A stretch of 64,000 bases of DNA. Source: Paragemmobacter amnigenus (lineage in GTDB: Bacteria; Pseudomonadota; Alphaproteobacteria; Rhodobacterales; Rhodobacteraceae). The notes under the pieces were generated by a model. It was not told where the DNA came from. It worked only from the letters and a program-made list of their open reading frames with translations, and searched no databases. The stretch covers positions 248,001-312,000 of the forward strand of contig NZ_JAAATX020000004.1 in NCBI RefSeq assembly GCF_009908265.2. The letters run 5' to 3'. A program made the translations under genes and the position numbers. Positions 1 to 64,000 of the stretch are shown here, piece after piece; position 1 is the first letter of the stretch; each line of letters opens with the position of its first letter.

Positions 1-204
1 AAGGGCGCCAATGCCCGCGTCACCGTCGATCTGCCCAGCCAGACCGTCACCACCTCGGACGGGCAGACCTTCAGCTTCGAGGTGGACCCCCACCGCAAGC
101 ACTGCCTGCTGAACGGTCTGGACGATATCGGCCTGACGCTGGAAAAGGCCGCCGCGATCGACAGCTTCGAGGCGAAGAACGCCACCCTGCGCCCCTGGGC
201 GTGA
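1..204 (+). CDS. leuD: 3-isopropylmalate dehydratase small subunit, C-terminal part
   Basis: The reading frame is open from the first base and stops at TGA 202-204, giving the last 67 residues of LeuD. The segment '[19 protein letters not shown]' is the characteristic C-terminal signature of the small subunit. LeuD pairs with LeuC to form cytoplasmic isopropylmalate isomerase, which converts 2- to 3-isopropylmalate in leucine synthesis. The large subunit gene would lie before the window. A strong terminator follows 60 bases downstream, so leuD ends its transcript here. leuB comes about 4 kb later, so the leucine genes are split. Confidence 0.93.
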
Positions 205-266
205 CGCCGGCCGCCGCGCCGGCCTGTCGGCACTGGTGGCAGAAAAGCCAAATACCACAACATCTT

Positions 267-294
267 GGGCCGCCCTCGGGGCGGCCCTTTTCTT
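267..294 (+). terminator. Rho-independent terminator after leuD
   Basis: GGGCCGCC (267-274) pairs perfectly with GGCGGCCC (280-287) across a 5-base loop and is followed by TTTTCTTT. It ends the leuD transcript. Confidence 0.88.
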
Positions 295-498
295 TCCGCA
301 ATCTTGATGCAATCGCGCGACACATTGTCCGTGAAATGGCCCCAATGACCCGCATACCTACGAACAGGTGTTGTCAGCTTCGCCGAAAGTAGGCACAAAT
401 TGGGCAAGATTGAGGCAGTCCGCCACAATGCGCGGAAATACACCGTATCCGGCACGTCGGGCAAACCGGCGGCGGGGCGGTCGGAAGGAAACGGTGCA

Positions 499-1326
499 GT
501 GGTCCAACGGGTACCCGGTGCGATAATGCGTGCCCTGCTGATCGCGGGGCTTGTCGTCCTGCCTGCGGCGGTCGTTCCCGGCCTGCCACCCGAAGCGCAG
601 CAGACCGTCGCGCTTGTCGCGCTCTTTGCCGCCTTCCTGACCTATGCCGAATACACTGCCAGCGCGCCGGGCCTGATCGAATTCCGCGACGCGCCGCCCT
701 TCAACCGCATCCGCTTCGGCCTGATCCTTGTGACCATCCTTGCGCTGTCGCTGATCGAGCGGGGCCGCACCGACCCGTCGAATTTCAGCCAGCTGGTCGA
801 GGCGGTGGGCTATCTGGTCGGGCGCGCGATGGACATGCCCTTCAGCCCCGTGCGGCTGGTCGTCGACATGCTGTCCCCCTCGGCGACCGAGGCCGAGCTG
901 TCCACGCTGCGCTCCTCGGCGGGGATCGCCTATCTGATCTGCCTCGTCGGGCTGATCATCTTCTGGGCGCTGCTGCGCGGCTGGCCCAATCCGCGGCGCA
1001 GTTTCAATGTCTGGGTCAACCTGCCCACCTTCGACCCGACCAGCGGGTCGGATATCGTCGCGCGGCTGGATCGCGACGCGCGCATTAACATCGCGTTAGG
1101 GTTTATGCTGCCATTCCTGATGCCTGTGGTGGTGCGCTTTACACTGGGCGGGATCGATCCCCAGTCGTTGACCGCCCCGCATGTGATGATCTGGGTGGTT
1201 GCGGCATGGTCCTTTCTTCCGGCAAGCCTGATGATGCGCGGTATCGCCCTTGGCCGGATCGCGCAGATGGTGCGCGCCAAGATCCGTGCCAGCGAAACCG
1301 AACATTCCGACGCGCTCGCCGCCTGA
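499..1326 (+). CDS. Conserved hypothetical membrane protein
   Basis: Not recognised as a named family. The product has about 275 residues with roughly five or six hydrophobic segments: one pair just after the start, one near 'FGLILVTILAL', one near 'AYLICLVGLIIFWALL', and a pair near the C-terminus. It should therefore be an inner-membrane protein. The loop between the third and fourth segments and the loop 'NPRRSFNVWVNLPTFDP' are polar. I chose GTG 499 because GGAAGGA lies about 9 bases upstream; ATG 526 is the alternative. The open frame extends further upstream only through a TTG without a ribosome site. The 3' end overlaps the next gene if that gene starts at its only in-frame ATG, which suggests translational coupling. 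Function unknown. Confidence 0.7.
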   Translation: MVQRVPGAIMRALLIAGLVVLPAAVVPGLPPEAQQTVALVALFAAFLTYAEYTASAPGLIEFRDAPPFNRIRFGLILVTILALSLIERGRTDPSNFSQLVEAVGYLVGRAMDMPFSPVRLVVDMLSPSATEAELSTLRSSAGIAYLICLVGLIIFWALLRGWPNPRRSFNVWVNLPTFDPTSGSDIVARLDRDARINIALGFMLPFLMPVVVRFTLGGIDPQSLTAPHVMIWVVAAWSFLPASLMMRGIALGRIAQMVRAKIRASETEHSDALAA

Positions 1327-2378
1327 TTGCCTGCCTTGCCGCGCTGTGCCTCGGCGCGCCCTGTGCCGCAGACGAGGCTTTGCGCGTCGCGACATGGAAC
1401 ATCGGGCTGGAACGCGACGGGCCGGGCCTGCTGCTGCGCGACATCACGGGCGGGCGCGATCCGCAGGTGGCGGCGGCGGTCCGGGTGCTGGGCCGGCTGG
1501 ATGCCGACATCCTTGTCCTGACCGGCTTCGATGCCGACGCCCGCGGGGTGGCCCTGTCGGCCTTTGCCGACCGTCTGGCGCGCGCGGGTCTGGCCTATCC
1601 GCATCGCTTCCAACCACGCGGCAATGCGGGTGTGCCAACCGGACTGGATGCAGATGGCGACGGGCGCAGCGGCGAGGCGCAGGATGCACAGGGCTGGGGC
1701 CGGTTTCCCGGATCGGGGGGGACGGTCATCCTGTCGCGCCTGCCACTGCGGGTGGAGGCGGTGACAGACCATTCGGCCTTTCTCTGGCGCGACCTGCCCG
1801 ACAGCCTGATGCCTGCGGGAACACCCGCGCAGCTGTCCGAAATCCAGCGCCTGTCGTCGCACAGTCACGTGATCGTTCCGGTCAACTGGGGCGAGACATC
1901 GCTTGCGCTTCTTGTCTGGCACGCCACGCCACCGGCCTTTGACGGGCCAGAGGATCGAAACGGTCGGCGCAACCATGACGAGGCCGCATTCTGGCTGCAT
2001 CTTCTTTCCGGCAGCCTTGGCCTGCCCGCCCCGCCACCGCCCTTCGTCCTTTTGGGCGACGCCAATCTTGACCCGATGGACGGGGAAGGCAGACCCGCCG
2101 CACTGCAGGCGCTGCTTGCGCATCCCGCGCTTCAGGATCCCGCGCCCGCCGGATCACACGGACGCCGGGAACCGGAACATCTGGGCGATCCGGCGCTGGA
2201 CACGGCCATTTACGACGATCTCGGGGGGCTGAGGCTGGATTATGTCCTGCCCTCGGCCGATCTGGTGGTGACCGGTGCGGGGGTGCTGTGGCCCCCCGCG
2301 GGGTCTGCGCTTGCCGCCGATCTGGCCGCCACCTCGCATCACTACCCCGTCTGGGTCGATCTGCGACCGCAAAGCTAG
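1206..2378 (+). CDS. Endonuclease/exonuclease/phosphatase family protein, probably exported
   Basis: The EEP fold (DNase I-like metal-dependent phosphoesterase) is shown by 'VATWNIG' at the start of the domain, 'DADILVLTGFD', 'FVLLGDANLDPMDGEG' (the catalytic GDxN motif) and the terminal 'SHHYPVWVDL' with the conserved His. A hydrophobic stretch 'LIACLAALCLGAPCAA' directly before the domain looks like a signal peptide, so the enzyme is probably periplasmic or secreted. The start is unclear. The only in-frame ATG is at 1206, 121 bases inside the upstream gene, and it puts about 40 residues ahead of the signal-like segment. A non-ATG start (for example CTG near 1323) would give a cleaner signal peptide. 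Whether the substrate is a nucleic acid or another phosphodiester cannot be told. Confidence 0.82.
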   Translation: MVLSSGKPDDARYRPWPDRADGARQDPCQRNRTFRRARRLIACLAALCLGAPCAADEALRVATWNIGLERDGPGLLLRDITGGRDPQVAAAVRVLGRLDADILVLTGFDADARGVALSAFADRLARAGLAYPHRFQPRGNAGVPTGLDADGDGRSGEAQDAQGWGRFPGSGGTVILSRLPLRVEAVTDHSAFLWRDLPDSLMPAGTPAQLSEIQRLSSHSHVIVPVNWGETSLALLVWHATPPAFDGPEDRNGRRNHDEAAFWLHLLSGSLGLPAPPPPFVLLGDANLDPMDGEGRPAALQALLAHPALQDPAPAGSHGRREPEHLGDPALDTAIYDDLGGLRLDYVLPSADLVVTGAGVLWPPAGSALAADLAATSHHYPVWVDLRPQS

Positions 2379-3247
2379 TCCAGCAAACCCGCAGCGCGAA
2401 GCCAGCTTTCCACCGGACGCCGCCGCGCCCGTGCAACCGCGATCTCGGCACCGCTCTGCAAGAGAAGGACAAGGTCCCGCCCGTTGTCGCGCACGGCGAC
2501 AACAGCCGCACGCGACACCCAGTCGGACCGCCCCACGCGCAGACCATGCCGTTCGGGCAGCGTATCGACCAGTTTTCCGAAAGGTCCGGGAAGAAAGCGC
2601 CTTTCGCTGGCGGTTTCGACGATCACGTAATTTCCCTCGGCCGTGATGCGCCGCAACTCGCAGGCAGCGATCCTGTGCGCCCCGATCTGGACGAAGTCGT
2701 CCCGGTCACTGCCTGACGGCTCGGGCTCGTCGGGTTCGGACTTCGGGTTTCGCTTCCGCATGTCCCGCAAGGCGCGGGGAAAGACGAAGTAGAGCATGAG
2801 GTGGGCCACGATCTCGGCCACCACATAGTAGAAGGCCCAAAGAACGAGGGTGCGGCCAAGGGTGATCTCTTCACCGGCAGATTTCAGGATCGAGACGAAA
2901 TTCCCGACAGGCACGCCGGTCAGGGTGGCCGCCAGAAGGATATGGGTCGCATGGATGCGGACCCCGCCCGTGCGCAAGCTGAACCGTTCGATCAGCACAA
3001 GGGCGAGGGCAATGGCGCATAACGCGCTGAGGGAACCGGCAAGGCCGATCTGCAACCGATCCGGAACCGACAGCCGAACCACCGCCAGACGGTTGTCCAG
3101 CAGGGTGACGAATGCCACGATCAGAAGGTAATGAGGCAGCACATAACGGTGCGTCATGACGCGCAGCAATTCGCCCCGCGCGAAATGGAAGGTGTCCCCC
3201 GAGAGCAGGACCACCGCGACAGGCCGTTCCGGCGACGCCGTCATCAT
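2375..3247 (-). CDS. Membrane-anchored LytTR-domain regulator (second of a pair)
   Basis: A 290-residue protein. The N-terminal half has about four hydrophobic segments ('YLLIVAFVTLL', 'LSALCAIALALVLI', 'HILLAATLTGVPVG', 'LVLWAFYYVVAEIVAHLML'). A charged linker follows, then a C-terminal LytTR DNA-binding domain with 'RITAEGNYVIVETASERRFL' and 'HGLRVGRSDWVSRAAV', typical of this winged fold. It probably binds DNA while held in the membrane. The start ATG at 3247 overlaps the stop of the upstream paralogue (ATGATGA), so the two are translationally coupled. A purine-rich GGGGGG ribosome-site-like stretch precedes it. It converges on the EEP gene, overlapping it by 4 bases. Signal and target genes are unknown. 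Confidence 0.8.
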   Translation of the reverse strand: MMTASPERPVAVVLLSGDTFHFARGELLRVMTHRYVLPHYLLIVAFVTLLDNRLAVVRLSVPDRLQIGLAGSLSALCAIALALVLIERFSLRTGGVRIHATHILLAATLTGVPVGNFVSILKSAGEEITLGRTLVLWAFYYVVAEIVAHLMLYFVFPRALRDMRKRNPKSEPDEPEPSGSDRDDFVQIGAHRIAACELRRITAEGNYVIVETASERRFLPGPFGKLVDTLPERHGLRVGRSDWVSRAAVVAVRDNGRDLVLLLQSGAEIAVARARRRPVESWLRAAGLLD

Positions 3248-4212
3248 CGCCCCCCCTTGGAGGGCGGAACCCGCTCGACGCCAATGCCCGACCGGCCGAG
3301 CCAATCCTGCACACCGTCCTGCAGGCTTGTCCCGACCGGAACCCTTGTTCCGCAGGCAAGGACGATCCACATATCCCGACCCGACCGCACCAGTCGTCCG
3401 ATCACCCTGCGCGCGACCCAATGCGACCTGTGCACCCGCAGCCCAAGCCGTGACGGCATGCGCGCGCTGACGTCGCCAAAGGGACCGGCGACCAGATGGC
3501 GCCCCGTGGCAAGGTGGACGACGACATAGTTGCCGCTCGCCTCCAGACGCTCGACCTGTTCGGGTGTGATCCGAAGGCTGCCCGCGCGCAGCTCTTCGCC
3601 GTCAGGACGGGCCTCTGCCGGTTCTGCCACAAGCGCCCCGTCTGTCCCGCCATCCGCATCCGGCAGGGGTGCAGTCAGAACGATCCCCTGCCGAAGCCGT
3701 GACAGTGCACGCGGCACAGGACCGCGGAAGATCACGACAGCGCAGACTTCGGCGATCACGAAAACCGTGAGCCAGAAATACAGCGGGATGGCGCCGTGAT
3801 GATGGGCGGGCAGCACGGCGCTCTGCACCTCGTGCGCGACCCAGACCATGACGCAGCTTGACATCATGATGCCAGGCGTCATCCAGACCCTGCGTCCGGG
3901 TGCGATGCGCCCCACGATCCGCGCGGCCACGGCGATATAGGCCAGAAGCGACAGGACAAGACCCGTAAGGCCCAGCACCGTTGCAGGCAGCAGCACATCG
4001 ACCGGCGCTTCGGTCAGGTCCAGCATATAGATGGCCAGATTCGCGACGACCAGAAAGCCGAAATAATGCGCCAGCACATAGCGATGGCGCAGAACGATCA
4101 AGGCTTCGTCCAGTCCGGCAAAATCGATTGCCGCACCGATCAGGCAAAGACGGACCGCGCGGGACTTTCTGTCCGGACGATAAATGCGCTCTTCGAATAT
4201 GTCTTCCCGCAC
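3244..4212 (-). CDS. Membrane-anchored LytTR-domain regulator (first of a pair)
   Basis: A 322-residue paralogue of the downstream gene. It has the same layout: a short cytoplasmic N-terminus, about four membrane segments ('[14 protein letters not shown]', '[19 protein letters not shown]', '[15 protein letters not shown]', '[19 protein letters not shown]'), an acidic linker, and a LytTR domain with '[20 protein letters not shown]' and '[14 protein letters not shown]'. Both paralogues carry 'HRYVL.HY' just before the first membrane segment. The start is GTG 4212; no better in-frame start is visible and the ribosome site is weak. It is transcribed away from leuB, so the 178 bases between them must hold both promoters. 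The tandem arrangement suggests the pair works together, perhaps as a heterodimer (inference). Confidence 0.8.
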
Positions 4213-4390
4213 AACACCAACCGCAGGCTACCATTCACCCCCGAAAGCCAGAGCTAGACCACGGTTTCCCCTGCGACAAGCCACCTACCTCTTTTGCGCC
4301 GCAGGCCTGGGCGCCCCAGCCCGCTTGACCAGCAAGGGCCAAGCCGCTAGGCCACGCCGCAACCCTTATACTGCTTGCAGGAGCGTCCCC

Positions 4391-5497
4391 GTGGCCAATC
4401 CCTCCCTTCTCATCCTCGCCGGTGACGGCATCGGTCCCGAAGTCATGGCCGAGGTGAAAAAGATCATCGGCTGGTTCGGCGCGAAACGCGGCGTGACCTT
4501 CGACGTGACCGAAGACCTTGTCGGCGGCTGCGCCTATGACAAGCACGGCACGCCGCTGCATGACGACACGATGGCCAAGGCGCAGGAGGTGGACGCGGTC
4601 CTTCTGGGTGCCGTGGGCGGCCCGCAATACGACATTCTCGACTTCTCGGTGAAGCCGGAGCGCGGCCTGCTGCGCCTGCGCAAGGAGATGGACCTCTACT
4701 CCAACCTGCGCCCCGCCCAGTGCTTCGACGCGCTGGCAGACTTCTCGTCGCTGAAGAAAGAAGTCGTGGCGGGCCTCGACATCGTCATCGTCCGCGAACT
4801 GACCTCGGGCGTCTATTTCGGCGAGCCGCGCGGCATCTTCACCGAAGGCAATGAACGCGTCGGCATCAACACCCAGCGCTACACGGAATCCGAAATCGCC
4901 CGTGTCGCGCGGTCGGCCTTCGAACTGGCCCGCCGCCGCAACAACAAGGTCTGCTCGATGGAGAAGGCCAACGTCATGGAATCCGGCATCCTGTGGCGTC
5001 AGGTCGTGCAGGAAGTGCATGACAAGGAATATCCCGACGTCCAGCTTTCGCACATGTATGCCGATGCGGGCGCGATGCAGCTGTGCCGCTGGCCCAAGCA
5101 ATTCGACGTCATCGTGACCGACAACCTGTTCGGCGACCTGCTGTCGGATGCGGCGGCGATGCTGACCGGCTCGCTGGGCATGCTGCCCTCGGCCTCGCTC
5201 GGGGCGCCGATGGCGAACGGGCGTCCCAAGGCGCTTTATGAACCCGTGCACGGCTCGGCCCCCGACATCGCGGGTCAGGGCAAGGCCAACCCGATCGCCT
5301 GCATCCTGAGCTTCGCCATGGCGCTGCGCTACAGCTTCGACATGGGCGATGATGCGACCCGCGTCGAAAAGGCCGTGGAAAAGGTGCTGGCAGACGGCGT
5401 CCGCACTGCCGATCTGATGGGCCCCGAAGGCGGCAAGCCCGTCTCGACCAGCCAGATGGGCGACGCGATCCTCGCCGCACTCGACGCCTCGCTCTGA
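4391..5497 (+). CDS. leuB: 3-isopropylmalate dehydrogenase
   Basis: A cytoplasmic NAD-dependent enzyme that oxidises and decarboxylates 3-isopropylmalate to 2-oxoisocaproate in leucine synthesis. The protein has 368 residues, normal for the family. Diagnostic segments are '[13 protein letters not shown]' at the N-terminus, '[11 protein letters not shown]', '[15 protein letters not shown]', '[19 protein letters not shown]', the metal- and substrate-binding '[10 protein letters not shown]', and the nucleotide-binding '[18 protein letters not shown]'. The GTG at 4391 is chosen because CAGGAG sits about 8 bases upstream and it gives the standard N-terminus. The gene stands alone, 4 kb from leuD, and a hairpin follows it. 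Confidence 0.96.
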
Positions 5498-5505
5498 CAT
5501 TGCTG

Positions 5506-5531
5506 CGGGATGGGCAGTTTTGCCCGTCCCG
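5506..5531 (+). terminator. Hairpin after leuB
   Basis: CGGGATGGGC (5506-5515) pairs with GCCCGTCCCG (5522-5531), ten pairs with one G-T wobble and a T-rich loop. The following bases are C-rich rather than T-rich, so it is a weak intrinsic terminator or an RNA-stabilising stem. Confidence 0.6.
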
Positions 5532-5629
5532 CCCCGTTTCCGCTGCAATGCCGCGCAACCCCACCTTGCGCGGGCTTGCAGTCCGGTCCATTAGGTTAGC
5601 GCTCCCACCGGCTGCCGAAAGCCCGACCG

Positions 5630-6601
5630 ATGACCGTTTCAAGCAACAACATCCAGGGCGCCGTCCTGTCGCTGGCCGCTTTCGGCATCTATGCCACGCA
5701 TGACGTCGTGGTGAAGTATCTGGGCAGCAGCTATTCGGCCGTCCAGATCATCTTCTTTTCGGGGCTGCTGTCCTTTCCGCTTGTCACGGTGATGCTGCTG
5801 GGCGACCGGCGGGACGAGAACCTTGTCCCGCGCCATCCGTGGTGGAGTCTGGCCCGCGCGGTTTCGGCCGTCCTGACGGGTGTTGCAGGCTTCTTCGCCT
5901 TTTCGCGGCTGCCCATGGCGCAGGCCTATGCGATCTTCTTCGCCATGCCGTTGCTCATCACGCTTATGGCGATTCCGCTGCTGGGCGAAAGGGTGGGTGC
6001 GCGGCGCGGGCTTGCGGTGGTGGTGGGGTTGCTTGGTGTGCTCGTCGTCCTGCGTCCGGGCGAGGCGGAGCTTGGCCTTGGCCATCTTGCGGCGCTGTCC
6101 GCGGCAGTGACGGGGGCGCTGACTTCGGTCATCGTCCGCAAGATCGGCGGAAACGAACGGTCGGCGGTCTTGATGCTTTATCCCATGCTGGCCAACGTGC
6201 TGGCGATGGGCGCGGCGCTGCCCTTCGTCTATGTGCCCATGCCGGTGTCCCATCTCGGGCTGATGTGTATCATCGCCCTGTTTTCCTTCATCGCGGGGCT
6301 TCTGGTGATCAAGGCCTATCGCACGGCCCCCGCGGTGATCGTCGCGCCGATGCAGTATTCGCAAATCCTGTGGGCCGCGGTGTTCGGCACGCTTTTCTTT
6401 GACGAATCGATCGATCTGGGCACCGCCATCGGCAGCGCGATCATCATCGCGTCCGGTATCTACATCGTCCTGCGCGAAGGCACGCCCAGCGTGTCGGGCA
6501 ATCGCCCCGTGCTGTCGACCAAAAGCCGGCCGGAAACCGGCTCCACCCCTCGGGTCAGCGTGATGATGCAGAGGATGGGAATTCCCGAACGGCAGGATTG
6601 A
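5630..6601 (+). CDS. DMT superfamily (EamA) transporter
   Basis: A 323-residue protein with ten hydrophobic segments arranged as two repeats of five, the usual EamA/RhaT-type metabolite exporter layout. Examples are 'VLSLAAFGIYATHDVVVKYL' at the start, 'AYAIFFAMPLLITLMAIPLL' and 'GLAVVVGLLGVLVVLRPG' at the end of repeat one, and 'YSQILWAAVFGTLFF' with 'AIGSAIIIASGIYIVL' at the end of repeat two. The substrate cannot be predicted. The C-terminal tail of about 40 residues is polar and lies in the cytoplasm in most of these proteins. The gene is monocistronic between the leuB hairpin and tRNA-Pro. Confidence 0.85.
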   Translation: MTVSSNNIQGAVLSLAAFGIYATHDVVVKYLGSSYSAVQIIFFSGLLSFPLVTVMLLGDRRDENLVPRHPWWSLARAVSAVLTGVAGFFAFSRLPMAQAYAIFFAMPLLITLMAIPLLGERVGARRGLAVVVGLLGVLVVLRPGEAELGLGHLAALSAAVTGALTSVIVRKIGGNERSAVLMLYPMLANVLAMGAALPFVYVPMPVSHLGLMCIIALFSFIAGLLVIKAYRTAPAVIVAPMQYSQILWAAVFGTLFFDESIDLGTAIGSAIIIASGIYIVLREGTPSVSGNRPVLSTKSRPETGSTPRVSVMMQRMGIPERQD

Positions 6602-6681
6602 CCGGTCGCAAATCCGTACGGCAAATCCCGTCCATCCCCCTTGCAAATGCCCGCGCGGGACTGTAACCCACCCCCCACGGT

Positions 6682-6758
6682 CGGAGCGTAGCGCAGCCTG
6701 GTAGCGCACCTGCTTCGGGAGCAGGGGGTCGGAGGTTCGAATCCTCTCGCTCCGACCA
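6682..6758 (+). tRNA. tRNA-Pro (anticodon CGG)
   Basis: A 77-base cloverleaf. The acceptor stem CGGAGCG (6682-6688) pairs with CGCTCCG (6748-6754), followed by discriminator A and an encoded CCA (6756-6758). The D arm contains GCGCAGCCTGGTAGCGC. The anticodon stem CCTGC/GCAGG encloses loop TTCGGGA, so the anticodon is CGG, reading proline codon CCG. The T arm GGAGG-TTCGAAT-CCTCT is standard. No integrase or duplicated tRNA 3' end is visible nearby, so it does not look like an occupied attachment site. Confidence 0.96.
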
Positions 6759-6833
6759 TTTCCCGAAAACCCCCTGTTTGACGCGGCATGAAGCCACCCA
6801 TAATGTCGGGACAGTGATGTTGTCCGGGTTGCC

Positions 6834-7715
6834 ATGCGTCTGCTTTACACCTGCCTGTTTTCCGTCGGCCTTCTGGCCCCGTTGCAGCCGTCCCATGCCG
6901 TTGTGATCCTCGACAGCATATGGCAGCAGAACGGCGGAGGTGAAGGGCAGGAGGCGGAAGGTTTCGACGCCCATGTCGCCCTCGCCGCCGAACCGCAGTT
7001 CATGGCGATCTTCGGTCTGCATGACGGCGAAAGTTATGGTGGATCCGGGACATGGATCGGCAATGACCAAGAGTACGGCTATGTGCTGACCGCCGCGCAC
7101 AACTTCGGCACGGGGGAAGGTGCCGGAACCTGGCTTTACTGGTCGCGCGAGGGGACGGCCTATGAGGGGATCGAGGTCCACATCCACCCCTTCTACGATC
7201 CCGACAGCGATGACACCTCCGGCTATGACCTTGCCATCGTCGTGCTCGATGGTCCCGTCACCGATGCGGGAGAGCAGCCACCGCTTTATGCCGGAGAGGA
7301 CGAGTTGGGTCGTGTGCTAACGATCACGGGCTACGGCTCGCGCGGGATCGGTTCCGCGGGCGAAGCGGACGCGTTCTACGATTTCGAGGGGGAAACGCCC
7401 GCCGCAGCCCGCAATATCGTTGACGAGGTTGACGGGGACTATGGCGAGAACAACCTGATCGTCGATCTGGATGACGAGGAAGGCAGCAGCAGCGTCACGG
7501 GGGACGAAGGGCCCGTGGACGCGCTGGAAGGTATCCTTGGCAGCGGTGACAGTGGCGGGGCGGCGTGGATCGAAACCGCCGAAGGCTGGGCCATCGCCGC
7601 CACCAACACATGGGGCGACGATGCGGTCTATGGGTCCGTATCGGGCTTCAGCCGCATCTCGACCCAGCTTGACTGGGTTCGCGGCATCTTTCCGGGCATC
7701 CGCACCGCGCAGTAA
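6834..7715 (+). CDS. Secreted trypsin-like serine protease
   Basis: A 293-residue chymotrypsin-fold (S1) protein with a signal peptide ('LLYTCLFSVGLLAPLQPSHA', cleavage near residue 22). The catalytic triad is visible: His89 in 'VLTAAHNFG', Asp132 in 'YDLAIVVLDG' and Ser240 in 'GSGDSGGAAW'. The segment 'ADAFYDFEGETPAAARNIVDEV' between Asp and Ser also occurs in other bacterial secreted S1 proteases. The protein is strongly acidic, which fits export to periplasm or medium. It lies alone just downstream of tRNA-Pro and converges on the ornithine-cyclodeaminase-like gene with 2 bases between the stops. Substrate unknown. Confidence 0.88.
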   Translation: MRLLYTCLFSVGLLAPLQPSHAVVILDSIWQQNGGGEGQEAEGFDAHVALAAEPQFMAIFGLHDGESYGGSGTWIGNDQEYGYVLTAAHNFGTGEGAGTWLYWSREGTAYEGIEVHIHPFYDPDSDDTSGYDLAIVVLDGPVTDAGEQPPLYAGEDELGRVLTITGYGSRGIGSAGEADAFYDFEGETPAAARNIVDEVDGDYGENNLIVDLDDEEGSSSVTGDEGPVDALEGILGSGDSGGAAWIETAEGWAIAATNTWGDDAVYGSVSGFSRISTQLDWVRGIFPGIRTAQ

Positions 7716-7717
7716 GG

Positions 7718-8617
7718 TCAGCGCGCGCGCCATTCCTTCTGGATATACATCGCCGTCATCAGGTCCAGATGCGCCCCGCCGCCATTCTTGGCAATGGTGA
7801 TCTCCTCCGCCGACCGCCGGACAAAGCGGGCGGGATCGTCCCAGTAATCCGCCACGATATCCGCCTCGGTGATGGCGCCGGATTTCAGCGGCTCGATCAG
7901 CTCGCCGATATGGTGCAACGTCGTCGCCCGCGCATCGACGAAAACCCGCGCGCGGCGCATGGCGGAATCGTCCACCTCGCGCATCCCGGGCTTGTAGGCC
8001 CCGATCAGGTCCAGATGCTGTCCGGGTTGCAGCCAGTCGCCACGGATCAGCGGCTCGGTCGCCATGGTGGCGGTGCAGATCACATCCGCCGCCCTGACCG
8101 CTGCCTCCAGATCCTCCGCCACAGGCAGTCCCATCGCCTCGGCACTGGCGCGCGAGCGGCTCCAGACCGTGAACTCGGCCTCCGGCCAGACCGACCGGTA
8201 TGCGTCGACCATCGACTGCGCCACCTTGCCCGCCCCGACCAGCAGGAAGCGCCGCGCATCCCTGCGCGCGAGACGGCTGGCGGCAAACAGGCTGTCCCCT
8301 GCCGTCTTCCATTTTGTGACCAGATGGAAATCCACCAGCCCCGACAATTCGCCCGTCACATCGTCATAAAGCGTGACCGACCCGTGGATCGTCGGCAGCC
8401 CGCGCGCCACATTGCCCGGCACCACCGTCGCCACCTTCACCAGCGCGCCCAGCCCGTCGATCCATGTCGCGCGGTCAAGGATGGTATCGCTGCCCCGATA
8501 GCAGAACAGGTCCTTGATATCGGGCTGCGGCAGCCGGTGCCCCGCCTCCAGCGCCGCCATGAGCCCGCCCCATGTCAACAGCCGCTCCGCCTCGAAAGGC
8601 ACGAATTCCACGCTCAC
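7718..8617 (-). CDS. Ornithine cyclodeaminase/mu-crystallin family protein
   Basis: A 299-residue NAD(P)-dependent enzyme of the OCD/mu-crystallin family. It carries the Rossmann motif 'FLLVGAGKVAQSMV', the N-terminal family segment 'VKVATVVPGNVARGLPTIHG', and 'ADVICTATMATEPLI' and 'HLDLIGAYKPGMREVD', typical of the family. Members include ornithine cyclodeaminase, alanine dehydrogenases and ketimine reductases, so the substrate is not settled. The start is GTG 8617 because AAGGAGG lies 7 bases upstream; this GTG overlaps the stop of the HAD gene (GTGA), so the genes are coupled. It is the last gene of a DMT transporter-HAD-OCD operon, which suggests a small amino-acid or imino-acid pathway (inference). 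Confidence 0.85.
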   Translation of the reverse strand: MSVEFVPFEAERLLTWGGLMAALEAGHRLPQPDIKDLFCYRGSDTILDRATWIDGLGALVKVATVVPGNVARGLPTIHGSVTLYDDVTGELSGLVDFHLVTKWKTAGDSLFAASRLARRDARRFLLVGAGKVAQSMVDAYRSVWPEAEFTVWSRSRASAEAMGLPVAEDLEAAVRAADVICTATMATEPLIRGDWLQPGQHLDLIGAYKPGMREVDDSAMRRARVFVDARATTLHHIGELIEPLKSGAITEADIVADYWDDPARFVRRSAEEITIAKNGGGAHLDLMTAMYIQKEWRAR

Positions 8618-9237
8618 AGTCCCGCCTCCTTGTTGGTCAGCAACCCCTCGGCCACCAGCCGCCTTGCCCAGCCTTCCCAGCTTTCGAACTGGTGCGTCCG
8701 CCAGCCGCGCCGCGCCGCCGCCGTGATATTGTCCGCGCGGTCATCGGTAAACAGCAGACGGTCGGGCGCGATACCGCAGTCCTGCTCCACCATCTCGTAG
8801 ATGCGCGGATCGGGCTTGATGACCCCCATCCGCCCCGACACGTAAAGCCGGTCGAAGTCCATCAGGAAGTCCATCTTCGGCACCGCTTCCTCGAAGGAAT
8901 ACCGCCCGAAATTGGTCAGGGCAAAGACCGGCACCCCCTTGGCCCGCAGCGCGCGCTGCAAGCGGATCGACCCCTCGATCCGGGGACTGGCCAGCTCGAT
9001 CCAGCGGTCATACCACATGCGGATCTCCGGCCCCCAGCCGGGATGCCGCTCCGCCCAGTCATAGATCGTCTCGCGGAACAGCGCGCCCTCGTCCACCAGA
9101 TCGTTCATATGGTGCAGGTCCACGGCGGCAAACAGCGCCCGCCGCCGCTCCTCCCCGATCACGCGGTCATAGAACGCCTCCGGCTGCCAGCGCGTCAGCA
9201 CATTGCCGATGTCAAAGATCACTGCCTCTGGGATCAC
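8614..9237 (-). CDS. HAD-family phosphatase
   Basis: A 207-residue haloacid-dehalogenase-like hydrolase. Motif I 'VIFDIGNVLTRW' has the nucleophile Asp but a GN in place of the usual DG, as in the YihX-type subgroup, where the second Asp is shifted or absent. Motif II is 'VFALTNFG', motif III Lys is in 'MGVIKPDPRIYE', and motif IV is 'LLFTDDRADNI'. It probably acts on a small phosphorylated metabolite in the cytoplasm. The start is GTG 9237 with AAGGA about 9 bases upstream. It overlaps the DMT transporter gene upstream by 26 bases and the OCD-like gene downstream by 4, so the three form one tight operon. Confidence 0.85.
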   Translation of the reverse strand: MIPEAVIFDIGNVLTRWQPEAFYDRVIGEERRRALFAAVDLHHMNDLVDEGALFRETIYDWAERHPGWGPEIRMWYDRWIELASPRIEGSIRLQRALRAKGVPVFALTNFGRYSFEEAVPKMDFLMDFDRLYVSGRMGVIKPDPRIYEMVEQDCGIAPDRLLFTDDRADNITAAARRGWRTHQFESWEGWARRLVAEGLLTNKEAGL

Positions 9238-10183
9238 CCGTCACATCCTTCTTCCGCCTGACCGTCTCGCGCCACAGCGTATAAAGGCCCGCCCCGCAGA
9301 TCAGCGCAATCCCCGCCGCCGCCGTCAGGTCCGGCCATGTCCCGAACACCACCACCCCCCAGAAGATCGCCAGCGGCATCGACGCATATTCGAACGGCGC
9401 CACCAGCGCCGCCTCCAGCAGCCGGTAGGCCTGGCTCACCATCAGCCCCCCGATCGCCACCGACAGCCCCGTCGCAAGGAACCAAGGCCAATCCTGCACC
9501 GGCGGCCAGACCCATGTCCGGAACAGGAAGGCCAGCGAGGCATCGGATGACCCCGACAGATGCCCGTCCCCCACCACAAGGCCCATGCAGGACGACACCA
9601 CGATGAACCCGCATTGCACATAGAAGGACAGCGCCACCGCGCTTTCCGTATCCTTCATCCGCCGCGTCATCATGTGGCTGGAGGCGTAACAGAAAGCCGA
9701 GATCAGCACGAGCACCGCCGCAGGCTGGATCACCCCCGCCCCCGGCCGCAGCATGACGACCACGCCCACCATCCCCACCACCACCGCGGCCCAGCGGCGC
9801 GGCCCCACCGCCTCGCCCAGCACCAGCACCGACAACAGCGTCACGAGCAGGGGCGAGATGAAGGCGATCGCCACCGCATCCGCCAAAGGCAGCGCGGCAA
9901 GGCCGAGGAAATAGGTGACGTTGGACACCATGACAAAGCCCACGCGGATCAGGTGATCCTTGCCCCGTCGCGTCAGCACCTGCCGGAACCCCGTGCCCGA
10001 GAAATGCATCAGCCCGAACAGGAAGGCCATGCCGATCCCCGCGCGGATCAGGATGACCTGATGCAGCGCATAGTCCCCCGACAGGAACTTGATTGCCAGA
10101 TCGTTGACCGACAGCATCATGCTGCCGCCCAGTGCCAGAAGGATGCCCGTCAGGGTTGTGCGGGCCGAAACGGTTTCGGTCAT
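9212..10183 (-). CDS. DMT superfamily (EamA) transporter
   Basis: A 323-residue inner-membrane protein with ten hydrophobic segments in two EamA repeats: 'GILLALGGSMMLSVNDLAIKF' at the start, 'ALPLADAVAIAFISPLLVTL' and 'WAAVVVGMVGVVVMLRPGAG' in repeat one, then 'ALVAPFEYASMPLAIFWGVV' and 'GIALICGAGLYTLW' in repeat two. The start ATG at 10183 has AAGGA about 10 bases upstream. It is the first gene of the operon with the HAD phosphatase and the OCD-like enzyme, so it may export or import that pathway's metabolite. It shares the layout of the DMT protein at 5630 but is clearly a different sequence. Confidence 0.85.
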   Translation of the reverse strand: MTETVSARTTLTGILLALGGSMMLSVNDLAIKFLSGDYALHQVILIRAGIGMAFLFGLMHFSGTGFRQVLTRRGKDHLIRVGFVMVSNVTYFLGLAALPLADAVAIAFISPLLVTLLSVLVLGEAVGPRRWAAVVVGMVGVVVMLRPGAGVIQPAAVLVLISAFCYASSHMMTRRMKDTESAVALSFYVQCGFIVVSSCMGLVVGDGHLSGSSDASLAFLFRTWVWPPVQDWPWFLATGLSVAIGGLMVSQAYRLLEAALVAPFEYASMPLAIFWGVVVFGTWPDLTAAAGIALICGAGLYTLWRETVRRKKDVTGDPRGSDL

Positions 10184-10275
10184 GATGGATGCATCCTTGG
10201 CCCCCTCCCGCAAGGAATCTGTCCCGCAGGCGACGGTCCTGCGCGCTGTCTCCGACACGGGCGGTTGAAACGGAA

Positions 10276-10300
10276 ACGGAGCGGGCATCGCCCGCTCCGT
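10276..10300 (-). terminator. Perfect hairpin after ilvD
   Basis: ACGGAGCGGGC (10276-10286) pairs perfectly with GCCCGCTCCGT (10290-10300) across ATC, an 11-bp stem. It lies 26 bases past the ilvD stop and upstream of the DMT operon. On the minus strand it is followed by TTCCGTTTC, a poor T-tract, so it works either as a weak terminator or as a 3' stabiliser. Confidence 0.72.
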
Positions 10301-10325
10301 CACCGACCCGCGATGGTCAGGCCGA

Positions 10326-12167
10326 TCACGCCCCTTCGGGCAGCACCCGCACGGCACCCTTGTCGGCCGAAGCCGCGAAAAGCGCATAGGCCTTGAGTGC
10401 GGTCGTCACCTTGCGGGGACGCGGCTTGGCAGGCTTCCAGCCCAGCTTGTCCTGTTCCGCGCGGCGTGCCGCCAGTTCCGCATCCGAAATCCGCAGGGTG
10501 ATGGTGCGGTTGGGGATGTCGATGTCGATCATGTCGCCCTCGCGCACCAGACCGATCGCGCCACCGGATGCCGCCTCGGGCGAGGCATGGCCGATGGACA
10601 GGCCCGAGGTGCCGCCCGAGAAGCGACCGTCGGTCAACAGGGCGCAGACCTTGCCCAGCCCTTTCGATTTCAGATAGCTGGTCGGATAGAGCATCTCCTG
10701 CATCCCCGGCCCGCCCTTCGGCCCTTCGTAGCGGATCACCACCACATCGCCCGCCTTCACCTCGTTGTTCAGGATGCCGGCGACGGCGTCGTTCTGGGAT
10801 TCATAGACCTTGGCGGGGCCGGAGAAGACGAAGATCGACTCGTCCACGCCCGCGGTTTTGACGATGCAGCCATCCAGCGCGATATTGCCCTTGAGCACCG
10901 CCAGACCGCCCTCTTTGGTAAAGGCATGTTCGGCCGAGCGGATCACGCCCTTTTCGCGGTCGAGATCCAGTTCGGCATAGCGCTTGTCCTGCGAGAATGC
11001 GGTGGCCGACCGCACATTGCCCGGTGCGGCCTTGAAGAAATGGCGGACATTCTCGTGGTTGGTGCGGCTGATGTCCCAATGGTCCAGCGCGGCGCCCATG
11101 GTGGGCGAATGGACCGTCACGCAATCGCGGTGCAGCAGCCCCGCATTGTCGAGCTGGCCGAGGATCGCCATGATCCCGCCCGCGCGGTGGACGTCCTCCA
11201 TATGCACATCCTGCTTGGCGGGCGCGACCTTGCACAGGCATGGCACCTTGCGCGACAGGACGTCGATGTCGTCCTGATCGAAGTCGACCCCGCCCTCATG
11301 CGCCGCGGCCAGAATGTGCAGGATGGTGTTCGTGGACCCGCCCATGGCGATATCCAGCGCCATCGCGTTCTCGAAGGCCTTCTTGTTCGCCACGTTGCGC
11401 GGCAGGATGCTGTCGTCGTTCTGTTCGTAATACCGCTTGGCAAGGTCCACGATCAGATGCCCCGCTTCCACGAACAGTCGTTTGCGGTCGGCATGGGTGG
11501 CAAGGGTCGACCCGTTGCCGGGCAGGGAAAGCCCCAGCGCCTCGGTCAGGCAGTTCATGGAATTGGCCGTGAACATCCCCGAGCAGGACCCGCAGGTCGG
11601 GCAGGCGGCCTTTTCGATCTCTTCGACCTCGGCGTCGGTGTAGCTTTCATCGGCCGCAACGACCATTGCATCGACAAGATCAAGCGCAAGTTCCTTGCCC
11701 TTGATCAGCGCCTTGCCGGCCTCCATCGGCCCGCCCGACACGAAGACGGCCGGAATGTTCAGCCGCATCGCGGCCATCAGCATGCCGGGTGTGATCTTGT
11801 CGCAGTTGGAAATGCAGACCATCGCATCGGCGCAATGGGCATTGACCATGTATTCGACCGAATCCGCGATGATCTCGCGGCTGGGCAGCGAATAGAGCAT
11901 CCCGTCATGCCCCATCGCGATGCCGTCATCGACGGCGATGGTGTTGAACTCCTTTGCGACGCCACCCGCAGCCTCGACCTCGCGCGCGACAAGCTGGCCA
12001 AGGTCCTTCAGGTGCACGTGGCCGGGGACGAACTGAGTAAAGCTGTTGACGATCGCGATGATCGGCTTGCCGAAATCGCCGTCCTTCATGCCGGTTGCGC
12101 GCCACAGACCCCGGGCGCCGGCCATGTTGCGGCCATGGGTGGTGGTGCGGGAACGATAGACGGGCAT
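10326..12167 (-). CDS. ilvD: Dihydroxy-acid dehydratase
   Basis: A 613-residue cytoplasmic iron-sulfur enzyme that dehydrates 2,3-dihydroxy-isovalerate and 2,3-dihydroxy-3-methylvalerate in valine and isoleucine synthesis. The cluster and active-site motifs are intact: Cys122 in '[12 protein letters not shown]', and Cys189, Cys192 and Cys195 in '[19 protein letters not shown]'. The N-terminal '[20 protein letters not shown]' and the C-terminal '[20 protein letters not shown]' are family signatures, and the length matches the Escherichia coli type. The ATG at 12167 follows a good GGAGGAAA ribosome site. It is transcribed alone; the FAH-family gene ends 78 bases upstream on the same strand. No leader peptide or attenuator was recognised. 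Confidence 0.97.
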
Positions 12168-12244
12168 GGTTTCCTCCGGTCAGACCTCGGGCCGATGTGG
12201 CATTCGTGCCCTTGCGGGTCAAGGGCGGGCAGGGTGCAACACCT

Positions 12245-13384
12245 CTAAAGAAGCGCGCGGGATGCCAGATTCCGCATCAGCGCGGCAGCGCCAAAGGTCC
12301 ATTCCGGCGCCTCGGTCGACAGGCGCACCGTGTTGACCAGCGCACCAAGCTGCGGCGTGGCGATGGTGACGACATCCCCGAGATGGTGGGTGAAGCCCTG
12401 CCCCGGCCCGTCGCGGTCCTGCACCGGGGCGAACATCGTCCCGCAGTAAAGGACGAAGCCGTCGGGATACTGGTGATGCCGCCCGCGCGCCTGCGCCGCC
12501 AGATCGGCAGGGTCGCGGCTGATTTCTGCCATCGACGAACGCCCTTCCAGACGGAAACCATCCTCGCCCGTGACGGTCATGGTCAGCTCCAGCCTGCGGA
12601 CATCGTCCAGCGTGAAGGTCGCATCGAAGAGCCGGATGAACGGACCGATCGCGGCCGAGGCATTGTTGTCCTTGGCCTTGCCCAGAAGCAGGGCCGAGCG
12701 ACCCTCGACATCCCGCAGGTTGACGTCATTGCCCAGCGTGGCACCCACGATCCGGCCCGTACTGTCACAGGCCAGCACCACCTCGGGTTCGGGGTTGTTC
12801 CAGCGGCTGACGGGGTGCAGCCCGACCGACGCCCCCCATCCCACGGCGGCCATCGGCGGTGCCTTGGTGAAGACCTCGGCATCGGGTCCGATACCCACCT
12901 CGAGATATTGGGACCACAGCCCCTCGGCCTGCAACAGGGCCTTCACCTCGGCGGCCTTTTCCGATCCGGGGATCAGGTTCCGCAGGCTGTCCCCGATCAC
13001 CCCCGCCACACGCGCCCGGATCGCATCGGCGCGTGCCGGATCACCGCCCGCGCGTTCCTCGATCACCCGCTCGATCATGGAGCGGGCAAAGGTCACGCCG
13101 CAGGCCTTGATCGCCTGCAGGTCGACCGGCGCAAGCAGCCGCGTCCCTCCGCCCTGCGGTTCGACCGACGCCGCCGCGATCCGGTCCAGCGGCGCGACGT
13201 CCTCGCCCGCAATGGCGGCGACAAAGGCCGGAATGTCGGCCTGCTCTAGCAGATCACGCATGGTTGGTGCGGCAGGGGTGGTTATGTCCACCACGATCCC
13301 GTCGCGCACCGTCACGAGCGACGGACCGATCCCCTCGCGCCAGACGCGCCCGACGAAAAGCCCGTTCGCAGGTAATCCGATCAT
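12245..13384 (-). CDS. Fumarylacetoacetate hydrolase family protein
   Basis: A 379-residue member of the FAH superfamily. The C-terminal catalytic region shows 'ACGVTFARSMIERVIEE', 'WNNPEPEVVLACDSTG', 'GNDVNLRDVEGRSALLLGKA' and 'GDVVTIATPQLGALVNTV', with the metal-binding Glu/Asp pattern E-x-E and D-V-N. FAH proteins cleave or dehydrate keto acids or decarboxylate oxaloacetate-like compounds. The N-terminal extension of about 110 residues and the order of motifs resemble sugar-acid dehydratase-like branches more than true fumarylacetoacetase, but I cannot fix the reaction. The start ATG at 13384 has GGGGGGCGG just upstream; ATG 13420 is an alternative. Its neighbours give no pathway clue. Confidence 0.82.
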   Translation of the reverse strand: MIGLPANGLFVGRVWREGIGPSLVTVRDGIVVDITTPAAPTMRDLLEQADIPAFVAAIAGEDVAPLDRIAAASVEPQGGGTRLLAPVDLQAIKACGVTFARSMIERVIEERAGGDPARADAIRARVAGVIGDSLRNLIPGSEKAAEVKALLQAEGLWSQYLEVGIGPDAEVFTKAPPMAAVGWGASVGLHPVSRWNNPEPEVVLACDSTGRIVGATLGNDVNLRDVEGRSALLLGKAKDNNASAAIGPFIRLFDATFTLDDVRRLELTMTVTGEDGFRLEGRSSMAEISRDPADLAAQARGRHHQYPDGFVLYCGTMFAPVQDRDGPGQGFTHHLGDVVTIATPQLGALVNTVRLSTEAPEWTFGAAALMRNLASRALL

Positions 13385-13466
13385 CGCACCGCCCCCCTGT
13401 GCTGTTCCCTTCGGCACCATGATCGGCAGGCGCGACACGGGCAAGCCCCGACGGTCACGGTACGGA

Positions 13467-13808
13467 TCACTGCGGGGCGTGAACCAGCGTCAGCAAATGG
13501 TGGGGCTCCGTGTGGCGCGTGAAGTCAAGCGGTGTCCGCGGCAGCATGTGCACCACGCTTCCGACGGAAAAGGTCGCAAACAGCATCGCCACTTCGGGGC
13601 AACTGTCGGACAGGGCCATCAGCAGAAGATCGAAATCGTCCCGAATGCGGTACAGGTCCAGCTCCGCGGCGGTTACGGGCGGGGCATGGCAGAGCTCGGC
13701 CACCTCTTCGTGCAGACGGAACTGCGCAATGGCTGGCGCAGGAAGACCGGACAGCCCGACGGCCACAAGGACGGGCCCCAGTACAGGGAATATGAGCAGG
13801 TTCGACAT
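13467..13808 (-). CDS. Small secreted hypothetical protein behind an FNR-type box
   Basis: Not recognised. A 113-residue product with a hydrophobic N-terminus ('LLIFPVLGPVLVAVGLSGLPAPAIA') that looks like a signal peptide with AxA cleavage, followed by an acidic-to-neutral mature part with two Cys residues ('ELCHAPP', 'SDSCPEV') that could form a disulfide in the periplasm. The ATG at 13808 has AGGA 5 bases upstream. A perfect TTGAT-N4-ATCAA box lies 69-82 bases upstream of the start, at a spacing that fits activation by an FNR-type regulator. This suggests expression under low oxygen or nitric oxide and a possible link to respiration (inference). Confidence 0.6.
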   Translation of the reverse strand: MSNLLIFPVLGPVLVAVGLSGLPAPAIAQFRLHEEVAELCHAPPVTAAELDLYRIRDDFDLLLMALSDSCPEVAMLFATFSVGSVVHMLPRTPLDFTRHTEPHHLLTLVHAPQ

Positions 13809-13876
13809 CGGGTCCTGTCTCGCGGGCATGGATTGCCCAGCGGACGGGATACTCATCCCGAAGTATGGGTCAAAAC

Positions 13877-13890
13877 TTGATCCGCATCAA
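13877..13890 (-). promoter_or_regulatory. FNR-type box (TTGAT-CCGC-ATCAA)
   Basis: A perfect inverted repeat TTGAT-N4-ATCAA, the site read by FNR/DNR/NNR-type regulators. If its centre is at -41.5, transcription on the minus strand starts near 13842, 34 bases ahead of the ATG at 13808, with GAGTAT/TATCCC at the -10 position. It is less well placed for the plus-strand gene at 14125. A second palindrome, GGGAT-ACTC-ATCCC (13846-13859), overlaps the presumed -10. Confidence 0.72.
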
Positions 13891-14053
13891 TCGGACTGTG
13901 CGAAATTGCAGGAAAAGTCACGAATTCAGGCGCCCGCGCCACCCCGAATTGCATCAGGATTTTTCCTGCAATCCCCGATTGCCGACGGCGGGCCCAGCCA
14001 GCGCGCCCGGAAAAAACATCCCTTTGGATGTAAATTTAAATCGTACGTCTAGA

Positions 14054-14082
14054 TTGTTACCGCAGGGGGTCCATACTATTTT
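14054..14082 (+). promoter_or_regulatory. Candidate sigma-70-type promoter of the BTLCP gene
   Basis: TTGTTA (14054-14059), a 17-base spacer, then TATTTT (14077-14082), inside an unusually AT-rich stretch (about 14030-14095). It lies some 45 bases before the start codon. Nothing else was recognised in 13891-14053. Confidence 0.5.
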
Positions 14083-14124
14083 AATACCTATTGCTACTCT
14101 CGTGCCGAATGGAAGGACTGCGTG

Positions 14125-14829
14125 ATGCGCCGGTTCATAGCCGCGATGACTGCCATACTTCTGGCGGCCCCTGCGGCCTTCGCCGCAGATTCCCTGCCCG
14201 ACAGTACCCCGCTGGCAATGCCTGTTCCGCAGGCAACGATCATGGCGCGCAGTTTTGGACCGATCCATAGCTGCGTGGCGATGCAGGACGCCTATGACGC
14301 CGGAGGCTGGCCGCGCGGGACCGGTCTGGACACGCTCAAGCAGATCGACAGCCGCGTGAAACAGCGCGTCGCCCTCAGAAACGATCCGGGGGCGGATGTG
14401 TGGACACCGCTGGCCGCGACCATCCTTGCGGGCAAACGCGCCACGGGCGATTGCGACGATATCAGCGTGACCGTCTCGCAAATGGCGGTCTGCGCCGGTA
14501 TGCCCGCCGACCGCCTTGGCCTTCTGATCACCGAAAGCCCGCGCAGCGGCGCGGACGAGTTGCACATGCTGGCCTTCTACGCAGACCCCAGCGACCGGAC
14601 ATGGGTCTTCGGCGACACCTTCGGACGCCCGCGCGCCCTGTCACAGGTGCGCCAGAAGCTGCTGTTCTTCACCCATATCGACCATCCTACAAAATGGTTC
14701 GCGCTGCGCGGGCGCGATGGCGCGCCGCTGACAAGCGACCTGCCCGCGGGCACATCAGCCATTCCCGACCTGCCGATTGTTCCGGCAAAGGGAAGCTGCA
14801 CGGGAACATGGGGCGAAGGGCAAGGCTGA
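14125..14829 (+). CDS. Transglutaminase-like cysteine protease (BTLCP family), exported
   Basis: A 234-residue protein with a clear signal peptide (residues 1-21, 'LLAAPAAFAA') and a bacterial transglutaminase-like cysteine proteinase domain. The expected catalytic residues are visible: Cys110 in 'ATGDCDDISV', His147 in 'ADELHMLAF' and an Asp in 'TWVFGDTFG'. BTLCP proteins act in the periplasm and several, such as LapG, cut surface adhesins near the membrane. No LapD-like partner or LapA-like adhesin is adjacent, although RTX proteins occur elsewhere in the window. The start is ATG 14125, or GTG 14122 one codon earlier, both with GGAAGGA upstream. It converges on the PepSY gene, with a bidirectional terminator between. 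Confidence 0.78.
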   Translation: MRRFIAAMTAILLAAPAAFAADSLPDSTPLAMPVPQATIMARSFGPIHSCVAMQDAYDAGGWPRGTGLDTLKQIDSRVKQRVALRNDPGADVWTPLAATILAGKRATGDCDDISVTVSQMAVCAGMPADRLGLLITESPRSGADELHMLAFYADPSDRTWVFGDTFGRPRALSQVRQKLLFFTHIDHPTKWFALRGRDGAPLTSDLPAGTSAIPDLPIVPAKGSCTGTWGEGQG

Positions 14830-14852
14830 CCCGAAATCGCAGGTGGAAACGG

Positions 14853-14883
14853 AAAAAGGGGCAGGCTTTCGCCTGCCCCTTTT
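14853..14883 (+). terminator. Bidirectional Rho-independent terminator
   Basis: GGGGCAGGC (14858-14866) and GCCTGCCCC (14871-14879) pair perfectly, flanked by AAAAA and TTTT. It serves the BTLCP gene on the plus strand and the PepSY gene on the minus strand. Confidence 0.88.
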
Positions 14884-14910
14884 CACACTGCCCGACCTTT
14901 CCGGCCTGTC

Positions 14911-15339
14911 TCAATCGTCCAGACGCTGGCTGAGGATCTTGTTGGTCGCGGTATCGACCAGCATTTCATAGCGGATGCCCTTGGGATCGACCGCGTCCAC
15001 CTCGACCAAGGTGCCGTCCTCGCGCTCGATCTGCAGGACGTGCCAGCCCTGCGCCTCCCAGTCGGCTGCGATCTGTCCCAGCGGAACGGCCGATTCGCCG
15101 CTGCGGGCGATCCCGTCATCCGCGCCGTGCCCACCGTGACGACGGCCATGATCGTCGCCCGCGCCGTCATCCGAGCCGCGACCCCGACCGCCACGGTCGT
15201 CGCCCGATGAGTCGTCCGCACCTTCCTTGCCATAGGCAGTGCTTGTCACCGACATCAGCGACAGCGCGCCGACAGTCGCCGCGACAAGGGCGAATGCCAT
15301 CGAGATATGTCCTGCGCGACGGAGCTGGTTTGCGTTCAT
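14911..15339 (-). CDS. PepSY-domain protein, exported
   Basis: A 142-residue protein with an N-terminal hydrophobic export segment ('HISMAFALVAATVGALSLMS'). A low-complexity Gly/Asp/His/Arg-rich linker (about residues 35-80) follows, then a C-terminal PepSY unit with 'WEAQGWHVLQIEREDGTLVE' and 'YEMLVDTATNKILSQRLDD'. PepSY modules usually sit outside the inner membrane and are thought to inhibit or sense periplasmic proteases. The His/Asp-rich linker could bind metal ions (inference). The ATG at 15339 gives a clean signal segment. It is divergent from the second PepSY gene and shares an 80-base promoter region with a repeated motif, so it may belong to the regulon of the adjacent two-component system. 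Confidence 0.8.
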   Translation of the reverse strand: MNANQLRRAGHISMAFALVAATVGALSLMSVTSTAYGKEGADDSSGDDRGGRGRGSDDGAGDDHGRRHGGHGADDGIARSGESAVPLGQIAADWEAQGWHVLQIEREDGTLVEVDAVDPKGIRYEMLVDTATNKILSQRLDD

Positions 15340-15408
15340 GATCGATACCCTTTCCAGAACTTGCTGTTGAATCCCCTCGGGGAGTGACACAGCTTTGGCA
15401 CAGTCCGC

Positions 15409-15447
15409 CTGACAGCCACCTGACCGCTTCTGTCAGCGACTTGTCAG
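15409..15447. promoter_or_regulatory. Candidate response-regulator operator (repeated TGTCAG)
   Basis: Between the divergent PepSY genes lie two TGTCAG half-sites in direct repeat 11 bases apart on the plus strand (15431-15436 and 15442-15447), and two reverse-orientation copies, CTGACA (15409-15414) and CTGACC (15420-15425), also 11 bases apart. One-turn direct repeats are typical of OmpR/PhoB-family sites, so autoregulation by the downstream response regulator is likely (inference). Confidence 0.6.
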
Positions 15448-15470
15448 GTGCGTTGCGCTAGATATGCGTC

Positions 15471-15875
15471 ATGATCCGACCGGCCCTCGTCCTTCTTCTT
15501 GCGCTTCTCGCCGTCGCGACACCGGTCGCGGCCAAGGATGGCGACAGCGGCGGCGGGGACAACGGCGGGGGCGACGACCATAATGGCGGACATGACAGCG
15601 CCGATGGTCGCGATGACGACGACAACGATGACCGCGGCGATGATGACGGGCACAGCGCGCGCAGTGGCGTATCTGCCGGTGCGATCCTGCCGCTCGAGGT
15701 AATCCTTTCGGGGATCGAGGGACGCTATGACGCCCGCATGATCGACGCCGAACTTGACCGTCAGCGCGGGCGGATGGTCTATGATCTGGAACTCTTGGGC
15801 CGCGACGGGCGGGTTCTGGAAGTGAAGGTGGATGCCGCCACCGGGCGTATCCTGAGATTTGAAGTGGATGATTGA
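15471..15875 (+). CDS. PepSY-domain protein, first gene of a two-component operon
   Basis: A 134-residue protein with a signal peptide ('ALVLLLALLAVATPVAA'), then a very acidic Gly/Asp/Asn/His-rich segment (about residues 22-63), and a PepSY unit ('LPLEVILSGIEGRYDARMID', 'YDLELLGRDGRVLEVKVDAA', 'TGRILRFEVDD'). It probably acts in the periplasm. The Asp/His-rich linker may bind divalent cations. Its stop overlaps the start of the response regulator (TGATG), so it is the first gene of a PepSY-regulator-kinase operon. In many proteobacteria such a protein modulates the partner kinase or is its main target. It is similar in layout to the divergent PepSY gene. Confidence 0.82.
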   Translation: MIRPALVLLLALLAVATPVAAKDGDSGGGDNGGGDDHNGGHDSADGRDDDDNDDRGDDDGHSARSGVSAGAILPLEVILSGIEGRYDARMIDAELDRQRGRMVYDLELLGRDGRVLEVKVDAATGRILRFEVDD

Positions 15876-16537
15876 TGCGCGCCCTCGTTGTCGAAGACGA
15901 TGCCCGGATCACCGAACTTGTCTCCTCTGCGCTTACCTCGGCCGGATTTCTGACCGATGCCGTGGCGGATGGCGAAACGGCATGGTTCCGTGGCGGGACC
16001 GAGGATTACGATCTTGTCATTCTTGACCTCGGTCTGCCGCGCCTTGACGGTTTGACGCTGCTGAAGCGCTGGCGGGCCGAAGGGCGGGCGTTTCCGGTCC
16101 TTGTCCTGTCAGCCCGCGGCACGTGGAGCGAACGGGTCGAAGGGATCGAGGCGGGGGCGGACGACTACCTGCCCAAACCCTTCATGGTCGAAGAGATGAC
16201 CGCACGTGCCCGCGCACTTGTCCGGCGCGCGTCAGGGCAGGTGCAGCCCGTCCACCGCTCGGGCGGGCTGGCCGTGGATCTGAACCGCATGACCGTCAGC
16301 CGCGACGGAATGCCGGTGGCGGTGACGCCGCTGGAGTACCGCCTGCTTGCCTATCTGCTGCTGAACCGCGACCGGACCGTTCCGCCCCACGAACTGGTCG
16401 ACCATCTTTACGGCACAGATGACGCGCGCGAGGCGAACGCGATCGAGGCGATCATCACCCGCCTGAGACGCAAGCTGGGGGCAGAGGCGATCCAGACGCG
16501 GCGAGGCTTCGGCTATTGCTTCGGCCCGGGCGCCTGA
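15875..16537 (+). CDS. OmpR-family response regulator
   Basis: A 220-residue regulator. The receiver domain has acidic residues 8-9, phospho-acceptor Asp51 in 'VILDLGLPRLDGL', a Ser in 'LVLSARG' and Lys101 in 'DDYLPKPF'. The C-terminal winged helix has 'LEYRLLAYLLLNRDRTVPPH' and 'IEAIITRLRRKLGAEAIQTR'. It is closest in layout to the PhoP/QseB group. The start ATG at 15875 overlaps the upstream stop; TTG 15872 is a less likely start. It is co-transcribed with the kinase, 9 bases downstream. The probable target is the divergent PepSY promoter region with its 11-base direct repeats. Confidence 0.93.
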   Translation: MRALVVEDDARITELVSSALTSAGFLTDAVADGETAWFRGGTEDYDLVILDLGLPRLDGLTLLKRWRAEGRAFPVLVLSARGTWSERVEGIEAGADDYLPKPFMVEEMTARARALVRRASGQVQPVHRSGGLAVDLNRMTVSRDGMPVAVTPLEYRLLAYLLLNRDRTVPPHELVDHLYGTDDAREANAIEAIITRLRRKLGAEAIQTRRGFGYCFGPGA

Positions 16538-16546
16538 GGCGGCCGG

Positions 16547-17887
16547 ATGACGCGCGCCTCGCTCCAACTGCGGCTGGCACTGGCAGGTGGCATCGTTCTG
16601 CTCCTCACGCTTGCCGCCGCCCAGATGGGGCTGTCCACCCTGTTCACCCGCCACGCCGAACGCGCCATCGCGGCGGACCTGTCGGATTTGTCCGACTATC
16701 TGGTCGCCGCAGTTGAACCGGCAGGGGACGGCAGCCTGACGCTGGAACGCCCCCCCGCCGATCCGGCCTATCAGAGGCCATTTTCCGGCCGCTACTGGCT
16801 GGTGACGGCAGGCGGACAGGATTTCGCCTCGCGCTCGCTTTGGGACTTCACCCTTACGCTTCCCGAAGCCCCCTCGCCCGGCGCGGATGTGCTGCTGACG
16901 CTGGCCGGGCCGAAGGGCACGCGCCTACTGGCCCTCGACCGCAGTGTCATCCGGCCCACGCCGGCCGGCGACAGGACGCTGCGGATTATCACAGCGCTGG
17001 ACCGTGCGCGCATAGATGCGGCGGAACAGGCCTTCCGGCACGAGATGCTGCCGTGGCTTGCCGCGCTGGGTCTGCTTATCCTTGCCGCAGGGGCGGTTCA
17101 GATCCGCGTCGGCCTTGCCCCGCTTGCCACGCTGGGGCAGCGTTTGGCCGCGCTGGCACAAGGACGGGTCGACCGGATCGGGACAGAGGTTCCCGCGGAA
17201 CTGCGCCCGCTCGCGCGGCAGATCGATGCGCTGCTGGACGACCGCGCAACCGAAATCGAACGCTCGCGCCGACGCGCGGCCGATCTTGCCCACGGGCTGA
17301 AGACACCGCTGCAGGCGCTTTTGGGGGATGCCGCGCAATTGCGGACACAGGGCCTGCACATGCAGGCCGGTGGCATCGAAACCGTTGTCCGTTCGATCCA
17401 CCTGCAAGTGGAGCGTGAACTTGCCCGCGCCAGCATGGCGGGCGCCACACCCGGTTCCGCAGCCGATATCGCCCGCTGCCTGCAGGGGGTTGCCGCCGTC
17501 GTCCGGCGCACCCCCCGCGGCGCCACGCTGGACTGGCAGATCGACCCGCCCGCAGGCCTGCACGCACGCATGGACGCCGCCGACCTGACCGAGGCGCTGG
17601 GCGCACTGGTGGAAAACGCCGCGGCCCATGCAAGGGGAACCGTCCACCTCACGGCCCGCCGCGAAGGGGGCGAGGCGTTGGTCATGGTCCGCGACGATGG
17701 CCCGGGACTGCCGCCCGACCAGATCGACCGCCTGCGCCTGCGCGGGCAGCGGCTTGATACCTCGGGTAACGGCAGCGGACTTGGCCTGTCCATCGCCGAC
17801 GAGCTGGTCGTGGCGGCGGGCGGGTCGGTCAGTTTCGAGAATTCCGCGCAGGGTCTTTGCGTGACGATCCGCCTTCCCGCGGCCTGA
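16547..17887 (+). CDS. PhoQ/QseC-like sensor histidine kinase
   Basis: A 446-residue inner-membrane kinase. A first membrane segment (about 8-30) and a second ('WLAALGLLILAAGAVQIRVG', about 169-190) flank a periplasmic sensor of about 135 residues. Then come a HAMP-like linker, the H-box 'DLAHGLKTPLQALLGDA' (the PhoQ-type LKTPL signature), the N-box 'LVENAAAHARG' and the G-boxes 'MVRDDGPGLPPDQ' and 'GNGSGLGLSIADELV'. It autophosphorylates on the H-box His and passes phosphate to the adjacent regulator. Given its PhoQ-like core and the cation-binding-looking PepSY partners, the signal may be a cation or envelope stress, but this is inference. Confidence 0.92.
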   Translation: MTRASLQLRLALAGGIVLLLTLAAAQMGLSTLFTRHAERAIAADLSDLSDYLVAAVEPAGDGSLTLERPPADPAYQRPFSGRYWLVTAGGQDFASRSLWDFTLTLPEAPSPGADVLLTLAGPKGTRLLALDRSVIRPTPAGDRTLRIITALDRARIDAAEQAFRHEMLPWLAALGLLILAAGAVQIRVGLAPLATLGQRLAALAQGRVDRIGTEVPAELRPLARQIDALLDDRATEIERSRRRAADLAHGLKTPLQALLGDAAQLRTQGLHMQAGGIETVVRSIHLQVERELARASMAGATPGSAADIARCLQGVAAVVRRTPRGATLDWQIDPPAGLHARMDAADLTEALGALVENAAAHARGTVHLTARREGGEALVMVRDDGPGLPPDQIDRLRLRGQRLDTSGNGSGLGLSIADELVVAAGGSVSFENSAQGLCVTIRLPAA

Positions 17888-17965
17888 TCCGCCGCACCCG
17901 CGCTTTTTCCTTCATTTTCGCGCCGAAAGCGGATTAATGAAACTGAATATCATCCGCCGGATCCG

Positions 17966-18874
17966 ATGCCCCCCATCCAGAAGATCGCCGCAGCCAGTAT
18001 CCTTGTCGCGCTTGCCGTGCTTTCGCTCAAGACGGTGGCGTGGTGGATCACCGGATCTGTCGCGCTCTTCTCGGACGGCACGGAAAGTCTGGTGAACCTT
18101 GCCTCCGCATCAGTGGCCTTTCTGTCGATCCGTCTTGCCGCCCGACCACCGGATGCGCGCCACCCCTATGGCTTCCACAAGGCGGAACTCACAAGCGCGC
18201 TGTTCGGCGGCGCGCTGATCCTGACGGCGGGGGTCACGATCCTTTGGCAGGCGGTACGGGGTCTGGTGGACCCGCAACCCATCACGGCGGCGGGAACCGG
18301 TCTTGGCCTGACCCTTCTGGCAAGTGCGATCAACGCCGTCTGGTGTACGGTGCTGTTGCGACAGGGCCGACGGCTGGGGTCACCCGCGCTGCAGGCCGAC
18401 GGGCGGCATCTGCTGGCCGACGTCCTGTTCTCGGCTGCGGTCGTCATCGGCGTTCTGGGCGCGACACAGACGGGACTGCATCTGCTCGACCCTCTGGTCG
18501 CGGGGCTGGTCGCGATCAACATCATGCGGAGCGGATCGACCGTCCTGCACGGGGCATGGCGCGGCCTGATCGACGAGGCCTTGCCGGAAGACCAGCAGGA
18601 CCGCATCCGCGCCATCGTCACAGCCGAGAGCGGACGCGCAGCAACACTCGTCTCGCTGCGGACGCGTCAGGCGGGACGGGCCAGCTTTGCCGAAATCCGG
18701 CTTGGCCTGCCCCCTGCCATGCCTCTGGCCGAAGCGGCGCGCATTTCAGCCGCGGTCGAGCGTGCCCTGCATCAGGCGCTTCCCGGCTGCCAGCCGCTGA
18801 TCGTGACAGAACCGGCAGAGCTGCCCGCAGGTCTTGCCGGTCGCGCCATCGCCGCCCCCGGGGTCAGTTCTTGA
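17966..18874 (+). CDS. Cation diffusion facilitator (FieF/YiiP-like) metal exporter
   Basis: A 302-residue protein with six membrane segments and a C-terminal cytoplasmic domain containing 'SLRTRQAGRASFAEIRL', as in FieF/YiiP. It should export a divalent metal against protons. In the fifth segment His148 and Asp152 ('ADGRHLLADV') keep the transport-site pattern. In the second segment the usual Asp/His-x3-Asp is replaced by Glu40-x3-Asn44 ('SDGTESLVN'), so the metal may differ from zinc. 'RHPYGFHKAE' is the standard loop motif. The 3' end overlaps the end of the Fur-family gene by 11 bases in convergent orientation. Neighbours suggest iron or manganese (inference). Confidence 0.88.
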   Translation: MPPIQKIAAASILVALAVLSLKTVAWWITGSVALFSDGTESLVNLASASVAFLSIRLAARPPDARHPYGFHKAELTSALFGGALILTAGVTILWQAVRGLVDPQPITAAGTGLGLTLLASAINAVWCTVLLRQGRRLGSPALQADGRHLLADVLFSAAVVIGVLGATQTGLHLLDPLVAGLVAINIMRSGSTVLHGAWRGLIDEALPEDQQDRIRAIVTAESGRAATLVSLRTRQAGRASFAEIRLGLPPAMPLAEAARISAAVERALHQALPGCQPLIVTEPAELPAGLAGRAIAAPGVSS

Positions 18875-19271
18875 CCGGAATGCCGACCAGTTCCAACCGG
18901 TGACCCACAAGGCTATAACCAAGACGGTTCGCGATGCGGCGCTGCAATTCCTCGATCTCGGGATCGACGAACTCGATCACACGACCGGTCGTCAGGTCGA
19001 TCAGATGGTCATGATGGGCACGGTTCGCATCCTCGTACCGCGCACGGCCATCGCCGAAGTCGAGCTTTTCCAGAATGCCCGCCTCCTCGAACAGCCGGAC
19101 GGCGCGATAGACGGTGGCCAGCGAGATTTTCGGGTCCAGCCTGTGCGCGCGGCGGTGAAGTTCCTCGACATCGGGATGGTCGGCTGCCTCGCCGATGATC
19201 TGGGCGACGAGCCGTCGATGACCCGTCATGCGAAGGCCCGCCTTTTCGCAGCGGTGAAGAATGTTCGGCAT
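18864..19271 (-). CDS. Fur-family transcriptional regulator (Fur/Mur-like)
   Basis: A 135-residue metal-dependent repressor. The N-terminal winged helix has 'CEKAGLRMTGHRRLVAQIIG' and the recognition helix 'ISLATVYRAVRLFEEAGIL'. The dimerisation domain has the metal-binding 'HHDHLIDLTTGRVIEF'. It lacks the C-terminal CxxC pairs of zinc-structured Fur/Zur proteins, as is common in the alphaproteobacterial Fur/Mur branch, which often answers to manganese. The ATG at 19271 is chosen because it gives the standard Fur N-terminus; the ribosome site is weak. A 60-residue gene lies upstream on the same strand with a GC-rich hairpin (19299-19319) between. Its location beside a CDF exporter and a haem peroxidase suggests local metal control. 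Confidence 0.88.
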   Translation of the reverse strand: MPNILHRCEKAGLRMTGHRRLVAQIIGEAADHPDVEELHRRAHRLDPKISLATVYRAVRLFEEAGILEKLDFGDGRARYEDANRAHHDHLIDLTTGRVIEFVDPEIEELQRRIANRLGYSLVGHRLELVGIPVKN

Positions 19272-19330
19272 TGTCTTTTCAGTGTCTTTAAAGGATTTGC
19301 CCCGCCGACAGGGCGGGGCGCGGATATCGC

Positions 19331-19513
19331 TCAGTGGATCGGCTCGCCCAGCCGTTGCTGGAGCAGCGCCACGAATTTTTCGCGGAATTCGGCCTGTCCG
19401 GCAAGGATCGTCAACACCTCGTTGGCGCCCCATTCCGTAACATCGGTCCGTCCCGTTGTCGCCCACTGGCCGATAAGGCTTTGAAGTTCCGTCAGTTCCC
19501 GGTCGTACATCAT
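19331..19513 (-). CDS. Small hypothetical protein upstream of the Fur-family gene
   Basis: Not recognised. A 60-residue soluble protein with amphipathic helices ('ELTELQSLIGQWATTG', 'VLTILAGQAEFREKFVALLQ') and no signal or membrane segment. The first codons run GTG-ATG-ATG (19516-19508), so the exact start is uncertain by two codons. It lies 59 bases ahead of the Fur-family gene on the same strand and may be co-transcribed with it. A perfect GCCCCGCC/GGCGGGGC hairpin (19299-19319) in the gap, without a T-tract, may separate or stabilise the messages. It might be a small partner or an independent gene; there is no evidence for function. Confidence 0.55.
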   Translation of the reverse strand: MMYDRELTELQSLIGQWATTGRTDVTEWGANEVLTILAGQAEFREKFVALLQQRLGEPIH

Positions 19514-19581
19514 CACATACCCGCAAGGCGGCCTTATTGTCGCAGGAGGCCCCGGCCCATGACGGGCCGGGGCGGACTGGA

Positions 19582-22500
19582 TCAGAAGTTGAACGACGAC
19601 CCGTCGAGGTTATGGGCCCCGCGGAGGGTGATGGTGAAGTCGGCCTCCTCATCCGCGTCGGTGAAGCCCTCGATCAGCGTGTCGGTGCCATGTTCGGTGG
19701 CGATCTCGCGGATCACGAGGCTGCCCGCCGCCGTGGTGCCCTGACCGGCCAGCGTGAAGGCCTGGTTACCCGCCGTGCCGGTGACCGCGTCGATCCCCGA
19801 CAGGTCGATCCGGTCGCCCGGACGGAAGTCGGTGATCACATCGCCATCCGCCGTCCCGGCCGAGACGAAGACGAAGATGTCATCGCCATCCGCGCCCGTC
19901 ATCACGTTGATCCCGAGCGAGGCCTTGATCACATCCGCGCCGGTGCTGCCAATCACGTTCTCGACGCCCACCAGATGGTCGGTGACGCCGCCGGTGCGGA
20001 CCGTGCCGATGGGCGTATAGGCCCCCAGATCGACCGTTGCCCCCTCAGTCAGTGCCGACAGGTCCAGCGTGTCGGACCCGGCCCCGCCGAAGATCATGTC
20101 GGCCCCGTCGCCGGATTGCGCGATGAAGAGATCGTCGCCCTCTCCGCCCAACAGGACATCGCGGCCCGCGCCGCCTTCGACGGTGTCGCCACCGCTGCCG
20201 CCGACGCCCACATCATTGCCGCCATTGCCCAGGAGGATATCCGCGCCGCCCTTGCCGAGCAGGGCATCGCCCTGTTCGCCGCCGACCACCACATCATCGC
20301 CCGCATCGCCGACCATGACGCCCGCGGTGGAGCCCGGCATCAGCACCACACCCTCGACCACCGGCGGAGGCGTGACGGTGCCGCCGCCCGTGCCAGAGCC
20401 AGAGCCGCTGCCGCTGCCCGAACCCGTGCCGCTGCCCTCGCCCTCGGTCTCTTCCTCGGTCCCGTCATTGCCGTTGTCGTCGTCGGGATCCTCCTCCTCG
20501 CCCGTATCGGCCCCGTCATCTGCGCCGTCATCGGCCCCGCTGTCGCTGACCAGTACCGGCAGGTCGTCGAGCGATCCGGTGAAGGTGACGGAATGGCTGC
20601 CGTTCGACAGGGTGACGGTGCCGTCGCCGTTGGCCTCGGCCGCGTAGCTGGCCGGATCGGACCCTGCGGGCACCTCGATCACGTCCTGCGCGCGCAAGCT
20701 GCCCACGATCACGTCATTGCCGCCCTTGGTGCGGAACACGATCCGGTGCGCCGATTCCAGCGCCGAGATGTCGACCGTATCGTCACCCGCATCGCCGTTG
20801 ATCGTGATGGTCGAGTAATTCAGGCTGGTTCCGGTGAAGTTCCCCTGAATGTTGATCGTGTCACCTGCGATCAACCCGCCGTTCAGCACCCCATCCCCGT
20901 TATTGGCGGTCAACTGCGCGTTGCTGTTGATCACAATCTCCTCGATTTCGCGCAGTTCTGCTATGACCGAGGTATTGTTGGTGCCATTGCGGGTGATGAC
21001 AATTTCCGTCGACGCCGCAATTGCGGTCTGTGCAAGCAGCGGGTTTGCGGCAAAGAAGGCAGCCCGCGTGAAGATCGTGAAAGTCTCCGACGTGTTGTTG
21101 CCGTTCAGCACAAAGGTGTCGCCGACACCGGTCTCGGTACCGCCGTCGATACGGTCGCGACCGTCCGTGGTGGTGATACCGAACAGGCCGGGATTGGCTA
21201 TGCTGTAGGTGAAGGTATCGTCACCTTCGCCCCCGTTCAGGACATCATTGCCGGTGCCGCCCGTGATCACATCATTGCCGGCCCCGCCATTCACCAAATC
21301 GGCATCCGCGCCGGTGGAGATCACATCATTGCCGGCCCCGCCATTCACCAGATCGGCGCCCGCGCCGGTGGAGATCAGATCATTGCCATCGCCACCATTG
21401 ACCGTGTCCTGTCCAATTCCGCCCGTGATCGTGTCATCCCCAGCAAGACCGTTGAACGTGTTGTTTCCGGTCAGATCGGTCAGGGAGTCGGCCCCGGCAG
21501 TGCCGTTGCGGGTGTTCCCCGAGAAATCGGCCGGCGAGAAGAAGAAGTCTCCCACCACATCCGTCTGGGCCGAAGCCACGGTCTCGGTGTAGCCCATCCC
21601 GTCGACATAGGAGATCTCGACACGCAGGATGCTGCCCACCTGCGCCTGTGTGGGTGTGAAGGTTTCGCCAGTGGCCCCGCCGATGTCGGTCCATGTCGCC
21701 CCGGCATCCGTGGACATCTGCCACTGGAACAACATCGGCCCGTTGCTGAACCCGTTGCCATCCACGAGCGTGTCGAGATTGGCGGTGAGCGTCTGCGTTT
21801 CGGTCGGTGTGGTGTCGCTGATCACAGGCCCGCCCTGCGGTGCCGAATTCTGGATCCGCAGATCCATGTCGGCAAATCGCAGCACTTCGATATTGGTCAG
21901 CCGGTCGCTGCCTTCGTTCCGCAGGGCGCGGCCCGTGGCCGGGTCCACGGGACCGACGGCCTGGTTGTCGTGCGTGACCGTAAAGCTGCCGTCGCCGTTG
22001 TTGGTGATGGTATAGTTCCCCATCACGTCCCAGTAGACCGCCACGTCCTCGCCCGTGTCCTGCGCGTCGCCGTCAAGGATTTCGCGCACCACGTTCAGAT
22101 CCGCGGCCTTCACCTTGCGGGCAAACAGCGCCTGCTCCAGCGTCATGCCGCCAAACAGCGGCTGTCCCGCCACGGTCTGGAACTTCTGGCCCAGATAGAT
22201 CACCGGACCCGTCACCAGCGACACGACCTGCTTGGTCAGACCATCCGTCGTCGCAAAGGCGTTGCCAAAAGCGTCCAGCACCTCGATCCGGACGTTCAGC
22301 CACTTGTCGCCGTCGATGATGTCATTGCCCGACATGCCCTTGATCACGTCGGACCCGCCGCCACCCAGCAGGATGTCGGAACCGTCGGATGTATCCATGA
22401 TCCCGACTTCGGTGATCGGGTTCGGGTTCACCACATTGCCCGCGTCGTCCAGATCGGCTGGGTTGAACACCTGGAACTCGTCCAGATGGGCAACCAGGTC

Positions 22501-25500
22501 AGAAAGCCCGTCCACGAGGTGAAGGTTCTTCTTCAGCAGGACGTTCGAGAAGCTCTCGATGGGCGAGGTGGGCGTCGTCTGCGCCGCGTTGAAGTTCGGG
22601 TCATAGGCGCCGACCGGAACCTCGCGCCCCGTCAGCTTGTCATCGCCTTTCCAGCCCGACAGACCTTCGACAAGGTCGAAGCGGTCGCGCAGGATGTTGT
22701 TCTGCTGGTTGACGAAGATGCTGACATTCATGTCGGCATCCACGACGTAATCCGCGCCCTTGTAGGTCACCCAGTCAAAACCGGCCATGCCGTTGTTGCG
22801 GTTGATCCCGATGCCCTGGACCATGATGTCATCGCCCGATTCCGCGTCGAAATCGGTGTCGTTCTCGCCCGCCAGCATCACGTCATGGCCGATGATGCGG
22901 CTGTTGAAGAACAGCTCCGAGTTGTCGCCGGTCAGGGTGTTCATGTTCCCCTGACCTTCCATCCAGTCGTTGCCTTCGTTGCCGTAATATATCCCGCCGC
23001 CGCCCGAGGCTGCACGGATGAAGTCGTCGCCCTGTCCGCCGAAGACATCCTTGGCCTCGTCGCCGCCAGCCAGCACGTCGCGCCCGTCACCACCGAAGAT
23101 CAGGTCAAGACCCATACCCCCGTTGATCATGTCATCGCCGCCCTGCCCCTTGAGCACATCCGCCGCGCCGACGTCGGTGCCGCTGTCGGTGATGATGTCG
23201 GACCCGTCGCCGCCATGGATGTGATCCACGCCGAAGCCGCCCTCGATCACGTCGTCGCCATCCTCGCCCCACAGACCGTCATCACCGGCTCCGCCGATGA
23301 TCGTATCCGCCGCATTGGTGCCACCGATCACGACATGCTCGCCGCCCAGATACTTCAGGTAGTTCGCGCCCCGCTCGACCAGTTTGTCATTGCCCAGCAT
23401 CGCGGACAGCACATCCGCCTCGCGCGTTGGATCGGCGTCGCCGATACCTTCGTTCCACTGCTTGGCCTTGTTGACCTGCAGCACCCAGTCTGCCGTCTGG
23501 AAAGCCGCGCCGTTGATCGCCAGTCCGTCATGTTCAATCGAGGTGTTGCGACGGATCAGGTCGGCGAAACTGTCGCTTTCCAGTTCCGTCAGCAGGTTCA
23601 TACCCTGCGTCCGCGACAGGTAATAGAACCGGTCGCCGTTCTGCAGCGCCTCCATCTGCGCCTCGAAGACGAAGGTGAAGGTCGACCCCAGCATCCCCCC
23701 GAACGGCATCTTCGCCTCGGCCAGACCGCCGATCCAGAAGTCCACATCGTTCAGACCGCCAAGCTTGCCGCCGGCATAGTCACCCTTCGCGTTCAGGAAG
23801 TCGATCCGGTCCGCCGGTGCATCCTCACCCCCCAGAACCAGCTTGATGGCTGCATCGCGCTTGGCGTCCATCGTGGTGGCGGCAAGGATGGTGGGATGCG
23901 TGCCGTAAGCCGCGATGAAGTTGATGACCGACATCGGGTTCTTGATGTTCGCCGCGAAGTCGGTCCAGCTTTCGTAAGGCTTCACATAGGTATTGCCGGT
24001 CTGTTCAAAGAACTGCGACCGCGCCTCGTTCAACGAGGGGATACCCGTTTCACGGGCCCGCGCGATGTTCAGCGCGGCAAGGTCCAGCGGCAGGCCGACA
24101 AGGTTGTTCCGCAATGCGGTCGTCAGGAATTCGTCGATCTCGTTGCCATGCTGGCGGGTCATGCCCAGCAGGATCGCCCCCGCCGCGTCATGGGCGTCGA
24201 CCCCCTGCGCCTCGAAGGCGACAGGGTTCAGGAAGGCGTCGAACAGGTCCATCTTGTCGATGCCCAACGCGCCCGCCGCCTGGGTCAGGCCGAACATGTC
24301 GACCGTCTCATTCAGCATCGAATGGCCGAAGCGGTAGACGACCTGCGCGAATTCCTGGCTGATGCCCACCGGAATTTCGACCGAGTTCGAGAAGACGAAG
24401 GGGTCGATCTGCGGCGCGATGGAGCGGACGAATTCCTCGAACACAAGGTGCTGGTAGACCATCTCGGTCGAGAAGCGGGCGGTCTGGAACAGGCGCGCGC
24501 CGTCCCAGACCAGCGTGGCACCCGTCGCAGGCGCCGCCTCGACATCGACCACAAGAAATTCGTTCAGCAGCCGCAGACCTTCCGGCGTGGTCGCGCCAGC
24601 AATCAGCGACGTCTTGACGGCCTCGATCTGGCGGTTGTGCTCGCTATGGAAGATCGTGTGGATCGCCGTCAGCGCGATGTTCTCGTTCCCGCGCCCGTCG
24701 CCCACGATGAAGTGGCGGTCCAGCAGTTCGTTGTCATAGGTGGTCAGGTTTCCGCGCGCGTCCGCCGACTGCGAACCGGGTGCGCTGATCTCGGCATCCG
24801 CATCGGCGGTGGCGTTCGCATTGGGTGTCGCGTCATGCGCGATATCGTTCAGGAAGGCCCGTCCGGCCGAGGCATAATCCGCCGTCACGCCGATCGCGCC
24901 GGCAGGAACGATGCCGGTAGGCAGGCTTTCCAGCGTCACATCCGACGGATCGAAGCTGTCGATCACCTTGTTGTCCGCGTCGCGGATGACAAAACCCTCG
25001 CGCACGATCACGGCCTGCACCGGCTCCGTGGCGCCGGGAACGTCGAAGGTCAGCGTCAGGATGACCTGCGGAAACCCGTTCGGACCGGGAACGAAGTTGC
25101 CATAAAGGTCGGTCAGCAGGGCGGGCACCGAATGGACGTTCATGTCCGAAAGCTGGATGCCCAGCACATTCTGCGCCTGCGCCTTGACATCGGCCCATGT
25201 CGGCGCGCCGTCCTTCTGCCCTTCCAGCATGCGGCCGGTCACGACCGGCGTCCCGTCCGGACCCGTCACGAATTCGCGCAGAAAGACCTGATGCGACGGG
25301 TTGGAGGTGTAAAGCTGGTTCAGGTCGATCCACGGCGTGGTCTGGTTGGTATTGTCGCGGATGTCGTCCGACGTGCCCAACTGCCCGTCAGCCCCGGGCA
25401 GGACCGAGACATTGGTTGCACGGGTCAGAACCATGAAATTCGTATGGCTGCCCGCGACATACAGCGGGTCATCCGGTTGCAGCGGAATGAACACCGTGCC

Positions 25501-26292
25501 TGCTGCTTCCCCTTTCGAGGTCAGGTCAAGCCCATGGTCGAAGAACTGGCCGAAGATGGTGAAGAAGCTGTTGTAAGGGGCAGTATCGCCAAGGTCGGCC
25601 GCAACGTTGCCCAGCGCGACATTCACGCCGTCCAGCTGGATATCGTTCGCGGCCAGCGTCACGACCAAATTCTGGGCCGCGGTGGGTTCGGCAGACAGGT
25701 CGGCGGGCGGCAATCCACCTGCGGTCAGGATGGCCTTCATCTCGCTGTCGGTCGGCAGGCCGACGATGCCAGCTTCGGCCAGCGCGGCCTTGACCGCAGT
25801 ATAGATCTCCTGTGTCGCGGTCAGGTTCGCCGCACCGATCACCCCGTTGATGGCCAGCGCCGCCGAGATCGCCGCCGGATTGTAGAGCGACTGGTCCGCG
25901 ACGAGGTTAGACACCGTCCGCGGTTCGCTGTCGTAGACAGAGCCGGACAACTGGGCATAGCTGGTACCCTCGCCGGTCCGCGGGCTGGCTTCGGCATCCA
26001 TGTAGAACGGCTGCAACAGCCGCACCATCGCCTGATCCGACGTCCCGTTGAACACATAGCCGGGCTGGTAGTTGTTCAGTTCGCCCGTCACGGTCCGCAG
26101 GCCATAGGGCACCAGCGGGCTGGAGATCAGCTGCTCCATCGTCTGCCGCTGGATTTCAACCAGGGGCGTCCTTTCCGCCTCGGGCAACGAGGATTCGCGG
26201 GCGATCCATTCATTGATCAGCGCCGTGTGCTGCTCTGCGATACGGATCTGTTCCAGAATATGGGCGAGGTCGTTGAGGTTCAGCGTGACCAT
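19582..26292 (-). CDS. Giant secreted animal-type haem peroxidase with RTX repeats (MopA-like)
   Basis: A 2236-residue protein. Residues about 220-820 form an animal-haem-peroxidase domain: distal His253 in 'FGQFFDHGLDLT', the Arg motif 'HTIFHSEHNRQ' (about 551) and proximal His657 in 'YRFGHSMLNE'. RTX calcium-binding nonapeptide blocks lie at about 987-1150, 1590-1690 and 1985-2080. An Ig-like domain ('FQWQMSTDAGATW') sits near 1490-1580, and an acidic then Gly/Ser linker at about 1916-1970. There is no N-terminal signal; RTX repeats plus the C-terminus indicate type I secretion. The combination resembles the MopA peroxidases tied to Mn(II) oxidation in Aurantimonas, Erythrobacter and Roseobacter, but other peroxidases share it. 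No type I exporter is nearby. The start is ATG 26292. Confidence 0.9.
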   Translation of the reverse strand: MVTLNLNDLAHILEQIRIAEQHTALINEWIARESSLPEAERTPLVEIQRQTMEQLISSPLVPYGLRTVTGELNNYQPGYVFNGTSDQAMVRLLQPFYMDAEASPRTGEGTSYAQLSGSVYDSEPRTVSNLVADQSLYNPAAISAALAINGVIGAANLTATQEIYTAVKAALAEAGIVGLPTDSEMKAILTAGGLPPADLSAEPTAAQNLVVTLAANDIQLDGVNVALGNVAADLGDTAPYNSFFTIFGQFFDHGLDLTSKGEAAGTVFIPLQPDDPLYVAGSHTNFMVLTRATNVSVLPGADGQLGTSDDIRDNTNQTTPWIDLNQLYTSNPSHQVFLREFVTGPDGTPVVTGRMLEGQKDGAPTWADVKAQAQNVLGIQLSDMNVHSVPALLTDLYGNFVPGPNGFPQVILTLTFDVPGATEPVQAVIVREGFVIRDADNKVIDSFDPSDVTLESLPTGIVPAGAIGVTADYASAGRAFLNDIAHDATPNANATADADAEISAPGSQSADARGNLTTYDNELLDRHFIVGDGRGNENIALTAIHTIFHSEHNRQIEAVKTSLIAGATTPEGLRLLNEFLVVDVEAAPATGATLVWDGARLFQTARFSTEMVYQHLVFEEFVRSIAPQIDPFVFSNSVEIPVGISQEFAQVVYRFGHSMLNETVDMFGLTQAAGALGIDKMDLFDAFLNPVAFEAQGVDAHDAAGAILLGMTRQHGNEIDEFLTTALRNNLVGLPLDLAALNIARARETGIPSLNEARSQFFEQTGNTYVKPYESWTDFAANIKNPMSVINFIAAYGTHPTILAATTMDAKRDAAIKLVLGGEDAPADRIDFLNAKGDYAGGKLGGLNDVDFWIGGLAEAKMPFGGMLGSTFTFVFEAQMEALQNGDRFYYLSRTQGMNLLTELESDSFADLIRRNTSIEHDGLAINGAAFQTADWVLQVNKAKQWNEGIGDADPTREADVLSAMLGNDKLVERGANYLKYLGGEHVVIGGTNAADTIIGGAGDDGLWGEDGDDVIEGGFGVDHIHGGDGSDIITDSGTDVGAADVLKGQGGDDMINGGMGLDLIFGGDGRDVLAGGDEAKDVFGGQGDDFIRAASGGGGIYYGNEGNDWMEGQGNMNTLTGDNSELFFNSRIIGHDVMLAGENDTDFDAESGDDIMVQGIGINRNNGMAGFDWVTYKGADYVVDADMNVSIFVNQQNNILRDRFDLVEGLSGWKGDDKLTGREVPVGAYDPNFNAAQTTPTSPIESFSNVLLKKNLHLVDGLSDLVAHLDEFQVFNPADLDDAGNVVNPNPITEVGIMDTSDGSDILLGGGGSDVIKGMSGNDIIDGDKWLNVRIEVLDAFGNAFATTDGLTKQVVSLVTGPVIYLGQKFQTVAGQPLFGGMTLEQALFARKVKAADLNVVREILDGDAQDTGEDVAVYWDVMGNYTITNNGDGSFTVTHDNQAVGPVDPATGRALRNEGSDRLTNIEVLRFADMDLRIQNSAPQGGPVISDTTPTETQTLTANLDTLVDGNGFSNGPMLFQWQMSTDAGATWTDIGGATGETFTPTQAQVGSILRVEISYVDGMGYTETVASAQTDVVGDFFFSPADFSGNTRNGTAGADSLTDLTGNNTFNGLAGDDTITGGIGQDTVNGGDGNDLISTGAGADLVNGGAGNDVISTGADADLVNGGAGNDVITGGTGNDVLNGGEGDDTFTYSIANPGLFGITTTDGRDRIDGGTETGVGDTFVLNGNNTSETFTIFTRAAFFAANPLLAQTAIAASTEIVITRNGTNNTSVIAELREIEEIVINSNAQLTANNGDGVLNGGLIAGDTINIQGNFTGTSLNYSTITINGDAGDDTVDISALESAHRIVFRTKGGNDVIVGSLRAQDVIEVPAGSDPASYAAEANGDGTVTLSNGSHSVTFTGSLDDLPVLVSDSGADDGADDGADTGEEEDPDDDNGNDGTEEETEGEGSGTGSGSGSGSGSGTGGGTVTPPPVVEGVVLMPGSTAGVMVGDAGDDVVVGGEQGDALLGKGGADILLGNGGNDVGVGGSGGDTVEGGAGRDVLLGGEGDDLFIAQSGDGADMIFGGAGSDTLDLSALTEGATVDLGAYTPIGTVRTGGVTDHLVGVENVIGSTGADVIKASLGINVMTGADGDDIFVFVSAGTADGDVITDFRPGDRIDLSGIDAVTGTAGNQAFTLAGQGTTAAGSLVIREIATEHGTDTLIEGFTDADEEADFTITLRGAHNLDGSSFNF
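21265..21395 (-). repeat. 54-bp near-identical tandem repeat inside the RTX coding region
   Basis: Copies begin at 21265, 21319 and 21373 and are almost identical in DNA, each coding two nonapeptides (18 residues). The low divergence points to recent duplication; the other RTX units of this gene differ much more from each other. Confidence 0.8.
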
Positions 26293-26530
26293 TGCGGTTG
26301 TCCCTGTGCTAGCCGTGACGGACGGACAGGTGGAACCTGCCCTTTCGGATAGCTCATGATCACCGTTTGACTGGGCCGGAACAAAGGCCGACGGTCCGAC
26401 AGGGTTGTGAAATAGGTATGAGCCTCCATCAGACCAAAGTCCGATGAAAGCTGGTACCATTGTCCCGCAAAGCGCATCCGCGCCCGGGCAAGAATCAGCA
26501 AAGGGCGCAGTGCGACCCTTTAATCCTTGG
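26293..26530 (-). other. Long untranslated leader of the peroxidase gene
   Basis: No gene is visible on either strand between the peroxidase start and its candidate promoter. If that promoter is right, the leader is about 230 bases. An imperfect stem near CATCAGAC/GTCCGATG (about 26428-26447) is the only structure noticed; no known riboswitch was recognised. From the promoter on to 26634 nothing further was found. Confidence 0.4.
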
Positions 26531-26560
26531 ACTATAGCCGACAATGCGAATTAATTTCAA
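26531..26560 (-). promoter_or_regulatory. Candidate promoter of the haem peroxidase gene
   Basis: On the minus strand TTGAAA (26560-26555) and TATAGT (26536-26531) are separated by 18 bases in a locally AT-rich stretch, a fair sigma-70-type promoter. Confidence 0.5.
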
Positions 26561-26634
26561 GTATATTGCGATGCACTCGCAAAATGGCGGGCAAAGGTGC
26601 CTTGACCTCGCAGGGCCACCGATTCCCGCCGCCG

Positions 26635-27327
26635 TCAGCCCGGGCCGTCCAGCAGGGGATCAGGCTGCGCGACGGGCAGCAGGCGGGCCCTGTCCCACAG
26701 GGTGACGCGCTGTCCCTGCACCCGTACCCCGTCCTCTGCCAGCGACTTCAGCGCGCGCGACAGGTTCTCTGGCGTCATGCCCAGCATCGAGGCAATGACA
26801 CGCTTTTCGATGCCAAGATCGAATTCCGCCTGCCCCGCCTGCGCGGCGCGCTTGAGCAGATAGGCAGCGACCCGCTCGCGCGAGTCGCGAAGCTTCAACC
26901 CTTTGGCGTGGCGCACAACGGCGCGGTAGCACGTCGCCAGTTCGTTGATGGTCGACACGGCGAATTCGACATCCCGCCGGAACACCGCCCGAAGATCCGA
27001 AGCGGGGATCATGATGATGCGCGACCGCTCGAGCGTGCGGGCCGACATCAGATACGGCGCATCCCGGATGCAAGCGGCCAGAATGAAGGTTCCCACCGGC
27101 TGCACCACCGTCATGCTCGCCGAGCGTCCCTTCCACTCGGCGAACAGCTCCACCATCCCCTCGACCACGATATGCAGAAAGTCCGCAGGATCCCCCTGCC
27201 GGATCAGCATCAGCCCTTCGGGAAAGCTCTGGGCATAGGCACCCTGCATCAGCTGCTCGAAATTCGCCTGCAACATGTCGCGAAAGAGTGGCAGATGCCG
27301 AATCTCCGGCAGGTCGGACGGACGCAT
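26635..27327 (-). CDS. Crp/Fnr-family regulator divergent from nosR
   Basis: A 230-residue regulator. An N-terminal cyclic-nucleotide-like effector domain (about 20-140: 'LMLIRQGDPADFLHIVVEGM', 'QPVGTFILAACIRDAPYLMS') is followed by a long dimerisation helix and a Crp-type helix-turn-helix ('IEKRVIASMLGMTPENLSRA', about 178-197). It lacks the N-terminal Cys cluster of oxygen-sensing FNR, so it is closer to DNR/NNR-type proteins that sense nitric oxide, often through haem. The ATG at 27327 has GGAGAA upstream. It is divergent from the nos operon, and two perfect FNR-type boxes lie in the 300-base gap, so it probably controls nosRZDFYLX and perhaps itself. Confidence 0.87.
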   Translation of the reverse strand: MRPSDLPEIRHLPLFRDMLQANFEQLMQGAYAQSFPEGLMLIRQGDPADFLHIVVEGMVELFAEWKGRSASMTVVQPVGTFILAACIRDAPYLMSARTLERSRIIMIPASDLRAVFRRDVEFAVSTINELATCYRAVVRHAKGLKLRDSRERVAAYLLKRAAQAGQAEFDLGIEKRVIASMLGMTPENLSRALKSLAEDGVRVQGQRVTLWDRARLLPVAQPDPLLDGPG

Positions 27328-27369
27328 GACATTCTCCGTTTGGGTGCACGGCAAGTTTAGCACATTTGA

Positions 27370-27383
27370 TTGATATTTATCAA
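27370..27383. promoter_or_regulatory. FNR/NNR-type box near the Crp/Fnr gene
   Basis: Perfect TTGAT-ATTT-ATCAA, 43-56 bases upstream of the regulator start codon. The position would leave only a very short leader if it activates that gene at -41.5, so it may act in repression or serve as a second nos site. Confidence 0.8.
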
Positions 27384-27452
27384 TTCAAAGCGCCGCATCG
27401 TCGCCAGAGATTGTGATAACCCGCTTTGAACGCAGCGACCCGAAAACTCGGC

Positions 27453-27496
27453 GTCATAATTCATATTATTGTTTTTATTATATTTTTATCTAACTC
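27453..27496. other. Very AT-rich island in the nos control region
   Basis: A stretch of almost pure A and T, including runs such as GTTTTTATTATATTTTTAT, midway between the two FNR-type boxes and far from the GC-rich average of the window. The whole 27328-27627 gap holds no gene. The stretch may give DNA bending, an upstream promoter element or a nucleoid-protein site. Confidence 0.6.
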
Positions 27497-27559
27497 TCGC
27501 GTCCATTTATCAAAGGCATTTCCAATCCGTGACGGAAAATCCCGACCCCGTCCCTTGAG

Positions 27560-27573
27560 TTGATTTCAATCAA
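27560..27573 (+). promoter_or_regulatory. FNR/NNR-type box of the nos operon
   Basis: Perfect TTGAT-TTCA-ATCAA. With its centre at -41.5 the nos transcript would begin near 27608, 20 bases before the chosen nosR ATG. That also argues against the GTG at 27592 as start. Confidence 0.85.
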
Positions 27574-27627
27574 GGAACGACTCGCGCCGCCGTGGGATTG
27601 AGCCGTCAAGATGTATGGACACCACGA

Positions 27628-29802
27628 ATGATTCCCAGATTGATCACGGCTTTGCTTGCGCTGCTTCTCTGGGCGGCGTCACCTGCCGCCGCCGCGCCGG
27701 TGCTGGCCGATCTGATTGCCGATATCGATGCCGGCACCCTCGTGCCCGGGGCCGACGGGTTTGGCGCACCGCGCGACGATCTGCCCGTCGCACCGGTTCT
27801 CAAGGACGGGCAGACGCTCGGCTGGGCCTTCATCACGTCGGATTTCGTGGGCACCACGGGCTATTCCGGAAAGCCGATCCACACGGCCGTTGCCATCGAC
27901 GCGGATGCGCGCGTCATCGGCGTCCAGCTGGTCAAACATTCCGAACCCATCGTCCTGATCGGGATTCCCGACACGAAGGTCAAGGCGATGGCCGCTGCCT
28001 ATGTCGGCCTCGATCTGGTGGCCGAGGCACAGTCCGGCGGCACGTCCCATGAGGTCGACATCATCTCGGGTGCGACCGTGACCGTCATGGTGATCGACGA
28101 TTCGATCATCCGCTCGGGCCTGAAAGTCGCCCGCGCGCTGGGGCTGGGCGGGCTTGCCGCCGATACCACGTCCACGGGGCCGCGGTTCGAACTGGCGCCC
28201 GATGCCCCCGCCCCTGCCGACTGGCCCGAAGCCGAAGGCGACGGCACCCTGCGCCGACTTGCGCTGGATGTCGGACAGGTCAACACCGCCTTCGCCGCGC
28301 TGGGTGATCCGCGCGCGACCGCACGGGCGCTGACCGAACCGCCCGAAACGACCTTCATCGAAATGCAGGCCGCGCTGGTCTCCGTCCCCGCCATCGCCCG
28401 TGGACTGCTGGGCGAGGCCGAGGCGGCGAATGTCGCAGACTGGCTGCAACCGGGTGACCATGCGCTGATGGTGACGGGGCGGGGGCTCTATTCCTTCAAG
28501 GGGTCGGGTTACGTGCGCGGCGGGATCTTCGACCGCATCGTTCTGGTCCAGGACGACATCTCGGTCCGCTTCCGCGACAAGATGCACCGCAGGCTTGGCC
28601 CCATCGCCGCCGAGGGTGCCCCCGCCGTGACCGAGGCCGACCTCTTCCGCATCCCCGCCGATACCGGCTTCGACCCGGCCAAACCCTTCCGCCTGCAATT
28701 GCTGGTGCAGCGCGCCGTGGGACCGGTCGAAAAGGTCTTCACCACCTTCGATCTGGGCTACCAGCTTCCTGCCCGCTACCTGCGCGCCATAGCCCCCGCC
28801 CCCGTACCCGAAGCGGCCGAGGCCACCGCCACCCGCGACGAGGGCGCGGCGCAGGCCGACCTGTGGAAGAAGATCTGGGCCGCCTCCTCGGTCGAGATTG
28901 CGGTGCTGGGCGGAATGCTCCTGATCCTGACCGCCACCTTCTTCTTCCAGGGCTTCGCCACCCGCCACGAACGCGCCTTCTACTGGTTCCGCATGGCCTT
29001 CCTGACGGTGACGCTGGTCTATCTGGGCTGGTATGCCAATGCGCAACTGTCCGTCGTCAACCTCATGGCGCTGTTCGGCGCGCTGGTGTCCGGCTTCTCG
29101 TGGCAGGCCTTCCTTCTGGACCCGCTGACCTTCATCCTGTGGTTCGCCGTCGCCGCCGCGCTGCTGTTCTGGGGGCGCGGGGCCTATTGCGGCTGGCTCT
29201 GCCCCTTCGGCGCGCTGCAGGAACTGACCAACCAGATCGCCCGCAAGCTGCACATCCCGCAATGGACCCTGCCATGGGGCCTGCACGAACGCCTGTGGCC
29301 AATCAAATACATGATCTTCCTCGGCCTCTTCGGCGTCAGCCTGATGAGCATCGAACAGGCCGAACATCTGGCCGAGGTGGAACCCTTCAAGACTGCCATC
29401 ATCCTGAAATTCGTCCGCGCATGGCCCTTCGTGGCCTATGCCGCCGCGCTGCTGATCGCGGGGCTCTTCGTCGAACGCTTCTACTGCCGCTACCTCTGCC
29501 CGCTGGGGGCGGCACTCGCCATCCCCGCCCGCCTGCGGATGTTCGACTGGCTGAAGCGGTATCACGACTGCGGCAACCCCTGCCAAACCTGCGCCAACCA
29601 ATGCCCCGTGCAGGCGATCCACCCGACCGGAGAGATCAATCCGAACGAGTGCATCAACTGCCTGCACTGCCAGGTGCTCTACCAGTCCGAAACCACCTGC
29701 CCCGTCGTCATCCGGAAGATGAAGCGGCGCGCGCAGGTCGGAACCATGGATGTTCCCCGCAACCTTGCGGGCCATCCGAATGCGAAACCTGTCACCAACT
29801 GA
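27628..29802 (+). CDS. nosR: NosR, membrane flavo-/iron-sulfur protein for N2O reduction
   Basis: A 724-residue polytopic membrane protein that feeds electrons to, and is needed for expression and activity of, nitrous oxide reductase. After a signal segment comes a periplasmic FMN-binding domain with the flavinylation motif 'SGATVT' (FMN attached to Thr by an ApbE-type enzyme, here probably NosX). About five membrane segments follow, with the polyferredoxin-type motifs '[13 protein letters not shown]' and '[14 protein letters not shown]', and a cytoplasmic pair of [4Fe-4S] motifs, '[19 protein letters not shown]' and 'CINCLHCQ'. ATG 27628 is chosen from the FNR-box spacing; GTG 27592 is the longer option. 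It is the first gene of nosRZDFYLX. Confidence 0.96.
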
Positions 29803-29815
29803 GAAAGGACAGATC

Positions 29816-31765
29816 ATGTCTGAGGGACAGAAAACCGGCATCTCCCGTCGCGGCCTTCTGGGGGCCACCGCAGGCGGTGCCGCGGTCGCGGGCGCCTTCG
29901 GCGGGCGCCTTGCACTGGGAACCGGCGCGGCGGGCCTCGGCCTTGCCACCGCGGGCGCCGCCCGCGCCGCCGAGGGCAGCTTCAACGTCGCCCCAGGCCA
30001 GCTCGATGAATATTACGGCTTCTGGTCCTCGGGCCAGACGGGCGAGATGCGCATCCTCGGCATCCCCTCCATGCGCGAACTGATGCGCGTGCCGGTGTTC
30101 AACCGCTGCTCCGCCACCGGCTGGGGCGAGACGAATGAATCCATCCGCATCCACCAGCGCACGATGACCGACAAGACGAAGAAGATCCTCGCCGCCAACG
30201 GCAAGAAGATCCACGACAACGGCGACCTGCACCATGTCCACATGTCCATGACCGAGGGGCGCTATGACGGCCGCTTCCTGTTCATGAACGACAAGGCCAA
30301 CACCCGCGTCGCCCGCGTGCGCGGCGACGTGATGAAATGCGACGCCATCCTCGAAATCCCCAATGCCAAGGGCATCCACGGGATGCGCCCGCAGAAATGG
30401 CCGCGCACCAACTACGTCTTCTGCAACGGCGAGGATGAGGCGCCGCTGAACAATGACGGCTCCACGATGCAGGACGTGTCGACCTATGTGAACGTCTTCA
30501 CCGCCGTCGATGCCGACAAGTGGGACGTGGCATGGCAGGTGCTGGTGTCCGGCAACCTCGACAATTGCGACGCGGACTATGAGGGGAAATGGGCCTTCTC
30601 CACCTCCTACAACTCGGAAATGGGCATGACGCTGACCGACATGACGGCGTCCGAGATGGACCATGTCGTGGTCTTCAACATCGCCGCCATCGAACGCGCC
30701 ATCGCCGAGGGCGACTATGAGGAAGTCAACGGCGTCAAGGTGATCGACGGGCGCAAGGGCCAGAACAAGGACTACACCCGCTACATCCCGATCGCCAACA
30801 ACCCCCACGGCTGCAACATGGCGCCGGACAAAAAACACCTCTGCATTGGGGGCAAGCTGTCGCCCACCGTCACGGTGATCGACGTCACGAAGCTGGACAC
30901 CATCTTCGCCTCGGACGCCGACCCGCGCTCGGTCGTGGTGGCCGAACCGGAACTGGGCCTCGGCCCGCTGCACACGGCCTTTGACGGGCAGGGCAATGCC
31001 TTCACCTCGCTCTTCCTCGACAGCCAGGTGGTGAAGTGGAACATCGAAAAGGCCATCGCCGCCTATAACGGCGAAGCGGTGGACCCGATCCTTGATAAAG
31101 TGGACGTGCAGTACCAACCCGGCCACCTGAAGACGTCCATGGGCGAAACGCTGGATGCCGACGGCAAATGGCTGGTCTGCCTGTGCAAATTCTCGAAGGA
31201 CCGCTTCCTGAACGTCGGCCCCCTGAAGCCCGAGAATGACCAGCTCATCGACATCTCGGGCGACAGGATGGTGGTGATCCATGACGGCCCCAACTTCGCC
31301 GAACCGCATGACGCCATCGCCGTCCATGCGTCCAAGCTGACGGGGATCAAGTCGGTCTGGGACCGCAAGGATGCGATGTGGGCCGAAACCCGCGCGCAGG
31401 CCGAAGCGGACGGCGTCGATCTGGACGACTGGCAGGACATGGTCATCCGTGACAAGGACGATCCGACCAAGGTGCGCGTCTACATGACCTCGCAGGCGCC
31501 GAACTTCGCGCTGGAGTCCTTCACCGTGAAGGAAGGCGACGAGGTGACGGTCATCATCACCAACCTCGACGACATCGACGACCTGACCCACGGCTTCACC
31601 ATGGGCAACCATGGCGTCGCGATGGAAATCGGGCCGCAGCAGACCTCCTCCATCACCTTCACGGCGGCGGCGGCGGGCGTCTACTGGTACTACTGCCAGT
31701 GGTTCTGCCACGCGCTGCACATGGAAATGCGCGGCCGCATGTTCGTCGAACCGAAAGGCGCGTGA
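29816..31765 (+). CDS. nosZ: Nitrous oxide reductase, clade I (Tat-exported)
   Basis: A 649-residue periplasmic enzyme that reduces N2O to N2. The N-terminal Tat signal has '[15 protein letters not shown]', typical of clade I NosZ. The seven-bladed propeller carries CuZ ligand His residues, for example in 'DLHHVHMS' and '[13 protein letters not shown]'. The C-terminal cupredoxin domain has the CuA motif '[12 protein letters not shown]' preceded by '[11 protein letters not shown]'. All expected ligand motifs seen are intact and the length is normal. The start ATG 29816 has AAAGGA upstream and lies 13 bases after nosR. It is matured by NosDFY and NosL downstream. Confidence 0.98.
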
Positions 31766-31769
31766 CAAG

Positions 31770-33098
31770 ATGCGCCTCCTTCTGCCCCTCGTGACCGCCC
31801 TTCTGGCCCAGCCCCTCTGGGCCGGACAGATCGACGTGCCGCCGGGGGCAGGCACCTTGGCCGCAGCCATCGCCGGATCGTCCCCCGGCGATGTGCTGCG
31901 CCTTTCCGACGGGGCCTATCTGGGCCCCGTCACCATCGACCGCCCCCTGACGCTGCAAGGCAGCCCCGCCACCGTCATCGACGGTCAGGGACAGGGCACG
32001 GTCGTCACCATCACCGCCGATGACGTCACCGTAACGGGCGTCACCGTCACCGGATCGGGGGGCGCGAACCAGAACCTCGACGCGGGCATCAAGATCGTCA
32101 AGGGCGCCGACCGCGCGCGGATCGAAGGCAACCGCCTGACCGGCAACATGCACGGCATCGACGTGCATGGCGGCCACGACGCGCAGGTGCGCGGCAACAC
32201 GATCGAAGGCCGCCGCGACGCCCGCATGAACCAGCGCGGCAACGGCATCTACATCTGGAACGCCCCCGGCACCGTGGTCGAAGGCAACGATATCCGCTGG
32301 GGCCGCGACGGCATCTTCTCCAACGCCTCGCGCAAGGGGACCTACCGCGACAACCTCATGCGCGACCTGCGCTTTGCCGTCCACTACATGTACACCCACG
32401 ACTCCGAAGTGTCGGGCAACATCTCCATCGGCAACCATCTGGGCTTTGCCATCATGTTCTCGGACCGGGTGGTGATCCGCGACAACCGCTCTCTGAACGA
32501 CCGCGAACACGGGCTGATGCTGAACTTCGCCAACAGCGCCGATGTCACCGGCAATCTGGTGCGCGGCGGGCAGAAGAAATGCCTCTTCATCTACAACGCC
32601 AACAAGAACCTGATCTGGGGCAACCGCTTCGAAGGCTGCGGCATCGGCATCCACTTCACCGCCGGGTCGGAACGCAACGTGCTGACCGGCAACGCCTTCG
32701 TCGGCAACCGCGAACAGGTCAAATACGTCGGCACCCGCCATATGGAGTGGAGCCATGAGGGACGCGGCAACTACTGGTCCGACCATCCCGCCTATGACCT
32801 GAACGGCGACGGCATCGCCGATGGCGTCTTCCGCCCCAACGACCTGATGGATCACATCCTGTGGTCCCAACCCGCCGCCGCCCTGCTGACCGGCGCACCT
32901 GCCGTGCAACTGATCCGCTGGAGCCAGTCCAGCTTTCCCGCAACCCTTCCCGGCGGCGTGGTCGACAGTGCACCGCTGATGGCTCCGACCGACCTGCCCG
33001 TCCCCGCTGACATCGCCGCGATGGAAGCCGGAACCCGCGGTCGCTGGGCGCAAGGAACCGAAGATGACACCGATACTGACGATCTCGCATCTCACTAA
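31770..33098 (+). CDS. nosD: NosD, periplasmic copper-site maturation protein
   Basis: A 442-residue exported protein with signal peptide ('LLLPLVTALLAQPLWA') and a right-handed parallel beta-helix made of repeats such as 'GNRLTGNMHGIDVHGG' and 'GNHLGFAIMFSDRVVIRDN', the CASH/PbH1 pattern of NosD. It works with the NosFY ABC transporter to assemble the CuZ copper-sulfide site of NosZ. The start ATG lies 4 bases after the nosZ stop. The 3' end overlaps nosF by 35 bases, which gives the protein an acidic tail 'EDDTDTDDLASH' and suggests coupling. Confidence 0.94.
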   Translation: MRLLLPLVTALLAQPLWAGQIDVPPGAGTLAAAIAGSSPGDVLRLSDGAYLGPVTIDRPLTLQGSPATVIDGQGQGTVVTITADDVTVTGVTVTGSGGANQNLDAGIKIVKGADRARIEGNRLTGNMHGIDVHGGHDAQVRGNTIEGRRDARMNQRGNGIYIWNAPGTVVEGNDIRWGRDGIFSNASRKGTYRDNLMRDLRFAVHYMYTHDSEVSGNISIGNHLGFAIMFSDRVVIRDNRSLNDREHGLMLNFANSADVTGNLVRGGQKKCLFIYNANKNLIWGNRFEGCGIGIHFTAGSERNVLTGNAFVGNREQVKYVGTRHMEWSHEGRGNYWSDHPAYDLNGDGIADGVFRPNDLMDHILWSQPAAALLTGAPAVQLIRWSQSSFPATLPGGVVDSAPLMAPTDLPVPADIAAMEAGTRGRWAQGTEDDTDTDDLASH

Positions 33099-33960
33099 AC
33101 GCTTCGACGGGGTGGCGGCGCTGACCGACCTGTCGGTCAGCGTGGCAGCGGGCGAGCGTGTGGCGCTTCTGGGCCATAACGGCGCGGGCAAGTCGACGCT
33201 GATGAAGATCATCCTCGGCCTGATCCCCGCAACCGAAGGCAGCGTCACGGTCTGCGGCGCCGCCCCCGGATCGGCCGAGGCGCGCGATCAGGTGGCCTAT
33301 CTGCCCGAGAACGCGGCCTTCCACCCAGCGCTGACGGGACTGGAACAGATCACCCACTACCTGCGCCTGCGCGGGCAGGACCCCGCAGTTGCGACCGGAC
33401 TGCTGGACCGCGTGGGGCTCGGCCATGCCGCGCGGCGGCGGATCGGGACCTATTCCAAGGGGATGCGCCAGCGTGTGGGTCTGGCACAGGCGCTGATCGG
33501 GCGGCCCCGCCTGATGGTGCTTGATGAACCGACCTCCGGCCTCGACCCCGTGTCGCGGCGCGACTTCTATACGCTGCTCGACGGCATGGCGGCGGACGGT
33601 ACCGCGATCCTCCTCTCGTCCCACGCCCTGACAGAGGTCGAGGCCCGCACCGACCGCATCCTGATCCTGTCAAAGGGCCGTCTGATGGCGACAGGCAGCA
33701 TGGCCGACCTGCGCCGCGCCGCCGACCTTCCCGTCCAGATGCACCTGACCGCGATCAACGGCTATGCAACCGACATCGCCGCCGCCCTGCCCGCAGCGAT
33801 CCGCACGGGCGCGGACCTGCGCCTGACCTGCACCCAAGGCGAAAAGCTGGACCTGCTGGCACGCATCACAGACCTGCGCCCCAAGCTTGCGGATGTCGAG
33901 ATCGTGCCGCCCAGCCTCGAGGACATCTACACCCATTACAGCAAAAGGGACGGCCAATGA
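33064..33960 (+). CDS. nosF: NosF, ABC transporter ATPase
   Basis: A 298-residue cytoplasmic ATPase with Walker A 'LGHNGAGKSTLMK', signature 'YSKGMRQRVGLAQALIG', Walker B 'LMVLDEPTSGLDP' and switch His in 'LLSSHALTE'. It powers the NosY membrane subunit for CuZ assembly, in complex with NosD. It starts inside the end of nosD and ends overlapping nosY by 4 bases (ATGA). The C-terminal 80 residues ('IRTGADLRLTCTQGEKLDLL') form the regulatory part seen in NosF/CcmA-like proteins. Confidence 0.95.
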   Translation: MTPILTISHLTKRFDGVAALTDLSVSVAAGERVALLGHNGAGKSTLMKIILGLIPATEGSVTVCGAAPGSAEARDQVAYLPENAAFHPALTGLEQITHYLRLRGQDPAVATGLLDRVGLGHAARRRIGTYSKGMRQRVGLAQALIGRPRLMVLDEPTSGLDPVSRRDFYTLLDGMAADGTAILLSSHALTEVEARTDRILILSKGRLMATGSMADLRRAADLPVQMHLTAINGYATDIAAALPAAIRTGADLRLTCTQGEKLDLLARITDLRPKLADVEIVPPSLEDIYTHYSKRDGQ

Positions 33961-34781
33961 TCCGCCGCATCCTCGCCACCGCCCATGTCGAATTCCGCAT
34001 CGCCCTGCGAAACCGCTGGGTCGCCATCGCCATCGCCCTGATGGTCGTCTTCTCGCTCGTCCTCTCTGCCGCAGGCTCGGCCCCCACGGGTCAGCTGGGC
34101 GTGGATGCGCTGTCGGTCACGGTGGCATCCCTCACCTCGCTGTCGGTCTATCTGGTGCCGCTCGTGGCGCTCCTGATGTCCTTCGACGCCGTGGCGGGAG
34201 AGGTGGAACGCGGCACCCTTCCGCTACTGCTGACCTATCCCGCAGGACGGGCGGAACTGCTGGCGGGCAAGGGGTTGGCGCATCTGTCCGTGCTGTCGCT
34301 CGCGGTCGTGGCAGGCTATGGCGCGGCGGCGGTAGCGGCATTCTGGACCGACCCCGGGGCGGCGGAGGGGCTGCCCGCGCTCTGGCGGCTGACATGGACG
34401 TCGGTCCTGCTCGGCGCGACTTTCCTCGGGGCGGGCTATGCACTCTCGGCGCTCTCGCGGCGACCGTCGGGCGCGGCCGGGCTGGCTGTGGGCCTGTGGC
34501 TGGGGCTGATCGTGCTTTACGATCTTGGCCTTCTGGCAGCGGTCGTCGCAGACAAGGGCGGCAGTTTCACCGAACATGTCTTTCCGCGCCTCCTGCTGGC
34601 CAATCCCGCCGATGCCTTCCGGCTGTTCAACCTTGCCTCCGCGCAGGCCACCGCCGCTGCGGCCGGCGTGGGCGGTGCCGCCGCTACGCTTCCCCTCTGG
34701 CAATCGGCGCTGTCGATCTTCCTCTGGCCTGTTGCCGCATTGGCCCTTGCAGTGACCGCCTTCCGTCGGGTGACCCCATGA
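33957..34781 (+). CDS. nosY: NosY, ABC transporter membrane subunit
   Basis: A 274-residue inner-membrane protein with six hydrophobic segments. The N-terminus 'RRILATAHVEFRIALRNRWV' and the segment 'LVALLMSFDAVAGEVERGTL' with 'LLTYPAGRAELLAGKGLAHL' are typical of NosY and related ABC-2 permeases. It forms the membrane channel of NosFY. It overlaps both neighbours by the ATGA pattern, so translation of nosF, nosY and nosL is coupled. Confidence 0.94.
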   Translation: MIRRILATAHVEFRIALRNRWVAIAIALMVVFSLVLSAAGSAPTGQLGVDALSVTVASLTSLSVYLVPLVALLMSFDAVAGEVERGTLPLLLTYPAGRAELLAGKGLAHLSVLSLAVVAGYGAAAVAAFWTDPGAAEGLPALWRLTWTSVLLGATFLGAGYALSALSRRPSGAAGLAVGLWLGLIVLYDLGLLAAVVADKGGSFTEHVFPRLLLANPADAFRLFNLASAQATAAAAGVGGAAATLPLWQSALSIFLWPVAALALAVTAFRRVTP

Positions 34782-35347
34782 AAAAGCTTTTCATCCTTTC
34801 CCTGCTTCTGCTATCTGCCTGCAAGGAGGAGATGGCGCAATCCACCGATCCGGTCGCGCTGACCGCTGAAACCATCGGCCATTACTGCCAGATGAACCTG
34901 ACCGAACACCCCGGCCCCAAGGCGCAGGTGCATCTCGAAGGCCTGCCCGGCGCGCCGCTGTTCTTCAGTCAGGTCAGCGACGCCATCGCCTATGCGCGCC
35001 TGCCCGAACGCGACCACAAGATCCTTGCCATCTGGGTCAATGACATGGGCGCTCCGGCGGCCACATGGGAAGAGCCGGGGCGCATGAACTGGACCGGCGC
35101 GGAAACGGCCCTCTATGTCATCGGATCGTCGCGGACGGGCGGCATGGGGGCGGCGGAACTGGTGCCATTTGCCGACCGCAGCCGCGCCTTGGCCTTTGCC
35201 GCAGACTATGGCGGCACGGTGGTGACACTGGATCAGGTCCCCGACGACGCCGTCATCGCACCCCAAGGGGACACCATCGTCGCCGGTGACGACCCCGACT
35301 TCGACGCCCGCCTGCGCGCGCTGTCCCATTCCCACGAAGGGGGCTGA
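34778..35347 (+). CDS. nosL: NosL, copper chaperone lipoprotein
   Basis: A 189-residue lipoprotein. The signal 'MKKLFILSLLLLSACKEE' has the lipobox LSAC with the lipidated Cys at residue 15. The mature part holds the copper-binding region 'GHYCQMNLTEHPGPKAQVHL' and 'FAADYGGTVV', typical of NosL, which delivers Cu(I) to apo-NosZ through NosDFY. The start overlaps the nosY stop; the stop lies 1 base before nosX. Confidence 0.95.
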   Translation: MKKLFILSLLLLSACKEEMAQSTDPVALTAETIGHYCQMNLTEHPGPKAQVHLEGLPGAPLFFSQVSDAIAYARLPERDHKILAIWVNDMGAPAATWEEPGRMNWTGAETALYVIGSSRTGGMGAAELVPFADRSRALAFAADYGGTVVTLDQVPDDAVIAPQGDTIVAGDDPDFDARLRALSHSHEGG

Positions 35348-35348
35348 C

Positions 35349-36242
35349 ATGACCACCCGCCGCCGCTTTCTGCTGATCACCGCCGCGCTGGCCCTGTCCG
35401 GACCGGCCCACGCAGCCCGGCCCTTCGTCTGGACCGGCACCGCCATGGGTTCTGCCGCGACGATCCGGCTGACCCACCCCGAGGCCGCCTCCCTGACCGC
35501 CCGCGCCGCAGGGGAAATCGACCGGCTGGAGGATATCTTCAGCCTCTACCGCGCCAACTCGACCCTGTCGCGGCTGAACGCCACGGGCCACATCGACGCG
35601 CCGCCCTTCGAACTGCTGGAATGCCTGTCCATCGCGGCGGGCATCCATGACGCGACGGAGGGCCTTTTCGATCCCACGGTGCAGCGGCTCTGGCAGATGC
35701 AGGCCGAAGCCGCCACCGCCGGCCGCCCCCCGACCGCAGCCGAACGCCGCGCCGCGCTGGCCATTACCGGCTGGCACCGCGTGGCCCGTGATGCCGACCG
35801 CGTGACACTGCCGCGGGGCATGGCGCTGACGCTGAACGGCATCGCCCAAGGCTATGTTGCCGACCGCATCGCGCGCCTGTTGCAGGGCGAAGGTCTGACC
35901 GACGTCCTGATCGACACCGGCGAGATGCAGGCTCTCGGCCCCCGCCGCTGGCCCGTCCATCTGCCGGACGGGACGCTGCATCCTCTGGCGGCGCAGGCGC
36001 TGGCCACATCCGCGCCGCGCGGCACGGTCTTGGACCCGAGGGGACAGGTCGGCCACATCCTCGACCCGCGCACGGGCGACAGCGCGCCTCCGGTCTGGCG
36101 CTCCGTCTCGGTGGCAGCCCCCTCTGCCGCCATTGCCGATGCGCTATCCACCGCGGCCTGCCTCATGCCCGACGAAGCCACGATCCGCGCCGCGCTGGCC
36201 CGCGTGCCGGACAGCACCCTTATCCAGACGCTGCGCGCCTGA
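35349..36242 (+). CDS. nosX: NosX, ApbE-type flavin transferase (Tat-exported)
   Basis: A 297-residue exported flavin:protein FMN transferase of the ApbE family. The N-terminal 'TTRRRFLLITAALALSGPAHA' is a Tat-type signal. The catalytic core shows 'TGTAMGSAATIRL', 'IFSLYRANSTLSRLNATG', 'LNGIAQGYVADRIA', 'DVLIDTGEMQALG' and 'GHILDPRTGDSAPP'. Its likely job is to attach FMN to the periplasmic Thr of NosR. It is the last gene of the nos operon, one base after nosL, with a strong hairpin after the stop. Confidence 0.93.
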   Translation: MTTRRRFLLITAALALSGPAHAARPFVWTGTAMGSAATIRLTHPEAASLTARAAGEIDRLEDIFSLYRANSTLSRLNATGHIDAPPFELLECLSIAAGIHDATEGLFDPTVQRLWQMQAEAATAGRPPTAAERRAALAITGWHRVARDADRVTLPRGMALTLNGIAQGYVADRIARLLQGEGLTDVLIDTGEMQALGPRRWPVHLPDGTLHPLAAQALATSAPRGTVLDPRGQVGHILDPRTGDSAPPVWRSVSVAAPSAAIADALSTAACLMPDEATIRAALARVPDSTLIQTLRA

Positions 36243-36252
36243 CCGGACAGGC

Positions 36253-36282
36253 CCGGCCTGCCGCGTCGCCACGGCAGGCCGG
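36253..36282 (+). terminator. Perfect hairpin between nosX and the monooxygenase gene
   Basis: CCGGCCTGCCG (36253-36263) pairs with CGGCAGGCCGG (36272-36282) across 8 bases, followed by ATTT on the plus strand. It lies between two converging genes and can serve both. Confidence 0.75.
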
Positions 36283-36289
36283 ATTTGCG

Positions 36290-38089
36290 CTAGCCCAGAT
36301 GATAGGTCTCGGGCACGCCATAGACCGGCGTGTCGATCCCCTCCATCCGCGCCTTCAGTTGCAGCGACAGGAACTGGCTATAATGGCGCGACTGGTGCAG
36401 GTTGCCGCCGTGGAACCACAGCGCCTCTTGCTGCGTGGGTTTCCACATGTTGCGCTGCTCGCCAACCCACGGCCCCGGGTCCTTGGGCGTGTCCGACCCC
36501 AGCCCCCAGCACTTGCCCACCTTGTCGGCCACATCCTTGCCGATCAGGTCCGCCGCCCAGCCGTTCATCGACCCGTAGCCCGTGGCATAGACGATCACAT
36601 CCGCCTCCAGCTTGGTGCCATCCTCCAGCACCACGCCATCCGGCACGATCTCCTTCACGTTGCCATGCGCCAGCTTGATCTTGCCGTCGATGATCAACTG
36701 GCTGGCGCCCACATCGATGTAATAGCCCGACCCGCGGCGCAGGTATTTCATGAACAGCCCCGACCCGTCGGCGCCCCAGTCCAGCCAGAACCCTGCTTTT
36801 TCAAGTCCGGCATAGAAGTCGGCATCCACCTCCTTCATCTTCTCGTAAAGCGGGATCTGGAAGGTGTGCAGGATCTTGTAGGGCAGCGAGGCGAAGATCA
36901 GGTCCGCCTTCTCGGTCGTCATGCCCGACCGCACCGCCTGTTCGGAATAAAGCCCGCCCAGCCCGATATCCATCAGCGTATCCGACCGCACGATGTGCGT
37001 CGACGACCGCTGCACCATGGTGACATCGACATCATTTTCCCAAAGCGCCGCGCAGATGTCATGGGCCGAGTTGTTGGACCCGATCACCACCGCCTTCTTG
37101 CCCTTGTAGGCATCCGGCCCCGGATGGCGCGACGAATGGTGCTGGTCGCCCTTGAATGTCTCCATCCCCTTGTAGGTCGGCACATTCGCCTTGCCCGACA
37201 TGCCGGTGGCCAGCACCAGCTGCTTGGGGCGCAGCGTCACCTCCTGCCCGTCGCGCTCGACGACGACCGTCCATTCCTTGGTCTTCTCGTCATACTTGGC
37301 CGACTTGCAGGTGGTCTTGGCCCAGTAGTTCAGCTCCATGACCTTGGTGTACATCTCCAGCCAGTCGCCGATTTTGTCCTTCGGCGCAAAGACGGGCCAG
37401 TTCTCGGGGAACTTGATATAGGGCAGGTGGTCGTACCAGACGGGGTCATGCAGACACAGCGACTTGTACCGGTTGCGCCAGCTGTCGCCGGGCTTTTCGT
37501 TCTTCTCGATGATGATGGCCGGAACGCCCAGTTGCCGCAGCCGCGCGCCCAGCGCGATGCCGCCCTGCCCGCCGCCGATGATCAGGACGTAAGGCTGCCT
37601 AGTATAGCCCAGTTCGCGCGCCTCGGCCTCGCGCTCTTCCTTCCAGCTTGGCCGGTGCTTGCCCGCGCCGTGCTTGGCCCCCAGCGGCCGGTTGAAGCCC
37701 TTGTGCTCCTCATGCCCCTTCAGCTCCACCATCGTGGTAAGCAGCGTCCAGATTTTCCCGCCGATCAGGCGCACCAGACCATAGCCCCGCGCGACGCCCG
37801 TCTCGAACTCGATCCATGCGGTCGTCACGCCGCCATCCTCTGCCGCCGTCTCTCCCTCGGCGATCTTCCATCCCGTGGGTTTGGTCGTGGCAAGCTGCGA
37901 CTTCAGCATCCCCGAAATTGCATCCTTCCCCTCGCTCGTGTGGATGTTCCAGGTGAAGGTGACAAGGTCGCGCCAATAGCAGTCGTCCTGAAAGCAGGCC
38001 AGGGCGGCGGCGATGTCGCCCCGCTCCAGCGCCGCCCCGAACGTGTCGAGCACTCCCTGCACCTCGGCATTCGCGGTGGTGTCGAGCAT
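36290..38089 (-). CDS. NTF2-like/flavin-containing monooxygenase fusion
   Basis: A 599-residue cytoplasmic protein. Residues 1-130 form a SnoaL/NTF2-like cone ('VLDTFGAALERGDIAAALAC', 'DDCYWRDLVTFTWNI'). From about 165 an FMO-like domain follows, with the FAD motif 'VLIIGGGQGGIALGARL', 'KPGDSWRNRYKSLCLHDPVW', the NADPH motif 'AVVIGSNNSAHDICAAL' and the terminal 'ADVIVYATGYGSM'. Such fusions oxygenate small organic substrates; the closest known single-domain relatives are YUCCA-like and Baeyer-Villiger-type enzymes, and the substrate here is unknown. ATG 38089 follows GGGAGGAA. It lies downstream of the AcoR-like regulator on the same strand, with repeated GCAACA/TGTTGC elements between, so it is the regulator's probable target. 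Confidence 0.88.
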   Translation of the reverse strand: MLDTTANAEVQGVLDTFGAALERGDIAAALACFQDDCYWRDLVTFTWNIHTSEGKDAISGMLKSQLATTKPTGWKIAEGETAAEDGGVTTAWIEFETGVARGYGLVRLIGGKIWTLLTTMVELKGHEEHKGFNRPLGAKHGAGKHRPSWKEEREAEARELGYTRQPYVLIIGGGQGGIALGARLRQLGVPAIIIEKNEKPGDSWRNRYKSLCLHDPVWYDHLPYIKFPENWPVFAPKDKIGDWLEMYTKVMELNYWAKTTCKSAKYDEKTKEWTVVVERDGQEVTLRPKQLVLATGMSGKANVPTYKGMETFKGDQHHSSRHPGPDAYKGKKAVVIGSNNSAHDICAALWENDVDVTMVQRSSTHIVRSDTLMDIGLGGLYSEQAVRSGMTTEKADLIFASLPYKILHTFQIPLYEKMKEVDADFYAGLEKAGFWLDWGADGSGLFMKYLRRGSGYYIDVGASQLIIDGKIKLAHGNVKEIVPDGVVLEDGTKLEADVIVYATGYGSMNGWAADLIGKDVADKVGKCWGLGSDTPKDPGPWVGEQRNMWKPTQQEALWFHGGNLHQSRHYSQFLSLQLKARMEGIDTPVYGVPETYHLG

Positions 38090-38176
38090 TTGTTCCTCCC
38101 GTTTTTTCGCTCTTGCTGGTGCAAGGGTGCGGCAGCGGGCCGCGCTGTCACGGACCGAATGGCCTGCCGCAGCCGC

Positions 38177-38227
38177 GCAACACACTTTCCGGCCCATCCT
38201 GTTGCACGCGCAACATCGCCCGCAACA
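38177..38227 (-). promoter_or_regulatory. Candidate activator sites (repeated GCAACA/TGTTGC)
   Basis: A perfect palindrome TGTTGC-ACGC-GCAACA spans 38200-38215. Extra GCAACA half-sites lie at 38177-38182 and 38222-38227. All are 90-140 bases upstream of the monooxygenase start, where an enhancer-type activator would bind. No -24/-12 (GG-N10-GC) promoter was found below them. Confidence 0.55.
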
Positions 38228-38248
38228 CAGGCTGCAACGCGCAGCCGT

Positions 38249-40015
38249 TCAATGCGGCAACAGCCCCTCGCGCCGCGCACGGCGCAGGATCGTCGACCGG
38301 TTCACGCCCATCCGCCGCGCCGCCAGCGACATGTTCCCCCCGCAAGCGGAAAGGATGGCCGCCAGCGATTCCGGGGCTCCGGCCTCGGCGGCCAGCGGGG
38401 CAGACGGCAGGTCGGGAAGGTCGATCACCGATCCCTCGGCCAGCGCCACCGCGACCTCCAGCGTATTGGCCAGTTCCCGCAGGTTGCCCGGCCAGTGCCG
38501 TGCCTTCAACTCGGCCCGCGCAGCCGGAGACAGGCGCAGCGTATCGGGGCGGAGATGGCCGAACTGGCGCATCATGCGATCGGCAAGCCAGTCGAAATCC
38601 TGCCGCAGCCGCAAGGGCGGCAGGGTCAGCGTGACTGCCGCCAACCGGAAGAACAGATCGGCGCGGAACGCCCCGCCCCGCACCATGCCCGCAAGGTCAG
38701 CCGCACTGGCGGTGATCAGGCGCGGGCGGCGGCGCAGTGGCAGTGCATCGAAGCCCGCGATGATCTGAAGCAGCCGCCCCTGCCCCTCGACGCCCAGATC
38801 TTCGGGCGCGTCCAGAAACAACGTGCCACCCGCCGCAGCCTCAGCCAGCACTTCCCAGCCTGCGGCAGGCCCCGCGCAGGGCAAGGTGACGAAGGGACGG
38901 CTGCCGCCCTGTGCGGTATGGATCGCCCGCACCAGCCGGTCCTTGCCCGTCCCGACCTCGCCCGCGACCAGCAAGGGAATTGTCGTCGGTGCCAATCGTG
39001 CCGCCTCGGCCAGAAGGCGCTGGATCACCGGATCGGCCCCGCCGATGCTCTGGAAGGCCGCAGCCATGCCGGATCGCGCCACGGCGGGCATCCTCTCGGA
39101 CTGCGGGGCGATGGCATGGCCGAACATCCCCTGCCCGTCGCGCAACTGGATCAGCCGCTCTTCGGTCGGCCGCCCCCGCATCAGGTCGGGCAGGCTGTCC
39201 ACCGACAGGTCGAAAAAGCGGTCGATCCTTTCGCCCAGAACCGGACCCGCTGCCTGTCGCCGCAGCACCGTCTCGGCCCCATGCGTCATGCCGATGATCC
39301 GCCCCGATCCGTCCAGCGCCACCGCCGCATCCGGGTCCACATCCAGAAACTCGGGGCTGGTGGAAAAGCGGAACACCCAGTCGCCGCGGTTCATCGCCAT
39401 CAGGTTCGCCATCTCCACCCGCCGCACACTCGCCTTCACAAGGTTCAGCGCAAGGCTCTGGCTGATCTTCGGCTGGGGCGACCGCAAGAGCGAGATGTCC
39501 AGCACCGCCGCCAGATTGCCGCCCGTGTCGAAGATCGGCGCGGCGGTGCAGGACAGCGGCGTATGGGTCAGGTCGAAATGGTCGCTCTGGTGGATCGTGA
39601 TTGCCTCCTTGGTCACGATGCACGACCCCACCCCGCAGGTGCCCGCCAGCGTCTCGGACCAGTCCGATCCCAGATACAGCCCCGCGCGGCGCAACTCGTC
39701 CTCGAATTTCGGATCGCCGAAATAGTCGACCGTCACGCCCTTGGCATCGGCCAGCAACAGCACGTATTTCTGCCCCGCGATCTGGCGGAACAGCGCCTCC
39801 AGCCCGCTGCGCGCGATGGCGATCAGTCGCTCGGACTGCTCGCGGTGTTCGCGCAACTGGGTTTCGGTCACGATATGGGCGGGGCTGGGGCGCGCGGGGT
39901 CCAGCCCGTATTCCTCGACACAGCGCCGCCAGCTTTGCGCCACGACCTCGTCCCTGCCGGACGGCGACCCGTTCAGCACCCTGTCGATCTCGTGCACATG
40001 GTCGCGGTCGCGCAT
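38249..40015 (-). CDS. AcoR-like regulator with a degenerate sigma-54 AAA+ domain
   Basis: A 588-residue regulator with the AcoR layout: N-terminal GAF-like sensor (about 60-200, 'DYFGDPKFEDELRRAGLYLG', 'AGTCGVGSCIVTKEAITIHQ'), a PAS-like middle, an AAA+ domain (about 330-500) and a Fis-type helix-turn-helix at the end ('GGNMSLAARRMGVNRSTILR'). The AAA+ domain keeps Walker A 'GEVGTGKD' and the Arg region 'FRADLFFRL'. It lacks the whole segment carrying the GAFTGA loop, and Walker B reads 'LFLDAPEDL' instead of LFLDEIGD. It may therefore not remodel sigma-54 polymerase. The ATG at 40015 has GGGGGAGGA upstream. The likely target is the monooxygenase gene downstream. Confidence 0.88.
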   Translation of the reverse strand: MRDRDHVHEIDRVLNGSPSGRDEVVAQSWRRCVEEYGLDPARPSPAHIVTETQLREHREQSERLIAIARSGLEALFRQIAGQKYVLLLADAKGVTVDYFGDPKFEDELRRAGLYLGSDWSETLAGTCGVGSCIVTKEAITIHQSDHFDLTHTPLSCTAAPIFDTGGNLAAVLDISLLRSPQPKISQSLALNLVKASVRRVEMANLMAMNRGDWVFRFSTSPEFLDVDPDAAVALDGSGRIIGMTHGAETVLRRQAAGPVLGERIDRFFDLSVDSLPDLMRGRPTEERLIQLRDGQGMFGHAIAPQSERMPAVARSGMAAAFQSIGGADPVIQRLLAEAARLAPTTIPLLVAGEVGTGKDRLVRAIHTAQGGSRPFVTLPCAGPAAGWEVLAEAAAGGTLFLDAPEDLGVEGQGRLLQIIAGFDALPLRRRPRLITASAADLAGMVRGGAFRADLFFRLAAVTLTLPPLRLRQDFDWLADRMMRQFGHLRPDTLRLSPAARAELKARHWPGNLRELANTLEVAVALAEGSVIDLPDLPSAPLAAEAGAPESLAAILSACGGNMSLAARRMGVNRSTILRRARREGLLPH

Positions 40016-40129
40016 CCCGTCCTCCCCCGGTTCACGCAGGCCTCAGGCACGGACTTGCAACACCCCGCGCCACGGGGAATGCTGCCCCGTTGCGGGCCAC
40101 CGCTCAAGTGGAGAATGGTCGTAGACCGC

Positions 40130-40261
40130 CTAGCCCGTCACACGCAGACCCAGCACCGCCCGAACCCACGCCGCGAACCGCGACGGGGACGCCCGGCGCG
40201 CGGGGGCAACGGGCGTGCGGACCCGCCGCATTCCGGCGGCATCGATGAAGATATGCGACAT
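40130..40261 (-). CDS. Small basic hypothetical protein at the end of the first ABC operon
   Basis: Not recognised. A 43-residue protein, 'MSHIFIDAAGMRRV' at the start and Arg-rich in the second half ('RRASPSRFAAWVRAVLGLRV'), which could form an amphipathic, positively charged helix. It is supported mainly by an excellent ribosome site, AGGAGG about 6 bases before ATG 40261. A longer form from ATG 40353 (74 residues), 4 bases after the ATPase stop, is possible. It lies on the same strand directly behind the first ABC operon and so is likely on that transcript. Nothing was found in 40016-40129. Confidence 0.45.
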   Translation of the reverse strand: MSHIFIDAAGMRRVRTPVAPARRASPSRFAAWVRAVLGLRVTG

Positions 40262-40355
40262 GGCAGACCCTCCTGCGCTGGTGTCCGTCATCAGCGGGGC
40301 GAACCGCCCCCCGGCGATGCTTCCAAGCGGCAGCATGCCAAGGGGCGGGCGCATC

Positions 40356-41459
40356 TCAGACCTCGGCGACAAGGTGGCCGTCGGCGGGCGACCAGTGCGC
40401 GTAAAGCCGCTGGCCGATCCCGACCGGCAGGTTCTCCAGCGCCTCGTGACCCATCTGGACACGGATTTCCTGACCGTGGTCGGTCTCCAGATACAGCGTC
40501 GCGGTCGCGCCCACGAATTCCTCGCCGATCACCTTGGCCGGAACCACGTTCACCGCATCGGCGGGACGCGCGACCGACAGGCCCATCCGCGTGTCCAGCA
40601 CCGTCACCGTCGCCGTCGATCCCGGCACGGGACGCGACCGGCGGGCGGTATCGGGCAGGGCCAGCCGCATCCGGCCCGACGGCGCGTCGATCTCCATCGC
40701 CCCCTCGCTGACCGAGGCGACCTTGCCGCTGAAGATGTTGGACGATCCAAGGAAATCCGCCACGAACTTCGTGCGTGGCGTGCGATAGATCTCCTGCGGG
40801 GTGCCGATCTGCTCGATCACGCCGCGCGACATGATGACCACGCGGTCGGCCATCGAGAACGCCTCGGACTGGCTGTGCGTGACGTAGACGAAGGTGATCC
40901 CCGTCTCGCGCTGCAGCGTCTTGAGCACCGCCTGCATCCGCACCTTCAGCGCGGCATCCAGCGCCGAAAGCGGCTCGTCCAGCAGCAGGATTTCCGGCTC
41001 CACCACCAGCGACCGCGCCAGCGCCACGCGCTGCCGCTGCCCGCCCGAAAGCTGCGCGATGTTGCGCTCGGCAAATTCCGAGATCTGCATCCGGTCCAGC
41101 CACTGCTCGGCGCGCCGCCGCCGCTCGGCCTTGCCCACGCCGCGCATCTTCAGCGCGAACTCGACATTCTCGCGCACGTTCAGGAACGGGAACAGCGCAA
41201 GGCTCTGCCACACCATCGGCGTGTCGCGCTGCCAGGTGGGCAGATGGTTGATGGGCTTGCCCGACAGGCGGATCGTCCCTTCGGTCGGTGCCTCCAGACC
41301 CGCCAGCATCCGCAGCGTCGTCGTCTTGCCGCAGCCGGACGATCCCATGATCGCAAGGAACTCGCCCTTCTTGATCTCGAAATCCATCCGCTGCACGGCC
41401 GTGAAGTTGCCGAACCGCTTGACCACTCCCTCAAAGGAAACCAGCGTATCGCGTTCCAT
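40356..41459 (-). CDS. Polyamine-type ABC importer ATPase (system 1)
   Basis: A 367-residue PotA-like ATPase. It has Walker A 'MGSSGCGKTTTLRMLAGLE', Q-loop 'MVWQSLALFPFLNV', signature 'LSGGQRQRVALARSLVV', Walker B 'ILLLDEPLSALD' and switch His in 'YVTHSQSEAFSMADR', followed by a C-terminal TOBE domain ('VVPAKVIGEEFVGATATLYL'). It energises uptake through the two permeases just upstream in the operon. Operon order is binding protein, permease, permease, ATPase, small protein. The neighbouring LysR, creatininase and creatinase genes suggest the substrate is creatinine, creatine or a similar cation (inference). Confidence 0.92.
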   Translation of the reverse strand: MERDTLVSFEGVVKRFGNFTAVQRMDFEIKKGEFLAIMGSSGCGKTTTLRMLAGLEAPTEGTIRLSGKPINHLPTWQRDTPMVWQSLALFPFLNVRENVEFALKMRGVGKAERRRRAEQWLDRMQISEFAERNIAQLSGGQRQRVALARSLVVEPEILLLDEPLSALDAALKVRMQAVLKTLQRETGITFVYVTHSQSEAFSMADRVVIMSRGVIEQIGTPQEIYRTPRTKFVADFLGSSNIFSGKVASVSEGAMEIDAPSGRMRLALPDTARRSRPVPGSTATVTVLDTRMGLSVARPADAVNVVPAKVIGEEFVGATATLYLETDHGQEIRVQMGHEALENLPVGIGQRLYAHWSPADGHLVAEV

Positions 41460-41464
41460 CCGAT

Positions 41465-42298
41465 TTACTCCTGTCCGGCCGCAGCAAGGCGGGCTTTCGC
41501 GCCGCGACCCGTCAGCAGAAGCTGGGCAAGGATCACAAGCGTCATGGATGTGACAAAGACAAAGGTGCCGATGGCGTTGATGCGCGGGCTGACCTGCCCC
41601 TGAAGGAAGCCCAGCACCTTGACGGGCAGCGTCTCGTTCAGGCCCGACACGAACCACGCCACGGCGAATTCGTCGAAGGACACGGCCATCGTGATGAACA
41701 GCGCGCCGAACACGGCGGGCTTGCAGAAGGGCAGGATCACATGCCGCATCGTCTGCCATTCCGACGCGCCAAGGTTCCAGGCGGCGGGTTCCAGCGCGGG
41801 GTCCATCTGGTTCAGCCGCAGCCGGATCACCGCCATGGCAAAGGGCGCGCAGACCACGACATGGCTGATGATGACCGACAGCGCATTGCCCGACAGATCG
41901 ATCCGCGACAGATAGGCCAGCATTGCCAGACCCAGAATGATGACCGGGATCGTCGGCGGCAGCAGCGCCAGCGCCAGATAGACCTGCTTGCCAAAGAACT
42001 TGTAGCGATAGTCGGTATAGGCCGCACCGAAGCCCAGCGCGGTCGAGATCACGCCCACGATCACCCCGACGGTCAACGTGTTACGCAGCCCTTCCCAGAC
42101 CAGCGGGTCGGATGCCACGGCGTGGTACCAGTCCAGCGTGAAATCGCCCAGCGGGATCGACGGGAACCGGTCCGAGTTGAACGAGAAGACGAAGCTCGCC
42201 GCGATCGGTGCAAAGACAAAGGCATAGGCCAGCAGGACATAGAGCTTCAGCCCCCAGTCCACGGCGCGGTTGCGGTTGATATGTTCCGATCCGCTCAT
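41465..42298 (-). CDS. Polyamine-type ABC importer permease (system 1, PotC-like)
   Basis: A 277-residue inner-membrane permease with six membrane segments and the binding-protein-dependent EAA loop 'EPAAWNLGASEWQTMRHVIL'. The region 'ALALLPPTIPVIILGLAM' and the long loop 'SFDEFAVAWFVSGLNETLPV' are typical of PotC/PotI-like subunits, in which SFDEF/SFDDF precedes the last segments. The start ATG overlaps the end of the other permease by 4 bases, and the stop is 5 bases before the ATPase start, so the genes are tightly coupled. Confidence 0.9.
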   Translation of the reverse strand: MSGSEHINRNRAVDWGLKLYVLLAYAFVFAPIAASFVFSFNSDRFPSIPLGDFTLDWYHAVASDPLVWEGLRNTLTVGVIVGVISTALGFGAAYTDYRYKFFGKQVYLALALLPPTIPVIILGLAMLAYLSRIDLSGNALSVIISHVVVCAPFAMAVIRLRLNQMDPALEPAAWNLGASEWQTMRHVILPFCKPAVFGALFITMAVSFDEFAVAWFVSGLNETLPVKVLGFLQGQVSPRINAIGTFVFVTSMTLVILAQLLLTGRGAKARLAAAGQE

Positions 42299-43155
42299 TT
42301 CCCCACCTCTTTCGATGCGCGACCCGCATAGGCAAAGCGGACGGCGACAAAGGCCACGACTAGAAGCGTCGCGATCATGGTCAGCGCGATCACCGCCGCG
42401 CGGGGCCATTGCTGGCCGGATTTCGTGGTGTCAGTGATCAGGATGGACAGTGTGGTCGGATCACCACCCCCCAGATAGATCGGGCTGACGAAGTCGCCAA
42501 AGCTCAGGATGAAGGCAAACAGCGCCGCGATCACCAGCCCGACGCGGGCCGAGGGGATCACCACCTCGAACACGGTCCGCATCCGCCCGCAGCGCATGTT
42601 GTGCGCCGCCTCGATCAGGTTGCGGTCGATGAAGGCAAGGCTGAAAAGTTGCAGCAGCACGACCAGCGGAAAGGCCAGCGTCAGATAGCCCACCAGCGTC
42701 GCGCCCTTGGTGTTCAGCATTCCATAAGGCCCAAGCCCGACATAGCCGAGCATGACGTTCACGATCCCCGCATCGGACAGGAAGATCTGCCAGGAATAGA
42801 CCCGCACCAGATAGCTGGTGAAGAACGGGATCACCATCAGGAACACCGCCCAGCGCCGCGCCGTATCCGACAGTTTGAAGGCGATGGCATAGGCGCAGGG
42901 AAAGGCCAGCGCACTGGTCAGCGCGGCTGCTACGGTGGCAAGCGCAAAGGTCGTGCCATAGGCCTGCCAGAACACCCCGCGCGAGAACATGGTCACCCAG
43001 TTCACCGTGTCGAAGTCCGGCGTCATGGTGAAGTTCTTCACCGTCCAGAAGCTCAGCGCGACAAGAAAGACCAGCGGGAACACAAAGAACAGAAGCTGCC
43101 AGACAAGAAGCGGCAGCGAGAATGTCAGACCGTATAGGGACAGCCGGGATCGCAT
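42295..43155 (-). CDS. Polyamine-type ABC importer permease (system 1, PotB-like)
   Basis: A 286-residue inner-membrane permease with six membrane segments. The N-terminal 'LPLLVWQLLFFVFPLVFLVA' and the segment 'MVIPFFTSYLVRVYSWQIFL' are PotB/PotH signatures. The EAA loop reads 'EAAHNMRCGRMRTVFEVVIP', and 'SFGDFVSPIYLGGGDPTTLS' follows. It pairs with the PotC-like subunit. A perfect GC hairpin lies in the 88-base gap between this gene and the upstream binding-protein gene. Confidence 0.9.
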   Translation of the reverse strand: MRSRLSLYGLTFSLPLLVWQLLFFVFPLVFLVALSFWTVKNFTMTPDFDTVNWVTMFSRGVFWQAYGTTFALATVAAALTSALAFPCAYAIAFKLSDTARRWAVFLMVIPFFTSYLVRVYSWQIFLSDAGIVNVMLGYVGLGPYGMLNTKGATLVGYLTLAFPLVVLLQLFSLAFIDRNLIEAAHNMRCGRMRTVFEVVIPSARVGLVIAALFAFILSFGDFVSPIYLGGGDPTTLSILITDTTKSGQQWPRAAVIALTMIATLLVVAFVAVRFAYAGRASKEVGK

Positions 43156-43187
43156 GGCGCGCTTCTCTGTCTTTGGTGTTGCAAGAC

Positions 43188-43212
43188 GGGGGGCGGCTTT
43201 GCGCCGCCCCCC
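43188..43212 (-). other. Intercistronic hairpin, binding protein to permease
   Basis: GGGGGGCGGC (43188-43197) pairs perfectly with GCCGCCCCCC (43203-43212) across 5 bases. There is no T-tract on the minus strand, so it is more likely a 3' stabiliser that raises the ratio of binding protein to permease than a full terminator. Confidence 0.6.
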
Positions 43213-43243
43213 TGCTGTTGCGATGGCAGCTCCGACGCGCATG

Positions 43244-44374
43244 TCAGGCGCCCTTGTACTCGGACCAGAAGTCGTTCCACGTCTCCAGATCCTGCTGGAT
43301 CGGCCACTGGCGGTACTGGATGCGGCCCGCACGGATCATGTCCATCGCGTTGCCCGCATCCTTGGTCATACCCTGACGCTTGGCCTCGGCCGGATTTTCG
43401 GCCTGCAGCACCTCCCAGCCCTTGGCGTTCGGGATCAGCGCGGGATAGGCCGCCATCTGGGCCGATTTCGCCTGACCCTTGGCCGAGGTGACGTACTGGA
43501 TCCACTTCTTGGCCAGCTCCGCCTTCTGCGACCCTTTCCCGATCGAGAAGCATTCCGACCACTGCAGACCGCCCTGCTCCGGAATGACCGAGCGCACCTT
43601 GGCGCCGTTCTTTTCCAGCGTGCCGGTGATCCAGTCGCCGATGCCCGCAAAGGCCAGCATCTGCCCGTCATTCAGCGACGAGAAGGTGCCGCCATAGTCG
43701 AAGAACCCGCCGACCTGCGGACGCAGCGACAGCGTCTTTTCCTTGACCGCCTCCCAGCCCGCCTCGTCGATGTCATAGGCCGAGGCATTGCCGGCCAGCA
43801 GGCTCATCTGGCCAAGGTTCGGCAGATGCCAGTCGAAATGGCCCACCTTGCCCGTCAGCTTCGGATCCCAGAAGATGTTGTAGTTTGCCGCTTCCGCCTC
43901 GGTCAGGGCGTCGGTGTTGTAGGCCACGCCAAGGAAGCCGAACCGCGCCACGAGCGAGAACAGCTTGCCGTCCTGCCAGTTGCCGGGGAAATTCTGGAAT
44001 TCGGGGAAATAGTCGGCCAGCGCGTAATCGTTCGGGTCCAGCTCCTCGACATAACCCGCCGCGTTCAGCGCCTGCACATATTCCGCATCCGACAGGATGA
44101 CGTCAAAGGTGCCCGCCGGCGATTGCGAGATCAGGCCCAGCATGTTGTCGCCGCCGGTATAGTATTTCGGAACGAACTTGACGTTGTTCTCGGCCTCGAA
44201 CTCGGCAACCATGTCCGGCTCGGCATGGCCGTACCATGCCAGCATCGTCAGCTCGGTCGGCGCGGCAAAGGCGCGGCGCGACAGCATGGGCATCGCCAGT
44301 GCGGCGGCGCCGGTGGCAAGAAGGGACCGGCGCGTGACGGCACCGGACACACCGGAAAGGTGGGTCTTGGTCAT
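43244..44374 (-). CDS. Polyamine-type ABC importer substrate-binding protein (system 1)
   Basis: A 376-residue periplasmic binding protein of the PotD/PotF fold. The N-terminal 'VTRRSLLATGAAALAMPMLS' is a Tat signal. Mature motifs include 'ELTMLAWYGHAEPDMVAEFE', 'GTFDVILSDAEYVQALNAAG' and 'PGNWQDGKLFSLVARFGFLG'. Several aromatic and acidic residues (Trp, Tyr, Asp, Glu) could form a cation-binding site, as in spermidine-binding proteins, but the exact ligand cannot be read. It is the first gene of the ABC operon. The LysR gene ends 119 bases upstream on the same strand. Confidence 0.9.
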   Translation of the reverse strand: MTKTHLSGVSGAVTRRSLLATGAAALAMPMLSRRAFAAPTELTMLAWYGHAEPDMVAEFEAENNVKFVPKYYTGGDNMLGLISQSPAGTFDVILSDAEYVQALNAAGYVEELDPNDYALADYFPEFQNFPGNWQDGKLFSLVARFGFLGVAYNTDALTEAEAANYNIFWDPKLTGKVGHFDWHLPNLGQMSLLAGNASAYDIDEAGWEAVKEKTLSLRPQVGGFFDYGGTFSSLNDGQMLAFAGIGDWITGTLEKNGAKVRSVIPEQGGLQWSECFSIGKGSQKAELAKKWIQYVTSAKGQAKSAQMAAYPALIPNAKGWEVLQAENPAEAKRQGMTKDAGNAMDMIRAGRIQYRQWPIQQDLETWNDFWSEYKGA

Positions 44375-44492
44375 ATCTGTTTGTCCTGTTGGTGAGTGCG
44401 GTTCTTATTGCCTTCACGTTAGGCGGGGACCGCTCAAGGACATAATCGGTTATTGAAATTGATCCATTTGCCAACCTTATCGTTGGCGCGGT

Positions 44493-45386
44493 TCAATTTG
44501 GCAGCACGCGGATACCGGCCCCCACGCTTTCGATGCTGGCGACCAGATCGCTCACCAGTTGCAGCCCGGACGCCGTCAGACGCGGATGCTTGTAGAAAAG
44601 GCCGATACGCAGCGGATCCAGAACGGGAAAACCCTCTGCCTCGGTCAGTTGCCGCATCCCCGGCAACAGCGTCGCCTGCGTCAGGGCGGTCACGCAAAGG
44701 CCGCTCGCGACAGCGTTCTGAAGGCCCGAAATCCCGGGACTGGTATAGACGATCCGCCAGCGCCGTCCCTGCTGTTCCAGCGCCCCGATCATGCGCGCGC
44801 GGTAATCGCAGCCCTCCAGATGCGCGCCCAGCGGCACCGGCATGTTCTCGACCGGACGGAACGATTCGGACGCCGCCCAGATCGGCTGCTCCACCCAGGC
44901 CCGCGACAGATACGGCATGCGCGGTTGTGGCATGGTGGCGATGATGACGTCCAGCTCCTCGGCCCGCAGCAGCCGGTGCAACTCGCGGCTCAGATCGCAG
45001 TAGATTTCCAGTTCCACTTCGGGATGGGAACTCAGAAAGGCGGTCAGCGTGTCCTGCAGGAAGCTCACGGCATAATCCGTGGGCAAGCCGATCCGCAGCA
45101 CACCGGCAATTGTGGCGCGGTGGAAATAGGCCACCGCCTCGTCATTGATCCGCACCATCTCGCGCGCGTAGGACAGCAGCGCCTCGCCCGCCTGCGTGGG
45201 CTGGATGGACCGCCCCTCCTGCGACAGCAGCGGCGCGCGCACCAGCTCCTCCAGCCGCTGTATCTGCAGACTGACCGCAGGCTGGCTGCGCCCCAGCAGG
45301 GCGCCTGCCTTGGAATGCCCGCCCAGTTCCACCACCGCGATGAAGGTCCGCAACAGATCGGTCGGCAGGTTGGTGAAAGCCGGCAT
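44493..45386 (-). CDS. LysR-family regulator, divergent from creatininase
   Basis: A 297-residue regulator. The N-terminal winged helix has 'LLRTFIAVVELGGHSKAGAL' and the recognition part 'LGRSQPAVSLQIQRLEELV'. The C-terminal co-inducer domain has 'GVLRIGLPTDYAVSFLQDTL' and 'LDVIIATMPQPRM'. The gene is divergent from creatininase with 99 bases between, the classic LysR arrangement for control of a divergent target and of itself. It also lies just upstream of the ABC operon on the same strand and may control it. The co-inducer may be creatinine, creatine or sarcosine (inference). CCAAC-N6-GTTGG (about 44472-44487) lies just past its stop. Confidence 0.91.
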   Translation of the reverse strand: MPAFTNLPTDLLRTFIAVVELGGHSKAGALLGRSQPAVSLQIQRLEELVRAPLLSQEGRSIQPTQAGEALLSYAREMVRINDEAVAYFHRATIAGVLRIGLPTDYAVSFLQDTLTAFLSSHPEVELEIYCDLSRELHRLLRAEELDVIIATMPQPRMPYLSRAWVEQPIWAASESFRPVENMPVPLGAHLEGCDYRARMIGALEQQGRRWRIVYTSPGISGLQNAVASGLCVTALTQATLLPGMRQLTEAEGFPVLDPLRIGLFYKHPRLTASGLQLVSDLVASIESVGAGIRVLPN

Positions 45387-45485
45387 GGATTTGCGCCCCT
45401 GATCCAGTGATTGGGACTATATATTTTCCTTATGCACCTTCCGCCAAGTACTTTCCTCGCAACCGCCAAATCCACGAGGCCTGCG

Positions 45486-46280
45486 ATGAAACACACTCCC
45501 GGCTTGAAGCACACCTCCGCTTTCGCCTCCGAACTCACATGGCCCGACTACCACGAGGCGATGAAGGACGGGCGCACGCCCATCCTGATCCCGCTGGGTT
45601 CAATGGAACAGCACGGACATCACATGCCGCTGCATGTCGATGTGCTGCTTCCCACCGAATTCGCACGCCGCGTCGCGGTGGACATGGGCGCGCTGGTCGC
45701 GCCGCCTTTCACCTATGGCTACAAGTCGCAGCAGAAATGCGGCGGCGGCAACCACATGCCCGGCACCACCAGCCTTGATGGCGCGACCCTGGTCGCCGCA
45801 CTCAAGGACGTGATCAAGGAATTCGCCCGCCACGGCGCGCGCAAGATCTGCATGGTGAACGGCCATTTCGAAAACTCGTGGTTCATCATCGAAGCCATCG
45901 ACCTCGCCCTGCGCGAATTGCGCTGGGACGGCATCACGGACATGAAGATCGTGGTCCTGTCCTACTGGGATTTCGTCGACCCCGAGGCGATCACCAAGCT
46001 CTATCCCGACGGCTTCCCCGGCTGGGATCTGGAACATGGCGGGGTGCTGGAAACCTCGCTCATGCTGGCGCTCTATCCCGACCTCGTCCAACTCGACCGC
46101 GCGCTGGATGTGGCCCCTGCCAGCTTCCCGCCCTATGACGTCTATCCCGTCCGCCCCGAGCTCACCCCCATTTCCGGCACGCTCTCCTCGCCCAAGGAAG
46201 CCTCGGTCGAAAAGGGACATATCCTGCTCGAGGTCTGCACCCGCGGCATCCTCTCGGCCCTGCAGACGGAATTCGCCTGA
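45486..46280 (+). CDS. Creatininase (creatinine amidohydrolase)
   Basis: A 264-residue enzyme that interconverts creatinine and creatine in the cytoplasm. It follows the Pseudomonas putida enzyme closely as I remember it. Metal ligands Glu41, His43 and Asp52 are in 'SMEQHGHHMPLHVDVLLP', and His127 and Glu129 in 'NGHFEN'. The conserved 'YGYKSQQK.GGGNH.PGTTS', 'VVLSYWDF' and 'GWDLEHGG' (with the two active-site Trp residues) are present. One visible difference is Phe128 where P. putida has Tyr121. It lies divergent from LysR and converges on the creatinase homologue, with a shared terminator. The product creatine would be the substrate for that neighbour. Confidence 0.93.
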   Translation: MKHTPGLKHTSAFASELTWPDYHEAMKDGRTPILIPLGSMEQHGHHMPLHVDVLLPTEFARRVAVDMGALVAPPFTYGYKSQQKCGGGNHMPGTTSLDGATLVAALKDVIKEFARHGARKICMVNGHFENSWFIIEAIDLALRELRWDGITDMKIVVLSYWDFVDPEAITKLYPDGFPGWDLEHGGVLETSLMLALYPDLVQLDRALDVAPASFPPYDVYPVRPELTPISGTLSSPKEASVEKGHILLEVCTRGILSALQTEFA

Positions 46281-46304
46281 TTCAAAGAGATAGCTCCCCG
46301 ACTC

Positions 46305-46331
46305 GGGGCCGCCGTGGCGGCCCCTTTTTTT
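46305..46331 (+). terminator. Rho-independent terminator after creatininase
   Basis: GGGGCCGCC (46305-46313) pairs with GGCGGCCCC (46316-46324), followed by seven T residues (46325-46331) on the plus strand. It overlaps the stop region of the convergent creatinase-like gene. Confidence 0.9.
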
Positions 46332-47544
46332 ATGCGCCGATGACGTTTTGTTCCGGCCCTCTGGGAAACTGTCCCAGAACCTCGCCGCCGTCCTCGGTGA
46401 CGATGACGACATCGCATTCGCGATATCCCCCCGCCCCCGGCATCCCCTCGGGGATCATCACCATCGGCTCCATCGACACCACCATGCCCGGCTCCAGCAC
46501 AGTCTGCACATCCTCGCGCAGTTCGACCCCCGCCTCGCGGCCGTAGTAATGCGACAGCACACCGAAGGAATGGCCATAGCCGAACGAGCGGTACTTCAGC
46601 ATCCCCCACTCGCGGTACATCCCGTTCAACTCCGCCGCGATGTCACAGCATTTCACACCGGGACGGATCAGCTGCAGCCCGCGCCGGTGCACGGCGATGT
46701 TCCTTTCCCATATGTCCAGACTGGCCGCATCGACCCGCCCGCAGAACAGGGTCCGCGCAAGGGCCGAGAAATAGCCGAAGATCATCGGAAAGCAGTTCAG
46801 CGACAGGATATCCCCCGCCTGCACCACGCGGTTTGTCACCGGATTATGCGCGCCGTCCGTATTGATCCCTGACTGGAACCACGTCCAACTGTCCATCAGC
46901 TCGACCTGCGGGAAACTCGCCGCGATCTCGCGGATCATGGCATTGGTCGCGGCAATCGCGACCTCGTGCTCGCCCACGCCCGCGCGGATGGCGGCCACGC
47001 CCGCCAAGGCGCCGGTATCCGCAATCCGCGCGCCCTCGCGGATCAGGGCCTGCTCCTCCGCCGATTTCACCGTCCTCAGCCACATCGAGGGCAGCGCCGC
47101 ATCGACAAACTCCACACCGGGCAGCGCGTGTTCCAGCTTGCGGCGGAAATCCATCGACACCGTGTCGAACTCGATCCCAAGCCGCCGCACGCCCGCCGTC
47201 AACTGCCGCACCGCGCGATAGAAATTGTCCCGCCGCCAGTCGGTATAGGTGACATTCCCGCCGACGCCCCGCCGCCAAGGCTGACCGCCATCTATGCCGG
47301 CCGAGATCGTCGTGACGTTGTCCTGCGTCAGCACCATCCCGTAGCGCCGTCCGAACTGGCAGAAAAGCCAGCCCGACAGATGGGCAATCCCGTGATACGA
47401 GGTGAAGAGGACCGCATCCACCCCCTGCGCGGCCATCCATTCGCGCATCGCGCGATGCCTGCGATCCATCTCGGCACCCGAGAACGGGGAAAAGACCTTG
47501 TCGCCGTTATGCCATTCCATAACGTGCAGCATGTCGTCGGTCAT
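46330..47544 (-). CDS. Creatinase-family amidinohydrolase with altered active site
   Basis: A 404-residue protein of the M24/creatinase fold, nearly the same length as P. putida creatinase, which splits creatine into sarcosine and urea. Long shared stretches include 'FQSGINTDGAHNPVT', 'GDILSLNCFPMI', 'FGYGHSFG.LSHYYGREAG' and 'EPGMVVSMEPM'. By that alignment the catalytic His233, Arg66, Arg336 and Glu359 are kept. The residue matching Glu262, which binds the guanidinium, is Ala263. Tyr258 is Phe259, and His376 is Cys377. It lacks the metal-binding residues of M24 peptidases, as creatinase does. It may be a creatinase variant or may act on a related guanidino or amide compound. The start is ATG 47544. 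Confidence 0.86.
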   Translation of the reverse strand: MTDDMLHVMEWHNGDKVFSPFSGAEMDRRHRAMREWMAAQGVDAVLFTSYHGIAHLSGWLFCQFGRRYGMVLTQDNVTTISAGIDGGQPWRRGVGGNVTYTDWRRDNFYRAVRQLTAGVRRLGIEFDTVSMDFRRKLEHALPGVEFVDAALPSMWLRTVKSAEEQALIREGARIADTGALAGVAAIRAGVGEHEVAIAATNAMIREIAASFPQVELMDSWTWFQSGINTDGAHNPVTNRVVQAGDILSLNCFPMIFGYFSALARTLFCGRVDAASLDIWERNIAVHRRGLQLIRPGVKCCDIAAELNGMYREWGMLKYRSFGYGHSFGVLSHYYGREAGVELREDVQTVLEPGMVVSMEPMVMIPEGMPGAGGYRECDVVIVTEDGGEVLGQFPRGPEQNVIGA

Positions 47545-47660
47545 GCCCTGCCTCCCCGCCGGAAATCGCCGTCCGCCGAAGATGTTAGCGACCGCCCGAT
47601 GGGCGCAGAAATTTGTTCCGCCAATGGGTGTATTAGCAGCGCGCGGCCTCTGGCAGGCGC

Positions 47661-48359
47661 TCAGACGTGACGCGTGATCCCGCCATCCACCCGCAGGCTC
47701 TGCCCCGTGACATAGGAGGAATCGTCTGTCAGCAGGAAAGCCGCCGCCTTGGCCTGCTCTTCCACCCGCGCGATGCGTTTCAGCGCGGGCAGATCGGCGA
47801 ACTTGCCGACATCCAGACTGTCGGTGAACCCCGGCATCAGGCAGTTCATCCTGATATTCCTTGGCCCATAGCGGTCGGCATAAAGCTTGGTGAAGGACGA
47901 CACCCCCGCGCGATACACGCACGAGGCCGGGAACCACGGCGACGGCTCGAAGGCGGCATAGGTGGTGACATTGACGATCGACCCGCCGCCCTGCGCCTCC
48001 ATGATCGGGGTGACAAGGCGCGCCATACGGACCACCGACTTGACGATCATGTCATTGGCAAGATCCCAGTTCTCGTCCGTGATCTCCAGCAACTCGCCCT
48101 TGGGCGGATGGCCCGTGTGGTTCAACACCGCGTCTATCCGTCCCCATGTCGCCATGGCCAGATCGACGATCCCCTTCAGATCGTCCCCACTCTGCGCCAC
48201 CCCGCGCCACGCCACGCCGCCAAGGTCCGCCGCCAGCCTTTCGCAATTCTCCGAAGGCGACATCAGCGCGACCGCATAGCCCCGCCCCGCCATCTCGCGC
48301 GCCACGGCGGCGCCGATCCCGCGCCCGGCACCCGTAACCACACAGACCTTCTTCGCCAT
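47661..48359 (-). CDS. SDR-family protein with atypical catalytic site
   Basis: A 232-residue Rossmann-fold protein of the short-chain dehydrogenase/reductase family. The cofactor motif 'TGAGRGIG' (10-17), 'NHTG' (80-83, in place of NNAG) and C-terminal 'SSYVTGQSLRVDGGITRHV' are clear. The catalytic YxxxK is not intact: Tyr149 is followed by R-A-G-V, so Val153 sits at the Lys position, and the usual Ser is Thr. The protein may be an SDR with a shifted mechanism or a non-enzymatic member. It lies upstream of the creatinase homologue on the same strand (116 bases apart) and may be co-transcribed. Substrate unknown. Confidence 0.82.
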   Translation of the reverse strand: MAKKVCVVTGAGRGIGAAVAREMAGRGYAVALMSPSENCERLAADLGGVAWRGVAQSGDDLKGIVDLAMATWGRIDAVLNHTGHPPKGELLEITDENWDLANDMIVKSVVRMARLVTPIMEAQGGGSIVNVTTYAAFEPSPWFPASCVYRAGVSSFTKLYADRYGPRNIRMNCLMPGFTDSLDVGKFADLPALKRIARVEEQAKAAAFLLTDDSSYVTGQSLRVDGGITRHV

Positions 48360-48452
48360 CCGCCTCTCCTGTCCTCCTGCGCGCGACCTGCTGCCGCGAC
48401 CCGCCCCGCACCTTGACGCGAAGCACCCCGCGCTTCCAGTCCGGAACCGCGC

Positions 48453-51209
48453 TCAGGCCGCCAGCAGTGCCCGCGCCTCGTGCGACTTCAGCGTCAACCG
48501 CGCCGCATCGAAGGCCGTCCGCGACGTGGCAAGCGCGGGAAAGATCTGCAGGATCTCTTCGGCCTGCGTCCGGTCCATCGCGTCGACCATCGGCCGTGCC
48601 GGCTGGAAACTTTCGCTCCACGCGCCATCGGCGCAGACGATCTCGTGCCCGTCGAACAGGATATGGACATAGGTGACACCATCCGGACAGACCCTGTCGA
48701 CCCCGTCCAGCCCCGTCAGATGCGTTGCGGCAACCAGCACCTCGGGCTCTCCGAAAAGCAGCTCCGCCCGCAGCCCCTGCAGCAGCATCCGGTGTTGCGG
48801 CGACACCGTCATATCCCGCGCAGGCACCCCGTTGCCCAGCGCACCGGCCCTGATGCGAACCGGACAAAGCCCGTCCCGCGCGGAAAGGAGCGCCGCCCGC
48901 TCCAGCCTGCGCCGCCCCGTCCAGAGCAGCCGGCAGAACCCGTTGTCGCGCGTCAGAACCGCATCCCCCGCCCGCAGATCCTCGACCGCCACCTCACCCC
49001 GCCGCGTCGTGATCCGCGTCCCCGGCGTAAAACAGGGCACCACGGTCTCGACATTCTGGAACTGCATCGTCCCGATCACCGCGCCGGTCTGGTTCAGGAA
49101 CTGCACCAAGCCGTTGCGCCGATCGACCGCGTCATAGACCACATTGGTATTGCGCCAGCCCCAGGCCGACAGGTCCAGCGTATCGTTGCCGTCGCCCCCG
49201 TCGACCACGTCGCCATCGTTGCCACCGACCAGCGTATCCGCCCCCGCGCCGCCGATGATCGTATCGGCGCCTTCGCCGCCCTCCAGACGGTCATTACCCT
49301 CGTCCCCGGACAAAAGGTCATCGCCTGCCCCGCCGACAAGGCTGTCCTGCCCCGCCCCGCCATAAAGCCGGTCATCCCCGCCGCGCCCGTCCAGTGAATC
49401 ATCACCGGCCCCGCCCGACAGCGTATTTCCCGCTCCATCCCCGAACAGCCGGTCATCCTGCGCGGACCCCGCAAGCGCCTCGATCCCGGCAAGACTGTCG
49501 CCCGCCGCATCGCCCGCCGATCCGGACCCCGCCGCAAGATCAACCGTCACACCCGAGGCAGACCCCGAATAATCGGCGACATCGACCCCTGCTCCACCGG
49601 TCAGCTGGTCACTGCCCTCTCCACCCGCCAGCGTGTCGTTTCCGTCCCCGCCCTCCAGCAGGTCATTGCCCGCCCCGCCCGACAGCAGGTCGTCGCCCCC
49701 CGCTTCGGCAGCAACTGGCAAAGGCTGGGTGTTGACGAAATACTCGTAGAAAAATCCGGCACTCGACGTGTTGTTCGACCCCGAGGCAAGGATCCCCACC
49801 GAGGTATAGGGGACATTGATCGTCAGCGTCCCGATGGTCGACGGGTTGGATCCCGTGCCTGCGATGCGGACGATCTGACCCGATCCGTTGATCCCGTAGA
49901 CGCCGCCACCGTTGAAACTGACCCTGCCGTCGGCCACCGCCGTCGCCAGATTGACCGTGACACCGTCGATCTGGATCGTCGCCGCCTCGTTCGAATCCAG
50001 CCCGTTGAACCGCACCTGTCCCCCCGCCAGCCGCGATGAGGCCATGTGCGTGTGCAGTTCGTTCGAATCCCCGTTGCCGATCCGGAACCCGCTCACGCCG
50101 CTGTTGCTGCCGGTGGTCAGGTTGCTCTCGTTCGACCACGTCCGAACCGTGAATTCCGGTCGGCCCGAGGTTCCGGCTATCTCCTGCGTGGCAAGGGTGA
50201 CTTCCGTATAGACCGGCGCATAGGTGGCCCCCGCCGCTCCGGCCCCGCCGACCAGCGTGTCGTCGCCATCGCCGCCCGACAGGCTGTCATTTCCCGATCC
50301 GCCATCGACCGAGTCGTTCCCCGCCCCGCCCGACAGCGTGTCAGCCCCGTATCCGCCGAAAACCGCATCACGGCCGGCGTCGCCAAAGACGATGTCATTG
50401 CCCAGACCCGCATTGACCGTGTCATCCCCCGAACCGGCGCGGATGTAATCGTCATGTCCCGTCGTTCCGGCAAGGCCCGTGGCATCCTCGCCATCCACCC
50501 TGTCCCCGTCCGGATCGCCCGTGAACGCGGCACCGATGACGTCATTGCCCGACGTGCCGTCGACGATCCCGTCTCCGACAAAACTGCTGCCTCCCTCGAA
50601 GCCCAGCCCGTAGACACCTGCGGGATCGTTGGTGTCGAAATCGTTGGTCGCATAGGTCGACAGCATGGCCGGATCGCCCGACCCTTCCAGCAGGGTCTGG
50701 GTCGTGCCGTCATAGAAACCGGTCGTGGCATGGCCGGCATAGCCATTGGTGAAACCTATGTTTTCATAGATGTATTCGACCGTGAAGTCGCCACTGCCGG
50801 TCGAGGTCAGAACAACCTGAAAGCTGTTCTGCCCCGTCCCCGTATAGGGCGCCACGTTCAGCCATGTGATCGTGATCCTGCCATTGACGGGATCGAGATC
50901 CCAGTAGATGTCGCCCCCCTTGCTGATGTCGATATCGGTCCAGAACGGGGCCAGCGACGGCTGTCCCAGCGAGGTCAGCGATGACGGCGTATAGGTCGTG
51001 ACACCCGAACCAAAGGTGATCAGACCGTTGGAGCTGATGAAAAGGCTGGTATATCCGGTCCCGCCGACCGTCATGCCGCCCGACCCGAAGATCGAGGTCA
51101 CGTTGACGTTGACGAACCCGTCATCAAGATTGCCCGAAACGGTCGCGGTCTTGAAGGATTGCTCCCCATAGCCCGCGCTTCCGCCAAGCCCTGAGATCAT
51201 CGTCGCCAT
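48453..51209 (-). CDS. Secreted NIDO-like/RTX/Hint-domain protein
   Basis: A 918-residue protein. The N-terminal 190 residues look like a nidogen (NIDO) domain ('SLFISSNGLITFGSGVTTYT', 'LAPFWTDIDISKGGDIYWDL'). RTX calcium-binding nonapeptides occur at about 215-330 and 505-690 ('GGAGNDSVDGGSGNDSLSGG'), split by a beta-rich segment of unknown type. The C-terminal 190 residues are a Hint (Hedgehog/intein) domain with Cys726 in 'VPCFTPGTRITTRRGEVAVE' and 'MTVSPQHRMLLQG'. There is no signal peptide, so type I secretion is likely. Hint domains can self-cleave, so the protein may be processed outside the cell. It interrupts the catabolic cluster between two SDR genes on the same strand. Role unknown, possibly surface or adhesion. 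Confidence 0.87.
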   Translation of the reverse strand: MATMISGLGGSAGYGEQSFKTATVSGNLDDGFVNVNVTSIFGSGGMTVGGTGYTSLFISSNGLITFGSGVTTYTPSSLTSLGQPSLAPFWTDIDISKGGDIYWDLDPVNGRITITWLNVAPYTGTGQNSFQVVLTSTGSGDFTVEYIYENIGFTNGYAGHATTGFYDGTTQTLLEGSGDPAMLSTYATNDFDTNDPAGVYGLGFEGGSSFVGDGIVDGTSGNDVIGAAFTGDPDGDRVDGEDATGLAGTTGHDDYIRAGSGDDTVNAGLGNDIVFGDAGRDAVFGGYGADTLSGGAGNDSVDGGSGNDSLSGGDGDDTLVGGAGAAGATYAPVYTEVTLATQEIAGTSGRPEFTVRTWSNESNLTTGSNSGVSGFRIGNGDSNELHTHMASSRLAGGQVRFNGLDSNEAATIQIDGVTVNLATAVADGRVSFNGGGVYGINGSGQIVRIAGTGSNPSTIGTLTINVPYTSVGILASGSNNTSSAGFFYEYFVNTQPLPVAAEAGGDDLLSGGAGNDLLEGGDGNDTLAGGEGSDQLTGGAGVDVADYSGSASGVTVDLAAGSGSAGDAAGDSLAGIEALAGSAQDDRLFGDGAGNTLSGGAGDDSLDGRGGDDRLYGGAGQDSLVGGAGDDLLSGDEGNDRLEGGEGADTIIGGAGADTLVGGNDGDVVDGGDGNDTLDLSAWGWRNTNVVYDAVDRRNGLVQFLNQTGAVIGTMQFQNVETVVPCFTPGTRITTRRGEVAVEDLRAGDAVLTRDNGFCRLLWTGRRRLERAALLSARDGLCPVRIRAGALGNGVPARDMTVSPQHRMLLQGLRAELLFGEPEVLVAATHLTGLDGVDRVCPDGVTYVHILFDGHEIVCADGAWSESFQPARPMVDAMDRTQAEEILQIFPALATSRTAFDAARLTLKSHEARALLAA

Positions 51210-51400
51210 TCGGACGCACCCGCCTGCACAAAACCTGCCTCTCGGCCCGTTTCGCGCTGCGGCGGGTCCGGACCTGTTTCAAGTCCGTATTAATCTTTCT
51301 TAATTGCGCGGAAATTTGGGCGCCACCGCGCCACCTTCTTGTCACGCGGCGCCACGCACGACCGCGTCACGGGCCGAAGCGGTGGCTCCGGCAGCCGCCT

Positions 51401-51418
51401 GCGGGGACGTCTCCCCGC
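51401..51418 (-). terminator. Hairpin after the second SDR gene
   Basis: GCGGGGA (51401-51407) pairs with TCCCCGC (51412-51418). It lies about 50 bases past the SDR stop on the minus strand; no T-tract follows. The rest of 51210-51465 holds an AT-rich patch (TTAATCTTTCTTAATT, 51291-51306), a likely promoter element for the RTX/Hint gene, and no gene. Confidence 0.45.
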
Positions 51419-51465
51419 GATTCCGAGTCAAAGGCTGGCTGACCGTCCCCCTGCGGTGCACCCCG

Positions 51466-52230
51466 TCACAGCACCTCGCCCCCGTCGATCACCAAGGCCA
51501 GACCGGTGACAAAGGACGACCGGTCCGATGCCAGAAACACGATCCCGTCGGCGATCTCTTCGGGACTGGCCCAGCGCCCCATGGGGATCGTGTCGCGCAC
51601 ATAGGACTCCAGCCGCTCGCGCCCGCCCATCTGCCGCTCGAACCCCGCGTTGAAGGGCGTGTCGACAAATCCGGGACACAGCGCGTTGAACCGGATGTTC
51701 TCGCGCGCGTAATCCGCAGCCATCTGCCGCACCATCGCCACGGCGGCGTGTTTGGTCGTCGCATAGCTGATCATGCCGCGATCATACTGGCAGCCGGAAT
51801 TGGACGCCGTGACGATGACGGACCCCCCGCCCTGTGACCGCATCGCGGGCAAGACGGCCTGCGCCAGCACGAAATGCGATCGCACATTCAGTTGCCATGA
51901 CAGATCCATCTGCGCGGCCGTCACCTCCTCCAGCCGCCCCGCGATCTGCACACCCGCATGGGAATGCAGCACGTCGATCCGGCCATGACGCGCGCGCACC
52001 TCGTCGACAAGCGTGCGGGCCGCGGCATCGTCACGCACATCCAGCGGGCGGTGCTCTGCCCGCCCGCCCTGATCCGTGATGGCGCCGGCCGTCGCTTCGG
52101 CCAGCCCCGCGTCAAGATCGGTCACGACCACCAGCGCCCCCTCGCCCGCCATGGCAATCGCACCCGCCCGCCCGATCCCCGACCCTGCGCCGGTCACAAG
52201 GACGACGCGTCCTTCAAGGCAGCCGTTCAT
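51466..52230 (-). CDS. SDR-family oxidoreductase
   Basis: A 254-residue short-chain dehydrogenase/reductase. The cofactor motif is 'VTGAGSGIGRAGAI', with Asp in 'VVVTDLDAG' after strand two, which favours NAD. The catalytic Ser/Tyr/Lys are intact in 'TASNSGCQ' and 'SYATTKHAAV', and 'ALCPGFVDTPF' and 'SSFVTGLALVIDGGEVL' close the domain. It is the last gene of the second ABC operon (ATPase, binding protein, two permeases, SDR), 17 bases after the permease. It therefore probably oxidises or reduces the imported compound or its breakdown product (inference). Confidence 0.9.
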   Translation of the reverse strand: MNGCLEGRVVLVTGAGSGIGRAGAIAMAGEGALVVVTDLDAGLAEATAGAITDQGGRAEHRPLDVRDDAAARTLVDEVRARHGRIDVLHSHAGVQIAGRLEEVTAAQMDLSWQLNVRSHFVLAQAVLPAMRSQGGGSVIVTASNSGCQYDRGMISYATTKHAAVAMVRQMAADYARENIRFNALCPGFVDTPFNAGFERQMGGRERLESYVRDTIPMGRWASPEEIADGIVFLASDRSSFVTGLALVIDGGEVL

Positions 52231-52247
52231 CGCCCTGCCCTCCCCCT

Positions 52248-53054
52248 TCATGTCCTGTTGTTCCCGCCGGCCCGCCGCAACATCACCTGCGCCACCACCA
52301 GCAGCAGCAGCGATGCCCCCATCACCATCGTCCCTATGGCGTTGATCTCCGGCGTCACGCCGCGCCGTATGGACGAGAAGATGTAGATGGGCAGCGTCGT
52401 CTCCGACCCCGCCACGAAAAACGCGATGATGAAATCGTCGAAGCTGAAGGTGAAGGACAGCAGGAACCCCGCAAGGATCGCAGGCGACAGCAATGGCAGC
52501 GTGACTTGCCAGAAGGTCGCGACCGGCCCGGCCCCCAGATCGCCCGACGCCTCGATCAGCGTGCGGTCCAGCGCCTCGATCCGCGCCCGCACGATCACGA
52601 TCACCAGCGACATGGTGAACAGCACATGCGCCGCCGTCAGACTGCCAAATCCCATCGACAGCCGGTATCCCGTCAACGGCTCCAGCCACGGATTGACGCC
52701 GTCGAACACCGTCACCAGCGCGATCAGCGTGGCAATCCCGATCACGATCCCGGGGATCATGATGGCGACATAGACCATCGCGTCGAACAGCGCCCGCAAC
52801 CGCCCCTTCATCCCCGCCAGCGCCAGTGCCGCCATCGTCCCGAAAACCGACGCCAGCACCGCCGAAGTGAAGGCAACCGTGGCCGAGGTCTTGAGCGCGT
52901 CGATGACAAACGGGTTCGACAGCGCCTTGCCGTACCATTGCAGCGAAAAGCCCTGCATCTGGCTGGCCGACCGTCCGGCCGAAAAGCTGAACAGGGCGAT
53001 GATCCCGATGGGCAGGTACAGGAACAGGTAGACGGAAAGGGCGTAGATCCGCAT
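52248..53054 (-). CDS. Polyamine-type ABC importer permease (system 2, PotC-like)
   Basis: A 268-residue inner-membrane permease with six membrane segments. PotC/PotI-like features are the short N-terminus 'MRIYALSVYLFLYLPIGIIA', the segment 'VYVAIMIPGIVIGIATLIAL', the EAA loop 'EASGDLGAGPVATFWQVTLP' and 'SFTFSFDDFIIAFFVAG'. It is 7 bases downstream of the PotB-like gene. The SDR gene follows after 17 bases. The two ABC systems in this window share layout but differ in gene order, so they are not a simple recent duplication. Confidence 0.9.
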   Translation of the reverse strand: MRIYALSVYLFLYLPIGIIALFSFSAGRSASQMQGFSLQWYGKALSNPFVIDALKTSATVAFTSAVLASVFGTMAALALAGMKGRLRALFDAMVYVAIMIPGIVIGIATLIALVTVFDGVNPWLEPLTGYRLSMGFGSLTAAHVLFTMSLVIVIVRARIEALDRTLIEASGDLGAGPVATFWQVTLPLLSPAILAGFLLSFTFSFDDFIIAFFVAGSETTLPIYIFSSIRRGVTPEINAIGTMVMGASLLLLVVAQVMLRRAGGNNRT

Positions 53055-53061
53055 CGCCCCC

Positions 53062-53919
53062 TCACATCAGCCCGACATCGTCGCGCGCCGCGCCGATGCG
53101 TTTGAGAAACCGCATATAGACCGTAACCACCACCAGCATCGTCGCCACCAGCGTCACGGCCATCGCCGATCCGAAGGCCCAGTTGCGCGATTGCAGGAAC
53201 AGGTCCACCAGCGCGTTGCCGACGAAGAAGACCTTTCCACCGCCCAGCATCTGCGGGATCAGATACTCGCCCATCAGCAGGATGAAGACCAGCATCGACC
53301 CCGTCGCCACCCCGGGCAACGACAGCGGCAGCGTCACCTGCACGAACCGCCGCCACGGGGGCGCGCCAAGGTCCGATGCCGCCTCCAGCAGCCGCTTGTC
53401 CAGCTTTTCAAGGCTCACATAGATCGGAAAGACCATCAGCGGCAGATAGCCGTAGATGATCCCCACCAGCACCGCAAAGGGCGTGTTGATCAACCGCCAG
53501 TCCCCAAGCCCCAGATCGGCCAGCAACTGCGGGATGCCCCGCCCGCCCAGCAGATAGATCCACGCATAGGACCGGATCAGGATCGACGTCCAGAACGGCA
53601 CGATCACCAGCACCAGCAGCACCGTGCGCCATTTCGGATCGACCCGCACCGCAAGGTAATAGGCCAGCGGATAGGCGATCAGCAGGGCCGCCAGCGTGCC
53701 CGCAGGCGCAAGGACCAGCGTGTTCTGGAAAGCCGTCCAGCGGCTTCCCAGATTGGCATATTGCGCCAGCGTGAAGGCGGGGGCATAGCCCCCCGCCGCC
53801 GCACGCTCGCCAAAGGAATAGACCAGCACAACAGCCAGCGGCAGCACGAGCAGCGCCGCATACCACAGCCCCGCAGGGCCCAGCAGCAGATAACGCGCAC
53901 CTTGCCGCGACATGGCCAT
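53062..53919 (-). CDS. Polyamine-type ABC importer permease (system 2, PotB-like)
   Basis: A 285-residue inner-membrane permease with six membrane segments. It shows 'GLWYAALLVLPLAVVLVYSF' at the N-terminus, 'LVLVIVPFWTSILIRSYAWI' (PotB/PotH signature), the EAA loop 'EAASDLGAPPWRRFVQVTLP' and 'LLMGEYLIPQMLGGGKVFFV'. Two ATG codons (53919 and 53913) are possible starts. It lies 13 bases downstream of the binding-protein gene and 7 bases upstream of the PotC-like gene in the second ABC operon. Confidence 0.9.
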   Translation of the reverse strand: MAMSRQGARYLLLGPAGLWYAALLVLPLAVVLVYSFGERAAAGGYAPAFTLAQYANLGSRWTAFQNTLVLAPAGTLAALLIAYPLAYYLAVRVDPKWRTVLLVLVIVPFWTSILIRSYAWIYLLGGRGIPQLLADLGLGDWRLINTPFAVLVGIIYGYLPLMVFPIYVSLEKLDKRLLEAASDLGAPPWRRFVQVTLPLSLPGVATGSMLVFILLMGEYLIPQMLGGGKVFFVGNALVDLFLQSRNWAFGSAMAVTLVATMLVVVTVYMRFLKRIGAARDDVGLM

Positions 53920-53932
53920 CCCGCCGATCTCC

Positions 53933-55087
53933 TCAGGCCGACTTGAACCGCGCCATCACCTCGGCACGGTTGGGATCGGTCAGCGTCACCGCAGCCCCGA
54001 ATTCCTGCGCGTTCAGCAGCTCTGCCGCCGGATAGAGGATCGGATCCGACAGCACCTCGGGCGGCAACAGCGCATTGACGCGCGCATCCGCCACGGGGAA
54101 GCCATGCGCGGCCGCCTCCCTTGCGTTCACCGCCGGATCGATCAGATAGTTGATCAGCGCATAGGCCGCATCGCGATGGGGCGCGTTCTTCGGAATGGCG
54201 TAGTAATCCGACCAGATTTCCCCGCCATCCTTGCCCACCGCGAACAGGATTTCGGGAATGTCGCGGTTCATCTGCTTGCCTTCGCCGGTCCAGCACATGG
54301 TCAGCCACGCATCCCCGTTCCGCATTGCCGGCTGATAGTCGGACGAGATGGCAAAAAGATGCGGCTTGATCTCGATCAGCAGCTTCTCGGCATCCGCCAG
54401 TTCCGCCGGATCGACAGAATTGAAGGAATAGCCAAAGTATTTCAGGGCATTGCCGATCGTGGTCAGCTGATAGTCATGGACCATCGTCCGGCCCGAGAAA
54501 TCGGTCCGCGTGACATCGAAGAATTCCTTCCAGCTGGTGAAGGGCGCCTTGGCCTTGCTGCTGTCCCACGCCATCCCCGTGGTGCCCCAGTTCTTCGGCA
54601 CGGCGTAAAGCTTGCCATCCACCGTGCCCGCATCGGCAAAGCGCGCCTCGAACGAGGCCGCATCGTAATTGGGCAGCTTGGACAGGTCCAAGGGCTCGAT
54701 CAGATCGGCCTCGACATAGGTCGTGATGGTGTAGTTCGTCGGAACGAACACGTCCCAACCCGACCCGCCCGCCTGCAGCTTGGCCAGCATCTCCTCGTTC
54801 GACCCGAAGACATTGACCTGCACCGCCGCTCCCGTCTCGGCGGCAAAGGCGTCGAAATTCGCCGGATCGTGGTAGTTGGGCCATGTCGCCAGCACGACCT
54901 GATCGCCGATCCCCTGTGCAAAGGCGCGGCGGGGCGACAGCAGGGGCAGGCCCCCGCCCATAACCGCCATCGCCGTCCCCAGCCCCGTCACGCCAAGGAA
55001 ATGGCGTCGCGTGACCGAACCTTTCCGGTATCGCAGCAACTCTTCGATGAACTTCTGCCGAGTGATCGGAGCCTTGTCGTCTTGCAT
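53933..55087 (-). CDS. Polyamine-type ABC importer substrate-binding protein (system 2)
   Basis: A 384-residue PotD/PotF-type periplasmic binding protein with a Tat signal preceded by a 25-residue charged extension ('VTRRHFLGVTGLGTAMAVMG'). Mature motifs are 'VVLATWPNYHDPANFDAFA', 'GSGWDVFVPTNYTITTYVEA', 'YAVPKNWGTTGMAWDSS' and 'TMCWTGEGKQMNRD'. The ligand-site residues differ from those of system 1, so it probably takes a different but related organic cation. It lies between the ATPase gene (24 bases upstream) and the PotB-like permease. Confidence 0.9.
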   Translation of the reverse strand: MQDDKAPITRQKFIEELLRYRKGSVTRRHFLGVTGLGTAMAVMGGGLPLLSPRRAFAQGIGDQVVLATWPNYHDPANFDAFAAETGAAVQVNVFGSNEEMLAKLQAGGSGWDVFVPTNYTITTYVEADLIEPLDLSKLPNYDAASFEARFADAGTVDGKLYAVPKNWGTTGMAWDSSKAKAPFTSWKEFFDVTRTDFSGRTMVHDYQLTTIGNALKYFGYSFNSVDPAELADAEKLLIEIKPHLFAISSDYQPAMRNGDAWLTMCWTGEGKQMNRDIPEILFAVGKDGGEIWSDYYAIPKNAPHRDAAYALINYLIDPAVNAREAAAHGFPVADARVNALLPPEVLSDPILYPAAELLNAQEFGAAVTLTDPNRAEVMARFKSA

Positions 55088-55111
55088 GGGTCCATTCCCT
55101 TGTTGGATATG

Positions 55112-56242
55112 TCAGTCTCGTCCAAGGATCAGGCCGCAGCCATGATCCCACAGCACGTGGACGCGCGCGCCCACGTCGGCACCCTGCAGGCTTCTTTCTG
55201 CCTGTCTGGGAACATTCACCTGAACCTGTCCCAGCACCTCGTGGCGCAAGAGACATTCGATATGCTCGCCAAGGAACGTCTTGTGCAGCACCTCGGCCAC
55301 CATGGCATCGGCCCCGTCCGCAGCCCCCGACGACAGGCGCAGCGCCTCGGGGCGCACGGCAACCTCGACCGCCATGCCAACCGTCACGGCAAAGGGCGCG
55401 GCCACCGTGACGGACAGACCGCCGCCCAGAGCCACCCGCGCCAGCCCGTCACCGGCCAAAGCCTCGACCCGCCCCTCATGGATATTGGCCTGCCCCACGA
55501 ACCCCGCGACATAGCGGTTGGCGGGCCGGTCATACAGATCGCGCGGCGTACCGGTCTGCACGATCCGCCCCTGCCCCATGATGACGATGCGGTCCGACAT
55601 CGACAGCGCCTCCTGCTGGTCATGGGTGACCAGAACGAAGGTGATCCCCAGCGACCGCTGCAGCGACAGCAACTCCATCTGCATCTCGCCGCGCAGCTTG
55701 GCATCCAGCGCCGCCATCGGCTCGTCCAGCAACAGCATCTTCGGCTCGTTCACGATGGCCCGCGCCAGCGCGACGCGCTGCTGCTGGCCGCCCGACATCT
55801 GCCAGATGCGCCGCGGCCCGAAACCCGACAGCCGCACCGTCTCCAGCGCACGCTCCACCCGACGCGCGATCTCGGCCCGCTCCATCCGCGGGCGACGCTG
55901 GCGCAGGCCATAGCCCACATTCTCGGCCACGGTCATATGCGGAAACAGCGCATATTGCTGGAACACCATGTTCACGGGCCGCGCATGGGCAGGCGCCCCG
56001 CCCATGTCCTGCCCGTCGATCAGGATGCGCCCCTCGCTGGGCGCCTCCAGCCCTGCCAGCATCCGCAGCGCCGTCGTCTTGCCGCATCCCGAAGGGCCCA
56101 GAAAAGACAGGAACTCGCCCCGCCGGATCCGAAGATCCAGCCTGTCCGCCGCCAGCACCTCGCCGAACCGCTTGGTGGTTCCGACGAATTCGGCGATCAC
56201 CGGCCGCCCGTCGCTCTGCTGGCCTTCCTCCGGAACGGTCAT
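55112..56242 (-). CDS. Polyamine-type ABC importer ATPase (system 2)
   Basis: A 376-residue PotA-like ATPase. Walker A is 'LGPSGCGKTTALRMLAGLE', Q-loop 'MVFQQYALFPHMTV', signature 'MSGGQQQRVALARAIVN', Walker B 'MLLLDEPMAALDAKL' and switch His 'LVTHDQQEALSMSDR', followed by a TOBE domain ('DAMVAEVLHKTFLGEHIECL'). It is the first gene of the second ABC operon and is divergent from the LuxR-type regulator with a 132-base gap, so that regulator is a likely controller. No operator was recognised in the gap beyond an AT-rich GTATATAT at 56323-56330. Confidence 0.92.
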   Translation of the reverse strand: MTVPEEGQQSDGRPVIAEFVGTTKRFGEVLAADRLDLRIRRGEFLSFLGPSGCGKTTALRMLAGLEAPSEGRILIDGQDMGGAPAHARPVNMVFQQYALFPHMTVAENVGYGLRQRRPRMERAEIARRVERALETVRLSGFGPRRIWQMSGGQQQRVALARAIVNEPKMLLLDEPMAALDAKLRGEMQMELLSLQRSLGITFVLVTHDQQEALSMSDRIVIMGQGRIVQTGTPRDLYDRPANRYVAGFVGQANIHEGRVEALAGDGLARVALGGGLSVTVAAPFAVTVGMAVEVAVRPEALRLSSGAADGADAMVAEVLHKTFLGEHIECLLRHEVLGQVQVNVPRQAERSLQGADVGARVHVLWDHGCGLILGRD

Positions 56243-56374
56243 CTCCTGCCGCTTTCCCGTTGATCCGGCGCGTCGCGCCTATCCGTTTTTCCGGTGACAA
56301 GCGTATGAACGGCGTCAAAGCCTGTATATATCCCAAAAGGCATAGTCGGGACCGGAAAGGGCGGACCAAGGCAG

Positions 56375-57163
56375 ATGGACTGGCACGAGGCATCCGCGCG
56401 CGTGATCGACGCGCTGCACGGGGCGGACTTCGCCCCCGCACTGGTCAGCGCACTCCGCACCGTCGCACCCTTCGAACACAGCGTCACCTTCGCCTATCGC
56501 GGCGACCAGCGCCCGCTCGCGCTGCATGACGAATTTCCCGAATGGAAACGCAAGGTGATGGTGGCAGACTATCAGGCCGGACCCTACCTGCTCGATCCGT
56601 TCTATCTGAACGCCACCACCGGCCCGCTGCCCCGCCTCGTCCGCCTGCGCGATCTTGCTCCCGACCGCTTCTATCAGGGCGAATATTTCCGGAACTACTA
56701 CATCCGCACCGAACTGGCCGAAGAGATCGGTTTCATGGTCGATGCCGGTCAGGGCGTCAGCGTCGTCCTCTCCGCAATGCGAAGCAGCCGCGCCTTCTCG
56801 GCCCGCGAATTCCGCGACCTTGCCGCGGTGCTGCCCTTCGTGGCGGCCGCGATCCGGCACAACTGGTCCGATCTGGCCCGCCGCTTCGGTGACGGCCCGT
56901 CGGGCGGCAACGCGCCTGCCCTCACCTCGCTGATCGACCGCGCCTTCCGCAGCGTCGGGCGCAACCTCCTCACCGCGCGCGAGACCGAGGTGGTGGAATA
57001 CACCCTCAGGGGTCACTCGGCCGAGGCTACAGGTCAGGCGCTGGGCATCTCGCCCGGCACGGTCCGGATCCACAAGCGCAACATCTACACCAAACTCGGC
57101 ATCGGTTCGCAGGGCGAACTCTTCTCGCGCTTCATCGCCACCCTGTCCTCGCTCCGCGACTGA
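56375..57163 (+). CDS. LuxR-type helix-turn-helix regulator
   Basis: A 262-residue regulator. The C-terminal LuxR helix-turn-helix is plain: 'LLTARETEVVEYTLRGHSAE', 'ALGISPGTVRIHKRNIYTKL'. The N-terminal 190 residues form an unassigned sensor ('VAPFEHSVTFAYRGDQRPLA', 'QGEYFRNYYIRTELAEEIGF'); it does not show the autoinducer-binding pattern clearly, although the fold may be GAF-like. The gene is divergent from the second ABC operon and 90 bases upstream of the acetamidase/formamidase, so both are likely targets. The expected input is a small molecule linked to that pathway (inference). Confidence 0.88.
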   Translation: MDWHEASARVIDALHGADFAPALVSALRTVAPFEHSVTFAYRGDQRPLALHDEFPEWKRKVMVADYQAGPYLLDPFYLNATTGPLPRLVRLRDLAPDRFYQGEYFRNYYIRTELAEEIGFMVDAGQGVSVVLSAMRSSRAFSAREFRDLAAVLPFVAAAIRHNWSDLARRFGDGPSGGNAPALTSLIDRAFRSVGRNLLTARETEVVEYTLRGHSAEATGQALGISPGTVRIHKRNIYTKLGIGSQGELFSRFIATLSSLRD

Positions 57164-57253
57164 TCCGCAGGCCGCGCCTTGTCGCGCTGCGTCTTGTGCC
57201 TACCTCTGGCGCAGGGCCGACAGGCCCGCCACAGAACAAACGGGAGGATCGCA

Positions 57254-58576
57254 ATGGCAGACGGCAATCAGGACCTGTCCGCGGCACGGCGCAGCGTCGT
57301 CGTCTCGGAATTCACCAACAGCGTGCTCGATCCGGCCGCACCCATGCTGGGACCGGTCGAAAACGGCGGCACCATCATCGCCAATACCGCGCCGGGATGT
57401 TGGGGCCCCATGATCACCCCCAGCCTGCGCGGCGGGCACGAGGTGACGCGCCCCGTCCATGTCAAAGGGGCCGAACCGGGGGATGCCGTGGCAATCCGCA
57501 TCCGCGACATCACCGTAACCTCCATCGCCACCGCCTCGGGCCATGACAGCTCGCCCGAAGGCTTCTGCCTTGGCGATCCCTATGTCGCCGCCCGCTGCCC
57601 TGTTTGCGATACCGTCTGGCCGGAAACCCATGTCGAAGGCATCGGTCAGGACTCGGTCCGCTGCAACGCCTGCGGCAATGCCGTCAAACCGTTCGAGATT
57701 GTGCACGGCTATACCGTCACCTTCGACGAAACCCGCGCCGTGGGCCTGACCCTGCCGCAACCCGCCGTCGACACGATCGCAAGGAATGCCGAACATTACG
57801 CCGCCCTGCCCGATGGCAGCCGCCAGCATTCCATCCTCGTCTTCGCGCCCTCCGACATGCCGGGCACCATCGTGCGGATGCGGCCCTTCCTCGGCCAGCT
57901 TGGCACCTGCCCGTCCATGGCCATGCCCGACAGCCACAACGCGGGCGACTTCGGCGCCTTCCTCGTCGGCGCGCCGCATGACTATGGCATCACCGCCGAA
58001 CAACTCGCCCAGCACAAGACCGACGGCCACATGGACATCGACGCCGTGCGGGCAGGGGCCATCCTCGTCGCGCCGGTCAAGGTTCCGGGGGCGGGCGTCT
58101 ATCTCGGCGACATGCACGCAGGACAGGGCGACGGCGAAATCGCGGGCCACACCATGGATGTGGCCGGCAGCGTGACCCTGCAGGTCGAGGTGGTCAAGAA
58201 CTACCCGATCGACGGGCCGGTCCTCTTCCCGCTCGAGGAGGACCTCCCCCCGATGGCGCGTCCCTTCTCGGCTGCCGAACGCGCCAAGGCCGAACGCCTC
58301 GCCCGTCAATGGGGCGTCACCCAGATCGAACCGGTCGCGCCGGTTTCTGTGATCGGCACCGCCGCCAACCTGAACGCCGCCATCGAGAACGGGCTGGCGC
58401 GGGCGGCAAAGCTCTTGGGCATGACCGTCGCAGAGGTGCGAAACCGCGCCACCGTCAACGGCGCGATCGAGATCGGCCGCGCCCCCGGCGTGATCCAGGT
58501 CACCTTCCTCGCCCCGCTCGCACGGCTCGATGCGGTGGGGCTGGGCGGTTACGCACGCGAACAATACGGTCTGTGA
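57254..58576 (+). CDS. Acetamidase/formamidase family protein with zinc-ribbon insert
   Basis: A 440-residue FmdA/AmdA-family amidohydrolase that should release ammonia from a small amide. Family marks are 'PGDAVAIRIRDITV', 'FLGQLGTCPSM' with 'DSHNAGDFGAFLVGAPH', 'YLGDMHAGQGDGEIAGHTMD' and 'DVAGSVTLQVEVV'. Residues around 115-142 carry an insert with two CxxC pairs ('CPVCDTVW' and 'CNACGNAV'), a small zinc ribbon not needed for the amidase fold. ATG 57254 follows GGGAGGA. It lies behind the LuxR gene. Substrates could be formamide, acetamide or an amide from the creatinine/guanidine-related pathway (inference). Confidence 0.87.
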   Translation: MADGNQDLSAARRSVVVSEFTNSVLDPAAPMLGPVENGGTIIANTAPGCWGPMITPSLRGGHEVTRPVHVKGAEPGDAVAIRIRDITVTSIATASGHDSSPEGFCLGDPYVAARCPVCDTVWPETHVEGIGQDSVRCNACGNAVKPFEIVHGYTVTFDETRAVGLTLPQPAVDTIARNAEHYAALPDGSRQHSILVFAPSDMPGTIVRMRPFLGQLGTCPSMAMPDSHNAGDFGAFLVGAPHDYGITAEQLAQHKTDGHMDIDAVRAGAILVAPVKVPGAGVYLGDMHAGQGDGEIAGHTMDVAGSVTLQVEVVKNYPIDGPVLFPLEEDLPPMARPFSAAERAKAERLARQWGVTQIEPVAPVSVIGTAANLNAAIENGLARAAKLLGMTVAEVRNRATVNGAIEIGRAPGVIQVTFLAPLARLDAVGLGGYAREQYGL

Positions 58577-58625
58577 CCCGACCGCCGCCCGGTCCGTCCG
58601 GGCGGCACAATCACCCCGGGATGGT

Positions 58626-58838
58626 TCAAACCGCCGCGATCTCGGCCATCACCTGCTCGGCCCGCGCCAGCGCGGATGCGGCAACTGCGCTCACCGGATC
58701 GGCCTGGCGAAGAGCGTCGCACAACGACGGCAGCAAAAGCGCAAGCCGCGCCAGATCATCCTCGTCCTCGACGATGCATTCGTCATGCAGCTGCGCCGCC
58801 AGCCCGATGAAGTAATCGGCGACATCTTCACCAGTCAT
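58626..58838 (-). CDS. Small acidic hypothetical protein
   Basis: Not recognised. A 70-residue, soluble, acidic, all-helical product ('TGEDVADYFIGLAAQLHDEC', 'EDDLARLALLLPSLCDALRQ', 'VAASALARAEQVMAEIAAV'). ATG 58838 is chosen because GGAGGG lies 6 bases upstream; an ATG two codons earlier is poorer. It converges on the amidase gene and is divergent from the histidine kinase at 58990 across an AT-rich, repeat-bearing gap. It could be a small regulator or partner of the kinase system, but nothing proves this. Confidence 0.6.
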   Translation of the reverse strand: MTGEDVADYFIGLAAQLHDECIVEDEDDLARLALLLPSLCDALRQADPVSAVAASALARAEQVMAEIAAV

Positions 58839-58875
58839 GAGCAACCCTCCCTCGACCTCGCTTCTGCTGCGTATA

Positions 58876-58946
58876 TTGTAAGCTTTTGTAAGTAAATTGG
58901 GTCTACCCTAGGTATGTAATTTTCAACCATAGGTAAATTTTAACCC
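58876..58946. promoter_or_regulatory. AT-rich divergent control region with phased repeats
   Basis: TTGTAAG occurs twice, 10 bases apart (58876 and 58886). TAGGTA occurs twice, 21 bases apart (58909 and 58930), each followed by an AATTTT-x-AACC-like tail. The spacings equal one and two helical turns, which suggests binding of a dimeric regulator, plausibly the OmpR-type regulator encoded at 60873. Confidence 0.5.
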
Positions 58947-58989
58947 ATACACACCCATCCGAAAGTCAACGTGTGTCGACTGGACACTC

Positions 58990-60879
58990 ATGGCACAAAC
59001 GGCCATGGCGCGCCGCATGTTAGCAACAGGTCCCTTCCCCGCGATGTCCCGCCGCCCTTGTGACGGCGGCTGCGCACTGGTCGCATTCCTGCTCTTCTGC
59101 CTCGTGACCCTCATCGGCCTTTCCGCACCGGCGCGGGCCGACGATCTTGTCATCGGCGCGGCTCTCTATACCGACCCCTCCGCCAGCCTCGACTTTGACG
59201 CGGTCCGGCAGCGCGATTTCGAACCCGTCCCCCTGCCGACCAGCCAAGGCTATTCCTCGGCGGCCTTCTGGCTGAAGGTCGACATCGCCCCGGCCCCTGA
59301 TGGATCGCCCGTCCGCCTGCGGGTCTTTCCGCCGGTCCTCGACCAGATCACCCTTTTCACCCCCGCGCCTGACAAGTCGGGGGACTGGGTCACGGTCGAC
59401 ATGCACGCCCGCCCCGCCTATGGGCTGAGCGGCTATGTCCTGCCTGCCATGGACACGCCCCTGACCATCTACCTGCGTATCCGCTCGGTCGGCTCGGTCT
59501 CGCCACATGTATGGGCGCTACCGATCAACGATTCGGTCGAGTCCAACCTCCGCCTCAATCTTCTCCAGACATTCTACCTGACGCTCATGCTGGCGCTGCT
59601 GGTCTGGTCCGCCCTCATGGCGCGGTCGACCGGCGAGCCGCTCTTCCGCAACTTCGCCTTGCTGCAAACCGTCTGGTCGGCGCAGAACCTGCTGGGCTTC
59701 GGCTATGGCCCGGTCCTTCTGCCGGGACTGGCGGCCGGAACATCGGGCACGACCTACCGTCTGCTCGTCATCATCGTGGTCGTCGTTTCCATCGCCTTTC
59801 ACCGGCAGGTCATTGGCCGCCTCGCGCCGCCACCGCTGACCATGCGCCTGTTCGACGTGCTGCAGGCCCTCTCCCTCGTGGCGCTGACCCTCTTTGCCGC
59901 GGGGTTCATTGCCATGGCACTCACCGTGAATGCGCTGTGCATCCTTGGCCTGCCCTTCGTCGTTCTGGCGAATATCTTTCTTGGCAAACAGGACGCCTCG
60001 CCCGGACGCACCACCCTGCGGGTGGTCTATGTCGCGCTGGCATTCTCGATCTTCCTGTGGGTCTTCTCCTTTCTCGGCTTCGCAAAAAGCCGCCTGCCCA
60101 GCCAGTTCAACACGATGCTCCACGGCACCGTCACCGGCATCCTGATGTTCCTTATCCTCCATCGCCATGGACAAACCCTCGTCACCGCGCTGCGCGACGC
60201 AGAAACCGCCCTGCTCTCGGCCGAGGCCCGCCGCGCCGCCGAACGGGAACACAGCCGTTTCCTTCTGGGTTTCATCGACATGCTCGGCCACGAAACCCGC
60301 AACGCGATGGCGGTGATCCGCATGTCGCTCGGCGGCAAGGCGCTTCCCGACCACAAACGCCTCAGGGTCGAAGAGACGATCGACGGGTTGAACGGGATCA
60401 TCGACCGCAGCATCGACGTGGCCCGACTGGAAATCGGGGACAAGAAGGTCGTCGCCGCGCCCCTGTCGCTGGCTGACCTGCTGGCCGAGGTGCTGCGCCC
60501 CTACGGCACGGCGCGCATCCACCATGACGTGCCGGAGAACGCACAGATCACCACCGATCCCGTATTGCTCAAGGTCGCGCTGGGCAATCTGGTGGACAAC
60601 GCGGTCAAGTATTCCGCCCCCGACACCGACATCCGCATCCGCTACATCCGGCTGCGCGACGTCCTCACCCTGACGGTCGAGAACGAGGCAGGCCCCGCAG
60701 GCCTGCCCGACCCCGACAAGGTGTTCCGCAAATACTACCGCAGCACCCTCGCCCATTCCCGCATCGGCTCTGGTCTGGGCCTCTATCTTGTCCATACGCT
60801 GGCGCGCTTGCTCGGCGGATCGGTCCGCTATACGCCCGAGGGGACGACAATCCGCTTCCATCTGACATTGCCATGCTGA
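58990..60879 (+). CDS. 7TMR-DISM-type sensor histidine kinase
   Basis: A 629-residue membrane kinase. A signal-like segment (about 29-50) precedes a periplasmic 7TMR-DISMED2-like domain (about 50-185: 'SQGYSSAAFWLKVDIAPAPD', 'IYLRIRSVGSVSPHVWAL'). Seven membrane segments follow (about 190-395), then a short coiled coil and the kinase core: H-box 'MLGHETRNAMAVIRMS', N-box 'LGNLVDNAVKYS' and G-box 'SGLGLYLVHTLARLLGGSVR'. Such sensors bind small molecules or carbohydrates outside the cell. The start is ATG 58990, though ATG 59044 is possible. The stop overlaps the response regulator by 7 bases. The likely partner is that regulator. Confidence 0.89.
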   Translation: MAQTAMARRMLATGPFPAMSRRPCDGGCALVAFLLFCLVTLIGLSAPARADDLVIGAALYTDPSASLDFDAVRQRDFEPVPLPTSQGYSSAAFWLKVDIAPAPDGSPVRLRVFPPVLDQITLFTPAPDKSGDWVTVDMHARPAYGLSGYVLPAMDTPLTIYLRIRSVGSVSPHVWALPINDSVESNLRLNLLQTFYLTLMLALLVWSALMARSTGEPLFRNFALLQTVWSAQNLLGFGYGPVLLPGLAAGTSGTTYRLLVIIVVVVSIAFHRQVIGRLAPPPLTMRLFDVLQALSLVALTLFAAGFIAMALTVNALCILGLPFVVLANIFLGKQDASPGRTTLRVVYVALAFSIFLWVFSFLGFAKSRLPSQFNTMLHGTVTGILMFLILHRHGQTLVTALRDAETALLSAEARRAAEREHSRFLLGFIDMLGHETRNAMAVIRMSLGGKALPDHKRLRVEETIDGLNGIIDRSIDVARLEIGDKKVVAAPLSLADLLAEVLRPYGTARIHHDVPENAQITTDPVLLKVALGNLVDNAVKYSAPDTDIRIRYIRLRDVLTLTVENEAGPAGLPDPDKVFRKYYRSTLAHSRIGSGLGLYLVHTLARLLGGSVRYTPEGTTIRFHLTLPC

Positions 60880-61541
60880 CCGTCACCATCGTCGAGGACA
60901 ATCTCCACCTGCGCGAAACGCTCGCCGAAGTGCTTTCGGACGAAGGTTTCGCCGTGACGGCCTATGCCAATGTCGAAGCCCTCGGCACACCCTCGGCCCA
61001 GGCGGTCGCGGGGGTCTTCATCCTCGACCTCAACCTGCCGGGCGAGGACGGCATCTCCTTCGCCCGCCGCCTGCGCCGCGATTACGGGGCCGTCGGCATC
61101 ATCATGCTCACCGCGCGGATCGATCCGGCCGAACGCCAGCACGGGTATGAAAGCGGGGCCGACATCTACCTTCCCAAACCCTACTCCCCGGGCGAGCTGG
61201 TGGCCGCCATCCGCGCGCTGGAACGCAGGCTGCCCGCCGCCGCCGACCCCGTCCTCAGGTTCGACCCGCAGCGCATGGTCCTTGCCGGTCCCGCCGCCAC
61301 CGTTCCCCTCTCCTCCAGCGAGGTGGACCTCCTGCGCGCGTTCCTGTCCGCCCCCGAAGGTCGGCTTTCCTCGGCCGAGATCGAACGGATCAGTGGCAGT
61401 GCGGGAACGCGCGGCGCGATCGAGGTGCGCCTCACCCGGCTGCGGCGCAAACTGGCCACGGCAGGCGCGGACGGCAACCCGCTTGGCGCCGTGCGCGGCT
61501 GGGGCTACCAGCTTGCCGCCCCGCTCGCCTTGGCCAGCTAG
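60873..61541 (+). CDS. OmpR-family response regulator
   Basis: A 222-residue regulator. Receiver residues: acidic Glu8-Asp9, phospho-acceptor Asp52 in 'VFILDLNLPGEDG', Thr80 in 'IIMLTARID' and Lys102 in 'DIYLPKPYSPGEL'. The C-terminal winged helix has 'LSSSEVDLLRAFLSAPEGRL' and 'RGAIEVRLTRLRRKLATAG'. It is coupled to the 7TMR-DISM kinase by a 7-base overlap. Targets may be the divergent region before the kinase and the downstream choline-kinase-like/dehydrogenase operon. Nothing recognisable was found in 61542-61686. Confidence 0.92.
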   Translation: MLTVTIVEDNLHLRETLAEVLSDEGFAVTAYANVEALGTPSAQAVAGVFILDLNLPGEDGISFARRLRRDYGAVGIIMLTARIDPAERQHGYESGADIYLPKPYSPGELVAAIRALERRLPAAADPVLRFDPQRMVLAGPAATVPLSSSEVDLLRAFLSAPEGRLSSAEIERISGSAGTRGAIEVRLTRLRRKLATAGADGNPLGAVRGWGYQLAAPLALAS

Positions 61542-61686
61542 GGCGCTGCCCGCGCACGACTGGTACGCGGGGCAACCACAGCCTCGGCCGGTCCCGCCGC
61601 ACCCTCCACCCCCCTGCATTCCGGCTGTCGCGGCATCATCCCGCGCCGATCCGGTCGGCCGACGTCGATACAGCCTGCAAAGGCCG

Positions 61687-61692
61687 TTGACA
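61687..61692 (+). promoter_or_regulatory. Possible -35 element before the kinase-like/dehydrogenase operon
   Basis: A perfect TTGACA, 40 bases before ATG 61733. No good -10 hexamer is found 16-18 bases downstream, so this may need an activator or be chance. Confidence 0.3.
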
Positions 61693-61732
61693 GTCCCTGC
61701 CTTGCCCGCCGAACCTTGGCCCTGCCCGCCCC

Positions 61733-62623
61733 ATGGAAGCGCCCATGATCCCCGACGTCATCCGCGCCCTGCCGTGGCAGGGACAGATCACCGCCGAACC
61801 CCTGCTGGGCGGCCTCTCCAACGAAAGCTGGAAGGTCACCGACGATGCGGGAACCCATGTCGTCCGCCTCGGCCGCGACTTCCCCTTCCATCATGTCGAC
61901 CGCGGGCGCGAGGTGATGGTGGCCCGCGCCGCCCATGCCGCGGGATTCGGCCCCGCCCTGCGCCATGCCGAACCCGGTCTGTCGGTCGTGGAATTCCTGA
62001 ACGCCCGCACATGGGGCCAGGGCGACCTGCGCGCCAATCCCGACCGCGTGGGCGACCTCCTCCGCCGCTTCCACGCCGAAATGCCCGCCCATGTCTCGGG
62101 CGCGGCCTTCCTCTTCTGGCCCTTCCACGTGATCCGCGACTATGCCCGCACCCTGCGCGCGGGCGACAGCCCCTTCCTGCCCGACCTCCCCGCGCTCCTG
62201 TCACTCTCGGAGGAACTGGAATCCGCGCAGGTGCCGCTGCCCCTGATCTTCGGCCACCACGACCTCCTGCCCGCCAATGTCCTCGACGATGGCCAGCGCC
62301 TCTGGCTGATCGACTACGAATATGCAGGCTTCGGCACCGCGCTTTTCGACCTTGCGGGCGCCGCCTCCAACGCAGGCATGGCCCCCGACGAAACCGAAGC
62401 CCTCCTTCGCGCCTATTTCGGCGAAGCGCCCGCCGCACCCCTCCGCCGCGCCTTCGACGCCATGCACTGCACAAGCCTCCTGCGCGAGGCGATGTGGGCC
62501 ATGGTCTCGGCCCTCCACCTCTCGGCCCCCGGCGCGGATTACACCGCCTATGCCCGCGAAAACCTCGACCGGCTTGCCGCCGCGCTCGACCTCTACCGCT
62601 CCCAGCACGGAAAGCAGACATGA
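61733..62623 (+). CDS. Choline/ethanolamine-kinase-like phosphotransferase (APH superfamily)
   Basis: A 296-residue kinase-fold protein. It has a Gly-rich loop 'LLGGLSNESWKVTDDAG', Brenner's motif 'FGHHDLLPANVLDD' and the metal-binding 'LWLIDYEYAGFGTALFDLAG', the pattern of choline/ethanolamine kinases (LicA type) rather than aminoglycoside resistance enzymes. In the cytoplasm it would phosphorylate choline or a related amino alcohol. Starts at ATG 61733 and ATG 61745 are both possible. The stop overlaps the start of the dimethylglycine/sarcosine-dehydrogenase-like gene (ATGA), linking it to methylated-amine metabolism. Confidence 0.85.
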   Translation: MEAPMIPDVIRALPWQGQITAEPLLGGLSNESWKVTDDAGTHVVRLGRDFPFHHVDRGREVMVARAAHAAGFGPALRHAEPGLSVVEFLNARTWGQGDLRANPDRVGDLLRRFHAEMPAHVSGAAFLFWPFHVIRDYARTLRAGDSPFLPDLPALLSLSEELESAQVPLPLIFGHHDLLPANVLDDGQRLWLIDYEYAGFGTALFDLAGAASNAGMAPDETEALLRAYFGEAPAAPLRRAFDAMHCTSLLREAMWAMVSALHLSAPGADYTAYARENLDRLAAALDLYRSQHGKQT

Positions 62624-64000
62624 CCCTTCCCACCCACGCGCAGATCGTCGTCATCGGCGGCGGCATCATCGGCTGCTCCACCGCCTACCATCTGGCGCGC
62701 GACCACAAGGCCGACGTGGTGCTGCTGGAACAGGGCAAGATCACCTCGGGCAGCACATGGCATGCCGCAGGGCTGGTGGGCCAACTCCGCGCCTCGGCCT
62801 CGATCACCCGCGTCCTCAAATACTCGGTCGACCTCTACAAGGGCCTCGCGGCAGAGACCGGCCTTGATACCGGCTGGAAGATGACCGGCTGCCTGCGCCT
62901 TGCCACCAATCCCGACCGCTGGACCGAATACCGCCGCCTCGCCACCACCGCCCGCTCCTTCGGGATGGAAATGCACCTGATCCCGCCGGACGAGGTCAAG
63001 CGCATGTGGCCGCTGATGGACACCTCCGACCTCGTGGGCGCAAGCTGGCTGCCGACCGACGGTCAGGCCAGCCCCTCCGACATCACCCAGTCGCTCGCCA
63101 AGGGCGCGCGGATGCATGGCGCGCGCCTGCACGAAGGCGTCACCGTCACCGGCTTTGCCATGGACGGCCTCCGCATCACCGCCGTCCATACCGACCAAGG
63201 CACGATCCATTGCGAAAAGGTCGTCAACTGCGGCGGCATGTGGGCGCGCGAGATCGGCGCGATGGCAGGCATCAACGTCCCCCTGCAACCCGTGAAACAC
63301 CAGTACATCGTCACCGAGAAGATCGACGGCCTCTCCCCCGACGCCCCCACCCTGCGCGACCCCGACCGCCGGACCTATTTCAAGGAAGAGGTGGGCGGGC
63401 TGGTCATGGGCGGCTATGAACCCAACCCGCAGGGCTGGGTGCAGGGCGATATCCCCAAGAACTGGGAATTCCGCCTCTTCGACGATGATTACGACCATTT
63501 CGCCCAACACCTCGAACAGGCCATCGCCCGCGTCCCCGCGCTTGAAAAGACCGGCGTGAAACAGATGATCAACGGCGCCGAAAGCTTCACCCCCGACGGC
63601 AACTTCATCCTCGGCCCCGCGCCGGAATGCGCCAACATGTATGTCGGCGCAGGCTTCAACGCCTTCGGCATCGCATCGGGGGGCGGCGCGGGCTGGGTTC
63701 TGGCCGAATGGGTCATGCGGGACGAAGCGCCCCTCGACCTCTGGGTCGTGGACATCCGCCGCTTCTCCGGCCTGCACCGCGACCGCGGTTGGGTCTTCGA
63801 CCGCACGATGGAGGCTTACGGCAAACACTACACCATCGGATTCCCGCACGAGGAATACGAAAGCGGCCGCCCCCGCATCACCTCGCCCATTTACCAACGG
63901 CTCAAGGACCACCGCGCCGTCTTCGGCTCCAAACTCGGCTGGGAACGCCCCAACTGGTTCGCGCCTGCCGGAATGGAACCGCGCGACGTCTATTCCATGG
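62620..64000 (+). CDS. Dimethylglycine/sarcosine dehydrogenase-like FAD protein, N-terminal part
   Basis: An open frame of 460 codons that runs off the window. The N-terminus has the FAD-binding 'IVVIGGGIIGCSTAYHLARD' and 'GSTWHAAGLVGQLRAS', whose His-containing SGSTWHAAG motif marks covalent FAD attachment in dimethylglycine and sarcosine dehydrogenases. 'VGAGFNAFGIASGGGAGWVL' and 'FGSKLGWERPNWFAPAG' mark the end of the oxidase domain and the link to the aminomethyltransferase (GcvT-like) half, which should lie past the window. Full-length members have about 800 residues. It would demethylate an N-methylglycine and pass the one-carbon unit to tetrahydrofolate. Sarcosine from creatine is a plausible substrate. 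It is coupled to the upstream kinase-like gene. Confidence 0.9.
   Translation, partial: MTLPTHAQIVVIGGGIIGCSTAYHLARDHKADVVLLEQGKITSGSTWHAAGLVGQLRASASITRVLKYSVDLYKGLAAETGLDTGWKMTGCLRLATNPDRWTEYRRLATTARSFGMEMHLIPPDEVKRMWPLMDTSDLVGASWLPTDGQASPSDITQSLAKGARMHGARLHEGVTVTGFAMDGLRITAVHTDQGTIHCEKVVNCGGMWAREIGAMAGINVPLQPVKHQYIVTEKIDGLSPDAPTLRDPDRRTYFKEEVGGLVMGGYEPNPQGWVQGDIPKNWEFRLFDDDYDHFAQHLEQAIARVPALEKTGVKQMINGAESFTPDGNFILGPAPECANMYVGAGFNAFGIASGGGAGWVLAEWVMRDEAPLDLWVVDIRRFSGLHRDRGWVFDRTMEAYGKHYTIGFPHEEYESGRPRITSPIYQRLKDHRAVFGSKLGWERPNWFAPAGMEPRDVYSM

Follow-up and report, generated by a model that had tools for sequence, protein, structure and literature searches.

Introduction

Creatinine and creatine are nitrogen sources in the environment, and creatinine-binding proteins are of use in diagnostics. 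CrnT of Corynebacterium glutamicum is a single-protein permease. In a study of C. glutamicum, CrnT and CreT are described as creatinine and creatine transporters, CreT being an MFS transporter, and Roseobacter denitrificans is reported to grow on creatine without a CreT homologue, so other uptake routes may exist (2022; PMC8864220). No ABC importer of creatinine or creatine is named in open-access titles and abstract openings among the matches listed, nor in the available portions of PMC6742649, PMC8864220, PMC7921472, PMC6790972 and PMC12625717. Here, we describe a compact module (positions 40,356-47,544) in a 64,000-nucleotide stretch of Paragemmobacter amnigenus DNA (the window), in which an ABC importer (A1-C1-B1-S1, importer 1) and a LysR-type regulator accompany a creatininase gene (crnA) and a creatinase homologue (creA).

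Results

ORF and domain checks place every gene listed in an initial annotation of the window where it had been put and in the expected family, including two SBP_bac_8/BPD/ABC importers, the LysR and LuxR regulators and a kinase/regulator pair. In the module, the reverse strand carries the importer ATPase A1 (ABC_tran and TOBE_2 domains; 40,356-41,459), which adjoins crnA in 42 of 43 named loci, the BPD_transp_1 permease C1 (41,465-42,298) and the permease B1 (42,295-43,155; 4-base overlap with C1), both kept with crnA across named loci, the SBP_bac_8 solute-binding protein S1 (43,244-44,374), here proposed to bind creatinine, and the LysR-type regulator (44,493-45,386). Judged by eye, the N-terminus of S1 has a twin-arginine-like start. 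The composition and conservation of the module, its rearrangement with retention, its residue replacements and the presence of downstream enzymes are all read from sequence; substrate, regulation and flux are inferred.

By curated family and residues, crnA (45,486-46,280, forward strand) is a genuine creatininase of the PF02633 family, predicted to interconvert creatinine and creatine. It scores 363.6 bits against the NCBIfam creatininase equivalog TIGR04448 (cut-off 235), can be aligned over its full length to the Pseudomonas putida creatininase 1j2t, and keeps the motifs EQHGHH, VDV, NGHFEN, YWDF and GWDLEHGG, to which we ascribe metal-ligand and substrate roles.

A tie between importer 1, a polyamine-type ABC importer, and creatinine use is strongly supported. 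In named loci (crnA at least 70% identical, with enough flanking sequence), A1, B1, C1 and S1 all lie within 8 kb of crnA in 42 of 43 and LysR is kept in 43 of 43, while creA is within 5 kb of crnA in 43 of 45 testable loci. These main counts were made by tblastn; a gene caller trained on the codon usage of the window missed genes in some relatives. Importer 1 is kept in all 10 genomes with crnA at least 70% identical in a 394-genome family sample, and S1 is about 1.2 kb or less from crnA in all 12 plasmid records whose crnA reaches 74% identity; plasmid records with both genes include Shinella, Mesorhizobium, Ensifer and Microvirga. Paracoccus versutus and P. aminovorans carry the module as well. 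Co-occurrence of crnA and importer 1 across genomes has an odds ratio of 38 (P = 1.6e-11, ignoring phylogeny). The linkage counts are not independent, because most loci come from one family and the scan favours close relatives.

Gene order varies around this association. S1-B1-C1-A1 lies on the opposite side of crnA in Leisingera and on the same strand as crnA in four family loci (L189-L192) where crnA has soxB-type genes at a distance of 6-8 kb, and the betaproteobacterium Azoarcus sp. KH32C (crnA 62%, S1 60%) has the order GlxA-creA-crnA-cytosine permease-hypothetical-S1BCA. At one locus (L073), crnA, LysR and creA are accompanied by a PotD-type importer other than importer 1. Divergent creatininases (44-47% identity) have an S1 relative in only 3 of 9 family genomes, with an NMT1-type importer in its place in L198-L200, and genome G077, which lacks creatininase, carries a main-clade S1 adjoining a BtpA/phosphoribosyltransferase pair.

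The module does not extend to the genes beyond it, as only 40,356-47,544 is conserved with creatininase. A count within 10 kb of crnA could fairly judge SDR1 and importer 2 alone, since even in the window LuxR, the amidase and the DMGDH-like gene lie beyond that distance (at least 9 kb of creA-side flank was present in 36 of 43 loci), and was therefore repeated in eleven relatives whose sequence runs on for 17-30 kb on the creA side (G285, G275, G010, G035, G320, G106, G267, G299, G395, G399 and G405). None of SDR1, SDR2, S2, B2, C2, LuxR, amidase, kinase, regulator, APH-like or DMGDH-like genes had a match there of at least 33% identity spanning half its length; the only matches above 33% were to the ATPase-family A2 (42-53%, mostly A1 itself) and one partial RTX match (41%). 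Importer 2 belongs to a separate LuxR-A2-S2-B2-C2-SDR unit; of 10 relatives inspected, all have LuxR-A2-S2-B2-C2 and 9 have SDR2. S2 occurs in 24 of 195 genomes, and creatininase in only 4 (G000, G010, G395, G399) of the 21 of those also searched for it, on a different contig in G010 and G395 and about 730 kb away in G399. We therefore reject importer 2 as a creatine importer, along with the single creatinine/creatine island over 40-64 kb that had been proposed to include importer 2, LuxR, the kinase pair, both SDRs, the amidase and the DMGDH-like gene; the second importer and the other grouped genes look like unrelated neighbours. Co-occurrence with creatininase in other genomes, the test set beforehand for a link of both importers to creatinine use, was thus found for importer 1 and not for importer 2.

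The creatinase homologue creA (46,330-47,544, reverse strand; class I) is homologous over its whole length to creatinases 7yto (722 bits), 1chm (523 bits) and 1kp0. The creatinase active-site residues, which we take to be F62, R64, H232, E262, R335, E358 and H376 (1chm numbering), are kept except at two positions, where creA has Ala263 (codon 46,756-46,758) for E262 and Cys377 for H376, so the set is incomplete. In an alignment of 85 rows (both creatinase classes, the window sequence among them, some rows duplicated), Glu is present at the first position in 77 and His at the second in 81, and the Glu is also lost in six relatives grouped with the window creA. The proposed creatinase beside the creatininase therefore stands as a full-length homologue and falls as an intact creatinase step. 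This clade of creA evolves fast, losing catalytic residues, and S1 and crnA stay constrained. A simple pseudogene is unlikely, as the seven clade members have no stop codon (L023 ends at a contig end). Redundancy with a class II creatinase, found at 88% identity or more in 16 of 19 genus genomes, is a plausible cause of the change, which is not settled because G405 has only an E262-lacking copy and G275 has both copies with E262 kept.

An intact second creatinase, of class II, is encoded on another contig of the same genome and, since the module creA lacks the active-site Glu, is probably the main enzyme splitting creatine there. Three soxB genes above the cut-off and a urease also lie elsewhere in the genome, outside the window, and several relatives have soxB-type genes next to the module. 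The FAD protein at 62,620-63,999, truncated by the window end, is DMGDH-like and scores 111.7 bits against sarcosine oxidase beta (TIGR01373, soxB; cut-off 529.45), leaving its reading as a sarcosine oxidase unsupported. With this protein, the outlying soxB and urease genes and the altered creA, the full creatinine-to-glycine path earlier drawn from window genes does not hold.

Alignment of 52 LysR-crnA intergenic regions revealed a conserved block at 45,402-45,434 (approximate ends), a putative and possible LysR operator/promoter. Its pattern, matching at 45,410-45,426, is present in 30 of 51 crnA loci and in 5 of the 12 kin loci where LysR was found, counts in which the LysR-side pattern was derived from the same loci and has no shuffled control. 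A palindrome pattern in this region matched only 4 of 51 loci and was dropped.

Discussion

What importer 1 carries has to be read from its neighbours and its residues. A true polyamine importer lying next to crnA by chance would suit the SBP_bac_8 family and public 'spermidine/putrescine' label of S1, its fold and ABC subunit set, as in PotD/PotF importers, and the PotD-type structures that are the best Foldseek matches of its model (AF2; fold clear, cleft poor, with pLDDT below 50 at 182-185, 223-237 and 245-253). We consider this highly improbable: S1 is about 16-20% identical to polyamine-binding chains and scores 45 of 582 bits for NCBIfam PotD, its best such score, and 30 of 636 for PotF, and its linkage to crnA survives rearrangement and recurs on plasmids. 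PotD E36, D168, E171 and D257, presumably the acidic ligands of polyamine amino groups, correspond by sequence alignment to S1 G49, W182, N186 and E274, with only one of the four acidic. Going by these residues, importer 1 resembles the polyamine importers in fold only and is not one of them, which suggests that 'spermidine/putrescine binding protein', a label in wide use, misnames the whole S1 subfamily.

Most likely, importer 1 carries creatinine rather than creatine, because S1 was found at 0 of 21 class II creatinase loci inspected, setting importer 1 apart from the other importers beside this second creatinase type; because L041 and L059 have crnA and the importer without an adjacent creA; because Paraburkholderia crnA has a cytosine permease alongside instead of the importer; and because S1 kin without crnA adjoin deaminases (cytosine or dCMP-type, 10 of 20 loci, as in Rhodovulum sp. 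P5) or a BtpA/SgcQ-phosphoribosyltransferase pair (14 of 20), with compared cleft columns nearly the same. Transport of creatine, alone or with creatinine, with creatinine use secondary, is unlikely; it would fit the closeness of creA, and a zwitterion could be held by the invariant R144 together with acids of the aligned cleft region, yet these residues are equally kept in kin without crnA, 255 of the 394 family genomes have creatinase-like genes and 33 have S1-like genes, and in the window's clade catalytic residues are being lost from creA, with S1 and crnA under constraint. Still less probable is a general nucleobase (cytosine-type) or N-heterocycle importer carried along with crnA through shared LysR control. 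No aligned cleft column was found that separates all crnA-linked S1 from kin, and a second crnA-linked group (L066-L070) matches kin at most of 16 main-group marker columns, so S1 may bind some base that is not creatinine; a c18 cytosine deaminase is present in 6 of 20 kin loci, and a c18-like gene lies near the divergent creatininases of L194 and L197. Against this, the crnA label is clustered on the S1 tree (4 changes, shuffled mean 17.2), and deaminases or phosphoribosyltransferase lie within 9 kb of crnA in 0 of 52 named loci, with a BtpA-like gene in one (L069).

We therefore favour, as the likely explanation, a creatinine-utilisation module, with S1B1C1A1 as a putative PotD-fold subfamily for small flat amino-lactams (creatinine, cytosine-like bases). 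S1 would capture creatinine outside the cytoplasm and B1-C1-A1 would pump it in; LysR, at the divergent LysR-crnA region, may sense creatinine or a close product and switch both arms; CrnA would open the ring to give creatine, a creatinase would split this into sarcosine and urea, and the sarcosine oxidases and urease of the genome would finish these off. A broader reading, held tentatively at somewhat less than an even chance, is that LysR and S1B1C1A1 form a portable amino-lactam uptake cassette, with the same cleft residues and a partly similar LysR-side motif, re-paired more than once. In some lineages creatininase would be its partner; in others it would supply uncharacterised BtpA/SgcQ-phosphoribosyltransferase(-deaminase) salvage or degradation of a cytosine-like base, with the window-clade creA turning into something other than a creatinase, its frame kept open.

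Importer 1 is thus a concrete candidate creatinine importer for alphaproteobacteria. Like the Pseudomonas-type creatininase-creatinase-sarcosine oxidase pathway, the module encodes a CrnA and a CreA whose homology to crystallised enzymes spans their full length, but it includes an ABC importer and LysR, and its creA lacks the E262 equivalent. Importer 1 shares fold, subunit set and Pfam families with PotABCD/PotFGHI, whereas S1 lacks three of the four acidic polyamine ligands. As with CrnT/CreT, uptake would be encoded or regulated with the degradative enzymes, although CreT is an MFS transporter (PMC8864220) and importer 1 is of the ABC type. The cytosine permease on Paraburkholderia and Azoarcus plasmids also adjoins crnA, directly after it, but is by annotation a single permease. 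Set beside these systems, what appears new is the transporter assignment, proposed for an already known creatinine pathway.

Description

The open reading frames of the initial annotation are all present where it placed them and belong to the expected families. The crnA product is a true creatininase, scoring 363.6 bits with a curated equivalog model (cut-off 235) and aligning end to end with the P. putida enzyme (1j2t), and the adjacent creA encodes a creatinase homologue that aligns over its full length with solved creatinases. The module (40,356-47,544) also holds a LysR gene and importer 1 (ATPase A1, permeases B1 and C1, solute-binding protein S1); the nearest named relatives of S1 on our tree are from Rhodobacter sp. 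CACIA14H1, Rhodobacteraceae bacterium QY30 and Gemmobacter.

A pattern scan of genome contigs, which favours close relatives, yielded 62 loci (numbered L) with a crnA relative, and in 52 of them crnA reaches 70% identity or more across no fewer than 200 residues. The sequence before crnA extends for 5.6 kb or more in 43 of these, and the contig cuts the other nine short. A1, B1, C1 and S1 all lie within 8 kb of crnA in 42 of the 43 loci with room, the sole exception (L073) having a different PotD-type importer. LysR lies within 8 kb in all 43, and creA is no more than 5 kb away in 43 of the 45 loci that could be tested. S1 is still visible in 8/9 shortened loci and is absent from L075-L083, where crnA is 37-57% identical; L084 contains no more of crnA than one end of 34 residues. 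The family was also sampled evenly: of these 394 genomes (numbered G), some of which are records shared with the named loci, 19 encode creatininase, 33 an S1-like protein (E 1e-60 or better) and 13 both, and in these 13 no more than about 6 kb separates S1 from crnA. S1 is near crnA in 10/10 genomes with crnA at least 70% identical and in 3/9 where crnA identity is 44-47%; of the remaining six, three lie on contigs under 13 kb. Of 23 plasmid records with crnA matches, all 12 with crnA at least 74% identical have S1 within about 1.2 kb, and plasmids of Azoarcus sp. KH32C (crnA 62%) and Ancylobacter (48%) have it about 3 kb away; at E 1e-80 there is no S1 in the remaining nine, one of which is a fragment of crnA. 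Sampling was mostly from one family, and the operator evidence is descriptive.

The module is kept despite rearrangement. Its order in Leisingera daeponensis is creA-LysR-crnA-S1-B1-C1-A1, creA is on the same strand as crnA in L066-L070 and L072, and crnA and importer share one strand in L189-L192, where soxB-type genes lie 6-8 kb away from crnA. Of the 52 named loci, 21 have a GlxA/AraC-type regulator (DJ-1/PfpI and HTH_18) no more than 9 kb from crnA; none was seen among window genes from 35 kb onward. Divergent creatininases (44-47%) at L195-L202 perhaps act on a different cyclic guanidine; agmatinase-like ureohydrolases and/or SDRs are close by at L195-L201, an S1 relative and a TRZ/ATZ-like amidohydrolase at L195-L197, and an NMT1-type importer at L198-L200.

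The initial annotation joined 40130..64000 into one candidate creatinine/creatine island with two polyamine-type importers; this is instead several independent neighbours. Comparison of the 17-30 kb creA-side flank in eleven relatives, with matches required over half of the gene, gave best matches of 29% for SDR1, 32% for SDR2, B2 and C2, 31% for RR and 23% for the DMGDH-like gene, and no match for S2, LuxR, the amidase, HK or the APH-like gene. The unit LuxR / A2-S2-B2-C2-SDR2 is retained elsewhere in relatives, and the APH-like (61,733) and DMGDH-like (62,620) genes also adjoin in G104, a genome without creatininase. In the window, this separate conserved unit (LuxR / PotA-PotD-PotB-PotC-SDR) occupies 51466-57163, 48453-51209, between the module and importer 2, encodes a protein with a NIDO-like start, RTX repeats and a C-terminal Hint domain, and at 61733-63999 the APH/choline-kinase-like gene overlaps the DMGDH-like gene, with a GntI model far below cut-off.

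The window's creA has Ala (codon 263, 46756-46758) at the position of E262 (1chm numbering), the creatinase active-site Glu. Glu stands there in 77 of 85 aligned creatinase rows and two rows are gapped; the residue is also Ala in L074 and L038, Gly in L025 and L023, and Gln in L031. Beyond these rows, L254 also has Gly. All but L254 cluster with the window in the tree of S1, though the support is not strong (SH-aLRT 82). H232 is also lost in L031 and L023, and the E358 position in L254. By our own Nei-Gojobori script, with synonymous sites near saturation, pN/pS in the seven E262-lacking loci is 0.43 for creA, four times that of ten Glu-bearing control loci (0.11), with crnA at 0.17 (controls 0.12) and S1 at 0.14 (controls 0.15); no stop codons interrupt these seven creA genes. 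Judged by sequence, window-type creA appears to be a decaying or repurposed creatinase. L254, L025 and L031 have an intact class II creatinase beyond A1, adjoining a GlxA-type gene, and the window genome has one on contig C1; a simple hand-over of creatine splitting from creA to this enzyme is one explanation, but G405, without a class II creatinase, counts against it. The module probably entered a background already holding a creatinase, since 16/19 genus genomes have class II creatinase versus 5/19 with creatininase.

Creatinase-like genes occur in 255/394 family genomes. Class I (at least 72%) is found in 11, ten of them also with creatininase; class II is the common type (53-61% among the matches listed), and the one example aligned has P. 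putida creatinase 1chm as its closest match and retains the conserved motifs. At 21 inspected class II loci (20 picked from the family-wide search plus the window genome's own), S1 occurs at none, and seven (L166, L172, L173, L175-L177, L183) have a different PotD-type binding protein, c17, in the vicinity, a lead that makes c17 a candidate creatine importer of roseobacters.

S1 was aligned to E. coli PotD via a profile of 30 S1 proteins, which pairs PotD W34, Y293 and D257 with S1 W47, Y310 and E274, and places G49, W182 and N186 at E36, D168 and E171; E36, D168, E171 and D257 are the acidic polyamine ligands of PotD. Forty-eight chosen columns were compared among 54 main and five second-group crnA-linked S1, three divergent S1 and the kin at 14 crnA-free loci, of which 13 carry the c13-c14 gene pair. 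W47, G49, D96, E98, R144, W182, W248, E274 and Y310 are identical across all four sets; The divergent S1 have other residues at Y48, H179, H183, N186 and Y227, and in three kin of greater distance the changed columns include H50, D247 and Y310. No cleft feature singles out creatinine, because at the 16 columns marking the main group the second group mostly follows the kin. On a quick tree with long-branch warnings, crnA-linked S1 form the main group (one exception there, G077, has c13-c14), the second group, which branches within the kin, and a set of three distant proteins.

The c13-c14 pair, annotated publicly as BtpA/SgcQ family and phosphoribosyltransferase on a Rhodovulum plasmid with the same layout, is present in 14/20 S1-like loci without crnA. 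A cytosine deaminase-type gene occurs in six of the 20 (the one scanned scores 708 bits, cut-off 438), and a further four carry a gene of the dCMP-deaminase fold (again with one scanned). L145-L156, L159 and L162, where the S1-type importer, mostly with LysR, adjoins the BtpA/SgcQ-phosphoribosyltransferase pair and some loci add PRPP synthetase, a cytosine or dCMP-type deaminase or a PuuE-like deacetylase (below cut-off), are putative base salvage or degradation loci. A cytosine permease follows crnA on two betaproteobacterial plasmids, and Azoarcus has both this permease and the ABC importer. Two kinds of carrier thus accompany creatininase, each with cytosine-type connections, which favours creatinine over creatine as the likely substrate of importer 1; creatinine, like cytosine, is a flat amino-lactam.
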